Shown here: one piece after another, positions 1 to 64,000 of the stretch
Layout: the number at the start of each line of letters is the position of its first letter
How positions within the stretch are numbered: the first letter of the stretch is position 1
NCBI GenBank assembly: GCA_026874595.1
Contig: CM049310.1
Location: forward strand, 77,369,056 to 77,433,055
Direction of reading: 5' to 3'
Length of the DNA stretch: 64,000 bases
Source of the DNA: Sipunculus nudus
Taxonomy: Eukaryota > Annelida > Sipuncula > Golfingiida > Sipunculidae
Made by a program: the position numbers and the translations under genes
Notes under the pieces: model-generated
Database searches by the model: none
What the model was told of the DNA's origin: nothing
The model's input: only the letters and a program-made list of their open reading frames with translations

Positions 1-90
1 CAAAATTGAATGATGACAAAAAGTAAATAAAATACGCAATTCAGGAGAAGCTGGCAGCTATGTCTGATCAAACAACAAGAAAATACTCAC

Positions 91-160
91 CACTGAAACA
101 TATACAAACTCCTGCTGAATTGCAGCGACCATTCCTGTTGCAGTTGTTCTTGCACTGAGG
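91..160 (-). CDS. M24 exon E (EGF-like), last exon in window
   Basis: 70 nt. PQCKNNCNRNGRC...CICFSG with donor GTGAGT, so the transcript continues beyond position 1 with a further B exon expected. Confidence 0.88.
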
Positions 161-512
161 CTACAAGAAAAGGGAATCATGCATCAGCTTTTTCAGTTCA
201 TTCATTGTTAAGATACAGTTAGCTTTCGCACAAACAATTTCAGTCTTTCCAGGAAAGGTTAACTGTAATACAACAAAGTGAAAATCTGGATTCACTCAAA
301 TCCTTTGTAAACCAGGCAATTACTACAAGTATGAGCTTGATGAGTAAGTAAACATGATTAACAGATCTATACATGAAAAGTCAGTGGATTCACAGTTAAG
401 GCATTTTTATACCTTTATCCATTACTTTTAGCTAAAGTTGATAACAATCAAATACAGTGACCCTAATTTTCATGGTCACTATGTTCAAGAAATTCTGATA
501 AAAAGCCCTTAC

Positions 513-743
513 CTTAGAGTCTGGGCAGTGTTTACACTGTATTGGGTACACTTCTACATTGCTGTAGCGTCTAGTTCCAGTCCTGCTCAGTCTGACCATA
601 TACCCATGTCTCCAGCCAAACGTGTACTCGTTGAGCCACCATGAGACTTTGGGCACTGGACAGTCTACTTTGTCTCGTGACAAAACAGTAGCCTTGGTCT
701 CCCGTACCATGCTAGTTGGTTGCCATACTCCCTTCAGATCTTG
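513..743 (-). CDS. M23 exon C
   Basis: 231 nt. QDLKGVWQPTSMV, CPVPKVSWWLNEYTFGWRHGY, YPIQCKHCPDSK. Confidence 0.9.
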
Positions 744-1577
744 CTGTTATGACAATTTCAATAAATGTTGATCAAAGACTTATATAAATGCATTGAGATT
801 TATGATTTTATTCTTTAATGATTAACCCATGTTTAATTCTCCTTTTTCTAAGCAGTATAAAAAAAGCTCCAGCAAATCACATTTTTACTTTGATGTAGCT
901 GTTTTTTTTAGAAATTTAATTGATATTTTAACTCTTATCACAATGAACCATTCTGTCTATTGAAATCCTGTTTCTCATACTGATGAAAAGAAAGAAAGTT
1001 AACAGATGTCTTCACGCATCAAAGACAGTCTTTTTTAATGACAGCTTCTGTGACTTTGTTCTTAATATGCATGAACAAAAGCTTTCATTGTGATGCCTTA
1101 TGCTGCAATTGAGATCCAGGATATTAAGTATTCCTTGTTTTGTATTAACATTAAACAGCCCAGCTCAATTCTGTGTTCTATAGATTATATTTCCTGAACC
1201 ATAATGGTAAGTTTATACCAGACTTTTCTATTGAAGGCACAGTCTAGTAATATATAAATACACCAGACCCTTGAATATCTGAACATTCAAGTTAATTATC
1301 TGAAAAATCATTTATCCAAATTTAGAATTAGGAAATTTATATTTATATTTAATTATTTATGAACTTATTTATTTAAAGGATATACTGTTCAAAGATGTTG
1401 GTTGTTTTCTTAACTGTTAAGACGACTATGGCACTATGGTAATGAAAATATTGAAAATACTGTAAAAAGCACAATTTATGCTGTCTTAAAAACAGGCTCA
1501 GGTGTTTATCTCAATGTAAAAGAACTAAAAAGGTGTATACTGCATTTGTTTTGAGTGTTATTTCAGCTGCTTCTTAC

Positions 1578-1753
1578 CTTCATGTATCTGATCTGGCAGG
1601 TGATATCAGCTGTGAGTTTAATATTGCTGACTTCCAGCTGCAAGTTTTCTGGGCACGTGTTGTCAGATCGACTGAGGATACACTCATCAGTCAGTACACG
1701 CCTGATGACCGGAGGCTGCGACAGTATGACAGAACAGTCCTCTCCAGTAAACC
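1578..1753 (-). CDS. M23 exon B
   Basis: 176 nt. GFTGEDCSVILSQPPVIRRV, DECIL, CPENLQLEVSNIK, RYMK at the end. Confidence 0.9.
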
Positions 1754-1879
1754 CTGCCAGAGAGCAGCCAAAGCCCATCAGTGGAATTTAAAAACAATAA
1801 AACTTTAATTATAAATGGAGAAATTGCTTGGGATGTCAAATAAGAACTTCTTGCAGAAAGTCAGGCTGCCAAGCACATC

Positions 1880-2230
1880 CTTGTGAAAAAATCGACAATA
1901 GTAGGATTTAATATGCAGAAAAAGTGGGACAAAAATAGGAAAAGTGTAGGAAAAGTAGGACAAAAGTAGGACAGAAACCACTCTCCTAAATTAATTATTT
2001 ATGCTCATTCCCAATAATTCTGAGAGCATATTTAAACCATTGTTATGGGTGCTCAGTTTGAATCTGTATTTTTGCTATTACATAGTGCTCTAAATTGCCC
2101 ATAACTGTTTACTTATTAGAAGACAAGACAATTTCAAAGCAATTCATAGCATTTTGAAATTGAATGCCACAAAGCAAAACAATAAAGTAGGTATTTTGAA
2201 GAAAAAGTAGGAAAAGTAGAAGAGAACAGG
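1880..2230. repeat. Low-complexity 'aaagtagga' tracts in intron
   Basis: The M23 E-B intron carries repeated aaaagtaggac/aaagtaggaaaag motifs near 1916-1970 and again near 2185-2222. No gene seen here. Confidence 0.5.
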
Positions 2231-2491
2231 GAAGACTGGTAAGGAGAAACCACACACAGGCATTATTCCTGTTATCTCCGTTTCCTGGGATATTCAAATT
2301 GCGTTTATTCTCAAGTTATATTTTAAACATGTCTAAATCTTGTAAAGTTAATACAAAGCAGTAATGCTATGTAGTTAAGGAGTTAAGCAGAATAAAACAT
2401 TTAAACTGCAATAAATTATTTATATTATTTCATCATCTTTTTTATATTGCCTTTTGCTGCATTGTTATACAACAAAATCTCTGATTCTTAC

Positions 2492-2561
2492 CAGGATGAC
2501 AGTGACATTTATTTGTGCTGTCACACTGACCGCGACCACTACAATCATTCAAGCAGGTGGG
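2492..2561 (-). CDS. M23 exon E (EGF-like)
   Basis: 70 nt. PTCLNDCSGRGQC...CHCHPG. Confidence 0.9.
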
Positions 2562-2906
2562 CTGGAAAATGAAAGAGATGTTATAAATGACATTTAGTTT
2601 TACATGATACACAGAGAAAGTTTATCAAAGACTTCATTTTCAAAAAAGGATCTCATATAAAATTAATCAAATAACACAATAGAAAGAATATAAATATATT
2701 CCATCATACATTTCAAGATTTTTGTTTCAGCATTTGGTTTTACAGGCTGTGGTGAGATTAGATTCTGGGACATTCGCCCTGAATACCACACTTCAACTTA
2801 ACTAGCCTTAGTCCTTATTTCTTCATATCAATACATGGCTTATATCATAAAATCTGTTCAACTAATTTAACACATTATATATCATTATGTATTTATTTCC
2901 ATTTAC

Positions 2907-3140
2907 CTTATCTGGCACACAGTGTTCACATTGGATCTGCCATACCACACGACTACTGTACAGTATGTTGTCTGTGGTCAGAGACAGCCTGTAGCCATGC
3001 TGGTGGCTGAATGTAAACTGGTTTAGCCACCATTTGGTAGGGGGCACCGGACATGTGACTTTGTTTGCGCTGTCTACCTGTGCTGTTGTCCTCTGGATTT
3101 GAGAGGTTGGCACCCAGGACCCACTGCCATCCAGGGCATA
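2907..3140 (-). CDS. M22 exon C
   Basis: 234 nt. YALDGSGSWVPTSQ, CPVPPTKWWLNQFTFSHQHGY, WQIQCEHCVPDK. Confidence 0.9.
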
Positions 3141-3594
3141 CTTGATGCAACAAGAATATAAGAATCAGGGGGTGAATATAACACAGTGAATAAATCAATC
3201 AAGTACTATTTTGATACCTATTTATTTAAATTACTGGTAAAACGTGCTAGTGCCGGTAAAACACCTGTTATTTACCACTATATAAATCAAGCATGACCAT
3301 GGGCAGACTGCAGCATACCATAATATCAACTGCAGTGTCTCTGCCATTTTTTTTTTTATTGTTAAGCATTACACTGGAAGTGATATGGAAAAAGTTTGAG
3401 TGGGTACTTTTTGCTTGACTTGGTGCATAATATTAGTAAAAGCATGTAATACTTCCACTGGTGTGAACAGAATTTTTCTAAGCCTGTTTTAATCAAAGTA
3501 AGAGCACTACTTTAGAGCAAACACTAAAACTAACCATAATTCCTAGCTATTACAGCATACATTTTGAATCCCACATGTTCTGTTTATGACTCAC

Positions 3595-3770
3595 CTGAAC
3601 GTAGACCACCTTGCAGGTGACGTTGTCTGTGGGGAGGATGTTTTTGACCATGACCTCTACCTTCTCTGAGCACACATCTCCCCGTGCCTTGAGGACACAA
3701 GGATCAGTGATGATCTGGACCAGCTGAGGTGCCAGTGTTCTGATGACGGAGCAATCAGAGCCATGGAAAC
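3595..3770 (-). CDS. M22 exon B
   Basis: 176 nt. GFHGSDCSVIRTLAPQLVQI, DPCVL, CSEKVEVMVKNIL, VYVQ at the end. The PP motif is AP. Confidence 0.9.
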
Positions 3771-4139
3771 CTGACAATAAATGTATTTAGCATGATTTAC
3801 TTGGATCCTAAAAGACTGAAAGATAACAGTTTCCAAACTTAACTTTTTATGATTAGAACATAGACATTTTAAAACATATTATTCTTCACATCTAAATTTT
3901 TTTTACAGGTACAAATAATTCCAAGGGTATGTTGGATACATACCATGTGCAGACATGGATTAATATTATAGCTACCACAATTTAATATTAATAATAGACA
4001 CCTATACATACATACATGTAGAATTATCAAAGATTAACTAAGATTTCATCTTAATCCCTACAGACCCCAAATTCAATCTTATTTCCAGATATTCCCTGGT
4101 TTGGATTATTACAGCACCAGTTTACCATTCAAAGGCTCT

Positions 4140-4440
4140 AAGATCCCCACTTGTCTGTAATGTCACAATTTTTTTTTTTTGTCCTATCTCTAAACATTAT
4201 GGCAACACTAATTGTGGTATGGTTGAGATGTCGCCACTTAACTAAGTCTTTACAGAAATGTTTAACAGTCCTTTATAGTAACTGCATTGCATCATGGGTA
4301 GAAATTCCTGAGCGTGATCGCCATCTTGTTGAGCGGTTTTCACGTGGCACTGTATGTTCAGCGTGTAATAAATAAGTCTGGAGTGTTGTTGACATTTGTC
4401 TTCTTGTCACGAACTCTACACTAATGCCCTAATAGTAACA
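4140..4440. other. Less AT-rich insert in intron, unclassified
   Basis: Sequence here is less AT-rich than its surroundings (for example 'cctgagcgtgatcgccatcttgttgagcgg'). Plus-strand 4151-4375 is open but has no recognisable domain. Possibly a transposon relic; I could not find its ends. Confidence 0.25.
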
Positions 4441-4526
4441 TTATCCCAGTTTGGCAGCATGCCCCGCGTTTCTGCGTAAAAAATAACGACTCTTGTATTG
4501 TGGATGAAGCACTCGATCATTCTCAC

Positions 4527-4596
4527 CTGAGTAGCAGTCACACACTCCAGGAGGAGCACACCGACCTTGCCCACTACAGTTGTTTGGACATTCAGG
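4527..4596 (-). CDS. M22 exon E (EGF-like)
   Basis: 70 nt. PECPNNCSGQGRC...CDCYSG. Confidence 0.9.
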
Positions 4597-4867
4597 CTGA
4601 GAAAAAATAAAAAGTCCCCATGAATGAACATTTAATCTGTAACTTCTCATCAAGCATATATGATATAAACTAGTTCTTATTTGGACATTATTTTTTACAA
4701 ATCTGGACAATATCAATTATTAGCAATGGATTATCAATAAAGAGGGATATACTTTTCATGATTAAAAAGAAAGACTTACAGGATATGCTCATACTGGGTG
4801 CTGATTCATTTTATTCAGTCACCTACAGATGGGTATTGCTGATTATACTATATAACTGCAGGCTCAC

Positions 4868-5101
4868 CTTATCTTCCAGACAGTATTCACAAGTGATCTC
4901 ATAGACCTTGCTGTTGCTGGCAGAGCCGTCTCTGGTCAGAGTTACGCTATACCCATGGTTATGTCCATAGGTGTATCTGTTTTTCCAGGAACTGACCTCA
5001 GGTACTGGACACCGGACATCCTGGCTGCTGGAGACAATGGCAGTAAAGCTTGCCATGACACTTCCAGGTACCCAGTTATAATCCTTGGATCCAGGAACAC
5101 C
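4868..5101 (-). CDS. M21 exon C
   Basis: 234 nt. GVPGSKDYNWVPGSV, CPVPEVSSWKNRYTYGHNHGY, YEITCEYCLEDK. Confidence 0.9.
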
Positions 5102-5582
5102 CTGTGAAGACATAAGAATTCTCTTTGCTATTAATATGTCAAAATATACCTGGTGAAATTATTTTTGTTGGATCCATACCCTCCAGATTCCATATACCTG
5201 GTAAGTTTCTCCTGGAAACTAAGAAGCAAGTATATACTACAGATTTGGTGAACATCTTGTGTGAGGAAATTTTCTATCCATTAGCTAGATTAAAACTTCC
5301 CAGTATTACAGTTATATGCATTTTGCTGAGGAATTATATAACTATCACTTTAGAAGGTGACTGATGTTTATTTACTTTCCTTCCAATAACACGATATCTA
5401 TATGAGACAAGGACGGTCATACAATGTCTTTCTCTTTTAGCTTTATCATTTGGCATTAATACATTTAAGAATTACCTGTCTGGAAACAATGCCAAGTTGT
5501 CTGTAATTTTATATTGATATCATCTATGCAGGTCAACAGTTCAACACACAGTGGTATGCTCTTTGATGAAAAGTATACCTAC

Positions 5583-5758
5583 CTGCACATAAACAATGCT
5601 GCACTTGATGCTGTCAGTGGGTCTTACATTAGACACTTTAAGATCAATATGATCCCCACATGTGCTGGCTCTGTCTGACAGTCTGCAGGTTGGTGTGGTG
5701 ATGCTCCTGATGACAGGAGGCTGGCTTACAACTATAGAACAATCTGCTCCAGCATATC
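5583..5758 (-). CDS. M21 exon B
   Basis: 176 nt. GYAGADCSIVVSQPPVIRSI, PTCRL, CGDHIDLKVSNVR, VYVQ at the end. Confidence 0.9.
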
Positions 5759-6040
5759 CTGTTGTGAGAAAATAGTCATATAAAACTACCTTCAGGATAT
5801 TGTGCATATTGGTTTATGGCTTTGATAAAGCTAGGTTGTCAAATGATGAAGTCACTTGTGTGGTGTTGTATTTTTTTCATCCCTGTGAGCTTCCAGTTAA
5901 GTGAAAAAAAGATTTTTTCCTTCTTGTATAAAATTCCTTTTTTTCTATAGATATGCCTTAAGTCCTTTGATATAGCGAATTGACATCCATTATTGTCATT
6001 CTATACATGCTTTTTTTATAATATATAGATAAATTCTCAC

Positions 6041-6110
6041 CATAGTCACAAACACAGTCTGAAGGAGGTGCACATCTCCCTCTACTGCTACAGTCATTTG
6101 GACACTTTGG
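6041..6110 (-). CDS. M21 exon E (EGF-like)
   Basis: 70 nt. PKCPNDCSSRGRC...CVCDYG. Confidence 0.9.
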
Positions 6111-6304
6111 CTGAAATAAAGTAAAAAAAAATATTAAAGCATACTGCTGGAGCCTCCTTTCAAAACCGTGACTTGAAGCATCAGAATGATTTCCATTGTG
6201 AGCAGATGGTTTACTCAAGTACAGAGGCAATGTTTGCAAGTCCAAATCATTTGAATCAATATTTGCAAGTTTAAATTATCTGAATCCAATCTGATAATAC
6301 TTAC

Positions 6305-6538
6305 CTTTTGAGCAGCACAGAAACTGCAGTGTATGGTGTATTTGGCTGAGTTGCTGAAGGTCACATTGTCCTTGGTGAGCTGGACTTGGTAACCATGGTT
6401 ATTGCCATATGTAAATCGGTTCATCCACCAAGCTTTCTGAGGTACAGGACACCTCACGTTATTTGGTCCTGTGATTTGGCCTTTCTTAGTCTGTGTCAGA
6501 GCTGTTACTGTCCAGGATTTGTCACCCTCTGTACTTTG
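6305..6538 (-). CDS. M20 exon C
   Basis: 234 nt. QSTEGDKSWTVTAL, CPVPQKAWWMNRFTYGNNHGY, YTIHCSFCAAQK. Confidence 0.92.
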
Positions 6539-6957
6539 CTGCATGAAGTAAAATAAAGTGTATAAAGATATTATTAGCATTATTATTATTTTCATTATTA
6601 GTATTAACTTGCTAGGAAAATATTATCTAAATATTAAAATAATATTAAAAATGAAAATTATCATCTGATTTATATAAAAATTATACTGGTAAAATTACAT
6701 GTATGTGATCAGTAAAGCCCATCTGAATTATATGACACAAACTACCTCAATTAAAACCTACACACACATCAAACTGAACAAGTAATAAAACCCCAGAAAG
6801 ACTTAAGTAACATTTGGAGAATATTCAGAAGTTTTAAAATTGCCACAAACCTTTTTTTTGTTACTATGTCCTCTTATTGTTCCAGAAAGGAAGATTCCAG
6901 GTTATTTAATTAAAAAATTTTCCACTATTATGAAATATCAACTTGTACATTGAGTAC

Positions 6958-7133
6958 CTTGATATGTGTAACCCTGCAGGTCACACTGTCTCCCTGGTGG
7001 ATATTCCAGGTCTCAAGATCCAGGACCTCAGGGCATTCCTGTCCCTGGTCATTGAGTACACAAGGGCGGGTCATTATAGACACTATCCTTGGAGGATGTC
7101 CCTTCACCACTGAGCAGTCAGCACCCTCATATC
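6958..7133 (-). CDS. M20 exon B
   Basis: 176 nt. GYEGADCSVVKGHPPRIVSI, RPCVL, CPEVLDLETWNIH, ending THIK. LETWN replaces the usual L.VSN strand and HIK the usual YVK; still open. Confidence 0.9.
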
Positions 7134-7371
7134 CTTAAAAATTCAATGAATCATTAAGTTAATATCTTATGAGCCAATCTATATGTTTCACATGGTCTTC
7201 TTTATAACAAGGCCTACAGGCCTAATGTGAACCTGTGCAATCAGAAATACACCAGGTATAATGCTTCAATGCTGGACTATTCCTTTTCAAGTACATGTGT
7301 AATATGTATATGAACAATGCAAGTACTAAACATTTTGAACAAGAAACAATTATACAAACATCACTGCTAAA

Positions 7372-7745
7372 ATTGTGGCATAGGTGCACACAACACAAAA
7401 ATGATTGTAGCTGGCACCACCGGTCTTGTATACAACTAACTTTCAGAGATATATACATATGCCCAATTTCAGACTGACATGTCAAACCCCTCCTGAGAAA
7501 TAAGCAGTAACATACACTGTGGGAAAATTATTGTAGGTGGCACCACCGGTCTTGTACACGATAAAGCTATCTGTTATGTATAAATATGCTTAATTTTAGG
7601 TTGATATATCAAATTCCTCCATAGAAATAAGCAGGCACATACACTGTGCAAAAGTCATTGTAGGTGGCAACACTTGTCTTGAAAACTCAAACAGATTCTA
7701 ACATAAAAAAAATTGACAATTTTGACAAACTCATCCCACACCCAC
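7372..7745. repeat. Short satellite, three copies of about 127 bp
   Basis: The motif gtaggtggcaccaccggtcttgta recurs near 7406, 7533 and 7660 and 'cctcc..agaaataagc' near 7489 and 7616, giving a period of 126-127 bp. It lies in the M20 E-B intron. Confidence 0.8.
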
Positions 7746-8049
7746 CAAAACTCTTTTTCTCCTCTCAACTGGCACCTTACACTTTCCAAATCACAACTAA
7801 AAACATAGTCATTATGCTATCCACATCTTCCATGATACTTCAGTCACCAATATGTTAACATCACCCCCCACCCCCCACCATGCATCAGAAAATTACCACT
7901 TTAGAATTTCAGGAGCGAGCTTCATAAGCTTTAAGTAGCTTGCGCTCGATCTATTGATACAAGTTTATATTTATATATGTGCTTAGGTAGAATACCACGT
8001 GAATGTACTTACTATGTATTGTGTCAATAAATCATTCAAACAAACAAAC

Positions 8050-8620
8050 AAGAAAGCCATCAATGATGCATAGACAGGTCAAAATATCAGGCCAATACAC
8101 CAAACTTCCCTTGAGTTTGATGCACTGGGCTGACCAGGCTCAGGTGAGAAAGGCAGTTGCCCCGAGTGAACTGTGACAAATTGCTAGCTCAATTGCTAGA
8201 GTGAACTCTTGACCTGCACCTGGCTAGACTGAGTGAACCTTTGACCTGTACCTGGCTGCACTGAGTGAACTCTTAACCTGTTGCATAATCTGACAGTTGG
8301 CAGTCTGCCAAAGCTATAAATAGATCCTGACTGACCTTTGGGGCCAAATCCGATTCAGTGGGCAGTCTGGCAAAGCCATAAATAGAATTTGGTGATGCTA
8401 ACTCCTGCCATTTTCAAGATAGTATGGGTTAACGTACAGACGATGGACGCCGGCTGCCGGACGAGAGAGGACGGATGCCGCCACACCATCGCATAAGCTC
8501 ACAGGTTTGCTAAAAATTGCTTACAGTTCAAAACACAAGGAGACCATGATGCACATATAATTTTTTCTGGTAGTTCTACATGGAGAGCGTACCAGAGATG
8601 CATGTGACACCACCACCTTC
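8050..8620. repeat. Unclassified dispersed-repeat-like block
   Basis: Contains internal direct repeats: 'gagtgaac.(c/t)ttgacctg.acctggct' near 8200-8275, and 'ggcagtctg(c/g)caaagc(t/c)ataaatag' near 8297 and 8361. A GC-rich stretch with an ACGG-like flavour follows at 8436-8490. No coding potential recognised. Confidence 0.45.
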
Positions 8621-9017
8621 TGGCAGGTATCATAAGTACATTCAAATGTGATTTGTTACTGAACATGATATTGTAATATAATAGGTGTTATATCCACTGA
8701 ATTTATTACAACATGTACTTACAGGCTACTATATTGAAACACACTGTCCATCTTATATGTTTAAATAATACAAACCTGTTTCTCAAATACTCTTTAACTA
8801 CATCAAATTCTTTGCTGCTGAACATTTTTAACACAAATTCCCACTTATAAAGTGATTAGAATATCATGTAACCCTTAACCTACATATTATCATGTTTGTT
8901 TAAAAAACATGGCACCTGTATACAAGGTTACTGTGAACATCATGCAATAATTGAAGACTGCTGTCAAATTTTAAATAACTACTTGTAATATCAAATTCAT
9001 AATATATTTAGGCCTAC

Positions 9018-9087
9018 CTGCATTACACACACAATTTCCTTCAGAAGAACATTTTCCTTGTCCACTGCAGTCATTGGGGCATTCAGG
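9018..9087 (-). CDS. M20 exon E (EGF-like)
   Basis: 70 nt. PECPNDCSGQGKC...CVCNAG. A 1.9-kb repeat-bearing intron follows. Confidence 0.9.
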
Positions 9088-9573
9088 CTGCAAATGCAAG
9101 AATATATGGGCTTTAGTTCATAAACACTTCATCATATAAAATATGTATTAATCCTGTTTGAAACACCTTACATTGAAGACTGGTAAGAATTTACCTACAT
9201 ACCTAACTTGCATTAAAAAATGTAGAGAGAGAAATATATGCCCAAACTTCAAGGATGGAATAAGTCCTGGATGTAATCAAACAGAACAAAAGTGTGCAAA
9301 TCGCTGGATTTACAGAGACCCATATCAGTCATTCATATCATCTGAGGATTTTTATTTCTAGCTTGCAGGTGCTTGAGCAGGATCTTAGACGATTTTATAC
9401 TTAATGTGGACTGAGAAATTACTATGAAACTTTAAAATAAGTGTCACTTTGTATTTGATTTTTTTATTAAGTTTTGCAAGATTTAAGTGTGCATATACCA
9501 TATTATATACCAAAGATTATTATACATATCATGACACAAATAACGTGTAAAGCATTATATAAATTATCTTTAC

Positions 9574-9804
9574 TTTGTCTGGGGTACAGAAATTGCAGTT
9601 CATTTCAAACACTTTTCTGTTGCTGTATGTTGAATCATCCTTGGTCAGGCTTATCTCATATCCATGTAGCTTGCCGTATGTGAACTGGTCTACCCAGGCG
9701 TTGGTCGGAGGCACAGTACACTGTACCCTGCCCCCACTCATCAGGGCAGCCTTCTCAGTACGTGTTACTCCTGATGGCAGCCATTTATTGCCACTCTGGT
9801 CCGG
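9574..9804 (-). CDS. M19 exon C
   Basis: 231 nt. PDQSGNKWLPSGVT, CTVPPTNAWVDQFTYGKLHGY, FEMNCNFCTPDK; ends in AAA before GTAAAG. Confidence 0.9.
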
Positions 9805-10450
9805 CTGAGAAATAGACAGGAAATGGGTTTGCTATACATACTATGAGTGAACAGTGCATTAACTCACCATGCGGTTTCAAGGTTTTGATGGTATTTTGTA
9901 TCAAACATAAGTGGGTGTAACTACATGCCATGTTACCTTACTGGTCCTAAAGTAAAATTTAAATAGACACTGATGAAATATTCTTTACGGTCTTCTTCCA
10001 GAATTAAAGTACATATCCCAGAAGATACCATTACTGCTCACAGGGCTTACTTGAGACTGGCACCTACACCTGTCTCATATTGCTAGCTTCTCTGAGGTTA
10101 ATCATTCTGCATATCTACTACGTTCAGGACTTCTATTGTTCTAAACCCTACAAATTGATAGAGATACAATGAAAACTGAGAAACATATTAGGCTTATCTT
10201 TAATGTATATATAAAAATATAAAACAGGTTTGAAGAGCAGAGCTTCAAACTCTAGATGATGACTCTAGTCATCTTCAAAGAAGTTGAAAAGAAGTCAAAT
10301 CTACCATAAGAATTTAGCCTGTGTATTTCTGTTGTAAAATGATAGGTACTTGACCCAAAATATAAGAAAAATACTTCCACTGAAGTGCAGTGTTTGATTG
10401 ACTCCCTCAATGAATCTGAAAGATCATTAACACCAAGTCATGTTACATAC

Positions 10451-10626
10451 CTTGACATAAACCACTCTACATGTGATATCATCTGTGGGTTTGACATTGG
10501 TGACCTTTAAGTCCACCGTCTCAGTGCAGTCTGTCTCAGGGTGTGGTAGCTGGCAGCTGGGTGTCAGGATCTGTACAATGTATGGTGGCTGAGCTGCTAT
10601 AACTGCACAGTCTTCACCAGAATATC
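10451..10626 (-). CDS. M19 exon B
   Basis: 176 nt. GYSGEDCAVIAAQPPYIVQI, PSCQL, CTETVDLKVTNVK, VYVK at the end. DCSV is DCAV here. Confidence 0.9.
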
Positions 10627-11078
10627 CTGCAAAAAAATAAAGGGAAAACTCATTTAATAAAAAAATGAATTTTAAGTCTTTATATGCTGAAAAGTTCAGA
10701 TTGATACATCTGAACTTAGTCAAAATATACCCCTGCAAGCCACTGAGATTATAATTTGAACAAAAAATATCCAAACAGAAATAATCCAAATAAAAACTGC
10801 CAATGTGTGTCCCTGTATTTAAATGTAGATTAATATTTACTGACTTTTTACAAACAACTAAAGCTTGAAATGCAGCATATCATGCACAAAAAAATAAAAA
10901 GAAAAGGCAGTATGCCTTGGAAATTGCTTGATAAGTGTAATATGTTGGATCATAATTCCAGGTATGTTAAACTTATTTCACTCTATTATAACTTTGAGTG
11001 TATTACTGTTATCAGTTAGAGCTTTGTTTCATGCAAATTCCCTAAAAAAAGAAAAATCAGTATCAATATACACCTTAC

Positions 11079-11148
11079 CAGTGTTACAAATACATTTTCC
11101 TGATGCTGCACATCTACCATGGCCACTACAGTCATTGGGACATGTGGG
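11079..11148 (-). CDS. M19 exon E (EGF-like)
   Basis: 70 nt. PTCPNDCSGHGRC...CICNTG. Confidence 0.9.
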
Positions 11149-11783
11149 CTAAAACACAAATAAAACAGCCCCATACTAGCAATACTCATCTACAACATAC
11201 ATGTAACAATATATACTCAATATGGTTATAGAGGATAAAGTTAAATATATCTGAGTGAAAAATCAACAGATGAATAAGTGCGAAGTGTCAAATGGAAGAA
11301 TTATATGTCAAACTTAAAATGAAATTGTAAAACAGTTGATCATAATAAATGTCCATGTTAATATGAGATACTGGATTATTTATATATATGAAGAGTTTCA
11401 TCTATTATGATCTGTATATCATCTGAAATATAACACTGCAGAAGACTTTTGCTCAAGCAAACCTTTAAAGGTAATAAATTATTCATGTATTAATAATTAA
11501 GAAATATTATTACAATGAATTTCTGTTTCATCTGTTTTTTAGATGCCGCTTGCTTTTGCTTGCTTTGTGGCTGGAATAACATCATAGGAAACAGGTTCTG
11601 ATAGATCATACTATGTTTCATTTTAGTTATTAGAAATTTTAGAAATTATTACATACATATACATACATATTTATATGAACAAATTACACAATATACCAAT
11701 AAATATTCATGTTTCCCTTTTTCAATCTGTGAAAAGATAGAGACACAACATGTCTACAGCAATAGCATTTTCATCAGTCTTAC

Positions 11784-12008
11784 CTTTGAGGGAGTGCAGT
11801 AGCTACACTGTATGCCATAAACTTCTTCCCTGCTGTATGTCCTGTTATTTGTGGAGATGGCAATGCTGTAGCCATGGGTGTGACCGTAAGTGAACTGGTC
11901 CAGCCACCAGTCTTTAGCTGGGATGGGACAGAGGACTTCTTTACCACTGGCACTGACCACTTCCCCATTGGTTGATGTTGGTTGGCTCGCTGGGCGATGA
12001 TTTTCACC
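11784..12008 (-). CDS. M18 exon C
   Basis: 225 nt. GENHRPASQPTS (no Trp at the usual W-x-P), CPIPAKDWWLDQFTYGHTHGY, YGIQCSYCTPSK. Confidence 0.9.
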
Positions 12009-12404
12009 CTGCATAAACACATGGAAACTAACATTACACATTAAAACATTATTCATTAACTATGAGATGAGCATTGGCCACTACCACTTTTAGGCATGAA
12101 AAGTGATGATGTGGTTACACAGTGATTTGCTGAATGTGTTTTAACACATTTGTTAAGGAAGGAGGTGTACTAAGCTCAATTGTGACAATTGATCTGAGGG
12201 AGGTTAATTAGTACTTTAAGTTTGTCTTTACCAGTAAGATAACATTGTTATTGTATAAAACAGTTATATGGTAGATACATTCACAATTTATCTCATAGCC
12301 TATATTAATTTTCAACTTTTTTGTGTCCCTCTTAAACACTGACTTATTCAGGATAATGATATCACAACTATTCTCATCATCTACTTCTACATCAAGTGAC
12401 TCAC

Positions 12405-12580
12405 CTTGACATAGGTAATCCTGCATGTGACAGAATCAGTGCTGAGGACATTCTGTACTTGTAAATTCACCGCTGCTGGACAGGCACTGTCCTGACTGGA
12501 CAGTAAGCAGGATCTCGTTAGTATATCTACAATGACTGGTGGCTGTCCTTCAACCACGGAGCAATCATCCCCTGCATAAC
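12405..12580 (-). CDS. M18 exon B
   Basis: 176 nt. GYAGDDCSVVEGQPPVIVDI, RSCLL, CPAAVNLQVQNVL, TYVK at the end. Confidence 0.92.
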
Positions 12581-13090
12581 CTGCCAAAAAAAAGGATCAA
12601 ACTTTTCATTTTCCTGGCCTCTTTAACATTATTAATTTTCTTTGCTTACTTTTACATTCTTAAGGATGGTCTAATTTTTTATTTGTCAGTTGAGGATATG
12701 TTGAATTTATATTCCTTAACAATTTAAAAGTTGTATAAAAGTTTAGCTTAAATAAAGATATAGGTTTAATGAATGATGGTATACACTGCTATTTATAAAT
12801 TTTAATGAGAACGTGTGAATAATGCTTCTGACTGACTGCATGTTACTTTTTTAATTCTATTTAAATACAAAAGTGATCAATCAAGTATGATTTCCCCTGA
12901 GAAGAACCTATATCAAGTCTGAGGAATTCCAACTATCATGTGCTTCCATGCAAATCAAACATGATTCATTAATTTTTTTTTAAATAATTTTTATTAAAAA
13001 TAGCAATTTCTGAAACAATGATATAAAATTCAACCACTTATTTTTAAGCAAATTGGTGATGCATTTTAACAAATGACATAAATGAATTAC

Positions 13091-13160
13091 CCTCATAGCA
13101 GACACAGGTATTAGGAGGCTCACACTGACCATTACCACTGCAGTCATTCTTGCACACAGG
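13091..13160 (-). CDS. M18 exon E (EGF-like)
   Basis: 70 nt. PVCKNDCSGNGQC...CVCYEG; donor GTAATT. Confidence 0.9.
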
Positions 13161-13739
13161 CTGAAAATAATGTGATACCATTATCCATAAAACTGAAAAT
13201 AATTTGATGTTGTAAAAATAAATCAGAATTCATACAAACAGTTCTGAACTTTTACAGGGTAGAATATTTTGTCTGAAAAATGACATAATGGTAGGCCCCA
13301 TGTTCTGCAATTTCACAAAGATGACAAGAATGATGATATAATTTTGCAGCTACAAGATCAGAGACTGAGCACAGAGGTATATCAGAAACTTGAAGGTAAC
13401 TTAAGATGTGCTGAAGGTGCTCCACAAATTATGCCATGAAAATGATGAACAAACCGGTAAATTGAACAATACCATAATGCAAATTCTGTGTGTACAATGT
13501 ATCCTTTCATTAGTTACTGATAAAAAAAGGGTCACCAATTCATTATGGCTAAATACATTTATTAATATACTAGCTGATAAACCCGGTATATCAGGATAAT
13601 TACAGGGGTTGGGGAGATATATTAACTGAGATGTGGACTGTTGGCTCAATTTTTATTCTAAAAGTTAACAGAAAATATAGGTTTTCAGTGGGAAACTGTC
13701 TCAATAAGATATGTAAAAATATTTTTTATATTTATTTTG

Positions 13740-14345
13740 TGGGGTTGTCCTCGTGGCAAGAAATTCATATCCCGGTATATATGTTTACCTTGAAGACCTT
13801 GTCAGTGATGTTTACATTGCGAACTGGAATGAGACGTGGGGGCATTCACGTTTTCGATGATATTTGACTGGATTCTATCGTTGGACGTATAAAGATTAGG
13901 TTAATGTGAGGAACACATGAAAGATTTATTAAATGTACTTTGCAAAGAAACTGTTCCTGTGAAGGAAACAGAAAAATGCATTACTCGTATAAGTATAGCA
14001 GAAGCGGACCCAACGGGACTCCATGCAGAGGGTCCGTATCCTATTTTCAGCTGCCGCAACCTTTTTTTTGGTTCCTGAAATTGGGACCTTGAATTTGTTT
14101 TTGTGTTAATCCACCTGGGTTGAACTCTCCATTTGATAAAGAGAGAAACACGTTTTTTTCTCTTTTATTGACCACACACGTGGGTGAGAGCCTCGTTCAA
14201 ATATAAGTCTCGACAGGCTGAAATCCTTCACTGAAAGCAAGCGTTATTCATATGAACAATAGTAGTGTTAGAGGTTGAGTGACCACGATGCACGCAGTCT
14301 GGTCATTGCCGAAGGCAGTTCGGCTGTGCTCCGTCTAACCACCAT
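13740..14345. other. GC-richer insertion-like block in intron, unclassified
   Basis: In the M18 E to M17 C intron, base composition shifts sharply and CpG is common. On the minus strand there is an AATAAAA near 14165 and on the plus strand a TATAAA near 13889. This could be an LTR or other transposon remnant, but I did not find matching ends or a target-site duplication. Confidence 0.3.
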
Positions 14346-14909
14346 GCAGGTCAGTAAAAACGGAAAAAAAACATAAACTTATATATACATTAAAAATTAT
14401 TTATTCTCATATCGCCTATTTCACTGCAGGGATAATAACCTTTAAAATGATGTATGGCACAGTGTTGTACACAACGTGGTTTTAGAGAACATTGCGAACA
14501 GATGTGAACCAAATTCCTTTTATAAGTATTAGATTTATGGGTTAATACATATATTACATTTTAATTTCAATGAAATATTAATAGAATTCTCAGAAGAAAT
14601 AACCTGAATATGAGACAGATCATAATAATCTACTTTTATTTGATCACAATTTTTTAAAATATATGTTTCATATCCTAAAGATGTGAAACACATGTTGTAC
14701 ACATATGGATATTAAAATTATAAAAGTAACAACAAATATTATTATTAAATCCATTACCAGCACTTACAAATCAGCAGGTATAAAAGTTTACTTAAACAGG
14801 TAGCAGGTTGGATCACACAGTGGAAAAAGGAAATTATATTAATAGTACAAATCACTGAATGTTTGCAATAATAGAAAAGAAATAATCTTTGAATTAAACA
14901 CATTCTCAC

Positions 14910-15140
14910 CTTTCTGTCATAGCAAGAATCACATCTTATACTGTACACCTCAGCATTGCTGAATGTGGAGTTATCTGTTGAAACTGATATCAAGTAGCCA
15001 TGTCCTGCTCCATATGTGAAACGGTTCTTCCACCAGCCAACAGGGGGTAGCACACAAGCCACTTGACCTGGACCATCAATTTGACCTCTGGTGAACCTCA
15101 TCAGACTTGAAGGGATGAAAGGGTCTCCAGGACTCTGTTG
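14910..15140 (-). CDS. M17 exon C
   Basis: 231 nt. QQSPGDPFIPSSLM, CVLPPVGWWKNRFTYGAGHGY, YSIRCDSCYDRK. The usual W-x-P is F-I-P. Confidence 0.9.
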
Positions 15141-15319
15141 CTGAAAATAAAACAAAATTTCTTGAAACATGATTATTGACATACCAAAAACAGTTGGTAA
15201 AATTCAAATTTACATGAAAATTTATTTTCATGCAGATTAGACATTACAAAATACTGTTTAACAAGTGACCAATGAGTCATGACACTCAAATGACTTGAAC
15301 AGTCTGTAATGTTAAAATT

Positions 15320-16056
15320 TTTGAGTGCTAAAAATAAAAAACATGCATAAATCACAAAATATAGGTCACAGTTTCCTAAATTCCTAAGGACCTACCAGTT
15401 GAAGATGTTGTTAGGTCAAACAGTTACAATTTGTGCCTTGTTAACAACTGGCCAGCTGTAACTTAATTCCTAGTACAAAAATTGCAATAAAGAAGTGTGT
15501 AAAAATAAAGAAAATGCAGATGGTGCAACCAGTCTTTATAGCTGACAGGCCTATCCATGATTAACTAGCTTGCCAAATTTCAGAAAGATCCATGTAATCA
15601 TTACTGAGATATTTTATCTAAAGTATGAATTGCATACATCAACAGCTGAAAATGTTGATATTTTCCATTTTTTTCTGCAATAGTTCTGAAGAACTTGCTC
15701 AGCCGATTTTCATTTTTTGCATTGTAACAATGTTAGATGTGCAGTTGATGCATAATGTTTTATTTTTAGGGTTGAGTGCAAAATTACTGTTATGCAGCCT
15801 AGAACACTAACACAAGTTTGATTTTTTAAGTGCTAAAAACACACAAAAAATGTGCGTAATTTGCAAAATATAAGTCACAGTGACCTACTTTTTTAAATGC
15901 AAATAGATAAACCAAGGACCAACTCTGATGTACAGTAAGTTTCTAGGTCAAACGGTTATGATTTGTGCCTTGTTAACAGACAGACAGTCACCAGACAGAC
16001 GAAGGACAAAGGGTGATCACTATAGCTCAGATGACCTATGGGCTGCTCAGCTAAAA
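15320..16056 (+). repeat. Dimeric dispersed repeat with 'gctcagctaaaaat' tail
   Basis: Two related units begin near 15325 and 15815 (shared 'gtgctaaaaa', 'aaatata.gtcacagt', 'aggtcaaac.gttac/atgatttgtgccttgttaaca'). The 3' end reads 'cactatagctcagatgacctatgggctgctcagctaaaaat', like the tails at 34120-34167 and 60842-60883. Sits in the M17 C-B intron. Confidence 0.6.
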
Positions 16057-16265
16057 ATCATATATTTTCATAAATTAAGTAGGTGATGACTTTGGTTTTC
16101 AAAATTATCAAATCAGTAACCAGAATTATTTGAGATGTGATGATCTTGTCTGCAACTTGTATATAAGCTGTACAAGACATATCATGTAAAAACAGGAATT
16201 AACAATGCAGATTTTACAAATATGTTTAATATATAGGAGACACGTAAATGACAGAACATACTTAC

Positions 16266-16447
16266 TTTGACATATATGACTTTGCATATCACTTTTGTTG
16301 AGGGTTGTGCCAACACATTTGTAACCTCCATGGAAGCCATCTTGGGACAACCAGAAGATCTTGATGATAGAACACATGGTCCATCCTTGATGCGAATTAT
16401 CCTTGGTGGTTCACTCGCCACCACAGAACAGTCATCCCCCAGATAGC
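16266..16447 (-). CDS. M17 exon B (longest)
   Basis: 182 nt, two codons longer than usual in the loop after the N-V-L motif (VTNVLAQPSTKVIC). GYLGDDCSVVASEPPRIIRI, GPCVL, YVK at the end (AAA before GTAAGT). Confidence 0.9.
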
Positions 16448-17047
16448 CTAGAACAAAGGTTAATGGTAAACAAAATCATCCCTGACTTTTAATAAACTAG
16501 TGTATATTAATATCCAATTCAAAGCTCAATTCCAGTACATTATCAAAGTCACTGTAGCTACACACAACAGTTAGTTTACAACCAGTATTTATAAACTTTA
16601 CAACTGGTGTTAATATACTTTACAATTGGTGTTAATATACATTTAACATAATATATGAATGAGGGGAATAGATGGCAAGGTTAAACATTAAACATTAATT
16701 GACACTTGAAGAAATTATTTTTTTTATATTCTTATCAATCTATTTGTGTCAAATATGATTATATAAATACAAGTCAATAAGTGTCCTGTGTCCTGGTCCT
16801 TATTTGAGTACCTCAAATTCATTTAATATTGTCAGTTCAGTCATACTTATTCCAAATATGATGAAGAAGAATTTGATTAGAATTTGCTGTGACAGCACAA
16901 CATAAACTTATTGAATTTCATAAAAATCTGTGTTAAGCTAATGTACAAACCATTCTCTATATGTTGGTCAATATTTATTTACAGTCCTGATCAAAAGTTA
17001 AAACCTGCCAGTAGACTGATGCCACATTGTATAAAACTATAGTTCAC

Positions 17048-17117
17048 CTGTATTACATATGCAAGCCCCTGATGCGGCACACCTTCCATTTCCACTGCAT
17101 CCATTTTTACAATTGGG
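17048..17117 (-). CDS. M17 exon E (EGF-like)
   Basis: 70 nt. PNCKNGCSGNGRC...CICNTG; nearest to the M24 E exon (CKN.C..NGRC). Confidence 0.9.
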
Positions 17118-17599
17118 CTGAAATTTCAAAGGAAAATACATTTGACTTATACAAACGAAAGAAAAATTTGTCATTGTATTCAGAATTATCCCAATCAATT
17201 CAATATAAGACCCTTAACTGCAATTTAAAGTTTAATTGTTACAGGTAGTAATTTTAGTGTGCTGGATCATGGTATTATTTCTCCCTTGCTAAATCCCTAT
17301 CATGGAGCAGAGCAATAACAAACTCCATCAGACAAAGCAATACCTACTCAAAGATAAGATACAGAATATACAGACATGAAAGCAAACATAAACTAAGATT
17401 TCAAAGGGCAGAAAACAGTTTATTGAGGCTAAAATTTGGAACATAATACACTCTCTCCCTAGAAATAACTCTGAAATTAATTTGAAAACTAACCATGTTT
17501 GTAGCCTCTTACCCCTAGAAATTACCAAATCATTATTGTACAAATCAGAATGAAATTAAACTATTTTACAGAGCAGTAGATTAAGCAAGTCTGTCTTAC

Positions 17600-17827
17600 C
17601 TGTACACCGGGACAGAATTTGCAGTTGATCATGTACATGCCCACATTGCTGGTTCTGTTGTCTTGAGTGACAAGTGTGATGCCGTATCCATGGTGAGACC
17701 TAAAGGTAAAATCTGTTACCCACCAGGTGACTGCTGGGACTGGACATCTGACCACTCCTGCTGACCGCACCTGACCATTTGTAGTTCTCATTAAACCTGT
17801 CGGTTGATAGGTTCCTGGTGCTGGTAT
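17600..17827 (-). CDS. M16 exon C
   Basis: 228 nt. IPAPGTYQPTGLMRTT, CPVPAVTWWVTDFTFRSHHGY, YMINCKFCPGVQ. The usual W-x-P is Y-Q-P. QPT and CK.CP match M23. Confidence 0.9.
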
Positions 17828-18371
17828 CTATATAAATATATAGCAGCCAAATGAGAAAAAATTGTCCTACATATCTTCATATATCCTGGTGTATTCCCTC
17901 ATATAAGCAAAACCAGATTGACCATGCCTTTTAAAATTACTCAGTTGATTAATGGATAAGAAAGTTCATCTAAAGATATCTAAAAGAATTAGTGACAGGT
18001 GTTTCTATAATACAACTTTCTTTTGTTGTTATTGATTTTATTACTGCAGATCACAGGGGGTATTTGATATACTCGGTTAAATATACTCCAGGCATGAATT
18101 TATTTTTGTTTTTCTCTTTCCCATCCCTCAAAATTGTAAAACTGATCGAACTTAAAATTTCACGTGCTCTGTTTACTGTGCATAAATATGTTTAATTAGT
18201 CGAGTTCATCTGAATTAAGTCGCTCCTTTTGACCAAGGTATTGATGCCAAAAAAAATGTGTCTGGAAACCTTATTTCAAGATGAGGTGTATAAAATAAAC
18301 ATATAAAATTTGCTCTCAATCACAGACTGCTCCTTTATTCTGTAGTAATAAAAGAAAAGGAAAAAAAATAC

Positions 18372-18547
18372 CTTGTTGTATCTGACTTTACAGACAGGCT
18401 TTTCAGTGGGCAGTATGTTTGTGACTCTGAGGTCAACTTCTTGTGGGCAGGTACTGAATCGCGTGTCCAGGTCACACGGGTTGGTGAGAACACTGATAAT
18501 CCTGGGTGGATGTTGTTTGATGACAGAGCAGTCGTCGCCAACATAAC
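18372..18547 (-). CDS. M16 exon B
   Basis: 176 nt. GYVGDDCSVIKQHPPRIISV, NPCDL, CPQEVDLRVTNIL, ending RYNK before donor GTATTT. Confidence 0.9.
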
Positions 18548-18874
18548 CTAGTATTAAGAACATATATATTAAGAACATAAATTTTTCAATAATTCTGCTT
18601 GCTGGTCCAGATAAAAAAAAAGACAATTTTCTTTTTTTCTGAGGTGTGCAATATATGGCCACTTCATAACTTTGTAACCTGGTTATTACCAGTGCCTTAC
18701 ATCTATTTTCAGACCTTTAATATCAGACATCTTTATAATCTCCAACATAATTTTTTTTCAATGTGTTGTAATTTATGCATACAGCATAAATACGATAAGC
18801 CTGCATGATTTGCCCATAATTTGATAAACCAAAATCCAAGCGTTTTGAAAATTTAAACAATACTACAGACTTAC

Positions 18875-18944
18875 CTTCATCACATTTACATGTTCCTGGT
18901 GGGACACACAGGCCATGGCCACTGCAGTCATTCTTACAATCAGG
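18875..18944 (-). CDS. M16 exon E (EGF-like)
   Basis: 70 nt. PDCKNDCSGHGLC...CKCDEG. Confidence 0.9.
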
Positions 18945-19525
18945 CTGTAAATACACACAATACACAACATACAATATGAATCTTTACAACTGCTTATTTC
19001 TCATTAAAAGATTACAGGTAGTGTGTATTTGAATAAAGGACTAGCCTGATTTTTAATCCCCATTACCTATACTGATTCTGGTGTCTGTATTTTCTTGTCC
19101 AAATATGTTATCTAAGTACTTTAAATTAAGCTGTCTGTTATATGTTAATGCATAGTAATCAATGTCCAATACATGTGGAACACTGATACCATGATCGCAT
19201 ACAAAAGTAAAAATAAATTTGTCCATCATGGTGTTGATCATTGAAACGGTACTTTCATGTCATGTATCAATGACTGGCTGTTTTATTGTTTACAAACAAA
19301 TTCAAAAGCACTTTGTGTCCATGATTCCATCATATACATCTGAGATGAAGCTATGTGAGAGGTCAGTTTATAAATATAGTGATAATGTTATTGTTCCTGG
19401 CACTTTAAAATTAACAGAGATGCTCAAGTACTTCATGATACGAGTACTTTCATGATAGTCCTGAAAGTTAAATGCCTCAATGAGAGTCTTTAAGAATTTG
19501 GGTTAAACCAGTGTTTATAATTTAC

Positions 19526-19759
19526 CTTCATTGGGTAGCACTCCATACAGTGCATCTCATATACAGCTGATCTGCCATATGTTGAGTTGTCAAAGGTCAG
19601 ACTGAGTCTGTATCCATGTGCCAGGCCGTATGTATGTTGGTTCTTCCACCAAGAGACAGCTGGCACAGGGCATCTGACTATCCCTTCTCTAATAACAGAT
19701 CCTGTGCTTGTCTGAGCAAGAGGAGTGGGCACCCATCTCTTCTGTCCGTCCAGGGAATA
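19526..19759 (-). CDS. M15 exon C
   Basis: 234 nt. YSLDGQKRWVPTPL, CPVPAVSWWKNQHTYGLAHGY, YEMHCMECYPMK. Its Y.LDG...WVPT start is shared only with M22. Confidence 0.9.
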
Positions 19760-20644
19760 CTGTAACAACCAGTCAACAACTCAGTCAATTACTGTACAAA
19801 ATATATAGGCTTACGAGGACTACTACATCCCTATAAGCCAGTGTCCTTCTTCATATGCCCCTCATTTAATTCTTACTTTCAGGTTTTTCCATATCACCAC
19901 TTCGAGATCCTGTAGCATTATATATGATCGTCTGGTATGATAACCTTTGAGTTAATGTAATTTGCTTTCAATGTTTATGGTTAAAATGTTGTATGGTATT
20001 GCTTTAATAAGATTAAAAGGATACCACTCAGGTGATTGATACACTGAATAAGAATATTTCATATCAAATTACAATAAAATTCTGGTTACTTTATTGAAGC
20101 TGTCCATGGTTACTAACCCCATGATGTAAGAAGAGCTGCTCAAGGGTACATAATATATGCCCAATGTATGTCTTGTGAACCCTAACCTCATTATTATACG
20201 TGGATTTTGCTGGGAATAGAACTTAGGTGAGGTATTATATTGGTTAATATTTCTATTGAGTTTCATCAAAATCCAATGCCTATAATCAAACTCGAGTGAG
20301 AAAATCTACTGGTAGTCAAGGTGAGTGAAAATCGATCAAAGCTCTGGTACTTTATCACAGCGACACTAAACACTATCATCTAAGATAAGCATATAAAAAG
20401 CAACATGGTAGGATCAATGTTTCAATAACAGATACAAGGACTTAAATCTGACCAGTTAATTGAATATGCAACAAATATCAAGTCAGACATACTCAGAAAA
20501 GCATCACGTCACATGATATCATCTGTAAACAGCAACAATGAGATAATGGCAGTTTTCCATTTTCCATTACATTCGACAAGAGACAACACCCGATCTTGGT
20601 TATTCTAATATATCCCTTATCTAAGGAGTCATGGAAAGACTTAC

Positions 20645-20820
20645 CCTGACATAAGCAGTTCTACAGTAAACTGTGGCCTTGGCATGCACATTAGAAACCT
20701 CTAGGTTCAGAGTTGCTGGACATGACTCTGTATCATCTTCAAGGATACATCTCTCTGTGAGGATTCTCTCAATGTCTGGAGGTTGTCCCAGAATGACAGA
20801 GCAGTCTGTTCCAAGGTAAC
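20645..20820 (-). CDS. M15 exon B
   Basis: 176 nt. GYLGTDCSVILGQPPDIERI, ERCIL, CPATLNLEVSNVH, AYVR at the end. No in-frame ATG; defined from splice sites. Confidence 0.9.
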
Positions 20821-21246
20821 CTGCAATATATCCATACTACTGACACAAGAAAATGTTTACCAGCATAGAGTTGTGCATTTTTTTAAATGGATTCCACTAG
20901 GGCTGGTGAAATTTAATGATATTATGATCAATGCAAGAAGAATGACAATATTCATGATGATGTATAATATAAGATGTATAATAATAAGATATTGCACAGA
21001 AGACTGTGTGACCTCAACACATTGATTTTATATCGGGTTCAGTGTTGCTGAAACACCACGCCTTTTTCAGGGCTCCAATAAAACAGGGTGTTTCTTCTTT
21101 TGTTATTTACTGCTCAACCATGACTAAGATACTGGCCAGCTGGCTATATATTCAAATAAAATTTACAAACTTGTATTAATACTTTTTCTCCTTAAAAATT
21201 CTGAAAAATTATTTCTTAAAAGAGAAAGTGAGTTATTTATACTGAC

Positions 21247-21316
21247 CTGGCTTACAGATGCACCTTCCAGGAGGTACGCAGTCACCTCTACCATTACAGT
21301 CACTTGGACATTCAGG
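21247..21316 (-). CDS. M15 exon E (EGF-like)
   Basis: 70 nt. PECPSDCNGRGDC...CICKPG; PECP and the PPG before Cys 4 match M22. Donor GTCAGT. Confidence 0.9.
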
Positions 21317-21533
21317 CTTAAAAATAAAGCAAATACGAATATTTGCCCGCAGTATAATCTGTAAAAGGACTGGCAGGCCTGGCAAAATTGGTTATTTGTG
21401 TCAGCAATTTTTTTCTGAATTCAACACTACAGTTTTATAGTTATTTGGTTTTGCATGACCTAAATTATCTCTTGGGCAAATGATCCAGGCCTGAGCAGTT
21501 TGTACTTCTATTCCACTGAAGTCATATTCACAA

Positions 21534-21536
<3 letters not shown>

Positions 21537-21613
<77 letters not shown>
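21537..21613. repeat. (TA)n microsatellite
   Basis: About 77 bp of uninterrupted TA in the intron between the M15 E and M14 C exons. The Tyr-Ile open frame it makes on the minus strand is not a gene. Confidence 0.95.
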
Positions 21614-21616
<3 letters not shown>

Positions 21617-21880
21617 CAGAATATATCCAAAAGCTTAAAATGCAGAAATTTAAAATAAGTTGTCACATAAGTAAGTATGTAAATTATGATAGAGCCATGC
21701 ACTGTAATCTCTCCATAATTCCAAATATGATACTAAATGCAAGCTGAATTAATCCAGGCAAGATTAACTTCAATACCTGCAAACTATTTTAGCAATATGA
21801 GATTGATGATATATGATTCACATTATAATACTGTTGCTGGCAGTATCAAAATTAATAAAGATAAAAAAGTTTCTAAATAC

Positions 21881-22105
21881 CTTTTCTCTGAAGCAGAAGC
21901 TGCACGTAATCTGGTAAATTTTCTCCTGGCTGTATGTACTGTTGTCTGTTGTCAGAGCAACTCTGTAGCCATGATGTTGGCCATAGGTGTGGTCTGTGAG
22001 CCAGCTTTCTTTACGAGGTAATGGACATTGCAGATGGTTTGTCCTGACTAGCTGACCCTCAGTAACAGAGACAATATCACTGGGAAGCCAACCTTCATCC
22101 TCTCT
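21881..22105 (-). CDS. M14 exon C
   Basis: 225 nt. REDEGWLPSD, CPLPRKESWLTDHTYGQHHGY, YQITCSFCFREK; donor GTATTT. The WW pair is SW here. No in-frame ATG. Confidence 0.88.
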
Positions 22106-22649
22106 CTAAAAATAAAAGTTTCTTCTCTAAGATCTTCTCTATTTGACCATGTTCATGAACTGCTTAAAATATGACTTACAAATAAACTTTTATCTAAAAT
22201 ACCTGAACTCTGTAATAAATACATTTCTACTTGTCAAAAGTCAGAAAATGGCCCATTCCTGAATTCTTATAAAATGATAAATAGCAAAAAATATAGTGAT
22301 TATCAAGGGGCGCTGGCAACATTGTCAATCCCTGAAGTTTTTTTGATTGAGTTTTTCTGGTTTATGCATCCTTACTGATCATAGTATTTCCTTTTTTTGT
22401 GTGTTTAGCTACATACTTAAAAATGAACACACAGCATAAGGAAAATACAATCCTTCATGTCAAGGGTCCAAGCTAGACCTTGATTTACTCAACATGAAAC
22501 TAGACACTGCCTTGATTGATGAGAAAACCATAAGATTTGCATTAGTTATATCAGGTTTATAATGAAACGTAATATAAGATTTTTTAAGTAATGACATTTA
22601 TTTAAATATGTATCATGATGATATCTTAGTATATCTGTTGTATACTCAC

Positions 22650-22825
22650 CTTGGTGTATGCAAGCCTGCAGTACACCTTCTGACCTGCGTGGACATTGTC
22701 CACCTGTAGGTCTATCTTGGGTACACACTGGCTACTCTTATGTTCCAGTACACAGGGATCAGACAGGATCTGGACCAGTCTGGGTGGCTGGTTCTGGATC
22801 ACAGAACAGTCTACACCACTGTAAC
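22650..22825 (-). CDS. M14 exon B
   Basis: 176 nt. GYSGVDCSVIQNQPPRLVQI, DPCVL, CVPKIDLQVDNVH, AYTK at the end. Confidence 0.9.
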
Positions 22826-23181
22826 CTGAAACAACCAAGAAAACAAATTACATACCTGAATATTTACTTCAAAAATAGAGAAATTAAAGTCTACCAAAGA
22901 AGTCATTTATATTGTTCTTCATCACAGTACACACACTAACAGCTACAAGATATTAAGTTCTAAACATGTTAGAAATCTAATTGGGCATTATTTTTTTTAT
23001 AAAAAAAGTTAAATATCTGTCAGATCCTGAATAAAATTCCACAATTTCAGTATATAAAGCTATCCCACAATTGCTACAAGTAGTATTTCAATACATATTT
23101 TTTTCATTCTTTACCAAAAATCGAGTAAGTACGATTATTCCAGGACACATCTTGATGGGAAAAATTAAAGTTAAGTTTTAC

Positions 23182-23251
23182 CGGGATAGCATCTGCACTT
23201 TCCACTAGGCAAGCAATCTCCAAATCCACTGCAGTCTCTTGGACACTGAGG
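23182..23251 (-). CDS. M14 exon E (EGF-like)
   Basis: 70 nt. PQCPRDCSGFGDC...CRCYPG. Confidence 0.9.
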
Positions 23252-23727
23252 CTGAAAGAAATATGTCATTCTCACACATGGTTGACCAATCTTACTGAAT
23301 AGATCACAAATTTATGCTTATAAAAAACTAGATTATAATGTTCAATTACAGATAGGAAAAACATGAACATCAAACCAATCAGGTTTGTTGACTAACTGAG
23401 ACAGGACACCTATAGCCACGTTTGAGGGCAAGTATAATCTACTGTCAATATAAGTCATTCACTAAATATGTTTAAAAGACAATTCACTTAAGATATATGT
23501 AACATTAAATTAGTCTCACCTTAATGTTTTCAACTGAAATATATTGAAGCAACTTTGAAATTTGCAGAAAAATGCCATAACAGAGACACAAATGAACAAA
23601 CTAACCACTACAACATGGTTTTATTCAAAAATATCTAGCCTTATGCAATCTGTGATATGCTATAATATCTTTCTAAATTTAGATATATGTCTGTGATTTA
23701 TATTTGAACCACAATGGAATTTTTTAC

Positions 23728-23955
23728 CTTTGTTGGTACACAGAATGAACATTGTATGTTGTACTCCTTGGAGTTGCTGTATGTGCTGTTGTCTGTTGTA
23801 AGCTGTAGTCTGTAGCCATGGTTTGTACCGTACGTCAGATCTGTAAACCACCAGGACTTCTGTGGCACTGGACACCAAACTCTATTGGCGCTCACTACAG
23901 AACCATCAGTCACAGCCATCTGACCTCCAGGTCGCCAGGTCCCAGCACCAGTCTC
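23728..23955 (-). CDS. M13 exon C
   Basis: 228 nt. ETGAGTWRPGG, CPVPQKSWWFTDLTYGTNHGY, YNIQCSFCVPTK. CPVPQK.WW and CSFC match M20. Confidence 0.9.
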
Positions 23956-24254
23956 CTGTAGGTGATTATACAAGGTGAATTCAGTGTGGACCCTTAGTGC
24001 TCTCTTTATAAACAGGTGTATCTGCAGCATACAGCATGTGTCTGCAGTATCTGTTTATTAGCAGTTTCTGCACCATATTTGCATCTAAATAAGGTTATAC
24101 TAAAAACTTTGAAACTTCTTGAAAAACAGCTGACATCATACTTTATTATGCATGCTGCTTTAGCAGATAACCATCCTCAATCCCTGTCTTTGACTGAAAA
24201 ATTACCCACAATTATTAACCATATCAAACTGCAGATGAAATAGATTGTAGTTAC

Positions 24255-24430
24255 CATTAGGTAAGACACCTGACAGGACACCTGGCTGTCTGGGAGTATA
24301 TTGGTCACGGACAGCTCTAAGGTGGTTGGGCACATGCTGCTTGTTGTGGTCAGATCACAGGGATTTGTCAAGATTCTTACAATGTTTGGTGGTTGTCCTT
24401 CTGTCACTGAGCAGTCATCTCCAACATAAC
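24255..24430 (-). CDS. M13 exon B
   Basis: 176 nt. GYVGDDCSVTEGQPPNIVRI, NPCDL, CPTTLELSVTNIL, ending SYLM before donor GTAACT. Confidence 0.9.
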
Positions 24431-24934
24431 CTGCAAAAGAACAGATATCATAGGTAAGAAATCTGTTTGTTAACATTTCTATAAATAATTATAAATAATT
24501 AAACCTAGGCATCCAGTCAATTTAGGTAGAGCAGTTAAATAGATTAAGTAAATTGATTTGCTCACCAGTGTCTTTTTCTGCATAATATATTTTCTTAAAC
24601 ATATAAAAAACCTGTATGAAAAGTAACTGTTCATCAATATTTTATTGTGTGTTTAATCAGAAGAGAGGAGCACTTTTTATTTAAATGTTTTAAGTTATAT
24701 TCCTGTATTGTTATAAATTTCAATTTTACATATTTTCACTCAACTATCTATTTTTTTTAACTGTGCCCTGCAGACACTATACAGACTATGAGTCTGAAGT
24801 TCTCAAGTTTTCTCAAGCCCCATAATCTGTACTGCAGTATTTTTGTATCAATGTTACTTCTTGTGAAAAATTCAAAAGCATTAAACTTTATATTAGAATA
24901 TAACTGTCACCAGGATATAGACAATTGTGATATC

Positions 24935-26049
24935 TGTAGCTGTCATCAGCTGATCGTGTTTTGTTTTCATGTATTGTATGAGCGTCATGCATATTTTACC
25001 GTTTTAAGCCATGAGTGACCATGCGTGTTTACAGTTATACATACACGATACAAAGTAGTTCCTGGATATAGTTGTTTGTAGATTCCAAAGTTTTATGTTT
25101 ATAATGTACGTCTCATTTTGTTATATATAACATTTTGTGAACTCTAACTTATTGAGCTACGGGTTATAAGGCAGATATTCTACTTTTACTCGATACCGTG
25201 TAGTGATACGAGGCATGTCTTCAAGTTAGGAACGATCATGTATGGTTTCATGTCCGATGGTACGAATTTAGAAGTTCATCTCGAAGATTGTGATTTACTG
25301 TATTTAGAACTACGATCGAGAAGAACGTAAAGTCATATTGCACCGAACATGAACCCTTAGATGTTGAGAAACATGCTTGATGGCCCAGAGTCGGTTAGTT
25401 TTCATTTTATTTTAATCCTGTTAAATGGTTAAGATCGCATGTTCAGTAGCACATGTTTTGTACTTGCATGTAGCACGCAATAAGATGAATGTCTGTAAAA
25501 CTCGTTATGTAGAGGTGACAAAACGCCTTCATTACTCAACCGGAGAGTTAATTTTGTACACGATCTCTTCTTTTGTACCAGTCGAAGGCAGTTATCTGAT
25601 GCCATTTAATGATGACAGTCATTCAGTCCATATTAGAATATTTCACTATTAATCTTATTATCGTTATTCGTCATATTGAGTACTACTCAGACACATTGTG
25701 TTTTATGTCAGAGATAACATGTGCTGGTTAATTTTACTAAGAAATCACCATGTAACTCTCATTATGATGAATGTTTCTTTTGTCTGTCCGTTAGTCTGTT
25801 TGCATGATCATAACCTTGTGACGAGAATATTATGTGATATATTATACATGGCTGACAATAATATGTGTATCAGCATATCGTGCTACCAAGTGGTAAGGTC
25901 TGCATTCCTGTCTTTGTAGTTGACGGTTCATGGTTGATGGTTAACGGTTGACGGTTAACCAGGTTAATCAACCCAAGAATAAACCAGTATAAACCAAACG
26001 TCCTGGTCCTTTTATGAGTCAGTTTTGCGAAAGCATGTATACCACTACA
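24935..26049 (+). mobile_element. Solo LTR of a retrotransposon
   Basis: The block starts TGTAG and ends CTACA, a perfect 5-bp terminal inversion of the TG...CA type, and is flanked on both sides by ATATC (24930-24934 and 26050-26054), a perfect 5-bp target-site duplication. At 1,115 bp it is GC-richer than the surrounding intron. An AATAAA lies at 25978-25983, about 65 bp before the 3' end, which suggests plus orientation, antisense to the host gene. A tandem 'ggttgacggttaacc'-like run lies at 25919-25960. No internal gag-pol region is present, so it is most simply a solo LTR left by recombination. Family (Gypsy or BEL) not determined. Confidence 0.8.
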
Positions 26050-26217
26050 ATATCAATACTAAAAAATAACATTTCATGTAACAATTCTTGTTTTTGTGGC
26101 AATACCATAAAGACAACAAGGAATAGACTATTGCACCACAGAGCACATTTCATATCATAACACAAATAAATATACTGGCAGTGGTAGCAAGCAGCATATA
26201 ATTAATAGACTTAGTAC

Positions 26218-26287
26218 CTTCATAGCAGACACATGTGTTAGGTGGGGTACAGACTCCTCTTCTACTGCAGTCATTCTTACACTTGGG
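26218..26287 (-). CDS. M13 exon E (EGF-like)
   Basis: 70 nt. PKCKNDCSRRGVC...CVCYEG. Closest in sequence to the M18 E exon. A solo LTR sits in the next intron. Confidence 0.9.
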
Positions 26288-26771
26288 CTGGAAAAAATGT
26301 GATGAAGATGTAAAACTCCACAAACAGCCTGAAGATACACTCTATTTAATATTTCTTTTAATGATGCATATTTGAATAAAATTTGATTATATAATATTCC
26401 TGTTTGAGTTGATATTAACATTTTAATAAAGAAAAGGATTAACTGATATAACAAATTAAACATACTATACTGTTAAGGTTATTAAAGAAGCATATGTAAA
26501 AGATAAATCTTCACTGACCTAATACAATTTAAGACAGTGCAGCATCTTATTTAATCCTAATACAAATTACCGGTATACCATCTGTCAGTCTAGAGATGAA
26601 AGATATCCTCACATTTCGTTTAAATAATCTTAATCATAAATTGGATGTAGATCAAATATTGCCTGTCACTGAGTAATACACACAACTGACAGTCTATCCT
26701 TACTATATTTAAGGAATACATATATTGCTAGGTAATAATAACAAAAATAAAACATAAATAAGTAAACCTAC

Positions 26772-27002
26772 TTCCGATTCATAGCAGTGAGCACATTTCA
26801 TGGTGTATAGCTTGCTGTTGCTGTAAGAAGACTCGTCTGTTGTCAGTTCTACATTATAACCATGTTGTCGTCCGTAGGTCAAGCTGTTGAACCACCATGA
26901 TCTAGGAGGTATTGGACAGCTCACTGACTTCCTTGATGTTACCTGGCCTGACTCTATCTTGACCAAGCCACTTGGCACCCACTGCCCTCCACCTTCTGAG
27001 AC
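26772..27002 (-). CDS. M12 exon C
   Basis: 231 nt. VSEGGGQWVPSGLV, CPIPPRSWWFNSLTYGRQHGY, YTMKCAHCYESE. W-V-P-S-G and the M-x-C end match M19. Confidence 0.9.
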
Positions 27003-27054
27003 CTACAAATTAAAGATAATAATCTTAATCCATCAGCGAAACCCAATCTCTTGT

Positions 27055-27570
27055 ACATCTTGACCAGTGATGTTGGACAAGTCTGAATCTGGACTAAGGT
27101 CCACTTTTTCTTATGCTAAGACTTAGACTCCAAAGTTCTGGACTCGGACTTAACTGTCAAAACTTGAAAAATTGGGCTATCATTTTGAGCCCAATAGAAA
27201 ATAAACTTTGTTATGCACCAAAGGTCTGGCTTTAAACCTGTCAGAATATTACACACACAATCAGATATGAACTAATGGACCCTAGAGTAATTTGGTTTCT
27301 TTTTGGTCCATATGGGAATTCCTTGCTAAATGTTCAGGCAGAACAGACCTCTAGAACAATTATGTTAAATGCAAGCATTAATTAACATATTCATTTTTAT
27401 CTAAATTCTGATTTTTAAATAAAAAAAAAATAAAATTTTTATTGGACTCAGAAATGAATTCACCTTCTAAAAGACTAAAACTAAAAGATGGTGGACTTGT
27501 TCTTTAACCTCAGGGACTTGGACTTGACCAGCATGGACTTAAACTTGCACTCAGACTCAGTGTACACTTG
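27055..27570. repeat. 'gacttggactt'-rich block in intron
   Basis: Repeated variants of gacttggacttaac, ggactcagac and similar words occur near 27070-27160 and 27490-27560. Likely a degenerate repeat; no coding content recognised. Confidence 0.35.
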
Positions 27571-27894
27571 ATAACACATCATTGATATTAAAAGGCTGCA
27601 GTGCTTTTTGCCACATGCATTTTATAATTAATATTCTGTTTTTTTAGTAATTATAAAGTTAACGAAGGGCCTGGACTGTTTTAAGATACATAATAACAAA
27701 CCTCAGATGAATACTGGGTAAACAGAATAGAACAGAAATCAATACAAAGAAAACTTCCACAAGCAATTTTCACCTATTTCATCGGACATTCTTCAAAGGA
27801 AAAGCTCCTGGAAAATTAATTAATAACACAGATTCGCAAAAGTAAATGCCATGAAAATACTTGTTTGAGGATAGTCTGAAGTTAGACAACTTAC

Positions 27895-28073
27895 ATGTTT
27901 CATATAGGTGATTCTGCAGTGAACAGCATCTAATAGGTCAATATTTTTCACTTCCAGTTCCAGCTGAGCAGGACACTGACTGTTGGCATCAGCCAGGGAA
28001 CAGTTTTCAGTGTTGATCTTGACAACCTCTGGTGGCTGAGTGCTGAGCACAGAGCAGTCCTGGCCTCTGTAGC
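27895..28073 (-). CDS. M12 exon B
   Basis: 179 nt, one codon longer than usual at its 3' end: TYMKH before donor GTAAGT. GYRGQDCSVLSTQPPEVVKI, ENCSL, CPAQLELEVKNID. Confidence 0.9.
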
Positions 28074-28686
28074 CTGAAGTATATTATATTTCATTTGATG
28101 GACGCTCTTTTCAAATTGCAAATTATGGTTAAGCCCTCATCCTGATTCAATGTGATTTATAAGTAATCAAATTGGACCTGAAAATGAACTGCAGACAAAG
28201 CCAGATTTACTCAACATGGAAGCTGCATTATCCAGATTCAACAGAGAGCTGGCAAACAATAATGCATGTGATGCTGCAAATTTGTAGGTATCAATGCCTT
28301 TCTGTAAAGGTCATGCTTCCATACTGGGGCTTTCACTGGGACCAATCATTTCTCCTTTTATTAACCATGTGAATTTTCAATTCTGACTTCTCTGGATTCA
28401 GTATATATGACTCATTTTTCAAACCAGAGATGGTAATACATGAAACATCACTTCATGGTTAACTAACTTAACTGTGTTTCCATATCTAGATCATGGCCTA
28501 TATTTGGCACTTACAAATGGTAGAGAGTACCTGATGTTCTTATTTACTGAAAATGCATTCTGTACTGGTAGGTAAATACCAAGGTGGCAGAAACATAAAT
28601 ACACCAAGTAAGTTTCTTTTGCTTTATAAGAGTGCCACATTCTTTATTAATTAATGTCATTTACTGTCATATACTATGCATATTAC

Positions 28687-28756
28687 CTTGGTTACATTCA
28701 CACTTGTTCCCTGAAGTGCACTTTCCTTGCCCACTGCAATCATTGGGGCATTTCAG
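28687..28756 (-). CDS. M12 exon E (EGF-like)
   Basis: 70 nt. LKCPNDCSGQGKC...CECNQG. The only E exon that does not begin with Pro. Confidence 0.9.
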
Positions 28757-29056
28757 CTGAAATAAGAAGCACCAAAGTTAAACTCAACATAAATACTGAC
28801 TACAGCCTATACTACCTAGTTATAACTGCTTGTATGGTACATTCAACAAACTAAAAAAAAAACACATATGAAATTACTCCGCAAGTTATCACCTATGGGC
28901 AAACATAATTTATGTAACTACAAAAAAAACTCAGAAAATTAATGTACCTGTGTAGATATTTAATTTGCAGCCTTAGGGGGCTGACAATTAAACTGAATTA
29001 AAACAGTTTATGTAATAACAATTCTGAACATAAAGAACATGCCAGCTATATCTTAC

Positions 29057-29284
29057 CTCGTCCCTGTGACAGACAGTACAAGTTATCCTGTAGACCACCT
29101 GATTACTGGCTGTGTTATTGAGGAGTAGAGCAATGCCATATCCATGGAGGCGTCCGTGAGTGTACCTGTTAAGCCACCAGTTGGTATCAGGTACACTGCA
29201 TGTCACGCTACCTGGACCATCAAAGGTAGCCCCAGATTTCAGGGATTTCTGTGGAAGCAGCCATGATTCCCCTCCATCTTCACT
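29057..29284 (-). CDS. M11 exon C
   Basis: 228 nt. SEDGGESWLLP, CSVPDTNWWLNRYTHGRLHGY, GIALLLNN, TCTVCHRDE. WW and G.IA...NN match M18. Confidence 0.9.
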
Positions 29285-29967
29285 CTAAAGAACAAAGTTA
29301 AACTGTTAACTCATATCCGTCTGGACCACTGTAAGTGCTTAAGCCAGCAGGGTAGTTGTATAAAGTATCCTTAGGTCTAGCCATTTTATGTTATGTGAGA
29401 ACAACACAGCATTCATCACAGTCCAGTGGTCATAGTCCCTGGGCGGCCATCAGGTGTTTTTTTCAATGTATTTAAATGGATAACTTTTTTAGATCTAGTT
29501 ATACATGTGAGGTCCCAAAATGATAAATGCAACTTTTCTAACAAGCCCTGACACATCTTCAAGTAGTCCAATAAAAACAGTAAATTGTTGATAGAATGAC
29601 GTCAACGGGCCTACTAATTTTTATTATCTATGCAACCAAAAATACTGATGTTCTAAAATACTGTCTATCTGTCAAATATATTAGAACTGGTCAGCAGATG
29701 GGATGGTCTTTTGACCAAAACAAGTTTACCATGACAGAATACCTGCTCCTTCTTTGGGCAAATGGAGCTAAAATACCAGAAGGCTGGAAATAATCCTCAA
29801 GTAATTTTCTTAAATCACAGGACACATCAAATCTCTACAACAGAATTTAGCTGACTAAATTTGTTAGCAGATCTAGTTAAATTTCAGGACTTTCACTGAC
29901 AGTGCAATATATATGAAACTGGACAGCTGCATTTTAATCCAAGAGGAATGCTAAAAAATATTCTTAC

Positions 29968-30143
29968 CCTTGTGTAGGTGATGCCACACTGAAGTGGATC
30001 ATCCATATGTACATTGGAGACCTGCAGCTGAATGCTGGTAGGACAGCGTGCCCTCAAGGTTGTTACTGTACACGGGGCGGTAAGAATACTTTCAATCTTT
30101 GGAGGCTCGCCAGTCTTTACAGAGCAGTCTGGCCCACGGAAAC
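29968..30143 (-). CDS. M11 exon B
   Basis: 176 nt. GFRGPDCSVKTGEPPKIESI, APCTV, CPTSIQLQVSNVH, ending TYTR before donor GTAAGA. First module of the second block; separated from its E exon by a 4-kb intron. Confidence 0.9.
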
Positions 30144-31946
30144 CTGGTAAATGTCACAAGAATGGTAACACAACATCATGCAAGATGGTTTAGACTAATT
30201 GATATCTTACTATACTAAAGCTGCTTTAAGTTTCAAGTTTTAATTCCAGAATATATACACAGAAACCTGTGTAATAAGACCTCCATCAGAATGGTGAAAT
30301 CTGGTATTAATTCTCAGGTGGACTTATAAGATAGGTGGTCTTTCAGACAGGTTCCACTATATTAAATTATTCCATAATGGTACTCTAACAAACAGAAGAA
30401 GAAATTTTTCTGTGTGAAACAAACATTTTTTGGTGAATCCACTTTAAGTAAGGCCCCATGTATTTTATTTGACTTAACTGAAAAAAAAAATCGGAAAAGA
30501 TATGACACATCTAAAAGTATTTAAACTGAACAACAAAAGATTGTTTCAAAGAAGCAATTTTAAGCAAATAATTATTTTCCAGCCATACACACCAGATAAT
30601 ATCCCTGGTCAATAAAAAACAAAATCAAAATATATGCAAGAATACACAATTTGTCAAAGTTCTAATTTTTTCCAGTCACCTCAGTTTAAAAAAGAAATTT
30701 TCCAAGATTAAAGCTGCAGTTATCAATAAGTCGCCTAAAATTTAATTCCTGCATAAATCAATCTAAGCTTAGGGTTTGTGGCTGTTTGTGTGTATCAGCA
30801 AACTGCTTCATGGTCCCTGCATTCCTGAGGTATGAGCTGGGCTTTACCTACAGGTCACTAATTAATACAGAATAATCCACAACGCCTGGGATTTTCAGGT
30901 GCAGCACGTTTCATATATTTAGTTCTTAATGTATCCGAGCTCACAGACAAACAAGGGACCCATGGGTCACGGCGCTCAGCTGATCATGATTGGACTATAA
31001 ATGTTTCTCCACTGTGATACTATATCGAGTCGATAAAGCTTATGAATATCATGGACATGTTGGGCTATTATAAAGGAATGTAATGTAATATGTGAGTAAA
31101 TGATAAATGAAATTACCTGACTGATGGATTAATAGAGTCAAATATAGTGGTTTATTTTTTATTTATTTAGGAGGGGTTGAAAATTGTGATATATTTGAGC
31201 AAATATGAATGCAATGACAGCAGTAATAAGCAGTAGTAGAATGATGATAAAGCTATTTGTTGAAGGGTCTAAAGTGTATGGTAGTCTGCAAGCTTTCAAT
31301 TTGACAGATATGATGTTATGATTAACTATGCTGATGAAGTGATTTATGAATTTGTGACTGTATGACACAATATCTCTTTAGTCTTGACAAGGTACATTAT
31401 TGTGATGCCCACTATGTCTACATATTACACAATACTGACATAATTTCTGGCATGTACATAGGTACCTATGGACGAATAGTTATACAAAATATTAAAGTAT
31501 GAATATATCTGATTCATCTTGTTCTTGCTTACTGAGGCTGACTTTGGGATGTGGTTCGGAGAAGGGAAAAGTGAGGGCAGCACAAAGGTGGATGTAGAAA
31601 TATTCTATTGTAATGTTTTTCATTTATATAAGAATATGAAAAGCTAAGAGGAAAGGGGCCCTCCTACTTGGTTATAGTAAAGTTCTAAATATATGATTGC
31701 AAAATAATACTCTGACAAGACTGTCATGAAGAAAAACAGTAAAAGTTTTGAGATACTGTGATGCATATGAAAATTTACAGATGGACAGGCAAGTTGACAG
31801 CATGGACTAATACCTTTATTTCACTTTCAAGGGAATAATGCATTTAAGTTTATATATAATCCTATTTTTTTAAGCATATCCACTTTTTCCATTAAGAAGT
31901 TTTTATCTGAATCATTTTTTTATTTACAGGTTTTATAAATTTTTAA

Positions 31947-32084
31947 TAAAAAACCTGAAAATATAAGTTAAAATATTAGAATTGTTGCAAAAGTTGCAAT
32001 CATTATATATACAGAGTAAAAAACTGAAACTATAAGTTAAAATATTAGAATTGTTGCAAAAGTTGCAATCATCATATATCCAGA
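31947..32084. repeat. 69-bp tandem duplication
   Basis: Two adjacent, nearly identical units share 'tataagttaaaatattagaattgttgcaaaagttgcaatcat' starting near 31962 and 32031. Inside the element at 30952-34167. Confidence 0.85.
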
Positions 32085-32636
32085 GTGTAGCTCATATTGG
32101 GTCATATTATGCATACACATATAATTTATTATTTTTAATTCATTAATGTTTAAACTGAATTTAAAAGAAAATAATGCCACAACATGGCATCTACAAGAAT
32201 ATTCCTTGAATCACTATTAAAAAGTTTTGCACATTGGAGTTTTCAGTACATGCTTAATTTTATTCACCAAAATAAAATAAAAGATTCAGTAAATTTTATA
32301 AAATAAGACATTACAAATAAAGTATACACACTGTTGGTTGAATGAGGGACAAACAATATCATTGTGCTAATTACTATCCCAGTTTTAATTTATTACTGGA
32401 ATTAATAGTCATTTTCACACCTGGTGAAGTTTTTACTCCTCTGAAGTAAGGAATTACTTATCTCATGAACATCCACACTTTCATAGCAATACACCACTTT
32501 GTGGACACAATTAAATGTACACTTTAATCACTGTAACCCTGGTGGTACAATACAAAATCTAAAATGTAGCATAGCCTAGAATAAGAATGAATCAAATACA
32601 GAAAATAATAACATTCATCTAGTTTATGCACCATCT

Positions 32637-32649
32637 GGGGGGGGGGGGG
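32637..32649. repeat. Poly(G) run of 13
   Basis: Homopolymer G tract inside the 4-kb intron of M11. Prone to slippage; length may be uncertain. Confidence 0.9.
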
Positions 32650-34039
32650 AGTGCAGGGCAGAGGGGAAGCCTGCTGGTAGTGGCCAAGCTGATCCAAGGC
32701 AAGCTGCCTGGGGTGGGTTAAATAATGCAAGTGAAGGCTGTACTACTAGGTGGGCTAGATGTAAACAACACTTGACATGGTGTATGAAAACACGAATAAA
32801 AGTTATTCTTTCCAATCAATTTCTTTGAAATTTCATATTTTAAAAGATTAAATCCTTAGGTATATATGCTGTGAAAATTAAATCAACAGTGCCAAAGTTG
32901 GACAAAATTTAAGGTATTGATTTTTTATTGATGCTAATAACTTGAAAAATTTCCAAAAGTCAGATCTAATTTTGGGTAAACAATTGAATCTTGATTAAAT
33001 AAAGTTATATTCCTGAAAAAAGTCTGTAGGTTTAGCAATTCTCATGTTAGGTGAGTAAATATATTTCCTGATTTTTTAAAAAATTGCATTATGTTTTGGC
33101 CCATAACTTCAAAATAATACCCAATACTGACCTAATTTTTGGTATGTTCATAGAAAACGTATGAAAGAATGTGAATACTAAATACAATCAAAAACAGATC
33201 AGTGGTTTTGATATTAGGCAGCCTTGAAGTGTAAGAATGGCTTTTTTTTATGGAAAACACAGTTTTTTTTCCTTGATATCTCGAAGGAACGAAGTCCTAA
33301 TGACCCAATTTTTGGTATGGTAGGAGATTTTGGGGACATCTAAAATTATGCCAACAGCCTGGGGAGCATAGAGATGTGCACTGAATGACCTACAGTCATC
33401 AAAGGGGACTGCTTGACAATGCAAGGGAATACAACAAGAGCCTCCAAAAATATTCAATAACTAGCCTAATTTTGCAGCTTTTATTTTCAAATTTCAGATT
33501 TTAACAGATTAAATCCTTATGTATACATGCTGTGAAAATTAAATCCACAGTACCTACAGGAAAAAAACGTGCTGTGGCCAAAGTTGGGCAACATTTAAGG
33601 TACCAATTTTATATTTTTGCCAATATTTAAAAAAATTTAACAGATTTTGATCTAATTTTGGTATACAATTATTGGAAAGAAGTCCCTACCTTTAACACTT
33701 TTGGTCTTAAGTGACCAAATATCTTCCTGATTTTTTTACAAAGTCCATTATGTTTGGGCCCATAACTTTTTCAAATTATATAATACTGACTTAATATCTG
33801 GCATGTACATAGAAACTATATAGAGGAATATTTATGGTAAATATGAAGAAAACCAGATGAGTGGTTTTGATATTAGGCAGTCCTGAAGTGTGAAAATAGA
33901 TTTCTAATAAAAAATTGAGGTTTTTCCTTAATATCTCGAAGGAACGAAGTCCTATTGACCCAATTTTCGGCATGGTAGGAGATTTTGGGGATATCTAACT
34001 GTATGCCGAATTTCAGATTCGTAGGTCCAACTGTGTCGA

Positions 34040-34120
34040 AACGTGCCAGTCTTACGGACGGACATCCAGACGGCCAGACAGACGGACAGACGGACAGACA
34101 GACGGAGGACAACGGACAAT
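34040..34120. repeat. Degenerate (ACGG/ACAG)n microsatellite
   Basis: Run of acggacggacatccagacggccagacagacggacag units just before the 3' tail of the element at 30952-34167. Confidence 0.85.
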
Positions 34121-34181
34121 GGACCATGACTATAGCTCAGATGACTTATAGTCAGCTGAGCTAAAAATTTGTAGCACTCAC

Positions 34182-34251
34182 CTGGATCACAGATGCATGA
34201 GCCACCAGCAGAGCATTTGCCATGTCCACTGCAATCATTGGTGCACTTTGG
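34182..34251 (-). CDS. M11 exon E (EGF-like)
   Basis: 70 nt. PKCTNDCSGHGKC...CICDPG. Its donor (34180-34181) lies about 14 nt from the end of a repeat element that fills the next intron (30952-34167). Confidence 0.9.
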
Positions 34252-34939
34252 CTGGACAAAGTTAAAAAAAAACATAAAAAATGCATGACTTTCTCATAAA
34301 TTGAAATTTTTTCCTGGTATTTCTGCTTAATTAAGGGCCTCACTTTATGGCCTTTGCTGCAGTACTTCCTTGTCAGACAGTAATAGAATAGAATCCTGAA
34401 TGATCTCTCACTTATGACTTGTGTATTTCTGTATGATGTTTATTCTTTGTTTGCACTTACCTGTACAAATAGTGCTATATGCTCTATACAGTTTTTAATT
34501 TGCAATTTTCTGACTGTAAGATAAAGTAAGAATTATCCAATTTTCATTTTGCATCATTTATTTTTAAGGAATTCCAAGAGTGAGTGAACAATAAATTATA
34601 AAACATATGACATGTTAGTTTGCCATATCTATATACATGTCTCTATGCAAATACAATGGCACATTAGCATCTTTGCAGTATAAACTGTTTAATTAGGCCA
34701 CACAAAAAATATATTGTTCTGCAGACTCTTGGAACCATAAATATGGTGCAATCAGCTTAATTTTATTCTTTTTTTTTACCAGTCAAGAAACAATACTTGG
34801 AATTTTGCCAGCTTGCCTAGAAAATACAAATTTTTGATTCATGAATAATTGGTGTGGCGAAACTATAGAACAGTAATTTTTTTTTGTGTGGCCTCACCTA
34901 ATTGTAGGTTCTCTTCATTTATAATTAAGTTATGGTTAC

Positions 34940-35161
34940 CTGTGTAGGTGGACAGGCCTGACAAGTGATGCTATACAGTTCAGCTCCACTGCTGAGGCCG
35001 TTGGAAGTGATACGGATGCTGTATCCATGCTGACGACCATATGTGAACTGATTTAGCCAATCACTGACAGCAGGGGCTGAACAGTCAACCATAAGATCAG
35101 AGTCTACGACCACATCACTCACAGTGACTAAAGACAGTAAGCCCCAAGACTGACCAACCCT
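34940..35161 (-). CDS. M10 exon C
   Basis: 222 nt. RVGQSWGLLSLVTV, CSAPAVSDWLNQFTYGRQHGY, YSITCQACPPTQ. Last module (5' to 3') of the 222-nt type; downstream ones are longer. Confidence 0.88.
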
Positions 35162-35839
35162 CTGAAATGAACAAACAATTAATCACCTTATGATTTACAA
35201 TAACATTTAACTCGCATATTATAGTTGCAACTTTCCTTCTGCTTCCTCTAGTTCTTGGATTTGATGTGCTTTTCAACAACACGATTGCCTTTCCATTATT
35301 TTAATTAACGTATTTACAATTTACATGAATCTAAGCTGCTGAATCAAATCTGAAAGTTTTTTTGGCCTGCAATGGCCCTTATTATACACATCTCTGAATG
35401 TTTTCTCATGTCATTGATGATACATATGAATTTTGCAAGGAAGCAAACATCAGTCTTATTAAATAAGCAAGTTAACCACAGGTGTGAGAAGGTCATGTCA
35501 ACCTGAACATTAACAGAGGGTTTGTTCACCTATTCCTCAACAAATTTCAAGAACTTTCAAGACTAGTTTAACAACAATTTAACAAAGATTTTCCATCTGA
35601 TCTGAAGCCATGATCAAAACAGAGCTAATAAAAAGAAGTGCCAAACTCTACTAATGAATCCACAAAGTTTTCCAGGACCTGTTCTCATTTACACACCCTG
35701 TTAACAAATGACATTATTGTTGCATGGAACCTTGAATCTTAGAGTGCACCCTATGGCTGGAAATTAATGAAGGCCTATCATGTATATGATATTCAGTCAC
35801 AGGAGTCTTGAAACAGTTTACCTGCTCTCAAACACTTAC

Positions 35840-36015
35840 CTTACTATACTGGACACTACATGTCGCATTATCACCAACATCCAGATTTCCAACATTGACC
35901 CTGATAACTCTAGGACATTCTGCTGATCTTGACCTCAAAGTGCATGTTGGGGTCACAATACGTTCAATGGTTGGAGGCATATTCATTGCCACTGAGCAAT
36001 CTCTGCCTCTGAATC
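35840..36015 (-). CDS. M10 exon B
   Basis: 176 nt. GFRGRDCSVAMNMPPTIERI, TPTCTL, CPRVIRVNVGNLD, QYSK at the end. Confidence 0.9.
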
Positions 36016-36403
36016 CTACATTGTACAAAATAAAAAATTTGGAAGTCTACTGAAAATAATTTAGGTGCAATAGCATAATAAACAGTTTACCAATACCTGT
36101 AAAAATCAGTCATGGCTCGAATTGATATTAGGTAAACGAAAGCTATCAGGTCTGTAAATTATGAAAACGTTGGATGGTATGCAACAAAACTAAACATTTT
36201 GTTACAACAGACTTAATTTCCATGGCCAGTGGTGGATACAGTGAATACATTTTTACTATATGAATAATTTATGTACCTTCCTTATTATGATTCAAAATAC
36301 AAAGTCATTGTCAAAAAATATCTAAATAACTACCTAAAATATTTGCCATAACAGTGAACAGTAGAGGAGATGCATTTATGCATGATAAAAAGGATTATCT
36401 TAC

Positions 36404-36473
36404 CTGGGTTACAGTCACATTCACCTTTGGCGCTGCATCTTCCATTGCCACTGCAGCCATTTGGACATTGGGG
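36404..36473 (-). CDS. M10 exon E (EGF-like)
   Basis: 70 nt. PQCPNGCSGNGRC...CDCNPG. Confidence 0.9.
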
Positions 36474-37220
36474 CTGTCAATAAAAATATGTGTTATTACA
36501 AATGTATAATGTATGAAGTGAGAAATTTGTTTATTTTTTCATTTCTTCAGGCTAACATTCAATTAATTATTGATAAAATGCATAAATTTTATTTCAAAGA
36601 GGTAATAAAATGTACTATAATCATGTTTCAAAAAGCTGAATATCCATCCAAGAAGCATGTGACTATAGTGAAAGTGTTTTAAGAAGTACATGACATTTAC
36701 TGTTTATTTAAACCAACAATTTCATGTATTTTTTTTTCATTGTTAATACTGTTCTGTTTATGTATATGCAAATGCTGTTCAATGGTAAAGAAATGTTTTT
36801 TACTCTGGTCAAGGAAGAAATAGCACCACTGAAAACTTCAGTTATGGATGTGAGAAATCATTGCATGTAGTCTTAATATGAGCCAAATCACACCAGATCA
36901 CATACAATATAAAGTTGTCAGAGGTATCAGGATTAATGAGAAGATTTGTCATTATTCATAATGTATCCACTTTGTACATCTTGACTTGAAAACAGGCAGA
37001 ATACTGTGTGTGAATTCTACTGTACTTGTCCATTGTTCACTAGGTAAAACACCAATATACAAAAGAGTAACTTTGTATAAGAAAAGAAAAATCAAACATT
37101 TACTGAATATCTCATTACAATTTTGTCTGTTTTACCTGTTTACCTTCACAAGGTTTAATTCCCTGTGCCGTAAATGGAAATCTACTTAAATATGACAACC
37201 ACTATGCTGTTCATTCATAC

Positions 37221-37442
37221 CTTGGCACCAGTGCAGGTAGAGCAGGTGATCTTGTACACCTTCTTCTGACTGCTGTATCCCCGGGTGGATATTCCAATGT
37301 TGTAACCATGGTGTATAAGATACGTGAACTTGCTCAGCCAGCGGGATACAGGTGGGACAGGACACTGGACATAGCCCTGACTCTCTGTGCTACCCTCTGC
37401 TGTAGTATGCAGTGGCTGTGGAGTCCAGGCACCTGCTATTTT
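37221..37442 (-). CDS. M9 exon C
   Basis: 222 nt. KIAGAWTPQ, CPVPPVSRWLSKFTYLIHHGY, YKITCSTCTGAK. No in-frame ATG; found from splice sites and motif. Confidence 0.9.
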
Positions 37443-37854
37443 CTACATAAAAAATAGAACAAATGAAAATGGTTCTCTCAAATCAAGAGCATTGCCGTAA
37501 CAGCTAAGTGATATAATTCATGATCACTAACATTGAGAGTAAAGGTAGTTCATATATGGTTGGGTAAAAAAAAAATCTATTTCTATCAGGAATAATATAT
37601 TCTGCCAGAACAAAATCAGATATATTTCTTTGGAAGCCTTTAAGGCATTTTCAAAATCATTCATTAACCTTCAAATATTATTGGATGATACAAAGTGTGA
37701 CCTGGTTTAAAAACACAAGTTTGAAGTGAATATATTCTGATTTATAACATATTTACACGTACAAATAATATACATGTACACTTCCAAGGTCTTATTTTAT
37801 GACAGCTAGACTATGTGGCTGGCTTGTGTATACAGGTGTACATATACTACATAC

Positions 37855-38030
37855 CTTCAGGTACTGGACATGACAGACGACCTTGTCTAGTGGGTCTACG
37901 TTACGAACCATGAGGGACACCTTGTCAGCACACGTGCTGGACACAGAGGTCAGTGTACATTCAGGGGTCACAATTCTCACCAGAACTGGTGGTCTGCCCT
38001 CTACCACAGAGCAATCGTTACCGCGATACC
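37855..38030 (-). CDS. M9 exon B
   Basis: 176 nt. GYRGNDCSVVEGRPPVLVRI, TPECTL, CADKVSLMVRNVD, QYLK at the end. Confidence 0.9.
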
Positions 38031-38562
38031 CTGAAACATATAAACTTAAATTGTGATTATCAGCATTTGTTCTAGAGACAGGATTCATTCAGAGTTTGTT
38101 TTGCCTCTATTTTTTATTTTTTCTTTCATAAAATTTATTATACTGTAACCAAGTAACTTCTGATACACATAATTTGTACATTGATTTTTATTCTGCATTA
38201 ATGTTTGAAGAGCAGGATCACTCAATCATAAATCCAAACATCATTTTTATTGCAGGTTCTGGTTGTTAATTAGGATCATGTCCCTAATTCTTTACACATT
38301 TTTTGCAATTTACTTTCAAAATGGTTAAATCCTAACCCTCTCCCCCACACCCACACAAAAAAGGATACCGCATTGACAAGGAGTAGTGAAAGTATATTTG
38401 TTGTTGTACAATAAGTACAACTTACATGTTCAGATCTCACCATTGTGACGATGTGCATCATTTCATAACATACATGTAAACATTAGACATATTCCTTATA
38501 AAGGATGATAAAACACTCACTCACCACTCATGCAAAGAGATAGAACAACAAACTGTTCATAC

Positions 38563-38632
38563 CTTGTTTACAAATGCACTGATTCCTAGCATTACATCTT
38601 CCATTTCCACTGCAGTCATTAGAACAGGAAGG
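38563..38632 (-). CDS. M9 exon E (EGF-like)
   Basis: 70 nt. PSCSNDCSGNGRC...CICKQG. Confidence 0.9.
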
Positions 38633-39107
38633 CTGGAATCAAGATGATCAATTTATGGCCACTATTCCTTTTTCTCATATATCTCAAGATATTTCATTAT
38701 GTATATTTTCAATAATTTCATAGAATGGCACTATATTTACATGGCACATTAATTTGAAAATCTTGCTAAGGAGTTCCATAATGAAGACTAGTACATATCA
38801 TATATGAAGTAAACTGTTACTTAGTTTTCACAACAAAATAATATGTATCACACATGTCACCCCTGACTAAATATTTATTACCGTACATTTTTTTTTAATT
38901 CTTTAAAGTAAATGGTGAGGTGCGTGTCTCATATCATTCTCTTGTATCTATTTATATATGAGTGTCAGAATTTTTTAGAAAACTGAAACCTTGTTATCAT
39001 TTCTTGAAATGTCACAGGTCAGCCAAGCTTTCAAACATTTGATATTATTATTCCTGATGAAACTAATACAGAACAAACTCTAGAAAAACTAATTAACAAA
39101 GACTTAC

Positions 39108-39329
39108 CTGTACAGGAGGACAATGCTCACAGGTAATGGAGTATACTTTCTCCTGACTGGACTGTCCTCCACTGACCACCTTCATCATGTAACCATGGTC
39201 ACGGCTGTAGGTGTAGTCATCCAGCCATGTCTGTACAGAAGGTACCCAGCACCTGACATGTCGCCTGCTGTCTATAGACCCAGCACTGGTGACAGGTGTT
39301 AATGGCTTAACCCACTCACCAGCATCTCT
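39108..39329 (-). CDS. M8 exon C
   Basis: 222 nt. RDAGEWVKP, CWVPSVQTWLDDYTYSRDHGY, YSITCEHCPPVQ. Two Trp flank the CPVP position (CWVP). Confidence 0.9.
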
Positions 39330-39948
39330 CTAAATTACAGAATTACCACTTAACAATCAAATATCATGACATCACAAAGAATAATCACAAGTACAGTTTG
39401 AATTAGTGCATACAATTTTAAGCTTAAAAGAATCAGGTCACAATTAAGGTTCAAGTCTCTGCCAGTGCAAAGTCTGACAAACTTCAGCAGCTGTGGAAAA
39501 TACTAGTAATCTCAGATCTTTCTATGTTGTGAAAATGGACAGAAATAATCAAAAGAAAAGTGAAAAGTTGGTGTAAATGGTGTAGGTTTGCCTAATTTTA
39601 TACAGCAGAATAAAATGAAATTTGTCAACTGTTCAGAAATCATGTGATTATGGCTTTAAGATAATTTGAAAATGCTGTAATATTGAAGTGTAACATTTTT
39701 CCAATAGACAGTAATATATTATTCATAATAATGATGTATTCAATAACTGCGGTGCCATTGGAGGCTAGCAGGCTATATATTTAAACCTAAATGAAAGATG
39801 AAAAGTTAGCTTTAAAGTTATCAAATAAGCTCTTATCAATGGTATGGTGCTTAACATAACTTCTTCATTATATATACTGTATTATTTATGCATATGGTTA
39901 CTAAACACAAAGTATCCATCACAGCAGTCTGGTTACAATCATCATTAC

Positions 39949-40124
39949 CTTCACATAGTGGACAACACAAGAGACAGGCTTCTTTGGATCAATATTGGAA
40001 ACTTGTAGTTCCACAGTGTGTGGACAGGTGGAGGCAGCAGATGTCAGGTTACATGGTGGAGTGATGATCTGTTGTATCACTGGAGGCTGCTGTACAAACA
40101 CTGAGCAGTCTGATCCTCCGTATC
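39949..40124 (-). CDS. M8 exon B
   Basis: 176 nt. GYGGSDCSVFVQQPPVIQQI, TPPCNL, CPHTVELQVSNID, HYVK at the end. Confidence 0.9.
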
Positions 40125-40661
40125 CTTAATATATCAAATGTAGCGATCAGTATTATGATACTAAATGAAACATATTAAGGAAAATCACGGGGGAACAAAC
40201 TGGTCATAAAAAGAACTGGAAACATTCATCATGAAATGTAATGGTCTTTCTAATTTTTTAGCACAATCATAAAAAGAATTTAAAATGTGAAAATTGAAAA
40301 CATATTTGCTGATTATATAGAAAGGCCTGGCTTAAGTTACTTGATGAGAAATTCTCAGCTAAACTGTATCTGTTCATATATATGCAGCATCACACTAGAA
40401 AGATAGCACTTTAACCCTTAGTCTTCTAATTTATATTAGCCAATGTTTTTCTTCAAATAAAGAATGATTAGTAACCCAACAAAAATCACACAACCTGCAT
40501 ATATACCATTAATCAGAACTGACTCACATTTGCATGATATTACAAACTTACCAGGATTGGATCAAAATACTACATGCATGTCCCCCATTGATATTTAAAC
40601 AGCTGAAGGATGTTTACCACATAAGATCTGCTACAAAAAGGTGAACTTGAAATAATCCTAC

Positions 40662-40731
40662 CTGTGGCACATACACATTTCCTGTCCATATTGCATCTTC
40701 CATGTCCACTGCAATCATTTGTGCACTGGGG
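40662..40731 (-). CDS. M8 exon E (EGF-like)
   Basis: 70 nt. PQCTNDCSGHGRC...CVCATG. Confidence 0.9.
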
Positions 40732-41108
40732 CTGAGGAAAATGAAAAATAAATGTAAGAAAACTGCACAAAACAGCATTTTGTGCCACCTCATTTATTTT
40801 GATAAATTTATTTTATTTTACAAATAAAATATGTATATGGATTTTTCTTTCACAGATAGCACATATTTACATTGGTTTTAAGCTATTTATCAATTCAAGA
40901 TTTCAGTTCTTTTTTAAACATGCAGGCTTTAAAAATACATAGATTAGTCAATGAAGTCTCTGTAGTTATGAACTTCATCATTAGCCTTTAGCCATGTTAA
41001 GCAGCAAGACATCACCACCTTAAAGATTACTTTTAACTGTTAAAAGGTATAAAATGTAACCATTTTGCTAAAAAATATTAAGTGGCAGCAATGCAAACAG
41101 ATTATTAC

Positions 41109-41330
41109 CTTTGTTGGTGGGCACATCAGACATGTGACCGGGTAGACGATTTTGTCACTGGGCCCAACATCATTTTTAACTTGGACCCAGTATCCGTGCT
41201 GTCTGGTGTATGTGAACTGGTCAAGCCAACGACTAACAGCCTCTAGAGGACATCTGACATTGCCCTGACTGTCCGTCACTGCAGCAGGTTGGACGGCTGG
41301 TCTACCTTGTGCCCATGTACCCCCAGTTTG
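41109..41330 (-). CDS. M7 exon C
   Basis: 222 nt. QTGGTWAQG, CPLEAVSRWLDQFTYTRQHGY, YPVTCLMCPPTK. RQHGYW and the PPTK end match M5. Confidence 0.9.
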
Positions 41331-41840
41331 CTGAAGAGCAAAATGTTGTACTTTAAACACTGACCTTGCACATGGGTAGTATAGATGATAATCTATATAA
41401 TACATCATGAATATTAAATTATAGTGCAATGTGCCATGGGAGCTTATTAACAATCTTATTGACCCATGATACACATATTTCTCTGAGCTTTTTAGCAAAA
41501 TATAATTTCCTATAACATATAAACTGGTATCATCTTTATACACTGGATAAATGTAATTATTAGATGTAAATAAATTAATCTTGTTGTTTTTGCATATTTC
41601 AGAATCATAATATACTATAAGATATGGTAATCAGCTTACTGCAGAAACTGTTTACACTCAAAAGCAAGATCACATTGTCTGACCACCAGGATTCTAACCC
41701 TGAAATCTGTGGTACATTTATGAATCAACACATACATTAACATTCCTGAATAACATCTTGACCACAACTGATGTGCCATTTCAATGACACCAGTATGTAA
41801 TAAATGAGTGGCAACAAACAAGTAATGACCAAATACTCAC

Positions 41841-42016
41841 ATTGATGTACTGTACAACACATGTTAATGGTTTTGTGCTGTCAAAGTTTGTCACTGCCAG
41901 CACAACCTCTGGTGGACAAACTTCAGAAATGGTGCTGATGGTACAGGGTGGAGTAAGAACTTCCTCAATGACTGGTGGTTTCCCAGTCTGCACTGAACAG
42001 TCAATTCCCTCATAGC
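41841..42016 (-). CDS. M7 exon B
   Basis: 176 nt. GYEGIDCSVQTGKPPVIEEV, TPPCTI, CPPEVVLAVTNFD, QYIN at the end; donor GTGAGT follows an AAT codon. Confidence 0.9.
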
Positions 42017-42740
42017 CTGTTGGGGTAAACAGTGATGCATTAATTTAATTTTATATCACTTGAACCTACATGCCGCTGGTCAAAATTAATTGAAATATTT
42101 AGACCATTTACGAATATTATAACACTATATTGTTTTCTTCATTATTAGATAATCAGTTTCATAAAATAATAACATTAAATGGTAATAGATAACAGACTGG
42201 TAAACCAATAGGCGTAAAAGCAGGAGAAACACATTTTACATATGACCGTATGTGAATGTACCTTAGCTTAAATATTTAAATTGTTAATGCATTCATGTCT
42301 CAGACAGATTTAAACCGACATCTAAAATTAGATGGATATTAGATCTTAAATATTTTAACTAATAATATATTCATTAATATATTCATGCATGGTGATCCAG
42401 AAATATAACAGGGATGATCAACGGATCATGTAACCAAATATGCCATGCCAGGAAAGACCAAATATGGCCTAGGTGTAAGCTTCTTTATATTTATATTAAG
42501 TAAACATCCACCCTGCAGTTACTTAAACAAAAGTCAAAATCTGTCTTTATAAAGGCCCCCTGGAAAAAAAATGATCATTGTTGTCATAATGTGTGCATTA
42601 ATCTTTTTCTCCCCTAACTGTTCCATCTGATAGCATGGCACATTTTCAGTGAAAATGATGACACAAGTGGGCCAATCTATTCATGTTTAAGGGTCATAAA
42701 AATCAGTCTCTGATGGGCTGCTGTAAGTATTTACTCATAC

Positions 42741-42810
42741 CTGATGTACAAGCACATGTGCTGTCTGCTCTGCACCTTCCATGACCACTACAGTCTCTTG
42801 GACAAGTTGG
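42741..42810 (-). CDS. M7 exon E (EGF-like)
   Basis: 70 nt. PTCPRDCSGHGRC...CACTSG. Confidence 0.9.
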
Positions 42811-43427
42811 CTGTAAAAGGTAACAGAAATATTTTACAGTCACAGCAAAATTTAAAACCCAAACAATCAAATGGTACACTTATATTCTATGAATAAAATC
42901 AATATTTAATCACAGTCTACACACTAAGTAACTGTGCTTAAAACTTTGAGATTTTATGTTATGTATTGGTCAGGTTAGTTTTTGGTTAGTTTTAGCAACT
43001 TTGTGTTTAGTATATAGTAAGTGCACCTTCACTGCATTTATCTGATACTCAGGTTGTACAACGAGTGACAATTCATCTTTTCTTTTGAAATTTGTTTAAT
43101 TGCCTGTTGCGCTTATAATCTCTCAATGCGTAAAATCCCTTACGATCCTGTTAATTTAAATGCACAAGGTCTGTAAACCTCCTTAATCATTTGGTTTCTG
43201 ATGATATGACAATATGTTCAAAATAATTCATGAAGCAGCTGCTTATGTCATTCAATTATAAATTTGCACATTTAGCTATCTGAAAGTGTTCCATAAACAC
43301 CAAAGCACAACTGAGAGATAAATGAAACATGTACCGTCTAAAACATACAACAACAGGTAAGAAATAACAAGAATATACCCAATGTTAACAAATTGTGAAC
43401 TGTTTGAATAATTCTTCACACATTTAC

Positions 43428-43649
43428 CTCTATGGCTGGGCAGAAATTACAAGTCATCTGGTACACCTCTGTGTTGCTGGTTTTTCCATCGACCTCCACC
43501 TGCATGGTGTATCCATGAAGGCGTGAGAAGGTGAACTCATCTCGCCAGGAGCTGATGGACCTCACATCACATTCTATGTTTCCATCCGCATCCAGTTTGC
43601 CCAGTATTCTCTTAGGTGCACTTTCTCCTCTCCAGTCCCCTCCCACTCT
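43428..43649 (-). CDS. M6 exon C
   Basis: 222 nt. RVGGDWRGE, CDVRSISSWRDEFTFSRLHGY, YQMTCNFCPAIE. CPVP has drifted to CDVR; the Cys, Trp and HGY remain. Confidence 0.9.
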
Positions 43650-44272
43650 CTAAAATAAAATCAATTTATCACTTTGTATTCACCAATTAATGGTGGTACT
43701 ATGTAATGTTGTCCATTAACAAGGAACAGAAACTGATCTGACAAAGCAGATTGGAAAATAGTTAAGGCTCACCAAAAAACATAGCAAGGATTGTCACAAT
43801 TGCTGTATTTTACACGACTTTGCACCTAATGTTGATTATTGAGTTAACAGAAAGTCACTAATAGACCTTTTCTGCAAGCTTGCACACTGCACATTATGTT
43901 TATCTGCCATGTTTGGGTCCATTTATTCAGTATGTATTGTTGGTTTTGCCTAGTGAAATAAAGTACAAGCCAGACCCTCCTACAGGAACACAACATTTAA
44001 AGATACGGTATATTTTTTAGTTTCATCATTTTACCAACATGTTTTTATCTTTTCAAAAGAAAATATCCAAAATCTTAGTTTCAGTCATTGCAAGAAGGAG
44101 GGGCATGTGAGGTAGGAAAGGTCTAAATTACTTCATTTATTCTATTAAAAGAAACACAAACACACTATATTATTTATACATGCACATACCACATACATAC
44201 TCTTTCTGATACAATACTTGCTTATTAAATTATCATCTTTATTTCAAAATATATAAAGGTTGCAGAAATTAC

Positions 44273-44448
44273 CTTGACATAGCTGATCAAACAATACGGC
44301 CTCTTGCTCGAGTCAAAATTTGAGACTCTCATGACAATATCTGTTGGGCAAGTATCTCTGCTTGTTTTAAGATTACATGGTGGGGTGACAATCTCTTGTA
44401 TCTGTGGAGGTTCTCCTGTCCTGACAGAGCAGTCACTACCGTGATAAC
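44273..44448 (-). CDS. M6 exon B
   Basis: 176 nt. GYHGSDCSVRTGEPPQIQEI, TPPCNL, CPTDIVMRVSNFD, SYVK at the end. Confidence 0.9.
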
Positions 44449-46876
44449 CTGTAGAATTAAAAGGTTCCAATGATGAAGTATACTCACAGTCTCTATAGTA
44501 AATGTTGAGGCAGGGGGCTGTCCCTCACCAATCTCAATAATGTTTAAGTAATACTTAACTTGCAATGATTTAGTAGTTTACCAAAGCTTCTTTTACACTG
44601 GCTATTTTTGCCACAAATTATAATATTTTATTACTTTAAGGGGGGATAAAAGTGACCTATTGACTGCACTGCCCAGAGGTTTTGGGATGAAACCAATCAT
44701 CATGGCACTGGATGATGTAGTTTTACACATTTCAAAACTGCAAGTTTTGTATGCACAATGGGTTGCTAAAATACAGAAGCATATGGTAATACATACCAAG
44801 AATTTAAGAAATAATTTTTTATAGTATTCCAATATAATTAAAGGTGACTGTCTCATACAAGCATGAGTTGTCTCTAATATTGTTTACAATTTTTTTTTGT
44901 CTATTTGATCCTTATCTCAATCTTTAGTTTTTGATGAAATCATCAGGGGCTATCAATAATGGACTACTAGTAATAAAACAAATGCAAGGAGGGTCAACTG
45001 TGCAGCACTTTTATCAATTAATCTATGCCGAAGTGACATTCAGTGCTTATGACATTCTTTTAATCACTTAATAATGCTCTCCCCTAAAAAATTATATATT
45101 TCTCATAAATTGCCTGGTTAAATTTGTCAACAATTAGAACAACCGGTGACTTAAGTTTTATCAGTAACTAGACAACTGACAGGTCAGTAAGGGCCCTGCA
45201 AAAGATGCAGTCATTATAAATTGAAGTACTGTGAATTTGGTGTACTTTGGTAGCATGGGCTGAAAGAGTGATATTTGAAAATTAAAGACCCTGTAAAGAA
45301 CAGCTGACATGTATAAACTGGAAGAAAAGATATGGTGAAGTGAAAATGTTCAAAGTTATGAAATTAATGATATAAAAGAACTGCATGCATTTTTATTTTC
45401 TGTATTTCTGTATAACCTGTGTCAATTATTCTTGTTTGAAATCTTGGCTGGGCTTTGTCAAATATTTTTCCAGTATTTGTATGTTGAATTGGCCTTATTA
45501 TACGTGAGGCTTGAGTCTGTACATGAACCTTGTAGTATTAGAGAGAGTCAGCTGTTGGTTAGTAGTGATAAAATGGTCATTTTCTTGAACTGAGATTCAG
45601 CTGTTCTTGGGCTTGGGTCTACATATGCGCTGTGATGTGTAGAATGGCTACATATGAATATCAATGTAAATTTGTTGATGGTCACTATAATAGGTCCAAA
45701 TTCCTTGAGATGTTGGAAGTGGAGATAGATTTGTCCAAACATGGTCTAAATGAGAGCCACTAGCTGTGGTATCCTTTTCTGGGGAATCTTCAAATTGTCT
45801 GTACAAAATATGCTGTGAAAATGTTATGCCGCTGTACACAAGTGACTTGAAAAAGATTTATCCTTTTCTGGCCTGCTGAAGGAGACACCAGCAACTGAAC
45901 ACCAAACTGTGTATTATTTTTTTTTTTTCCTTCTGACCCAAATATCAATAAGCTTCTCTCTTAGGCCATGGTTGATACATCTTATGTTTGAATCCCATCC
46001 ATCATATGTTAGGGGAGTTATTCATTGTTCATCAAATTCTTTGTGGGTTATTGTATAAACATCATTTGAGAATTATCGCCTCTGTCAAGGTCATCCATCT
46101 TCGAACTTGACCTAGCCCTTCATAACAAACATTACTGGTGCAAGCTCAGTGAGTGTTAGTCAAATTGTTTGCGAGCTGTTTGGTTAACAGCATTTTAGCA
46201 TTATCACCTCTGTGACCTTGAAAATCCATCAAAGTCACCCATCTTGAAACATGATGTAGTTCATCAAATCACTGCTGTGAGTCTGGGGACCTTATATGAA
46301 GTACTTTTTACGAGTTATTGTGTTAACAATGTGTGTCCTTTTGCATGCATATTTGCTAAGAGAGAGCAACCTTACTAGGTGTTCAGTAATGGTTTTTTAC
46401 CACATAACTTGCAGAAAAATGGCTGACTATGACCATATATCATGCCTCGTTGCTGTTGACATGAGGACCTGTCCTACTGTTAAGGTGAAACAAACAATTA
46501 TGGAAACAATAATGATTTCTGCCCTGCTGAAAGAGGGACCTAAAATTTAACACCAAACTGTGAATAACTTTTTTGACCTTTAACCTCCGGACCCCAAAAT
46601 CGATAGGGATCTTCCATAATTGATGGTAAATACATATTTCAGGTTCGAACTCAATCCGTCAATCCTAACTGGAGTTATCATCCAGAAAAGAATTTGTGGA
46701 TGGGCGGACGGACGGACGGACAGATGGACGGACGGACAGACAGACAGACGGACAGGTCAATTACTATAGGGCTTTTCAAGCGGGGCCCTAATTACATTAA
46801 GGTTTTGCATGTACAAACTTATCATTGCTGATTCCTGATGATTGGTAATATATTTAGAATAACATAAAAAGCTCAC
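44449..46876 (-). other. 2.4-kb intron of M6, repeat-bearing
   Basis: Between the M6 E and B exons. The distal part (about 45,900-46,795) is a dispersed repeat with two related halves: 'aaggagacaccagcaactgaacaccaaactgtg' near 45880 resembles 'aaagagggacctaaaatttaacaccaaactgtg' near 46528. It ends in an ACGG tract at 46702-46755 and 'ctatagggcttttcaagcggggccctaatta'. The part from 44449 to about 45,500 shows nothing recognisable. Confidence 0.6.
46702..46755. repeat. (ACGG/ACAG)n microsatellite
   Basis: Run of ggacggacggacggacagatgg units near the end of the repeat in the M6 intron. Confidence 0.9.
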
Positions 46877-46946
46877 CTTGTTCACAAACACATTGGCTGT
46901 TCATGTTACATCTTCCCCTTCCACTGCAGTCACTGGGGCACTGAGG
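46877..46946 (-). CDS. M6 exon E (EGF-like)
   Basis: 70 nt. PQCPSDCSGRGRC...CVCEQG. Separated from its B exon by a 2.4-kb intron containing an ACGG-tailed repeat. Confidence 0.9.
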
Positions 46947-47202
46947 CTAAAATAAATATGATAGCATTGTTGTTTTGATGATTATAGTATTAAGTAGCAA
47001 AACAAGACACATAGGAGGTAAATTGAAACAAATCTTTGTAAATTTCATTTATCCCAAAAGGCAAAAAAAAGGTCCAACAAAGGCCAGTTGGGAATGTCAG
47101 TTGCCAAAACCAGCAATTATCTTAACCTATGTATAAGCAAATTGATGGCAACCCACTGGATAACCTGAAACATAAACACAAATAGAAAATGTGACACTCA
47201 TG

Positions 47203-47204
<2 letters not shown>

Positions 47205-47286
<82 letters not shown>
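47205..47286. repeat. (AT)n microsatellite
   Basis: About 82 bp of AT dinucleotides in the intron between the M6 E and M5 C exons. Confidence 0.95.
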
Positions 47287-47290
<4 letters not shown>

Positions 47291-47401
47291 GAAAGCCTAC
47301 TTCAGATTAAATACCAAATTAAAGAAACTGGCAAGACAAATTGAAAATTTAATGCTTTCTTTATCCAGAACTGTACACTGCATACATAGCAGCTGACTAA
47401 C

Positions 47402-47623
47402 CTTGGTGGGTGGACAGTATGAACAGGTGATGTTATAGACCATACGGTTACTGGAGCGACCATTGGTCCCAATTTGTAGCCAGTATCCGTGCTGACGGCT
47501 GTAGGTGAACTCATCCAACCAGAAGTTGACTTTCGGCACAGGACAGACCACATGTCCGTCTGAGTCAACAGACCCAGCCACTCTCTGGGTACTTCTCTGA
47601 GCCTTCCAGCCTTCACCTGTCAT
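47402..47623 (-). CDS. M5 exon C
   Basis: 222 nt. Starts MTGEGWKAQ directly after the acceptor; this Met is internal to the protein and not a start codon. CPVPKVNFWLDEFTYSRQHGY, YNITCSYCPPTK. Donor GTTAGT, an uncommon variant. Confidence 0.9.
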
Positions 47624-48051
47624 CTAAAATCATACCAAAATTCATCCTTGCTGTCATTCTGTGATTGAAAGTCAGACACAAATATGTCATGTCTGAAAGT
47701 GGAAAATCCATTAGTACTCCCCATAACAGGACAGGAACCTGGGTTTCAATTAAAAGGCATAAAACCTTGGTTGAAAAATGTGTCAACTTGACTCATAAGG
47801 ATTAAAATAAACTGTTGCCACAATGTATAACTTTAATAAAATGTTATGGTATGTGAAAATTTTACCAAGGCTCAGGAATGATTCCTGCAGAGATGTCAAG
47901 AAGAATAGCTCTTGATTCTTTAGTATTTCATATTTCAATCTTTTATGGTTGCCAAGTGAGATAATGGCAAACTCTTCAAGCATAGTCCTGTTATAAGATG
48001 GCACACATGTCACAGAAACAAATTATATTTTCAAGCTTCCTGAAACTGTAC

Positions 48052-48227
48052 CTTTATGTAATTGACAGAGCAGATGACTTGATCCCTAATGTCCAAATTG
48101 CTGACATCTAAAACAACACTGGTTGGACATGTTCTGGATCCCAGGGTCAGGGTGCAAGCTTCAGTAATAATACCATTGATCTCAGGAGGACGACCTTCTA
48201 CCACTGAACAGTCTCCACCAGTGTATC
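48052..48227 (-). CDS. M5 exon B
   Basis: 176 nt. GYTGGDCSVVEGRPPEINGI, EACTL, CPTSVVLDVSNLD, NYIK at the end; donor GTACAG. Confidence 0.9.
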
Positions 48228-48624
48228 CTACAGCATCAGAGTAATATAATGACATACTGAAACCTTTAATATAGCATTCCTTGAGCAAAAATACACTGTA
48301 AATAAAAATAAGGACACTATTAACATAAAATCTGAGATCAGACAAGTGTGTTACATTTTTATGATTCTTAACAGATCCACCGCCTGATATTCTAAGAATT
48401 CTGATTGTGTAATGTTCAAAGAATTCTAAATGTGAAGTATAAAGCCTTTTTCAGAAATATACCCTCATTTAAATTAAGCATGGCTGTTAATTTCTGTCCC
48501 ACCTGCAACTTTGAAGGATAATGGTGAAGATTCTCTCCAGACACTGATTACTTGTATTCAGTGCCGGCACATTATATGAGTTATATTATAACCTTGACTG
48601 GCACATACTTCATTGTATATTTAC

Positions 48625-48694
48625 CTTCATCACAGATGCACTCCCGGTCTCTGTTGCATCTACCTTGCCCACTACAGTCATTTGTACATGCTGG
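48625..48694 (-). CDS. M5 exon E (EGF-like)
   Basis: 70 nt. PACTNDCSGQGRC...CICDEG. Confidence 0.9.
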
Positions 48695-49029
48695 CTGTAA
48701 TATTCAAAACTTTATTTTACCATGCATAAATAAATTAAGCTGACAGTTTATCTGCCAAAACACTTTCAACTGAAATCTATGATGTAATGGTAAGAAAATG
48801 AAAGCCATATAAATATGGCTTAATGCCTTAATGGTTATAAAATTATGTAAATTGAAACTTATATATAATCCTTCCTCATGGTAATAATATTTATATTTAC
48901 AGATTATATATATAAAAGGTATATTTATAAATACATTTTATAATACACTTCAGTAATTTTTAGATAACTTAAAGGTAGTAAAGAAAAAGCATGCTGACTT
49001 GTGCATAAATATAGAAGTTGTTAGATCAC

Positions 49030-49254
49030 CTGTGCATCAGAGCAGAAGCTGCATATTGTCTTGTAGACAACTTTGTTGCTGATCTGCCCATCAACCTGTA
49101 CATGCATGGAGTAACCATGGACTCGGGCATACATGAACTGATTAAACCAGCTCCTGACCGCCGGTACCTGACACTGGACATTACCATTCCTGTCTAGTCT
49201 TCCATCTGACTCTACTGCAGCATGGTCTTTGGTCACCCATTTGCCACCAGTTTG
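49030..49254 (-). CDS. M4 exon C
   Basis: 225 nt, the only C exon in M0-M10 that is not 222 nt. QTGGKWVTKD, CQVPAVRSWFNQFMYARVHGY, TICSFCSDAQ. The FTYG motif is FMYA. HGYSMHVQVDGQISN resembles M6. Confidence 0.9.
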
Positions 49255-49937
49255 CTGAAATAAAAAATGACCAATAATTGAGAATCTGGATATCCATCTT
49301 CCTGACAGTTAAAAAATTCTCATCTATTCAGACCCTTTGTACATGATCAGTTAAATTCCAATAGTTAAAACATTCATACAATACAATGCAGTCACATAAA
49401 TTAGATGTCTGCATAGAATCTGCACTCACAATTGGTCCTATATACCTTACTCTGACTACAAATGATAATTCTTACATCAAACCAAAATATTAGAGTGAAT
49501 AATATAATATGAGTTAAAGCTCATATGGGTCAAAGCTCATAACTGTAGGTATATAAGGGGGGAACCATTGTAACATCAGGCAAAAAAGTATGAGCAGAGA
49601 GAATAAATTAATTTTATCCATGTAACATATTGAATTGTTAACCTTGCACTTGTATCCTTTAAATAAGAATGTATAACCATGATTTGACAAAATAATTCAT
49701 ATTTAATTGCTAACCCTGCATTAAAATAACTGAAAAACTATTAATATTAGGTAAATTATACTGAAAACAAAACATACCTACATTTTAACCAGAATTTAAC
49801 ACATTAATAAATATTCCCATGAATCACATTAAAAAATCCTCAAATCATGTCATATCCTAGTTAATTTATATTTTGCTCTTGCTTCAAAGTTACAGAGCCA
49901 AAGCTATTTAAGCTGTGTTGTTTACTGCGATACTTAC

Positions 49938-50110
49938 AGTTACCCTTCTCAAAAGACAGCTGATTTTCTTGGTCCTGTCATAATTAGACACATCCAGCAC
50001 AACAGTTGTAGGGCAAACAAGAGATGATGTGAAGGTACAGTCATCAGTCACAATGTTCTGTATCACTGGCGGATTTCCTTCCACAACAGAACAATCCAAA
50101 CCAGTGAAAC
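49938..50110 (-). CDS. M4 exon B (shortest)
   Basis: 173 nt, one codon shorter than the norm. GFTGLDCSVVEGNPPVIQNI, DDCTF, CPTTVVLDVSNYD, and an unusual end LLRRVT in place of ..Y(V)K before donor GTAAGT. Confidence 0.88.
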
Positions 50111-50376
50111 CTGAGAAAAAGTAGAGAAGGGTATCTTTAATGGGCCCCTGTGCTGTGACATAATATCTGCCATATACATACAGTGGTTATGAGGTGGCAG
50201 ATTTTTATTATGTTGCTTTATTTATATTTCTTTATTGTTTATATTATATCTATGACTAAGAAACCAAATGCTAACTTTAGCAACCAGTAAGTAACCTGTG
50301 TATGAAACATACAATTGAGTACATTTAATATTTCATATGTAACAAAAAAATATCAAACAAATAATACCAAACCTAC

Positions 50377-50446
50377 CATGATCACAGACACACTGGTTAT
50401 CTTTGTTGCATCTTCCCTGATCACTGCAGTCATTAGGACAAACAGG
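50377..50446 (-). CDS. M4 exon E (EGF-like)
   Basis: 70 nt. PVCPNDCSDQGRC...CVCDHG. Confidence 0.9.
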
Positions 50447-51009
50447 CTGGAAGAGAATATGTAATATGGCCCCAGAAGCAATTCATTGTTCAAGAATATG
50501 ATGTCCAAATAACATTATTAGTGAGTGTGTGATGCTTTAAAACCCATGAAATGATTCAAAACTGAAAAAAAGACATGCAGATGTGTCATTCTTTAACACA
50601 TCATGCATGCAGAGTGACCAGATGTCATGACCTTATAGTGTCCTGTTAAGTATAAGTAAGACTGCATTTATGCAGAACTTGACAATAGTGTCATAATGAC
50701 CAAGTGGCTGATAATGTTATTATTCACCATGATTTTATTTTAGTAAATGATGTAATGATTCAAATAGATTCAAAGTTTCTTGGAAGATATCAGAAAAGTA
50801 GAAACTTATTTTACAAGTTTGGTAGATCCTATTAATTCTAATCCTATGAAGAGGAAGAGCTAGAAAGATCACCTTGTTGTATCCTGGAGATTAAAAAACT
50901 GATTTACATAACCATTGGGTGATTCCTTTTGTAAACTGCTAACCATGTCCCCAATAAAGCTTGCAATGGTCATCTGTACTATTCTTCACTCTTTTTAAAT
51001 TTCTTACCA

Positions 51010-51200
51010 GATGCAGATCCGGGGGGGGGGGGGGGTGTCCAGACCCCCCCTTTTTCATCAGAAATGTTTTTTAAGGGCTTCAGACAAAATTTTGCCGCCT
51101 GGACCCCCCCTTTTTTAGACCTGAGGACCCTTTTTTTTAGGGTTTCCAGTTGTCCTCCTGGGTTGGACCCCCCCTTTTCCTAAATCCTGGATCCCCCCCT
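51010..51200. repeat. G15 run and multiple C-runs
   Basis: A run of 15 G at 51021-51035 is followed by five C-runs of 6-8 bases near 51043, 51104, 51168 and 51194, several within similar 'gacccccccctttt' words. This is a small internally repeated intronic block in the intron between the M4 E and M3 C exons. Confidence 0.7.
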
Positions 51201-51345
51201 GCTTACTGAAACTTAACAGTGGCCAACATAGCACAAAACCACAAATCTGGCAAAATCTGTTGAAGTGCATCAGCAGCCAAGAAAACAGCCAATAGCTCGG
51301 CAAGGGACATGTTTAAGATATGAAAGTGATTAAATCTATAGATAC

Positions 51346-51567
51346 CTTAGACATGGGGCAGGAAGCACATGTGACCCTGTAGATGGCACGCTCACTCGTT
51401 AGTCCACCTGACTCCAGCTGTATCAAGTAACCATGAAGACGACCATAGGTGAACTCATCAAGCCAGGAGCTAACAGGAGCTATGCCACAGAGAACATTTC
51501 CATCTTTGTCAACTGTGCCTGCCTTCCTTGTTGCATCTACATCTGAAACCCATGCTTGGCCAGAATG
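51346..51567 (-). CDS. M3 exon C
   Basis: 222 nt. HSGQAWVSD, CGIAPVSSWLDEFTYGRLHGY, YRVTCASCPMSK. CPVP is reduced to CGIAP. Confidence 0.9.
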
Positions 51568-52814
51568 CTGTACAAAGAAGTAAGTAATATTAAGTAATTC
51601 ATCACATAGAGAAGCTATGAACACAATTAATAGCAAAGCATAATCACTTTAAAGATAATGAAAGATAACTCACAGTCAGACAGAGGACTTTTGAAAAGGG
51701 GGAAAACATGTGGACCCAAGTGAACCAGAAATGTCCTTTATACATAACTATCACCTGCAGAAATAGGGAAATACACAGTGCCAGATGCAAAATTGTGGGA
51801 CTTTTTTTGGTACTAAGCATGGATTTTTTTTTACTATTTTTCATATTTCTTGGTCAAAAAGCTAACAGTGCCCAACATAGCACAAAATGTATCAAGAAGC
51901 CATGGAGACAAAATCTGCCCCTGTTATATGCATGGGGTAGTTTGTTATAAGGTTTGTGATACTGCATGATATTGATGCAGGAAAACCAGAAAAAGTGTAC
52001 AAGAATATACTGTTAGACATTTGGCCTATTTCAGAGGTTTTAGTAAAATGGCAAAACACTGATGATGTATCACCTTAAAAGCCCTGGCCTCTGTGATGTG
52101 AATAACTTTGACTTATCACTTTACCTTTTGCTTGAAAATTTTAGGGCTATTTTCAACTTATTAAATTCATATCTTACAAATTTTATATATGATACTTTTG
52201 GCAATTAATTTTGAGGGCAAATGACAAAACTGAGGTTTATCCATCTTGAGAACCCTGTAACATGGTCACAATTTGTGTCAAATTGTTATTTCTAATTTAC
52301 AAGCAAAAATATGTTATTGTAAAAGATATACTGTGGTTGTCTTAAAGTTCCCGAGGGTTTCAAATGAACAATATTTGTGACAGGGAAACTATCGAAAACA
52401 TACAATTTTTGTGAATAAGAGGTCCCCACATGGAAGGCATGTCGAAAGGTAACAGACTGATATTAATTGTTAATATCAACAGATCTTGTTCGTTCAAAGG
52501 TTGCTATTATAAATGGTATCAGATTGTCTCAGACCTTTCAGCCAATTGATGTTCCCTTGGCCAATACCAAATTATTAACTTTGAGCACATATTTGATATA
52601 ATTAATTCATACAATAATGGTTTACTTTGTGTAGGTGTATAATTATTGTGAGATTGCAAAATTGAAACCTTGTGACACACTAAAAAAGTGGAAATCGCAA
52701 AAAATAAACCCCGTGAACATGAAGCCAACCACAGTATATGACAAAATATCAAGTGTTATCATTACACAGGAAAGCATGATTATTTCTTATTTTTACAACT
52801 ATATTAACACCTAC
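51568..52814 (-). other. 1.2-kb intron, nothing recognised
   Basis: Between the M3 B and C exons. AT-rich, only short open frames on either strand, no repeat ends or RNA signal seen. Confidence 0.6.
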
Positions 52815-52990
52815 TGAAGCATATTTGGTTATGCAGTTGACTGGTGTCTGTGGGTCATAGTTGCTGACTTGTAAGACCAGTGTGGTGGGACAAGTCCTTG
52901 ATCTGTCATTGACAGTGCATGGCTCGGTGAGAATTCTGGTGATTATTGGAGCTGTACCCTTCTGGACAGAGCAGACAGACCCAGTGTAAT
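52815..52990 (-). CDS. M3 exon B
   Basis: 176 nt. The codon split over the E-B junction becomes GAT, so the motif is DYTGSVCSV, with D for the first G and V for the usual D before Cys 6. Then IITRILTEPC, CPTTLVLQVSNYD, and KYAS at the end. Still open and correctly spliced. Confidence 0.88.
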
Positions 52991-53322
52991 CTGATAAAGA
53001 AAAGAAACAATAAGCAAATGTATGAATTATAAATAGAAAATGTACACAAATACTGCACAAGCAACAATAGTAATAGGTAATGGTTATTTATTTTTTTTTA
53101 ATATTACTTTAAAAAAAACAACATGGATTTCAGACCTTTAAAATTTAAACAAACTCACTGCCATGACCTGCCAGAAAACCTGGTCCTCACAGAGCATATC
53201 AAAAGACAAAGGAATGAGAAATGTTTATGGTGGTTATATTATACTTAAAAAAATGAACTAGTTAACATATGTACTCTGACCTCAAGGACCTTTCAACATG
53301 GTAAAAAAAGATGAACTCATAC

Positions 53323-53392
53323 CTGGTTCACAGATACACTTGCTTTCATAGTTGCACCTTCCATGCCCATTGCAGTCATCAACACAAGTAGG
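53323..53392 (-). CDS. M3 exon E (EGF-like)
   Basis: 70 nt. PTCVDDCNGHGRC...CICEPG. Asn replaces Ser after the second Cys. Confidence 0.9.
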
Positions 53393-53908
53393 CTAAAAAT
53401 AGGACACATCTGCATGAAAGCAAGTATTTTTATTATCTTTGTTTAAATTAATTTTTTTTTTGTTATTATACAGAATAACATATATTCCCTTGTTTTGTTC
53501 TCCCTTGTTTTTTTATGTTTTCTCTTGTTAACTCTTGTTCATTATCTCATTTTTCTGATATTTTCTGGATAATATCGTGAACTGTCTGCCTAACTGCTTA
53601 ATCTGGTGACAGAAATACACAATGACCCGGTAAAGAAGTAAAGCAAAGGCACTGGAATAGATCCTTTCTTAACAGGAATATGTTCATTATTATTTATATG
53701 AGCATGAGGATAAAAGACAAAGTGTATCTTATTCCTTAATATAATGTATAGAAACATATCCCCTCTATTGCAGAAACCTTAAACTTATACAGGACTAGAT
53801 GGCAGTACTGCATTTATTAACCTACGGTTCATTAATATGTATGCAGAGTAAGCCATAAATCACATAAATTCTACAGAGAGGTAGGTAAATAGCTTGCTTT
53901 AAACTCAC

Positions 53909-54130
53909 TTTGGTGGCTGAACATCTTTCACAGGTGATCTGGTAAACTTTCTCTCTGCTGCTCAGACCATTTGCAACCACCACCATCTGGTATCCATGAT
54001 CACGGCCATAGGTGAACTGGTCATACCACTCACTGACCGCTGGCACCTCGCACTCTATGTGGCCCTCACTGGTCACCCGAGCTCTTGAATCCCTCTTCAC
54101 AGTATCTGTTGTCCAGGTTTCATCTCTTTT
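53909..54130 (-). CDS. M2 exon C
   Basis: 222 nt. KRDETWTTD, CEVPAVSEWYDQFTYGRDHGY, VYQITCERCSATK. The exon ends in AAA before donor GTGAGT. Confidence 0.9.
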
Positions 54131-54555
54131 CTGTATTTAAAATTTGAAATATAAGAGCTGACACTTTTTTTATTAGACAGATAAAATCTCAGAATGTCAC
54201 TGACAAATTCAACAAAATGTCCTTATTATCAAATAAGAAAGAACTATCAAGAATAACAAAAGTTTAAAGTATATACATGTATAGCTTAAATTGTACATAA
54301 AATTAGAATCCTTCCTTAACCTGGTAACAGGTTTTGTCAAATATGAGTTACGTAAAGAATGTGATTTCTTTGAAGTATATAACTTCCTGAAGTTCATCAC
54401 TGGCAGGCTAATCACATTACAAGATAAAATCATGCTTCTTTGGCCCCCTTTAATTTATATCTTACACAAACATCTTACATGATTCATTAGGCATTTTTTA
54501 AGGTAACTTAATTTGATTTATCAATTTTACAATCAGGTTTGGTTGTTCCACTTAC

Positions 54556-54731
54556 CTCAACATATCTGACCTGGCACTGAATGGAGCCCTGCTTATCAAT
54601 GTTTGAGACGTCAAGAGTGACCTTTGTGGGGCATGATGTTTGCTTGGACGACAGACGACAGGGGCTGGTTATAATTCTTTCTATGACAGGGGGCTTGCCA
54701 CTGGTAACTGAACAGTCACTGCCACCATTTC
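54556..54731 (-). CDS. M2 exon B
   Basis: 176 nt. GNGGSDCSVTSGKPPVIERI, SPCRL, SCPTKVTLDVSNID, RYVE at the end. Asn replaces the usual Tyr/Phe of GY.G, which in other EGF domains packs before Cys 6. Confidence 0.9.
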
Positions 54732-55049
54732 CTAGAATTGATATATAAAGACTGTAATGTAAAATGTTTGTAATTTTCATCTTTGTATATATAATTTTTT
54801 GGGAACAACTTCATGTCTCTGGTATCCACCAATCATTCCAGTTAAGCATGTTCAGGAGCATCCACTTGTTTTTAGTGACAAACTGTGATGAACTGCCATC
54901 TATCAAGGGTTAGAGTTTATTACAATTATGTCCTGAAGTATTTATATTCTGCAAAATTAATTGTCATTTATCACAAATATCATGTACTAAATTTCCACAA
55001 CTCTGTGTAAGTTCGTTATCTGATGATCAGTGACAGAAATGTAATCATA

Positions 55050-55192
55050 CTCAGAGATTAAAGCGGACCGAACTGTCTCGCTAGTGAAGCTTGCTTTGCT
55101 AGCAAAGCGGTTAGTACTCCGTACCTGTGCGCCAATGTTAAAGGTTTGAATCCAGGATGGGCCCAATTTTCCCCTGAGCAATTTGTCTTAGT

Positions 55193-55249
<57 letters not shown>
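55050..55249 (+). mobile_element. tRNA-derived SINE-like element
   Basis: TAGCAAAGCGG at 55100-55110 fits the Pol III A box and GGTTTGAATCC at 55143-55153 fits the B box, 43 bp apart. A full cloverleaf is not supported because the T stem does not pair, so a functional tRNA is unlikely. The unit runs into an AT tail. Confidence 0.6.
55197..55249. repeat. (AT)n tail
   Basis: About 53 bp of AT dinucleotides directly after the SINE-like body. Confidence 0.9.
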
Positions 55250-55254
<5 letters not shown>

Positions 55255-55470
55255 ATACAGATATAGTAAATGAGGATCAGGGGGAACATACCCTGCTTAT
55301 CTTTAAAGACTGTTATGTCATAAATACTTAACCATGCTCAACATTCATTTGTTTAAACCAATATAACAACCTTGTAGTACATTTCACCTTTTTTATGGAA
55401 ATACATATTAGGCAAAACAAAGCTTTGTTATACTACCACAAATAATAAGTATAATTATGAACATTCATAC

Positions 55471-55540
55471 CTAATTCACAAATACATTTGCTCTGTGCAT
55501 TGCATCTGCCGTGACCACTGCAGTCATTAGGACAGTTAGG
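55471..55540 (-). CDS. M2 exon E (EGF-like)
   Basis: 70 nt. PNCPNDCSGHGRC...CICELG; donor GTATGA. Confidence 0.9.
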
Positions 55541-56248
55541 CTAAAAAAAAGGTAAATTAATGATAATATATATATCTACAATTATGAATGCTACAGAGAA
55601 TAAAGCCAAGCAGTACAGACACTGACCCATTCTGAATTAAATATATAACTGTACAATGCAATCGCAATACTTTTTCAGAAGAACCAAGACAAATAAATTT
55701 CAAATCTATTTTCAAAATACTCTTTTACAAATATGAACAAAAATATAAATAATGTAAATAATGTGCAGTACTTTCTTTAATCTCTGTTTAAATTTGAATC
55801 ACATGGCTCCTTTAATATTTGCCATCTGTCCTGCCATTTATCCAACAATGAATGTAATAACAATTAGTTTAATTAATATTTCAAAACTACTATAACATAT
55901 TAAGAGGTAAAAAAAACTGATTAGTCCCACTAAGTACACTTTATTCATCACCATATACCCTATTTAAAATTTTCCAGCCAACCCCCATAATATCACTAAA
56001 TCACTATGAACTGCAGAGTTTTAATAGACTTCACAAATTTTCACTGTGAGGTTCAGAAATAATACTAAATGGCAGTTGATTAATTATTTCTTAAATTGAT
56101 AACAACAGTATTCCTTTTAATATACTCTTGACTTGTACCAATAACACCTGATGCAAATATTATAAGCTGTTCCTGTGCCTTTTAAGATGTCTCTATAACA
56201 AGTATATGAACTCAATAAAAACGGAAGTACAAATGTGACAAATCCTAC

Positions 56249-56470
56249 CTTTCTTGCAGGACAGAAAGCACAGTTGATGTTGTAATGTTTTGTATTGCTG
56301 GTTTGTCCTCCAGAGATGATCTTCAAAGCATAGCCATGGTCGTTACCAAATGTAAACTGGTTCAACCACTGAACCACTGCGGGGATCCTACACTCCACCT
56401 TGTCAGCCGCCTTGGCAGATCCATCCCATGTCCAACTCTTCCTTGATTCTAACCATTTACCATCTTCTTT
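56249..56470 (-). CDS. M1 exon C
   Basis: 222 nt. KEDGKWLESR at the start, CRIPAVVQWLNQFTFG, HGYALKIISGGQTSN, and NINCAFCPARK at the end. The CPVP motif is CRIP here. Confidence 0.9.
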
Positions 56471-56679
56471 CTGTGAAAATATCTTGTATATAAGGTACTA
56501 GATCAACCCCTAATGGAAAATTTCCTGGTTATTATAATCACAAACTCTAAGATCTATATAATGATATGCTTCTGTCCTTTGATTAGTGAATAACAGACAT
56601 ATTAATAATATGATCAATGGTGTAATCTTTTTATGCTTACAGACATGCTCCAATCTTATGAGACAAATGCCCCCGCCTG

Positions 56680-58250
56680 GGGCAAATTAGAAACATTTGT
56701 TAAATTTTGTAAAATGTTTTAAGTTCAGGAAGTGTTGTATGGTCAAAAGTAGGTCAACAAGGGCAAAATGCAAACTCGATCTGTAAAGGGTCATTATCAA
56801 GCAACAAACCAAAAATCAGGCCAGTATCTGCAGGCATTGTGAAAAAAAGTCCATATATGTGCATTTTTCATGAAAATTTCTGTCTTTCATGAAATTTTCT
56901 ATGTTCAGGATCTGTCATATGGTGAAAAATAGGTTAACTGGGACGAAACGCTAACTCGATCTGTAAGTGGTCATTATGCGCCCACATACCAAACATTAGG
57001 CCAGTATCTGTAAGCATTGTATTGCGAAACTAGAATATTAGCAAAAGTTGATAATCATTTATAAATTTAAATTGGAGAGGTATATACCATGTTTCATAAC
57101 AATCCACCAAATGCTTCCTGAGAAATAAGCTCCTAAGTTTTTTTCTATACTAAGCTCTGTGATATTGAAAAGTAGGTCAAGATCACCCATCTTTGAACTT
57201 GACCAAGATTTTGTAAATATAATGCAATAGCACTGAAGAAATGAAGTTCCTGTGTTGAATACCTTTAGAGATATCCTGCACAAAAGGCCAAAATTGAAAA
57301 AATCCGATAAAATTTCATTAAAAAATCAGAAATTGCAGGTGGCACCACCAAAATTGTGCAGCACATACAGACCATCAGTCCCAATGATCATAGTAGGTTT
57401 TGTGAAATTCCACACAATGGTTCCTGAGATATAAACTTCTTAGTGTTTTTCTATAATCAGCTCTAAAATGTAGAAAAATGGGTCAAGGTCACCCATCTTC
57501 GAACTTGACCGAGATTTTATCAATATACTTCTTCACTGATGAAATAAAATTCCAACGGTGAATCCTTATAGAGATATCCCGCTCAAAAGGTAAAAGTTAA
57601 CAGATGCGAAACGGACAGACGGACGGACGGACAGACACCGGACAGACAGATGGACAGAAGGACAGCTTGGGTGACGACAATAGCCCATCAGCTTATGAGC
57701 TGAGGGCTAAAAACGGCTGTACATGTGTATTTGTCATGAAAATTTCTATTTTTCATGAATTTTTCTTAGTTTAGGAGCCGTAAAACGGTCAAAAGTAGGT
57801 AAACCGGGACGAAACGCGAACTCGATCTGTAACTGGTCATTATCTGCCCACACACCAAAATTCAGGCCAATATCTGCAGGCATTGCGAAAAAAAGTCCGT
57901 ACATGTGTATTTGTCAATAAAATTTCTATTTTTCATGAAATTTTCTAAGTTTAGGAGCCGTAAAACAGTTAAAAGTAGGTCAACCGGGACGAAATGCGAA
58001 CTCAATCTGTAACTGGTCATTATCTGTCAACACACCAAAAATCAGGCCAATATCTGCAGGCATTGCGAAAATAAGTCCGTACATGTGTATTTGTCATGAA
58101 AATTTCTATTTTTCATGAAATTTTCTAAGTTTAGGAGCCGTAAAACGGTCAAAAGTAGGTCAAGCGGGACAAAAGGCGAACTCAATCTATAACTGATCAT
58201 TATCTGCCCACACACCAAAAATCAGGCCAATATCTGCAGGCATTAAGAAA
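56680..58250 (+). repeat. 180-bp tandem repeats (five of six units)
   Basis: Units begin 'catatatgtg/gtacatgtg' near 56852, 57719, 57899 and 58079, with a divergent partial unit before 56850. Spacing between the last three is exactly 180 bp. A sixth unit is at 60888-61067, after the nested insert. Confidence 0.85.
57031..57713 (+). mobile_element. Nested insert 1 (dimeric repeat, ACGG tract)
   Basis: Breaks a 180-bp unit. Two halves share 'ggtcaaggtcacccatcttcgaacttgacc' (57173-57210 and 57481-57515). Ends with an ACGG/ACAG tract near 57611-57665 and 'gcttatgagctgagggctaaaaa'. A related 'gtcaaggtcatccatcttcgaacttgacc' lies near 46086 in another intron. Confidence 0.65.
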
Positions 58251-58251
58251 A

Positions 58252-60883
58252 CAAGGGACCTATGGGTCACGACGCTCAGCTGTTATATATGATAAAAAAA
58301 TATTATTTAGAAATGAGGCACATGCTGGTTTTGTGTGGTAATAAATATAAGCTGTATTATGAGTTGTTGTTGTTTAGCTTATGTATGATTTTGATAGTAC
58401 CTTTGGAGACAGGGAAGAGGATTGATTTCATTTATTTTATTAACAAATGGAGTACTACTGTCACACAGATTTTGACTTGGCCATATAACTTATAAGCAGA
58501 ACATATAATATAAGAGTTTAACTATTTATTAAAAAAATTACAAATATTGTCCCAAATATAATTTTTATTAAAAATAATAAGAGAATCATATGATTTTTTA
58601 AAATGAAATATAATTGATATGATTATTAAAATAATATTAAAGAATATATTCATGAATGCATTCATGAATACATTTTGAAAGTATTTGCACGAGTATTCAT
58701 ATACTTTCATTTTTACCTGAATTCCCATTCTTTATGCAAGAAATTTTATAATGGAGTACATAATCATATTCGTATTTAAATACAATTACAAAGTATTCGC
58801 ACCATGTCTGGTATTTATTCAGTTTTCACCAAACAATGATGTTGAGAATCCAGAATATACAAAATTCACACATTTAAATAATGATCATAAGTACCTGGTT
58901 TTATGGCTTTTATTTATATAAAAAAATAACTGTAAAAAATTCATTTTGGACTAATTTCACATCAATGTACACACTAGACACAGTAGGAATCTAGATTAAT
59001 ATTATCAACTGCATCTTTGTCTATCATTAATTTCCTTCATATAATCCTTAATGATTAGTAATGAATAATATGATTTACTTCTTTATCATTAAAAATGAAC
59101 TGAAAAATGCCATAGGTGACTGCATGGTGTTATTTGGAATATGTGACATTCTACCCATCGATACAAGATTCTAATATCATCAGTAACTGCAAGTTAATTT
59201 CCTGTTATTATAAACTAACAAATTCCTTTTCTATTTTTCTTTAATTTGTTATTAAAAACCAATAAAAATTTATTAATTTATTGTTTATTGTTATGTTGTT
59301 GGTTAAAACTACTAGATGAGTTGGGTTGAACACCTGGATCAACTGTGGCTGGCCAACAGCTGCCTGGATTCTCCCCTCAAGCGTGCATAATTTGATGAAA
59401 GGTCAACAAGGTCAACATACAGGTGACTCAAGAGGGGCTGGAGAGAGCCAAAGTCTGACAGGGTCTCATAAAAAACATTAATATAAGCTACAATATTTGG
59501 CAAATTTCTTTCAGCTTTCTAAACTAAAAAGCTGAAATCCTTATGTGTGCATGATATGAAAATTATATCAACAGTGCTCACAGGAAACAAACGTGCCATG
59601 GTCACAGTTGGGCAAAATTTAAGGTACTAATTTTATATTTATACTAATAACTTATAAAATTTGAAAAATTCAGAACTAATTTTGGGTATTCAATTGAATC
59701 TTGATTAAATAATGTTACATCCCTGACAAAAAAGATCTCTAGCTTCAGCAATGCCCTTGTTAAGGGAGTAAATATATTTCTTGATTTTTTACAAAGTGCA
59801 TTATGTTTGGGCCCATAACTTAAAAAAAATACACAATACTGACATCATTTCTGGCATGTGCATAGTGAATGTATAGAAAAATATGTATATTATATATGAT
59901 CAAAGTCAGATCAGTGGTTTTGATATTAGACAGTCTTAAAGTGTAACATTGGGTTTTTAATGGAAAAATTAAGTTTTTCATTGATATCTCGAAGGAATTA
60001 AGTCCTAGTGACCAAATTCTTGGCATGGTAGGGGATTTTGGAGAAATCTAACTGTATGCCAAATTTAAGGAACTTAGAGCTGAAGCTCGGGAGCTGAGCT
60101 CTAGCAAACTGCATAACACTAGCAATATGTGACATGGTGCTTGAAAACTTGAATAAAATCTACAGTTTTTGATCAACTGGTTTCAAATTTTTAACAGTGT
60201 TAACAGTCGAAATGCTAACAAAAACATGCTGTGAAAATTAAATCCACAGCAGTTACAGCAAAAAAACGTGCCATGGTCAAAGTTGGGCAAAATTTAAGGT
60301 ACCAATTTTTTATTTTTGCTAATATTTTTAAAAATTTAAAAGATTTTGATCTAATTTTGGGTATACAATTTAATTTTGATTAATAAAAGTAATATTACTG
60401 GAAAAAAAGTGCTTAGCTTTAACAAGTTTTGTGTTAAGTGATAAAATTTCTTTCCTGATTATTTAAAAAATGCATTATCTTTGGGCCCATAACTTTTTTA
60501 AATTAAATAATACAGACCTAATTTCTGGCATGTACATAGGAATTATATAGAGGATTATTTATAGGAAATATGAGGAAAAACAGATGAGTGGTTTTGATAT
60601 TAGGCAGTCCTAAAGTGTGAAAATAGGTTTTTAATAAAAAATTGAGGTTTTTCCTTAATTTCTCAAAGGAATGAAGTCGCAAAGACCCAGTTTTTGGCTT
60701 GGTAGGAGATCTTGGGGACATCTAACATTATGCTGAATTTTGGATTCCTAGGTCTTACGGTTTCAAAACGTGCCACATCTACAGACGGACGGACGGACGG
60801 ACGGACAGACGGACAGACGGACGGACGACGGACAATGGACCACGACTATAGCTCAGATGACTTATAGTCAGCTGAGCTAAAAA
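58252..60883 (+). mobile_element. Nested insert 2, same family as 30952-34167
   Basis: Starts 'caagggacctatgggtcac' with GCTCAGCTG and ends 'gactatagctcagatgacttatagtCAGCTGAGCtaaaa', as at 30952-34167. The interrupted 180-bp unit resumes in register right after it. Its 3' half again holds two related units (about 59510-60075 and 60180-60760) and an ACGG tract at 60782-60832. The 5' half differs from the other copy. Confidence 0.65.
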
Positions 60884-61440
60884 GTCCGTACATGTGTATT
60901 TGTCATGAAAATTTCTATTTTTCATGAAATTTTCTAAATTTAGGAGCTGTAAAACTGTCAAAAGTAGGTCAACCGGGACGAAACGCGATGTCGATCTGTA
61001 ACTGGTCATTATCTGCCTACACACCAAAAATCAGGCCAATATCTGCAGGCATTGGGAAAAAAAGTCTGTACAACTGTTTGATTTCGGAATGACGGAATGA
61101 CGGACATGGGTAAAACTATATGCCCAGGCCACTTTGTGGCGGGGGCATAAATAGTCACTGACATTTATATTTTTCAATGACACATAAATATACAGAATTG
61201 ATCAACTCAAAGTTAAACACTTGAAAAACTGTGGTCTTCTCTTTTTTTATAAATATAGGTCAATGTGGCCAGAAACTGTGTGAAGGGCAAATTTAAATAT
61301 CTAGTTATGGTGGTTACAGTTTGTGGCCTACTTACTGATGTCAAAAGGGATGGAATGATGTTGGACAAAGATCAATACTTCATTATACCTCGGGACTGAA
61401 ATTCATCTGAGCTTATGAACACATTAAAAGTGAATATCAC

Positions 61441-61616
61441 CTTGACGTAGGCCACATGACAGATGACCTTCTCTGAGGGGTCAAAGTTGGAGACGGTCAA
61501 GATGACTGAGGTGGCACAAGAGTCCGACTGTGACTGGAGAGTACATGTTGCTGGGCTGACAGACTGAATGACGGGAGGCTGGTTCTCAACAACAGAACAG
61601 TCTTGGCCTTTATGTC
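61441..61616 (-). CDS. M1 exon B
   Basis: 176 nt, phase 1-0. GHKGQDCSVVENQPPVIQSV, a Cys pair ATC and SCAT, VSNFDPSEKVIC, then AYVK. His replaces the usual Tyr after the first Gly. It has no in-frame ATG and was found from the splice sites and motif. A transposon-filled intron of about 5 kb separates it from its C exon. Confidence 0.9.
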
Positions 61617-62150
61617 CTGAAGAATAAAAACACAGAAAATTTTAATATTTACAAAAGTTGAAACAAAGAACTCATTAAACCCACATGAATCCATAACAGG
61701 GTTTAATTTGGCAACATGTATTAATGTTATCTGCATATTTTTCCAAGTATATGCAAATCTGGAGCTAGCAAGTTCATGGTAAGCATTATTTATATTAAAT
61801 CTGCATGATTACACAGTAAGACTTAATTTATATGAATATTTGTGCTAAATCTTCATTTTCAGTGGCTATAGATATGCATCTTCAATTGTTCTTATGGCAA
61901 TGGCATTACACTTGATGATGATCAGGATTACCAAAATTATATAAGTTTTACCATGATATATGAAAAAGTATCAAAAATATAAAGGTTGACAAGAAATGGG
62001 TGCAATAATTAGCAATTAACAAAAACTTTGTCCAAGGATTTTAGTGATAATTCTTCTCAATTTATTTAATACTGAGAATGATAAACTTCAATGAAGTATA
62101 ATAATAGTGAAATCAAAATAACATATATATGATAAGTTTATCAACCTCAC

Positions 62151-62220
62151 CTGGATGGCACACACATTCACTTCTATAATTGCATTTTCCATGACCACTG
62201 CAGTCATTCAGACACTTGGG
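62151..62220 (-). CDS. M1 exon E (EGF-like, Cys 1-5)
   Basis: 70 nt, phase 0-1. Reads PKCLNDCSGHGKC...CVCHPG. The last G codon is completed by the next exon (61441-61616). Confidence 0.9.
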
Positions 62221-62590
62221 CTGAAAAGCATAAATGCAACAATAACATATCAATCATTTTGTCATCTTATCTATCTCACCTTACTCATGCTGCACTGTAC
62301 GTATTCCTATCTTAGTAAGATATTCAGAATTCTGACATAATAACATTTATACAAGTACATTTAACTGCTTCAAACTTTGCTCCTTAAATACTGTAGAATA
62401 AGGAATGTGTGTTCATAAATAGATCTATTGGTACACTGCTATACCTATGTCATATGAAGAAATGATTTTCTATTTCATGTATACATCTCATAATAATTAA
62501 AGCCAATAAAAATTAAATTTACTCAAAAACAAGTAAAATAACTGGAATTTCTTGGCACTGCAGGTGCCATAGTATCCCAAGACAATGATT

Positions 62591-62615
62591 CCCCCTCCCC
62601 CCCCCCCCCCCCCCC
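62591..62615. repeat. Poly(C) run (C5-T-C19)
   Basis: Homopolymer C tract in the intron between the M1 E and M0 C exons. Confidence 0.9.
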
Positions 62616-62694
62616 ATTTAAGAACAGACCCCATCTTCAGCAACATATGCTGATACTTGGCAAGCAACCATGGTTTTTTCCATCTATCAACTTG

Positions 62695-62985
62695 ACAATA
62701 TTTTTCACCAAATATGGGTATATCCAAGGTCAAGGCGACTCTCATAGGAGAGGTCATGATCCCAATTTAAATATATTCAAACAAGAAAAGGACAGGTGGA
62801 CCCACCTGTCTTCCACAGAAGACAAAGCTATCAAAGATCTTCATTCAATTTGTTTTTGGGACCAATCCATGCATCCCTTATTGAGATATATTTAAGATTT
62901 TGTGTGATTTTTACCAAATACAGAAATATTCAAGGTCAAGGTCACTCTCATAGGAGATGTCATGACCCCAATTTAAAAATACATC
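62695..62985. repeat. Two-copy repeat of about 206 bp with 'aaggtcaagg' words
   Basis: Words 'accaaata...aaggtcaagg(c/t).actctcataggag(a)(g/t)gtcatga(t/c)cccaattta' recur near 62707 and 62912. No coding content. Confidence 0.65.
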
Positions 62986-63184
62986 ATCCCATAACCCATA
63001 ACTATGTATATGCATAATATGAAGGAAATATGTCTGTTAGTTTTTTTACTTATAATGCTCATAGTACTGTCAAGCGGCAATGATGGGGTATTTAAAGGGT
63101 TGAAAACAGTAGGACAGAAGGTGGGGTCACCTTTTTTCTTTGTCTTCTATTTGACTCCTAACTGCTCTATTTTCAACAACTTAC

Positions 63185-63406
63185 TTGTGTATCTGAGCAG
63201 AAGGCACAGTTGATGTTGAAGCGTTTGGCTTCACTGGTTTTACTACCAACCACTATCTGCATTGAGTACCCATGACTGAGTCCGTAAGTGTAATCATCAA
63301 GCCAGGTAGTGACCGCTGGGACTGGACATTCCACTTTGCTGACAGGTTTTGCTGTACCCTTGAAACGGTATGTCTGCTCACCTTCTGTCCATGTTCCACC
63401 AGTTTT
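63185..63406 (-). CDS. M0 exon C
   Basis: 222 nt, phase 0-0. Starts KTGGTWTEG; then CPVPAVTTWLDDYTYG, HGYSMQIVVG, and ends NINCAFCSDTQ before donor GTAAGT. The NINCAFC ending is shared only with the C exon of M1, so M0 and M1 look like a recent pair. Confidence 0.9.
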
Positions 63407-63884
63407 CTGATTATGACATACTTTGGTTTTTATATAAATAAATTAAAAATATACATTACTTATATAAATTTTATATATCCCATTTTTCATAATGAGGTAT
63501 AGGTTAACTACTAGCAAGTTGCTCATCCTGAAAAACTGATTCATCCACTCCTTTTATCTGAACAAGGATTTACTTCTTACCAAATTAATTCAAAATTAAA
63601 CTTTAACTTATCATTTTTGTATCAGACTCATCAAATATGATAGAAAATTCTAATATGATAATACTTGTTCATCAAAGTACTTGCACAAATGAACAAATTA
63701 TATTATTTTTTAGATGAAACAGCAAGTCCAAAGCTGTTTCATTTAATTATAAAAATGACCACTGTTATAGACATTTTTCATATGTAACTTGAGACTTCTC
63801 AAGCTGAGCAACAGAAACTTAATTAGTACAAGACACTGTAAATGATAATACTGCTCAATCTTACTTTTAAATGATCACACTCAC

Positions 63885-64000
63885 CTTGACATACTTGACT
63901 ACACACAAGACATCATCCCGTGGGTCATAATTGTTGACTGCTAGAGTGACACTTGTACCGCATGTGTCTGTTCTGGCCTGGAGAGCACAGCTGGGAGGCA
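63885..64000 (-). CDS. M0 exon B (partial at window edge)
   Basis: Only the last 38 codons are visible; the DCSV start lies past the window end. Seen: PPSCALQ, DTCGTSVTLAV, NNYDPRDDVLC and a final KYVK, then donor GTGAGT. The NNYD motif is the block-I form of the usual VSN.D. Confidence 0.85.

Follow-up and report, generated by a model that had tools for sequence, protein, structure and literature searches.

The window, by which we mean the whole 64-kb stretch of DNA analysed (64,000 nucleotides), holds an array of 72 exons, all on the minus strand. Iterated profile searches on its six-frame open reading frames of at least 15 aa identified 24 exons each of three types (E, B and C), strictly alternating and with E-values of ~3e-10 to 2e-29, which bears out the repeating E-B-C order of 72 exons described in an earlier, sequence-only reading of this DNA. 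That reading counted at least 24 module copies; the 24 exons of each type are present, arranged as 23 complete E-B-C modules, one edge-cut B-C pair and a lone E exon at 91-160. The features, in window coordinates, are as follows.

91-64000, minus strand: middle of the array, 72 exons, from profile search and splicing; modules 16-39 and E of module 40
63185-64000, minus strand: cut module; B 63885-64000 (edge-cut), C 63185-63406
56249-62220, minus strand: module; E 62151-62220, B 61441-61616, C 56249-56470
53909-55540, minus strand: module; E 55471-55540, B 54556-54731, C 53909-54130
51346-53392, minus strand: module; E 53323-53392, B 52815-52990, C 51346-51567
49030-50446, minus strand: module; E 50377-50446, B 49938-50110, C 49030-49254
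47402-48694, minus strand: module; E 48625-48694, B 48052-48227, C 47402-47623
43428-46946, minus strand: module; E 46877-46946, B 44273-44448, C 43428-43649
41109-42810, minus strand: module; E 42741-42810, B 41841-42016, C 41109-41330
39114-40731, minus strand: module; E 40662-40731, B 39949-40124, C 39114-39329 (better donor 6 nt on)
37221-38632, minus strand: module; E 38563-38632, B 37855-38030, C 37221-37442
34940-36473, minus strand: module; E 36404-36473, B 35840-36015, C 34940-35161
29057-34251, minus strand: module; E 34182-34251, B 29968-30143, C 29057-29284
26772-28756, minus strand: module; E 28687-28756, B 27895-28073, C 26772-27002
23728-26287, minus strand: module; E 26218-26287, B 24255-24430, C 23728-23955
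21881-23251, minus strand: module; E 23182-23251, B 22650-22825, C 21881-22105
19526-21316, minus strand: module; E 21247-21316, B 20645-20820, C 19526-19759
17606-18944, minus strand: module; E 18875-18944, B 18372-18547, C 17606-17827 (better donor 6 nt on)
14910-17117, minus strand: module; E 17048-17117, B 16266-16447, C 14910-15140
11784-13160, minus strand: module; E 13091-13160, B 12405-12580, C 11784-12008
9574-11148, minus strand: module; E 11079-11148, B 10451-10626, C 9574-9804
6305-9087, minus strand: module; E 9018-9087, B 6958-7133, C 6305-6538
4868-6110, minus strand: module; E 6041-6110, B 5583-5758, C 4868-5101
2907-4596, minus strand: module; E 4527-4596, B 3595-3770, C 2907-3140 (C acceptor without clear pyrimidine tract)
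513-2561, minus strand: module; E 2492-2561, B 1578-1753, C 513-743
91-160, minus strand: E exon of the next module, with its B and C left of the window

AG and GT can bound all 72 exons, the one exception being the cut B exon on its 5' side, confirming the intact splice sites claimed earlier. Every E exon in the window (24/24) is 70 nt long, and intron phases are 0 at C|E, 1 at E|B and 0 at B|C. Several C exons contain more than one in-frame AG, and the acceptor behind a pyrimidine tract was taken; for the C exon at 2907-3140 the sole available AG has no clear pyrimidine tract. The spliced reading runs for 3,758 codons with no stop, in agreement with the ~3,760 stop-free codons first reported, and use of the better-looking donors 6 nt further on in the C exons at 39114 and 17606 would give 3,762 codons. 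In a shorter splice version of 3,713 codons, the two remaining frames contain 155 and 275 stops. At the control threshold of E<=0.01, the plus strand of the window gave no match to the E, B or C profiles, and ten dinucleotide shuffles searched on both strands gave totals of 0 E, 1 B and 0 C versus 24/24/24 in the real sequence. A tRNA scan of the window found none. Hemocyanin, used as the single marker for a mollusc origin, gave no match, a result that is uninformative on that origin.

As expected from the first reading, both window edges cut the array. Extension into the genome yields 43 modules over ~217 kb, with 43 C, 43 B and 42 E exons located, and the window (modules 16-39 of the 43, plus E of module 40) represents only the middle. 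In modules 3 and 4, three of the expected exons did not appear in the profile list; two were recovered otherwise and one E is missing. From 77,355,501 to 77,360,018 and onward as far as module 5, the 90 module exons show no gap in profile order, and an intron of up to ~40 kb lies near modules 2-3. Splice signals of the expected phase accompany 43/43 C, 42/42 B and 40/41 E exons across the locus, the single exception being the first E, which lies inside a longer exon; at module borders, phase 0 is found at 43/43 C ends and 40/41 E starts.

Exons of a von Willebrand factor D (VWD) domain lie ahead of the array, and behind it come a single transmembrane exon and a tail. One head exon (L018:7978-8199) matches PF00094 at 24.8 bits against a cut-off of 22.9, and the remaining VWD exons fall under the cut-off (16.7 bits here and 22.4 in the paralogue described below); the array locus is not among the matches listed from a genome-wide VWD search, in which 150 of 284 candidates were scored. 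The membrane exon (hydropathy 3.47, KKKK at its end, phase 0) directly follows the last C exon, and the tail exon, also in phase 0, encodes 474 Ser/Gly/Thr-rich residues with no Pfam match above cut-off. No first exon with a signal peptide was found at the locus; an exon at 77589390-77589728, a candidate for the N-terminal exon, is without counterpart in the paralogue. The placed exons sum to ~7,800 residues. Because each head and tail exon tested occurs once in the 261-kb locus on C5, at 77.35-77.61 Mb (8/8 queries match only themselves), we favour, on the exon evidence, the whole array being one gene; the best reading of its product is a tether, anchored in the membrane and nearly 8,000 residues long. 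The very large extracellular protein proposed earlier is to be amended in that the membrane and tail exons point to a protein probably anchored in the membrane and bearing a cytoplasmic tail.

Each module, ~157 residues long when spliced as B-C-E, carries 12 cysteines, their number being constant in 40/40 E, 41/42 B and 42/43 C scored exons. Five cysteines of E and an invariant one near the start of B make six in EGF order, and this part matches the EGF_Teneurin model at 29.1 bits (cut-off 24.3) and, in two modules with a full EGF, EGF_2 at 24.0 and 23.1 bits (cut-off 22.1); the EGF part of the module is ordinary. The remaining B+C part comprises ~115 residues with 6 Cys. Mean identity among modules is 40%, with cysteines and key residues nearly invariant. 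B+C gave nothing above cut-off in Pfam, and its profile matched 0 PDB chains; the PDB sequence matches touching B+C residues were SecA chains at E 0.45 or worse and were taken as chance. NCBIfam returned 0 families for four proteins, and PHROGs 0 for one protein. Structure models cover single exons of the window, that is, half-domains rather than spliced B+C, with mean pLDDT of 80.8 for C and 78.1 for B; a Foldseek search with the C half-domain as query returned 148 matches at E<=10, none of which reached E<=0.001, and a best E of 1.7. The fold of B+C is probably a disulfide-rich beta-sandwich. Of the three-exon EGF plus beta-sandwich module first described, the compound unit and an EGF above cut-off are upheld, and the beta-sandwich stays at the strength that the two half-domain models give it.

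A paralogue at 15.0 Mb, 62 Mb away, has the same layout of VWD exons, 11 E-B-C modules, membrane exon and tail, bringing the C exon to at least 54 copies in the genome (43 + 11). In the module tree, the paralogue's modules 1 and 2 are the partners of modules 1 and 2 in the array, and modules 4-43 cluster separately. Just upstream of the array lies a partial copy of the gene's 5' part, with few modules and an in-frame stop (TAG) in one of its C exons. Between the 5' part and this duplicate, dN/dS is 0.30 (bootstrap 0.20-0.45; 12 exon pairs, 599 codons), a set that covers N-terminal modules and no window modules; the pair 77641751/77467928, whose members are not positional counterparts, was excluded. 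The selection postulated on the array is borne out by the constant cysteines and, for the N-terminal modules only, by this ratio. One duplicate exon pair is identical, with 0 differences, perhaps through gene conversion.

We consider it somewhat probable (roughly 0.55) that a single gene at the locus encodes a giant extracellular tether anchored in the membrane. The stacked modules would form a stiff rod, a few hundred nanometres long by typical domain sizes, projecting from the cell surface. At its distal tip, the VWD head may bind, or oligomerise with, the matrix or adjacent molecules. The tail may connect to the cell cortex and, by analogy with Dumpy in flies, the whole protein could carry tension between an epithelium and the overlying matrix. 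The array would have grown by tandem duplication of three-exon units between phase-0 introns; since such introns bound the modules, the gain, loss or skipping of a whole module leaves the reading frame intact. More tentatively, the gene and its paralogue may represent an undescribed class of giant membrane tethers, consisting of a VWD head, N copies of an EGF plus a new disulfide-rich beta-sandwich without curated family, a membrane helix and a Ser-rich tail. N would be free to vary because the module is a phase-0 three-exon cassette, and its value (11, 43), perhaps together with module-level splicing, might tune reach or binding.

The same phase symmetry at the scored module borders (C end 43/43, E start 40/41), and the differing module number of the paralogues (11 vs 43), would also suit a single gene with module-level alternative splicing, in which E-B-C blocks are skipped and most mRNAs encode shorter isoforms that differ in reach or in binding specificity; tandem duplication leaves phase symmetry too, however, and we regard this version as doubtful. 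A division of the array among two or more neighbouring genes or transcripts is unlikely: the long 5'-side introns, of up to ~40 kb, could hide a gene border, and the partial copy of the 5' part adjoins upstream, but the locus has a single set of head exons and a single membrane and tail end, and the 90 module exons continue through module 5 with no member missing in profile order.

The function and integrity of the array might also be read differently. An immune surface receptor, whose modules bind microbes or self/non-self ligands and whose duplication was driven by recognition rather than mechanics, would accord with the diversity of the modules (mean identity 40%), yet there is hardly any variation in their cysteines and key residues, and we hold this to be quite improbable. 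The in-frame TAG and low module number of the upstream partial copy are what a decaying, unexpressed array might look like, but the 72 window exons have no stop and intact splice ends, the cysteines are constant and dN/dS between copies is 0.30, leaving decay a very slim chance. If the array is one transcript, as the single-gene tether reading has it, the product ranks with the larger extracellular proteins that are anchored in a membrane, and the two loci provide a natural pair of 11 and 43 cassettes with the same ends, in which the relation of module number to reach and mechanics is testable. Furthermore, an extracellular domain with at least 54 copies in one genome lies outside the Pfam version searched.

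The nearest family is that of VWD+EGF (VWDE-like) proteins, with which the gene shares a VWD domain followed by EGFs, both found here by PF00094 and exon order. VWDE proteins are described as a secreted class, with a D10C domain in vertebrates, whereas both the gene and its paralogue have a membrane exon and tail, and the array gene has 43 compound modules. Vertebrate VWDE may carry a B+C domain between its EGFs. The sole genome match to Ig_VWDE (PF25776), which from its name we take to be a VWDE marker, was on C1 at 20.9 bits, below the cut-off of 28.1, with none in the scanned N-terminal exons, although lack of a match in such a scan is no proof that a domain is absent; D8C_UMOD (D10C) gave four weak genome matches, none at the locus, where the 5' end is incomplete, and 2 of 14 control genomes matched below cut-off. 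D8C matches close to VWD matches occur on C5 (42.9 Mb), C10 (31.92 Mb) and C7 (63.06 Mb). Teneurins, which have a YD-repeat and other C-terminal domains, resemble the gene by EGF type only (EGF_Teneurin 29.1 vs 24.3); the array ends in the membrane exon and tail. The EGF of reelin is the best PDB sequence match (E 0.0048); the B+C profile matched no PDB chain.

Octovafibrin of octopus egg threads is described as a load-bearing extracellular fibre protein of 135 kDa with 29 tandem EGFs, presented as EGFs only with C-type lectin domains at both ends (PMC10336842). The array likewise has EGFs in tandem; compared with that description, each EGF alternates with B+C, with VWD at one end and a membrane helix at the other, the scanned end exons (a set without the first exon) matching VWD and EGF and no C-type lectin.

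Titles and abstract openings of the papers retrieved for this architecture, to which the search was confined (animal protein databases lying outside it), described no such plan. The nearest analogue is Drosophila Dumpy, described as a huge extracellular protein with more than 300 EGFs and 78 coding exons that holds epithelium to cuticle (PMC2930355). Its units are given there as EGF-DPY-EGF, with a DPY module of 21 residues, and a transmembrane part and ZP domain are placed near the C-terminus (PMC2930355). On that account, both alternate a large number of EGFs with a module of their own and have many exons and a transmembrane part on the C-terminal side; unlike the 21-residue DPY module, the intervening part here is B+C, of ~115 residues with 6 Cys, and where Dumpy has its C-terminal ZP domain, the last C exon here joins the membrane exon in phase and the tail has no Pfam match above cut-off. 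The earlier reading knew of no described protein with this architecture at this copy number; a giant protein of EGFs and a repeated private module is known from Dumpy, and the unit predicted from the exons here is a different one.

Profile searches of the open reading frames in the window identified 24 copies each of E, B and C, the three exon types of one repeating module; all 72 lie on the minus strand and alternate strictly, so that the E-B-C exon array described in the sequence-only reading is real. No E, B or C profile matches were obtained on the plus strand of the window, and ten dinucleotide shuffles used as a control returned one B match in total. AG/GT bounds are possible for every exon in the window except on the 5' side of the B exon cut at the right edge, the E exon measures 70 nt in all window copies, and the intron phases (C|E 0, E|B 1, B|C 0) are such that splicing at the level of whole modules would be allowed. 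The spliced frame runs for 3,758 codons with 0 stops, bearing out the earlier description of an uninterrupted array; the two other frames of an earlier splice of the window array contain 155 and 275 stops. The proposed count of at least 24 copies needs adjusting, as the complete modules in the window number 23, accompanied by a B-C pair truncated at the edge and a single E exon.

Protein searches revealed matching same-strand exons on either side of the window, confirming that both edges cut the array. The window lies at C5:77,369,056-77,433,055 in a 1.43 Gb genome assembly of 153 contigs. We read its flanks at C5:77,339,056-77,369,055 and 77,433,056-77,608,055, and the profile order over C5:77,339,056-77,600,055 comprised 43 C, 42 B and 41 E exons. 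Two additional exons were placed by other means:

C5:77,535,098-77,535,268, additional B exon, placed by similarity to a partial copy of the gene lying upstream
C5:77,514,025-77,514,117, likely additional E exon, placed by cysteine pattern only

The exons located in the main array thus amount to 43 C, 43 B and 42 E, with one E missing, and the array is larger than originally stated. Splice signals in the expected phase accompany 43/43 C, 42/42 B and 40/41 E exons across the locus, the single exception being the first E, which sits within a longer exon. Cysteine number is constant in 40/40 E, 41/42 B and 42/43 C exons, with both exceptions in the last module, where B has one fewer and C one more. 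The 125 module exons encode 6,608 codons, and by our own addition of the remainder the placed exons of the main gene sum to ~7,800 residues.

The EGF domain of the module spans two exons, with five of its cysteines encoded in E and the sixth at the very start of B. Both a teneurin-type EGF model (29.1 bits, cut-off 24.3) and EGF_2 match it. Outside the EGF, the remainder of B and the C exon contribute three cysteines each, and seven positions of C are invariant in 24/24 copies, including three Cys, one Trp and HGY. The B remainder and C gave no Pfam match above cut-off, whether as single exons (24 C and 23 B, leaving out the cut B) or spliced (three modules), and a PDB search with a profile built from 10 of 24 spliced B+C pairs returned 0 chains. 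One whole module matched 22 PDB chains up to E 10, mostly in the EGF part, where the best match, reelin, also lies (E 0.0048); SecA chains matching the C part (E 0.45 or worse) were taken as chance. In AlphaFold2 models of single exons (mean pLDDT 80.8 for C, 78.1 for B) the chain forms short beta strands, consistent with a beta-sandwich that we infer to be formed jointly by B and C.

At the N-terminal head, one of the exons lying before module 1 encodes the end of a von Willebrand factor D (VWD) domain (24.8 bits, cut-off 22.9), and another pre-module exon resembles the start of VWD below cut-off (16.7 bits). The main locus was not among the matches listed in a genome-wide VWD search, in which 150 of 284 candidates were scored. 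No signal peptide exon was recognised in the head region read. At the opposite end, the last C exon is followed by one that encodes a hydrophobic helix (hydropathy 3.47) and terminates in KKKK, after which come, in phase 0, a 474-residue tail and a stop. This tail consists of ~19% Ser, 16% Gly and 12% Thr. Its exon (C5:77352741-77354162) displays, in translation, repeated SSQVT(S/T)W motifs and a basic stretch adjoining the membrane, which may represent phosphorylation and cortical binding sites. Each of eight head and tail exon queries matches itself alone within the 261-kb locus.

Two related loci are present in the same genome:

C5:14986056-15030055, paralogue of the main gene: VWD exons, an array of 11 modules, a membrane exon and a tail
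C5:77637056-77687055, partial duplicate of the gene's 5' part (VWD exons and first modules), a short way upstream of the gene

The paralogue, with its (E-B-C) x 11 array at C5:14.99-15.02 Mb, terminates with a membrane exon followed by a charged tail. Its head has exons ahead of the first module in common with the main gene: the post-VWD exon shows 34% identity, and four more head exons match with E-values below, at or close to 1e-6. The exon at C5:77,589,390 has no counterpart in the paralogue. A FastTree analysis of 53 modules (42/43 of the main gene, omitting module 3 for want of a B exon in the set, and 11 of the paralogue), rooted by midpoint and without printed support values, paired modules 1 and 2 with paralogue modules 1 and 2, respectively. 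Modules 4-43 form a separate cluster, and adjacent modules tend to group; the two arrays seem to have grown separately.

The partial copy shares about 70-87% DNA identity with the main gene over the head and first modules; it has few modules, and one of its C exons carries an in-frame TAG. One C exon pair is identical between the two, perhaps through gene conversion. Across the 12 exons that both have (599 codons), dN and dS are 0.046 and 0.154, giving a dN/dS of 0.30 (bootstrap 0.20-0.45). With regard to the strong selection originally proposed for the array, this ratio indicates purifying selection on the 5' part and does not extend to the window's modules, whose mutual identity (mean 40%, range 22-64%) is too low for such a comparison.

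The window introns contain several repeats:

Window 57719-58255, 180-bp tandem repeat, 3.0 copies, 92% match, intron
Window 60879-61077, further copy of the 180-bp repeat, ~2.8 kb away, intron
Window 32817-34007 and 59527-60734, ~660-675 bp repeat present as two pairs of copies, 26 kb apart (families D4, D6, D7, D11, D12), introns
Window 21537-21613 and 47205-47286, perfect AT microsatellites of 38.5 and 41 copies, introns

Family D13, in which a shared motif comes after a GAC/GGA-rich run, occurs at window 15976-16058, 34086-34168 and 60802-60884 (copies 63-76% alike), and similar translated runs in open reading frames of flanking loci suggest a dispersed repeat.

What the sequence shows is an ectodomain of disulfide-rich repeats together with a membrane helix and a tail. 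Most likely, the modules would form a stiff rod carrying the VWD at its tip and linked to the cell cortex, bearing tension or holding matrix.

The head of the main gene, VWD followed by EGFs, resembles VWDE, which is described as having a role in vertebrate blastemas (PMC9117669). Since Ig_VWDE and D8C/D10C were not found at the main locus and a membrane helix is present, we do not assign the gene to VWDE. Elsewhere in the genome, weak D8C_UMOD matches (22.0-24.5 bits, cut-off 27) at C5:42925686, C10:31916714 and C7:63068723, each within ~40 kb of a VWD match, may mark candidate VWDE genes; the D8C search also gave weak matches in 2/14 control genomes. Another candidate VWDE-like locus is C1:57625890-57739354, where weak matches to Ig_VWDE (20.9 bits), VWD and the post-VWD exon (E 0.04 and 0.09) occur together. 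Oyster transcripts whose annotation names VWD and EGF domains are described as responding to disease and CO2 stress (PMC9892467, PMC5457604).

The initial remark that no described protein with this architecture at this copy number was known stands for the module and end domains, which were not matched to any described protein in Pfam, NCBIfam, PDB and literature searches, but not for the general kind, as the product belongs among the giant modular EGF surface proteins. Drosophila Dumpy (PMC2930355) would be the closest functional analogue. It is described as an EGF protein of huge size that anchors epithelium to cuticle and has a transmembrane domain as well as a private module interleaved among the EGFs. 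Its second module and C-terminal domain differ from those of the main gene, which is on these grounds not a member. Tandem EGFs are likewise described as load-bearing in octovafibrin of the octopus thread (PMC10336842).
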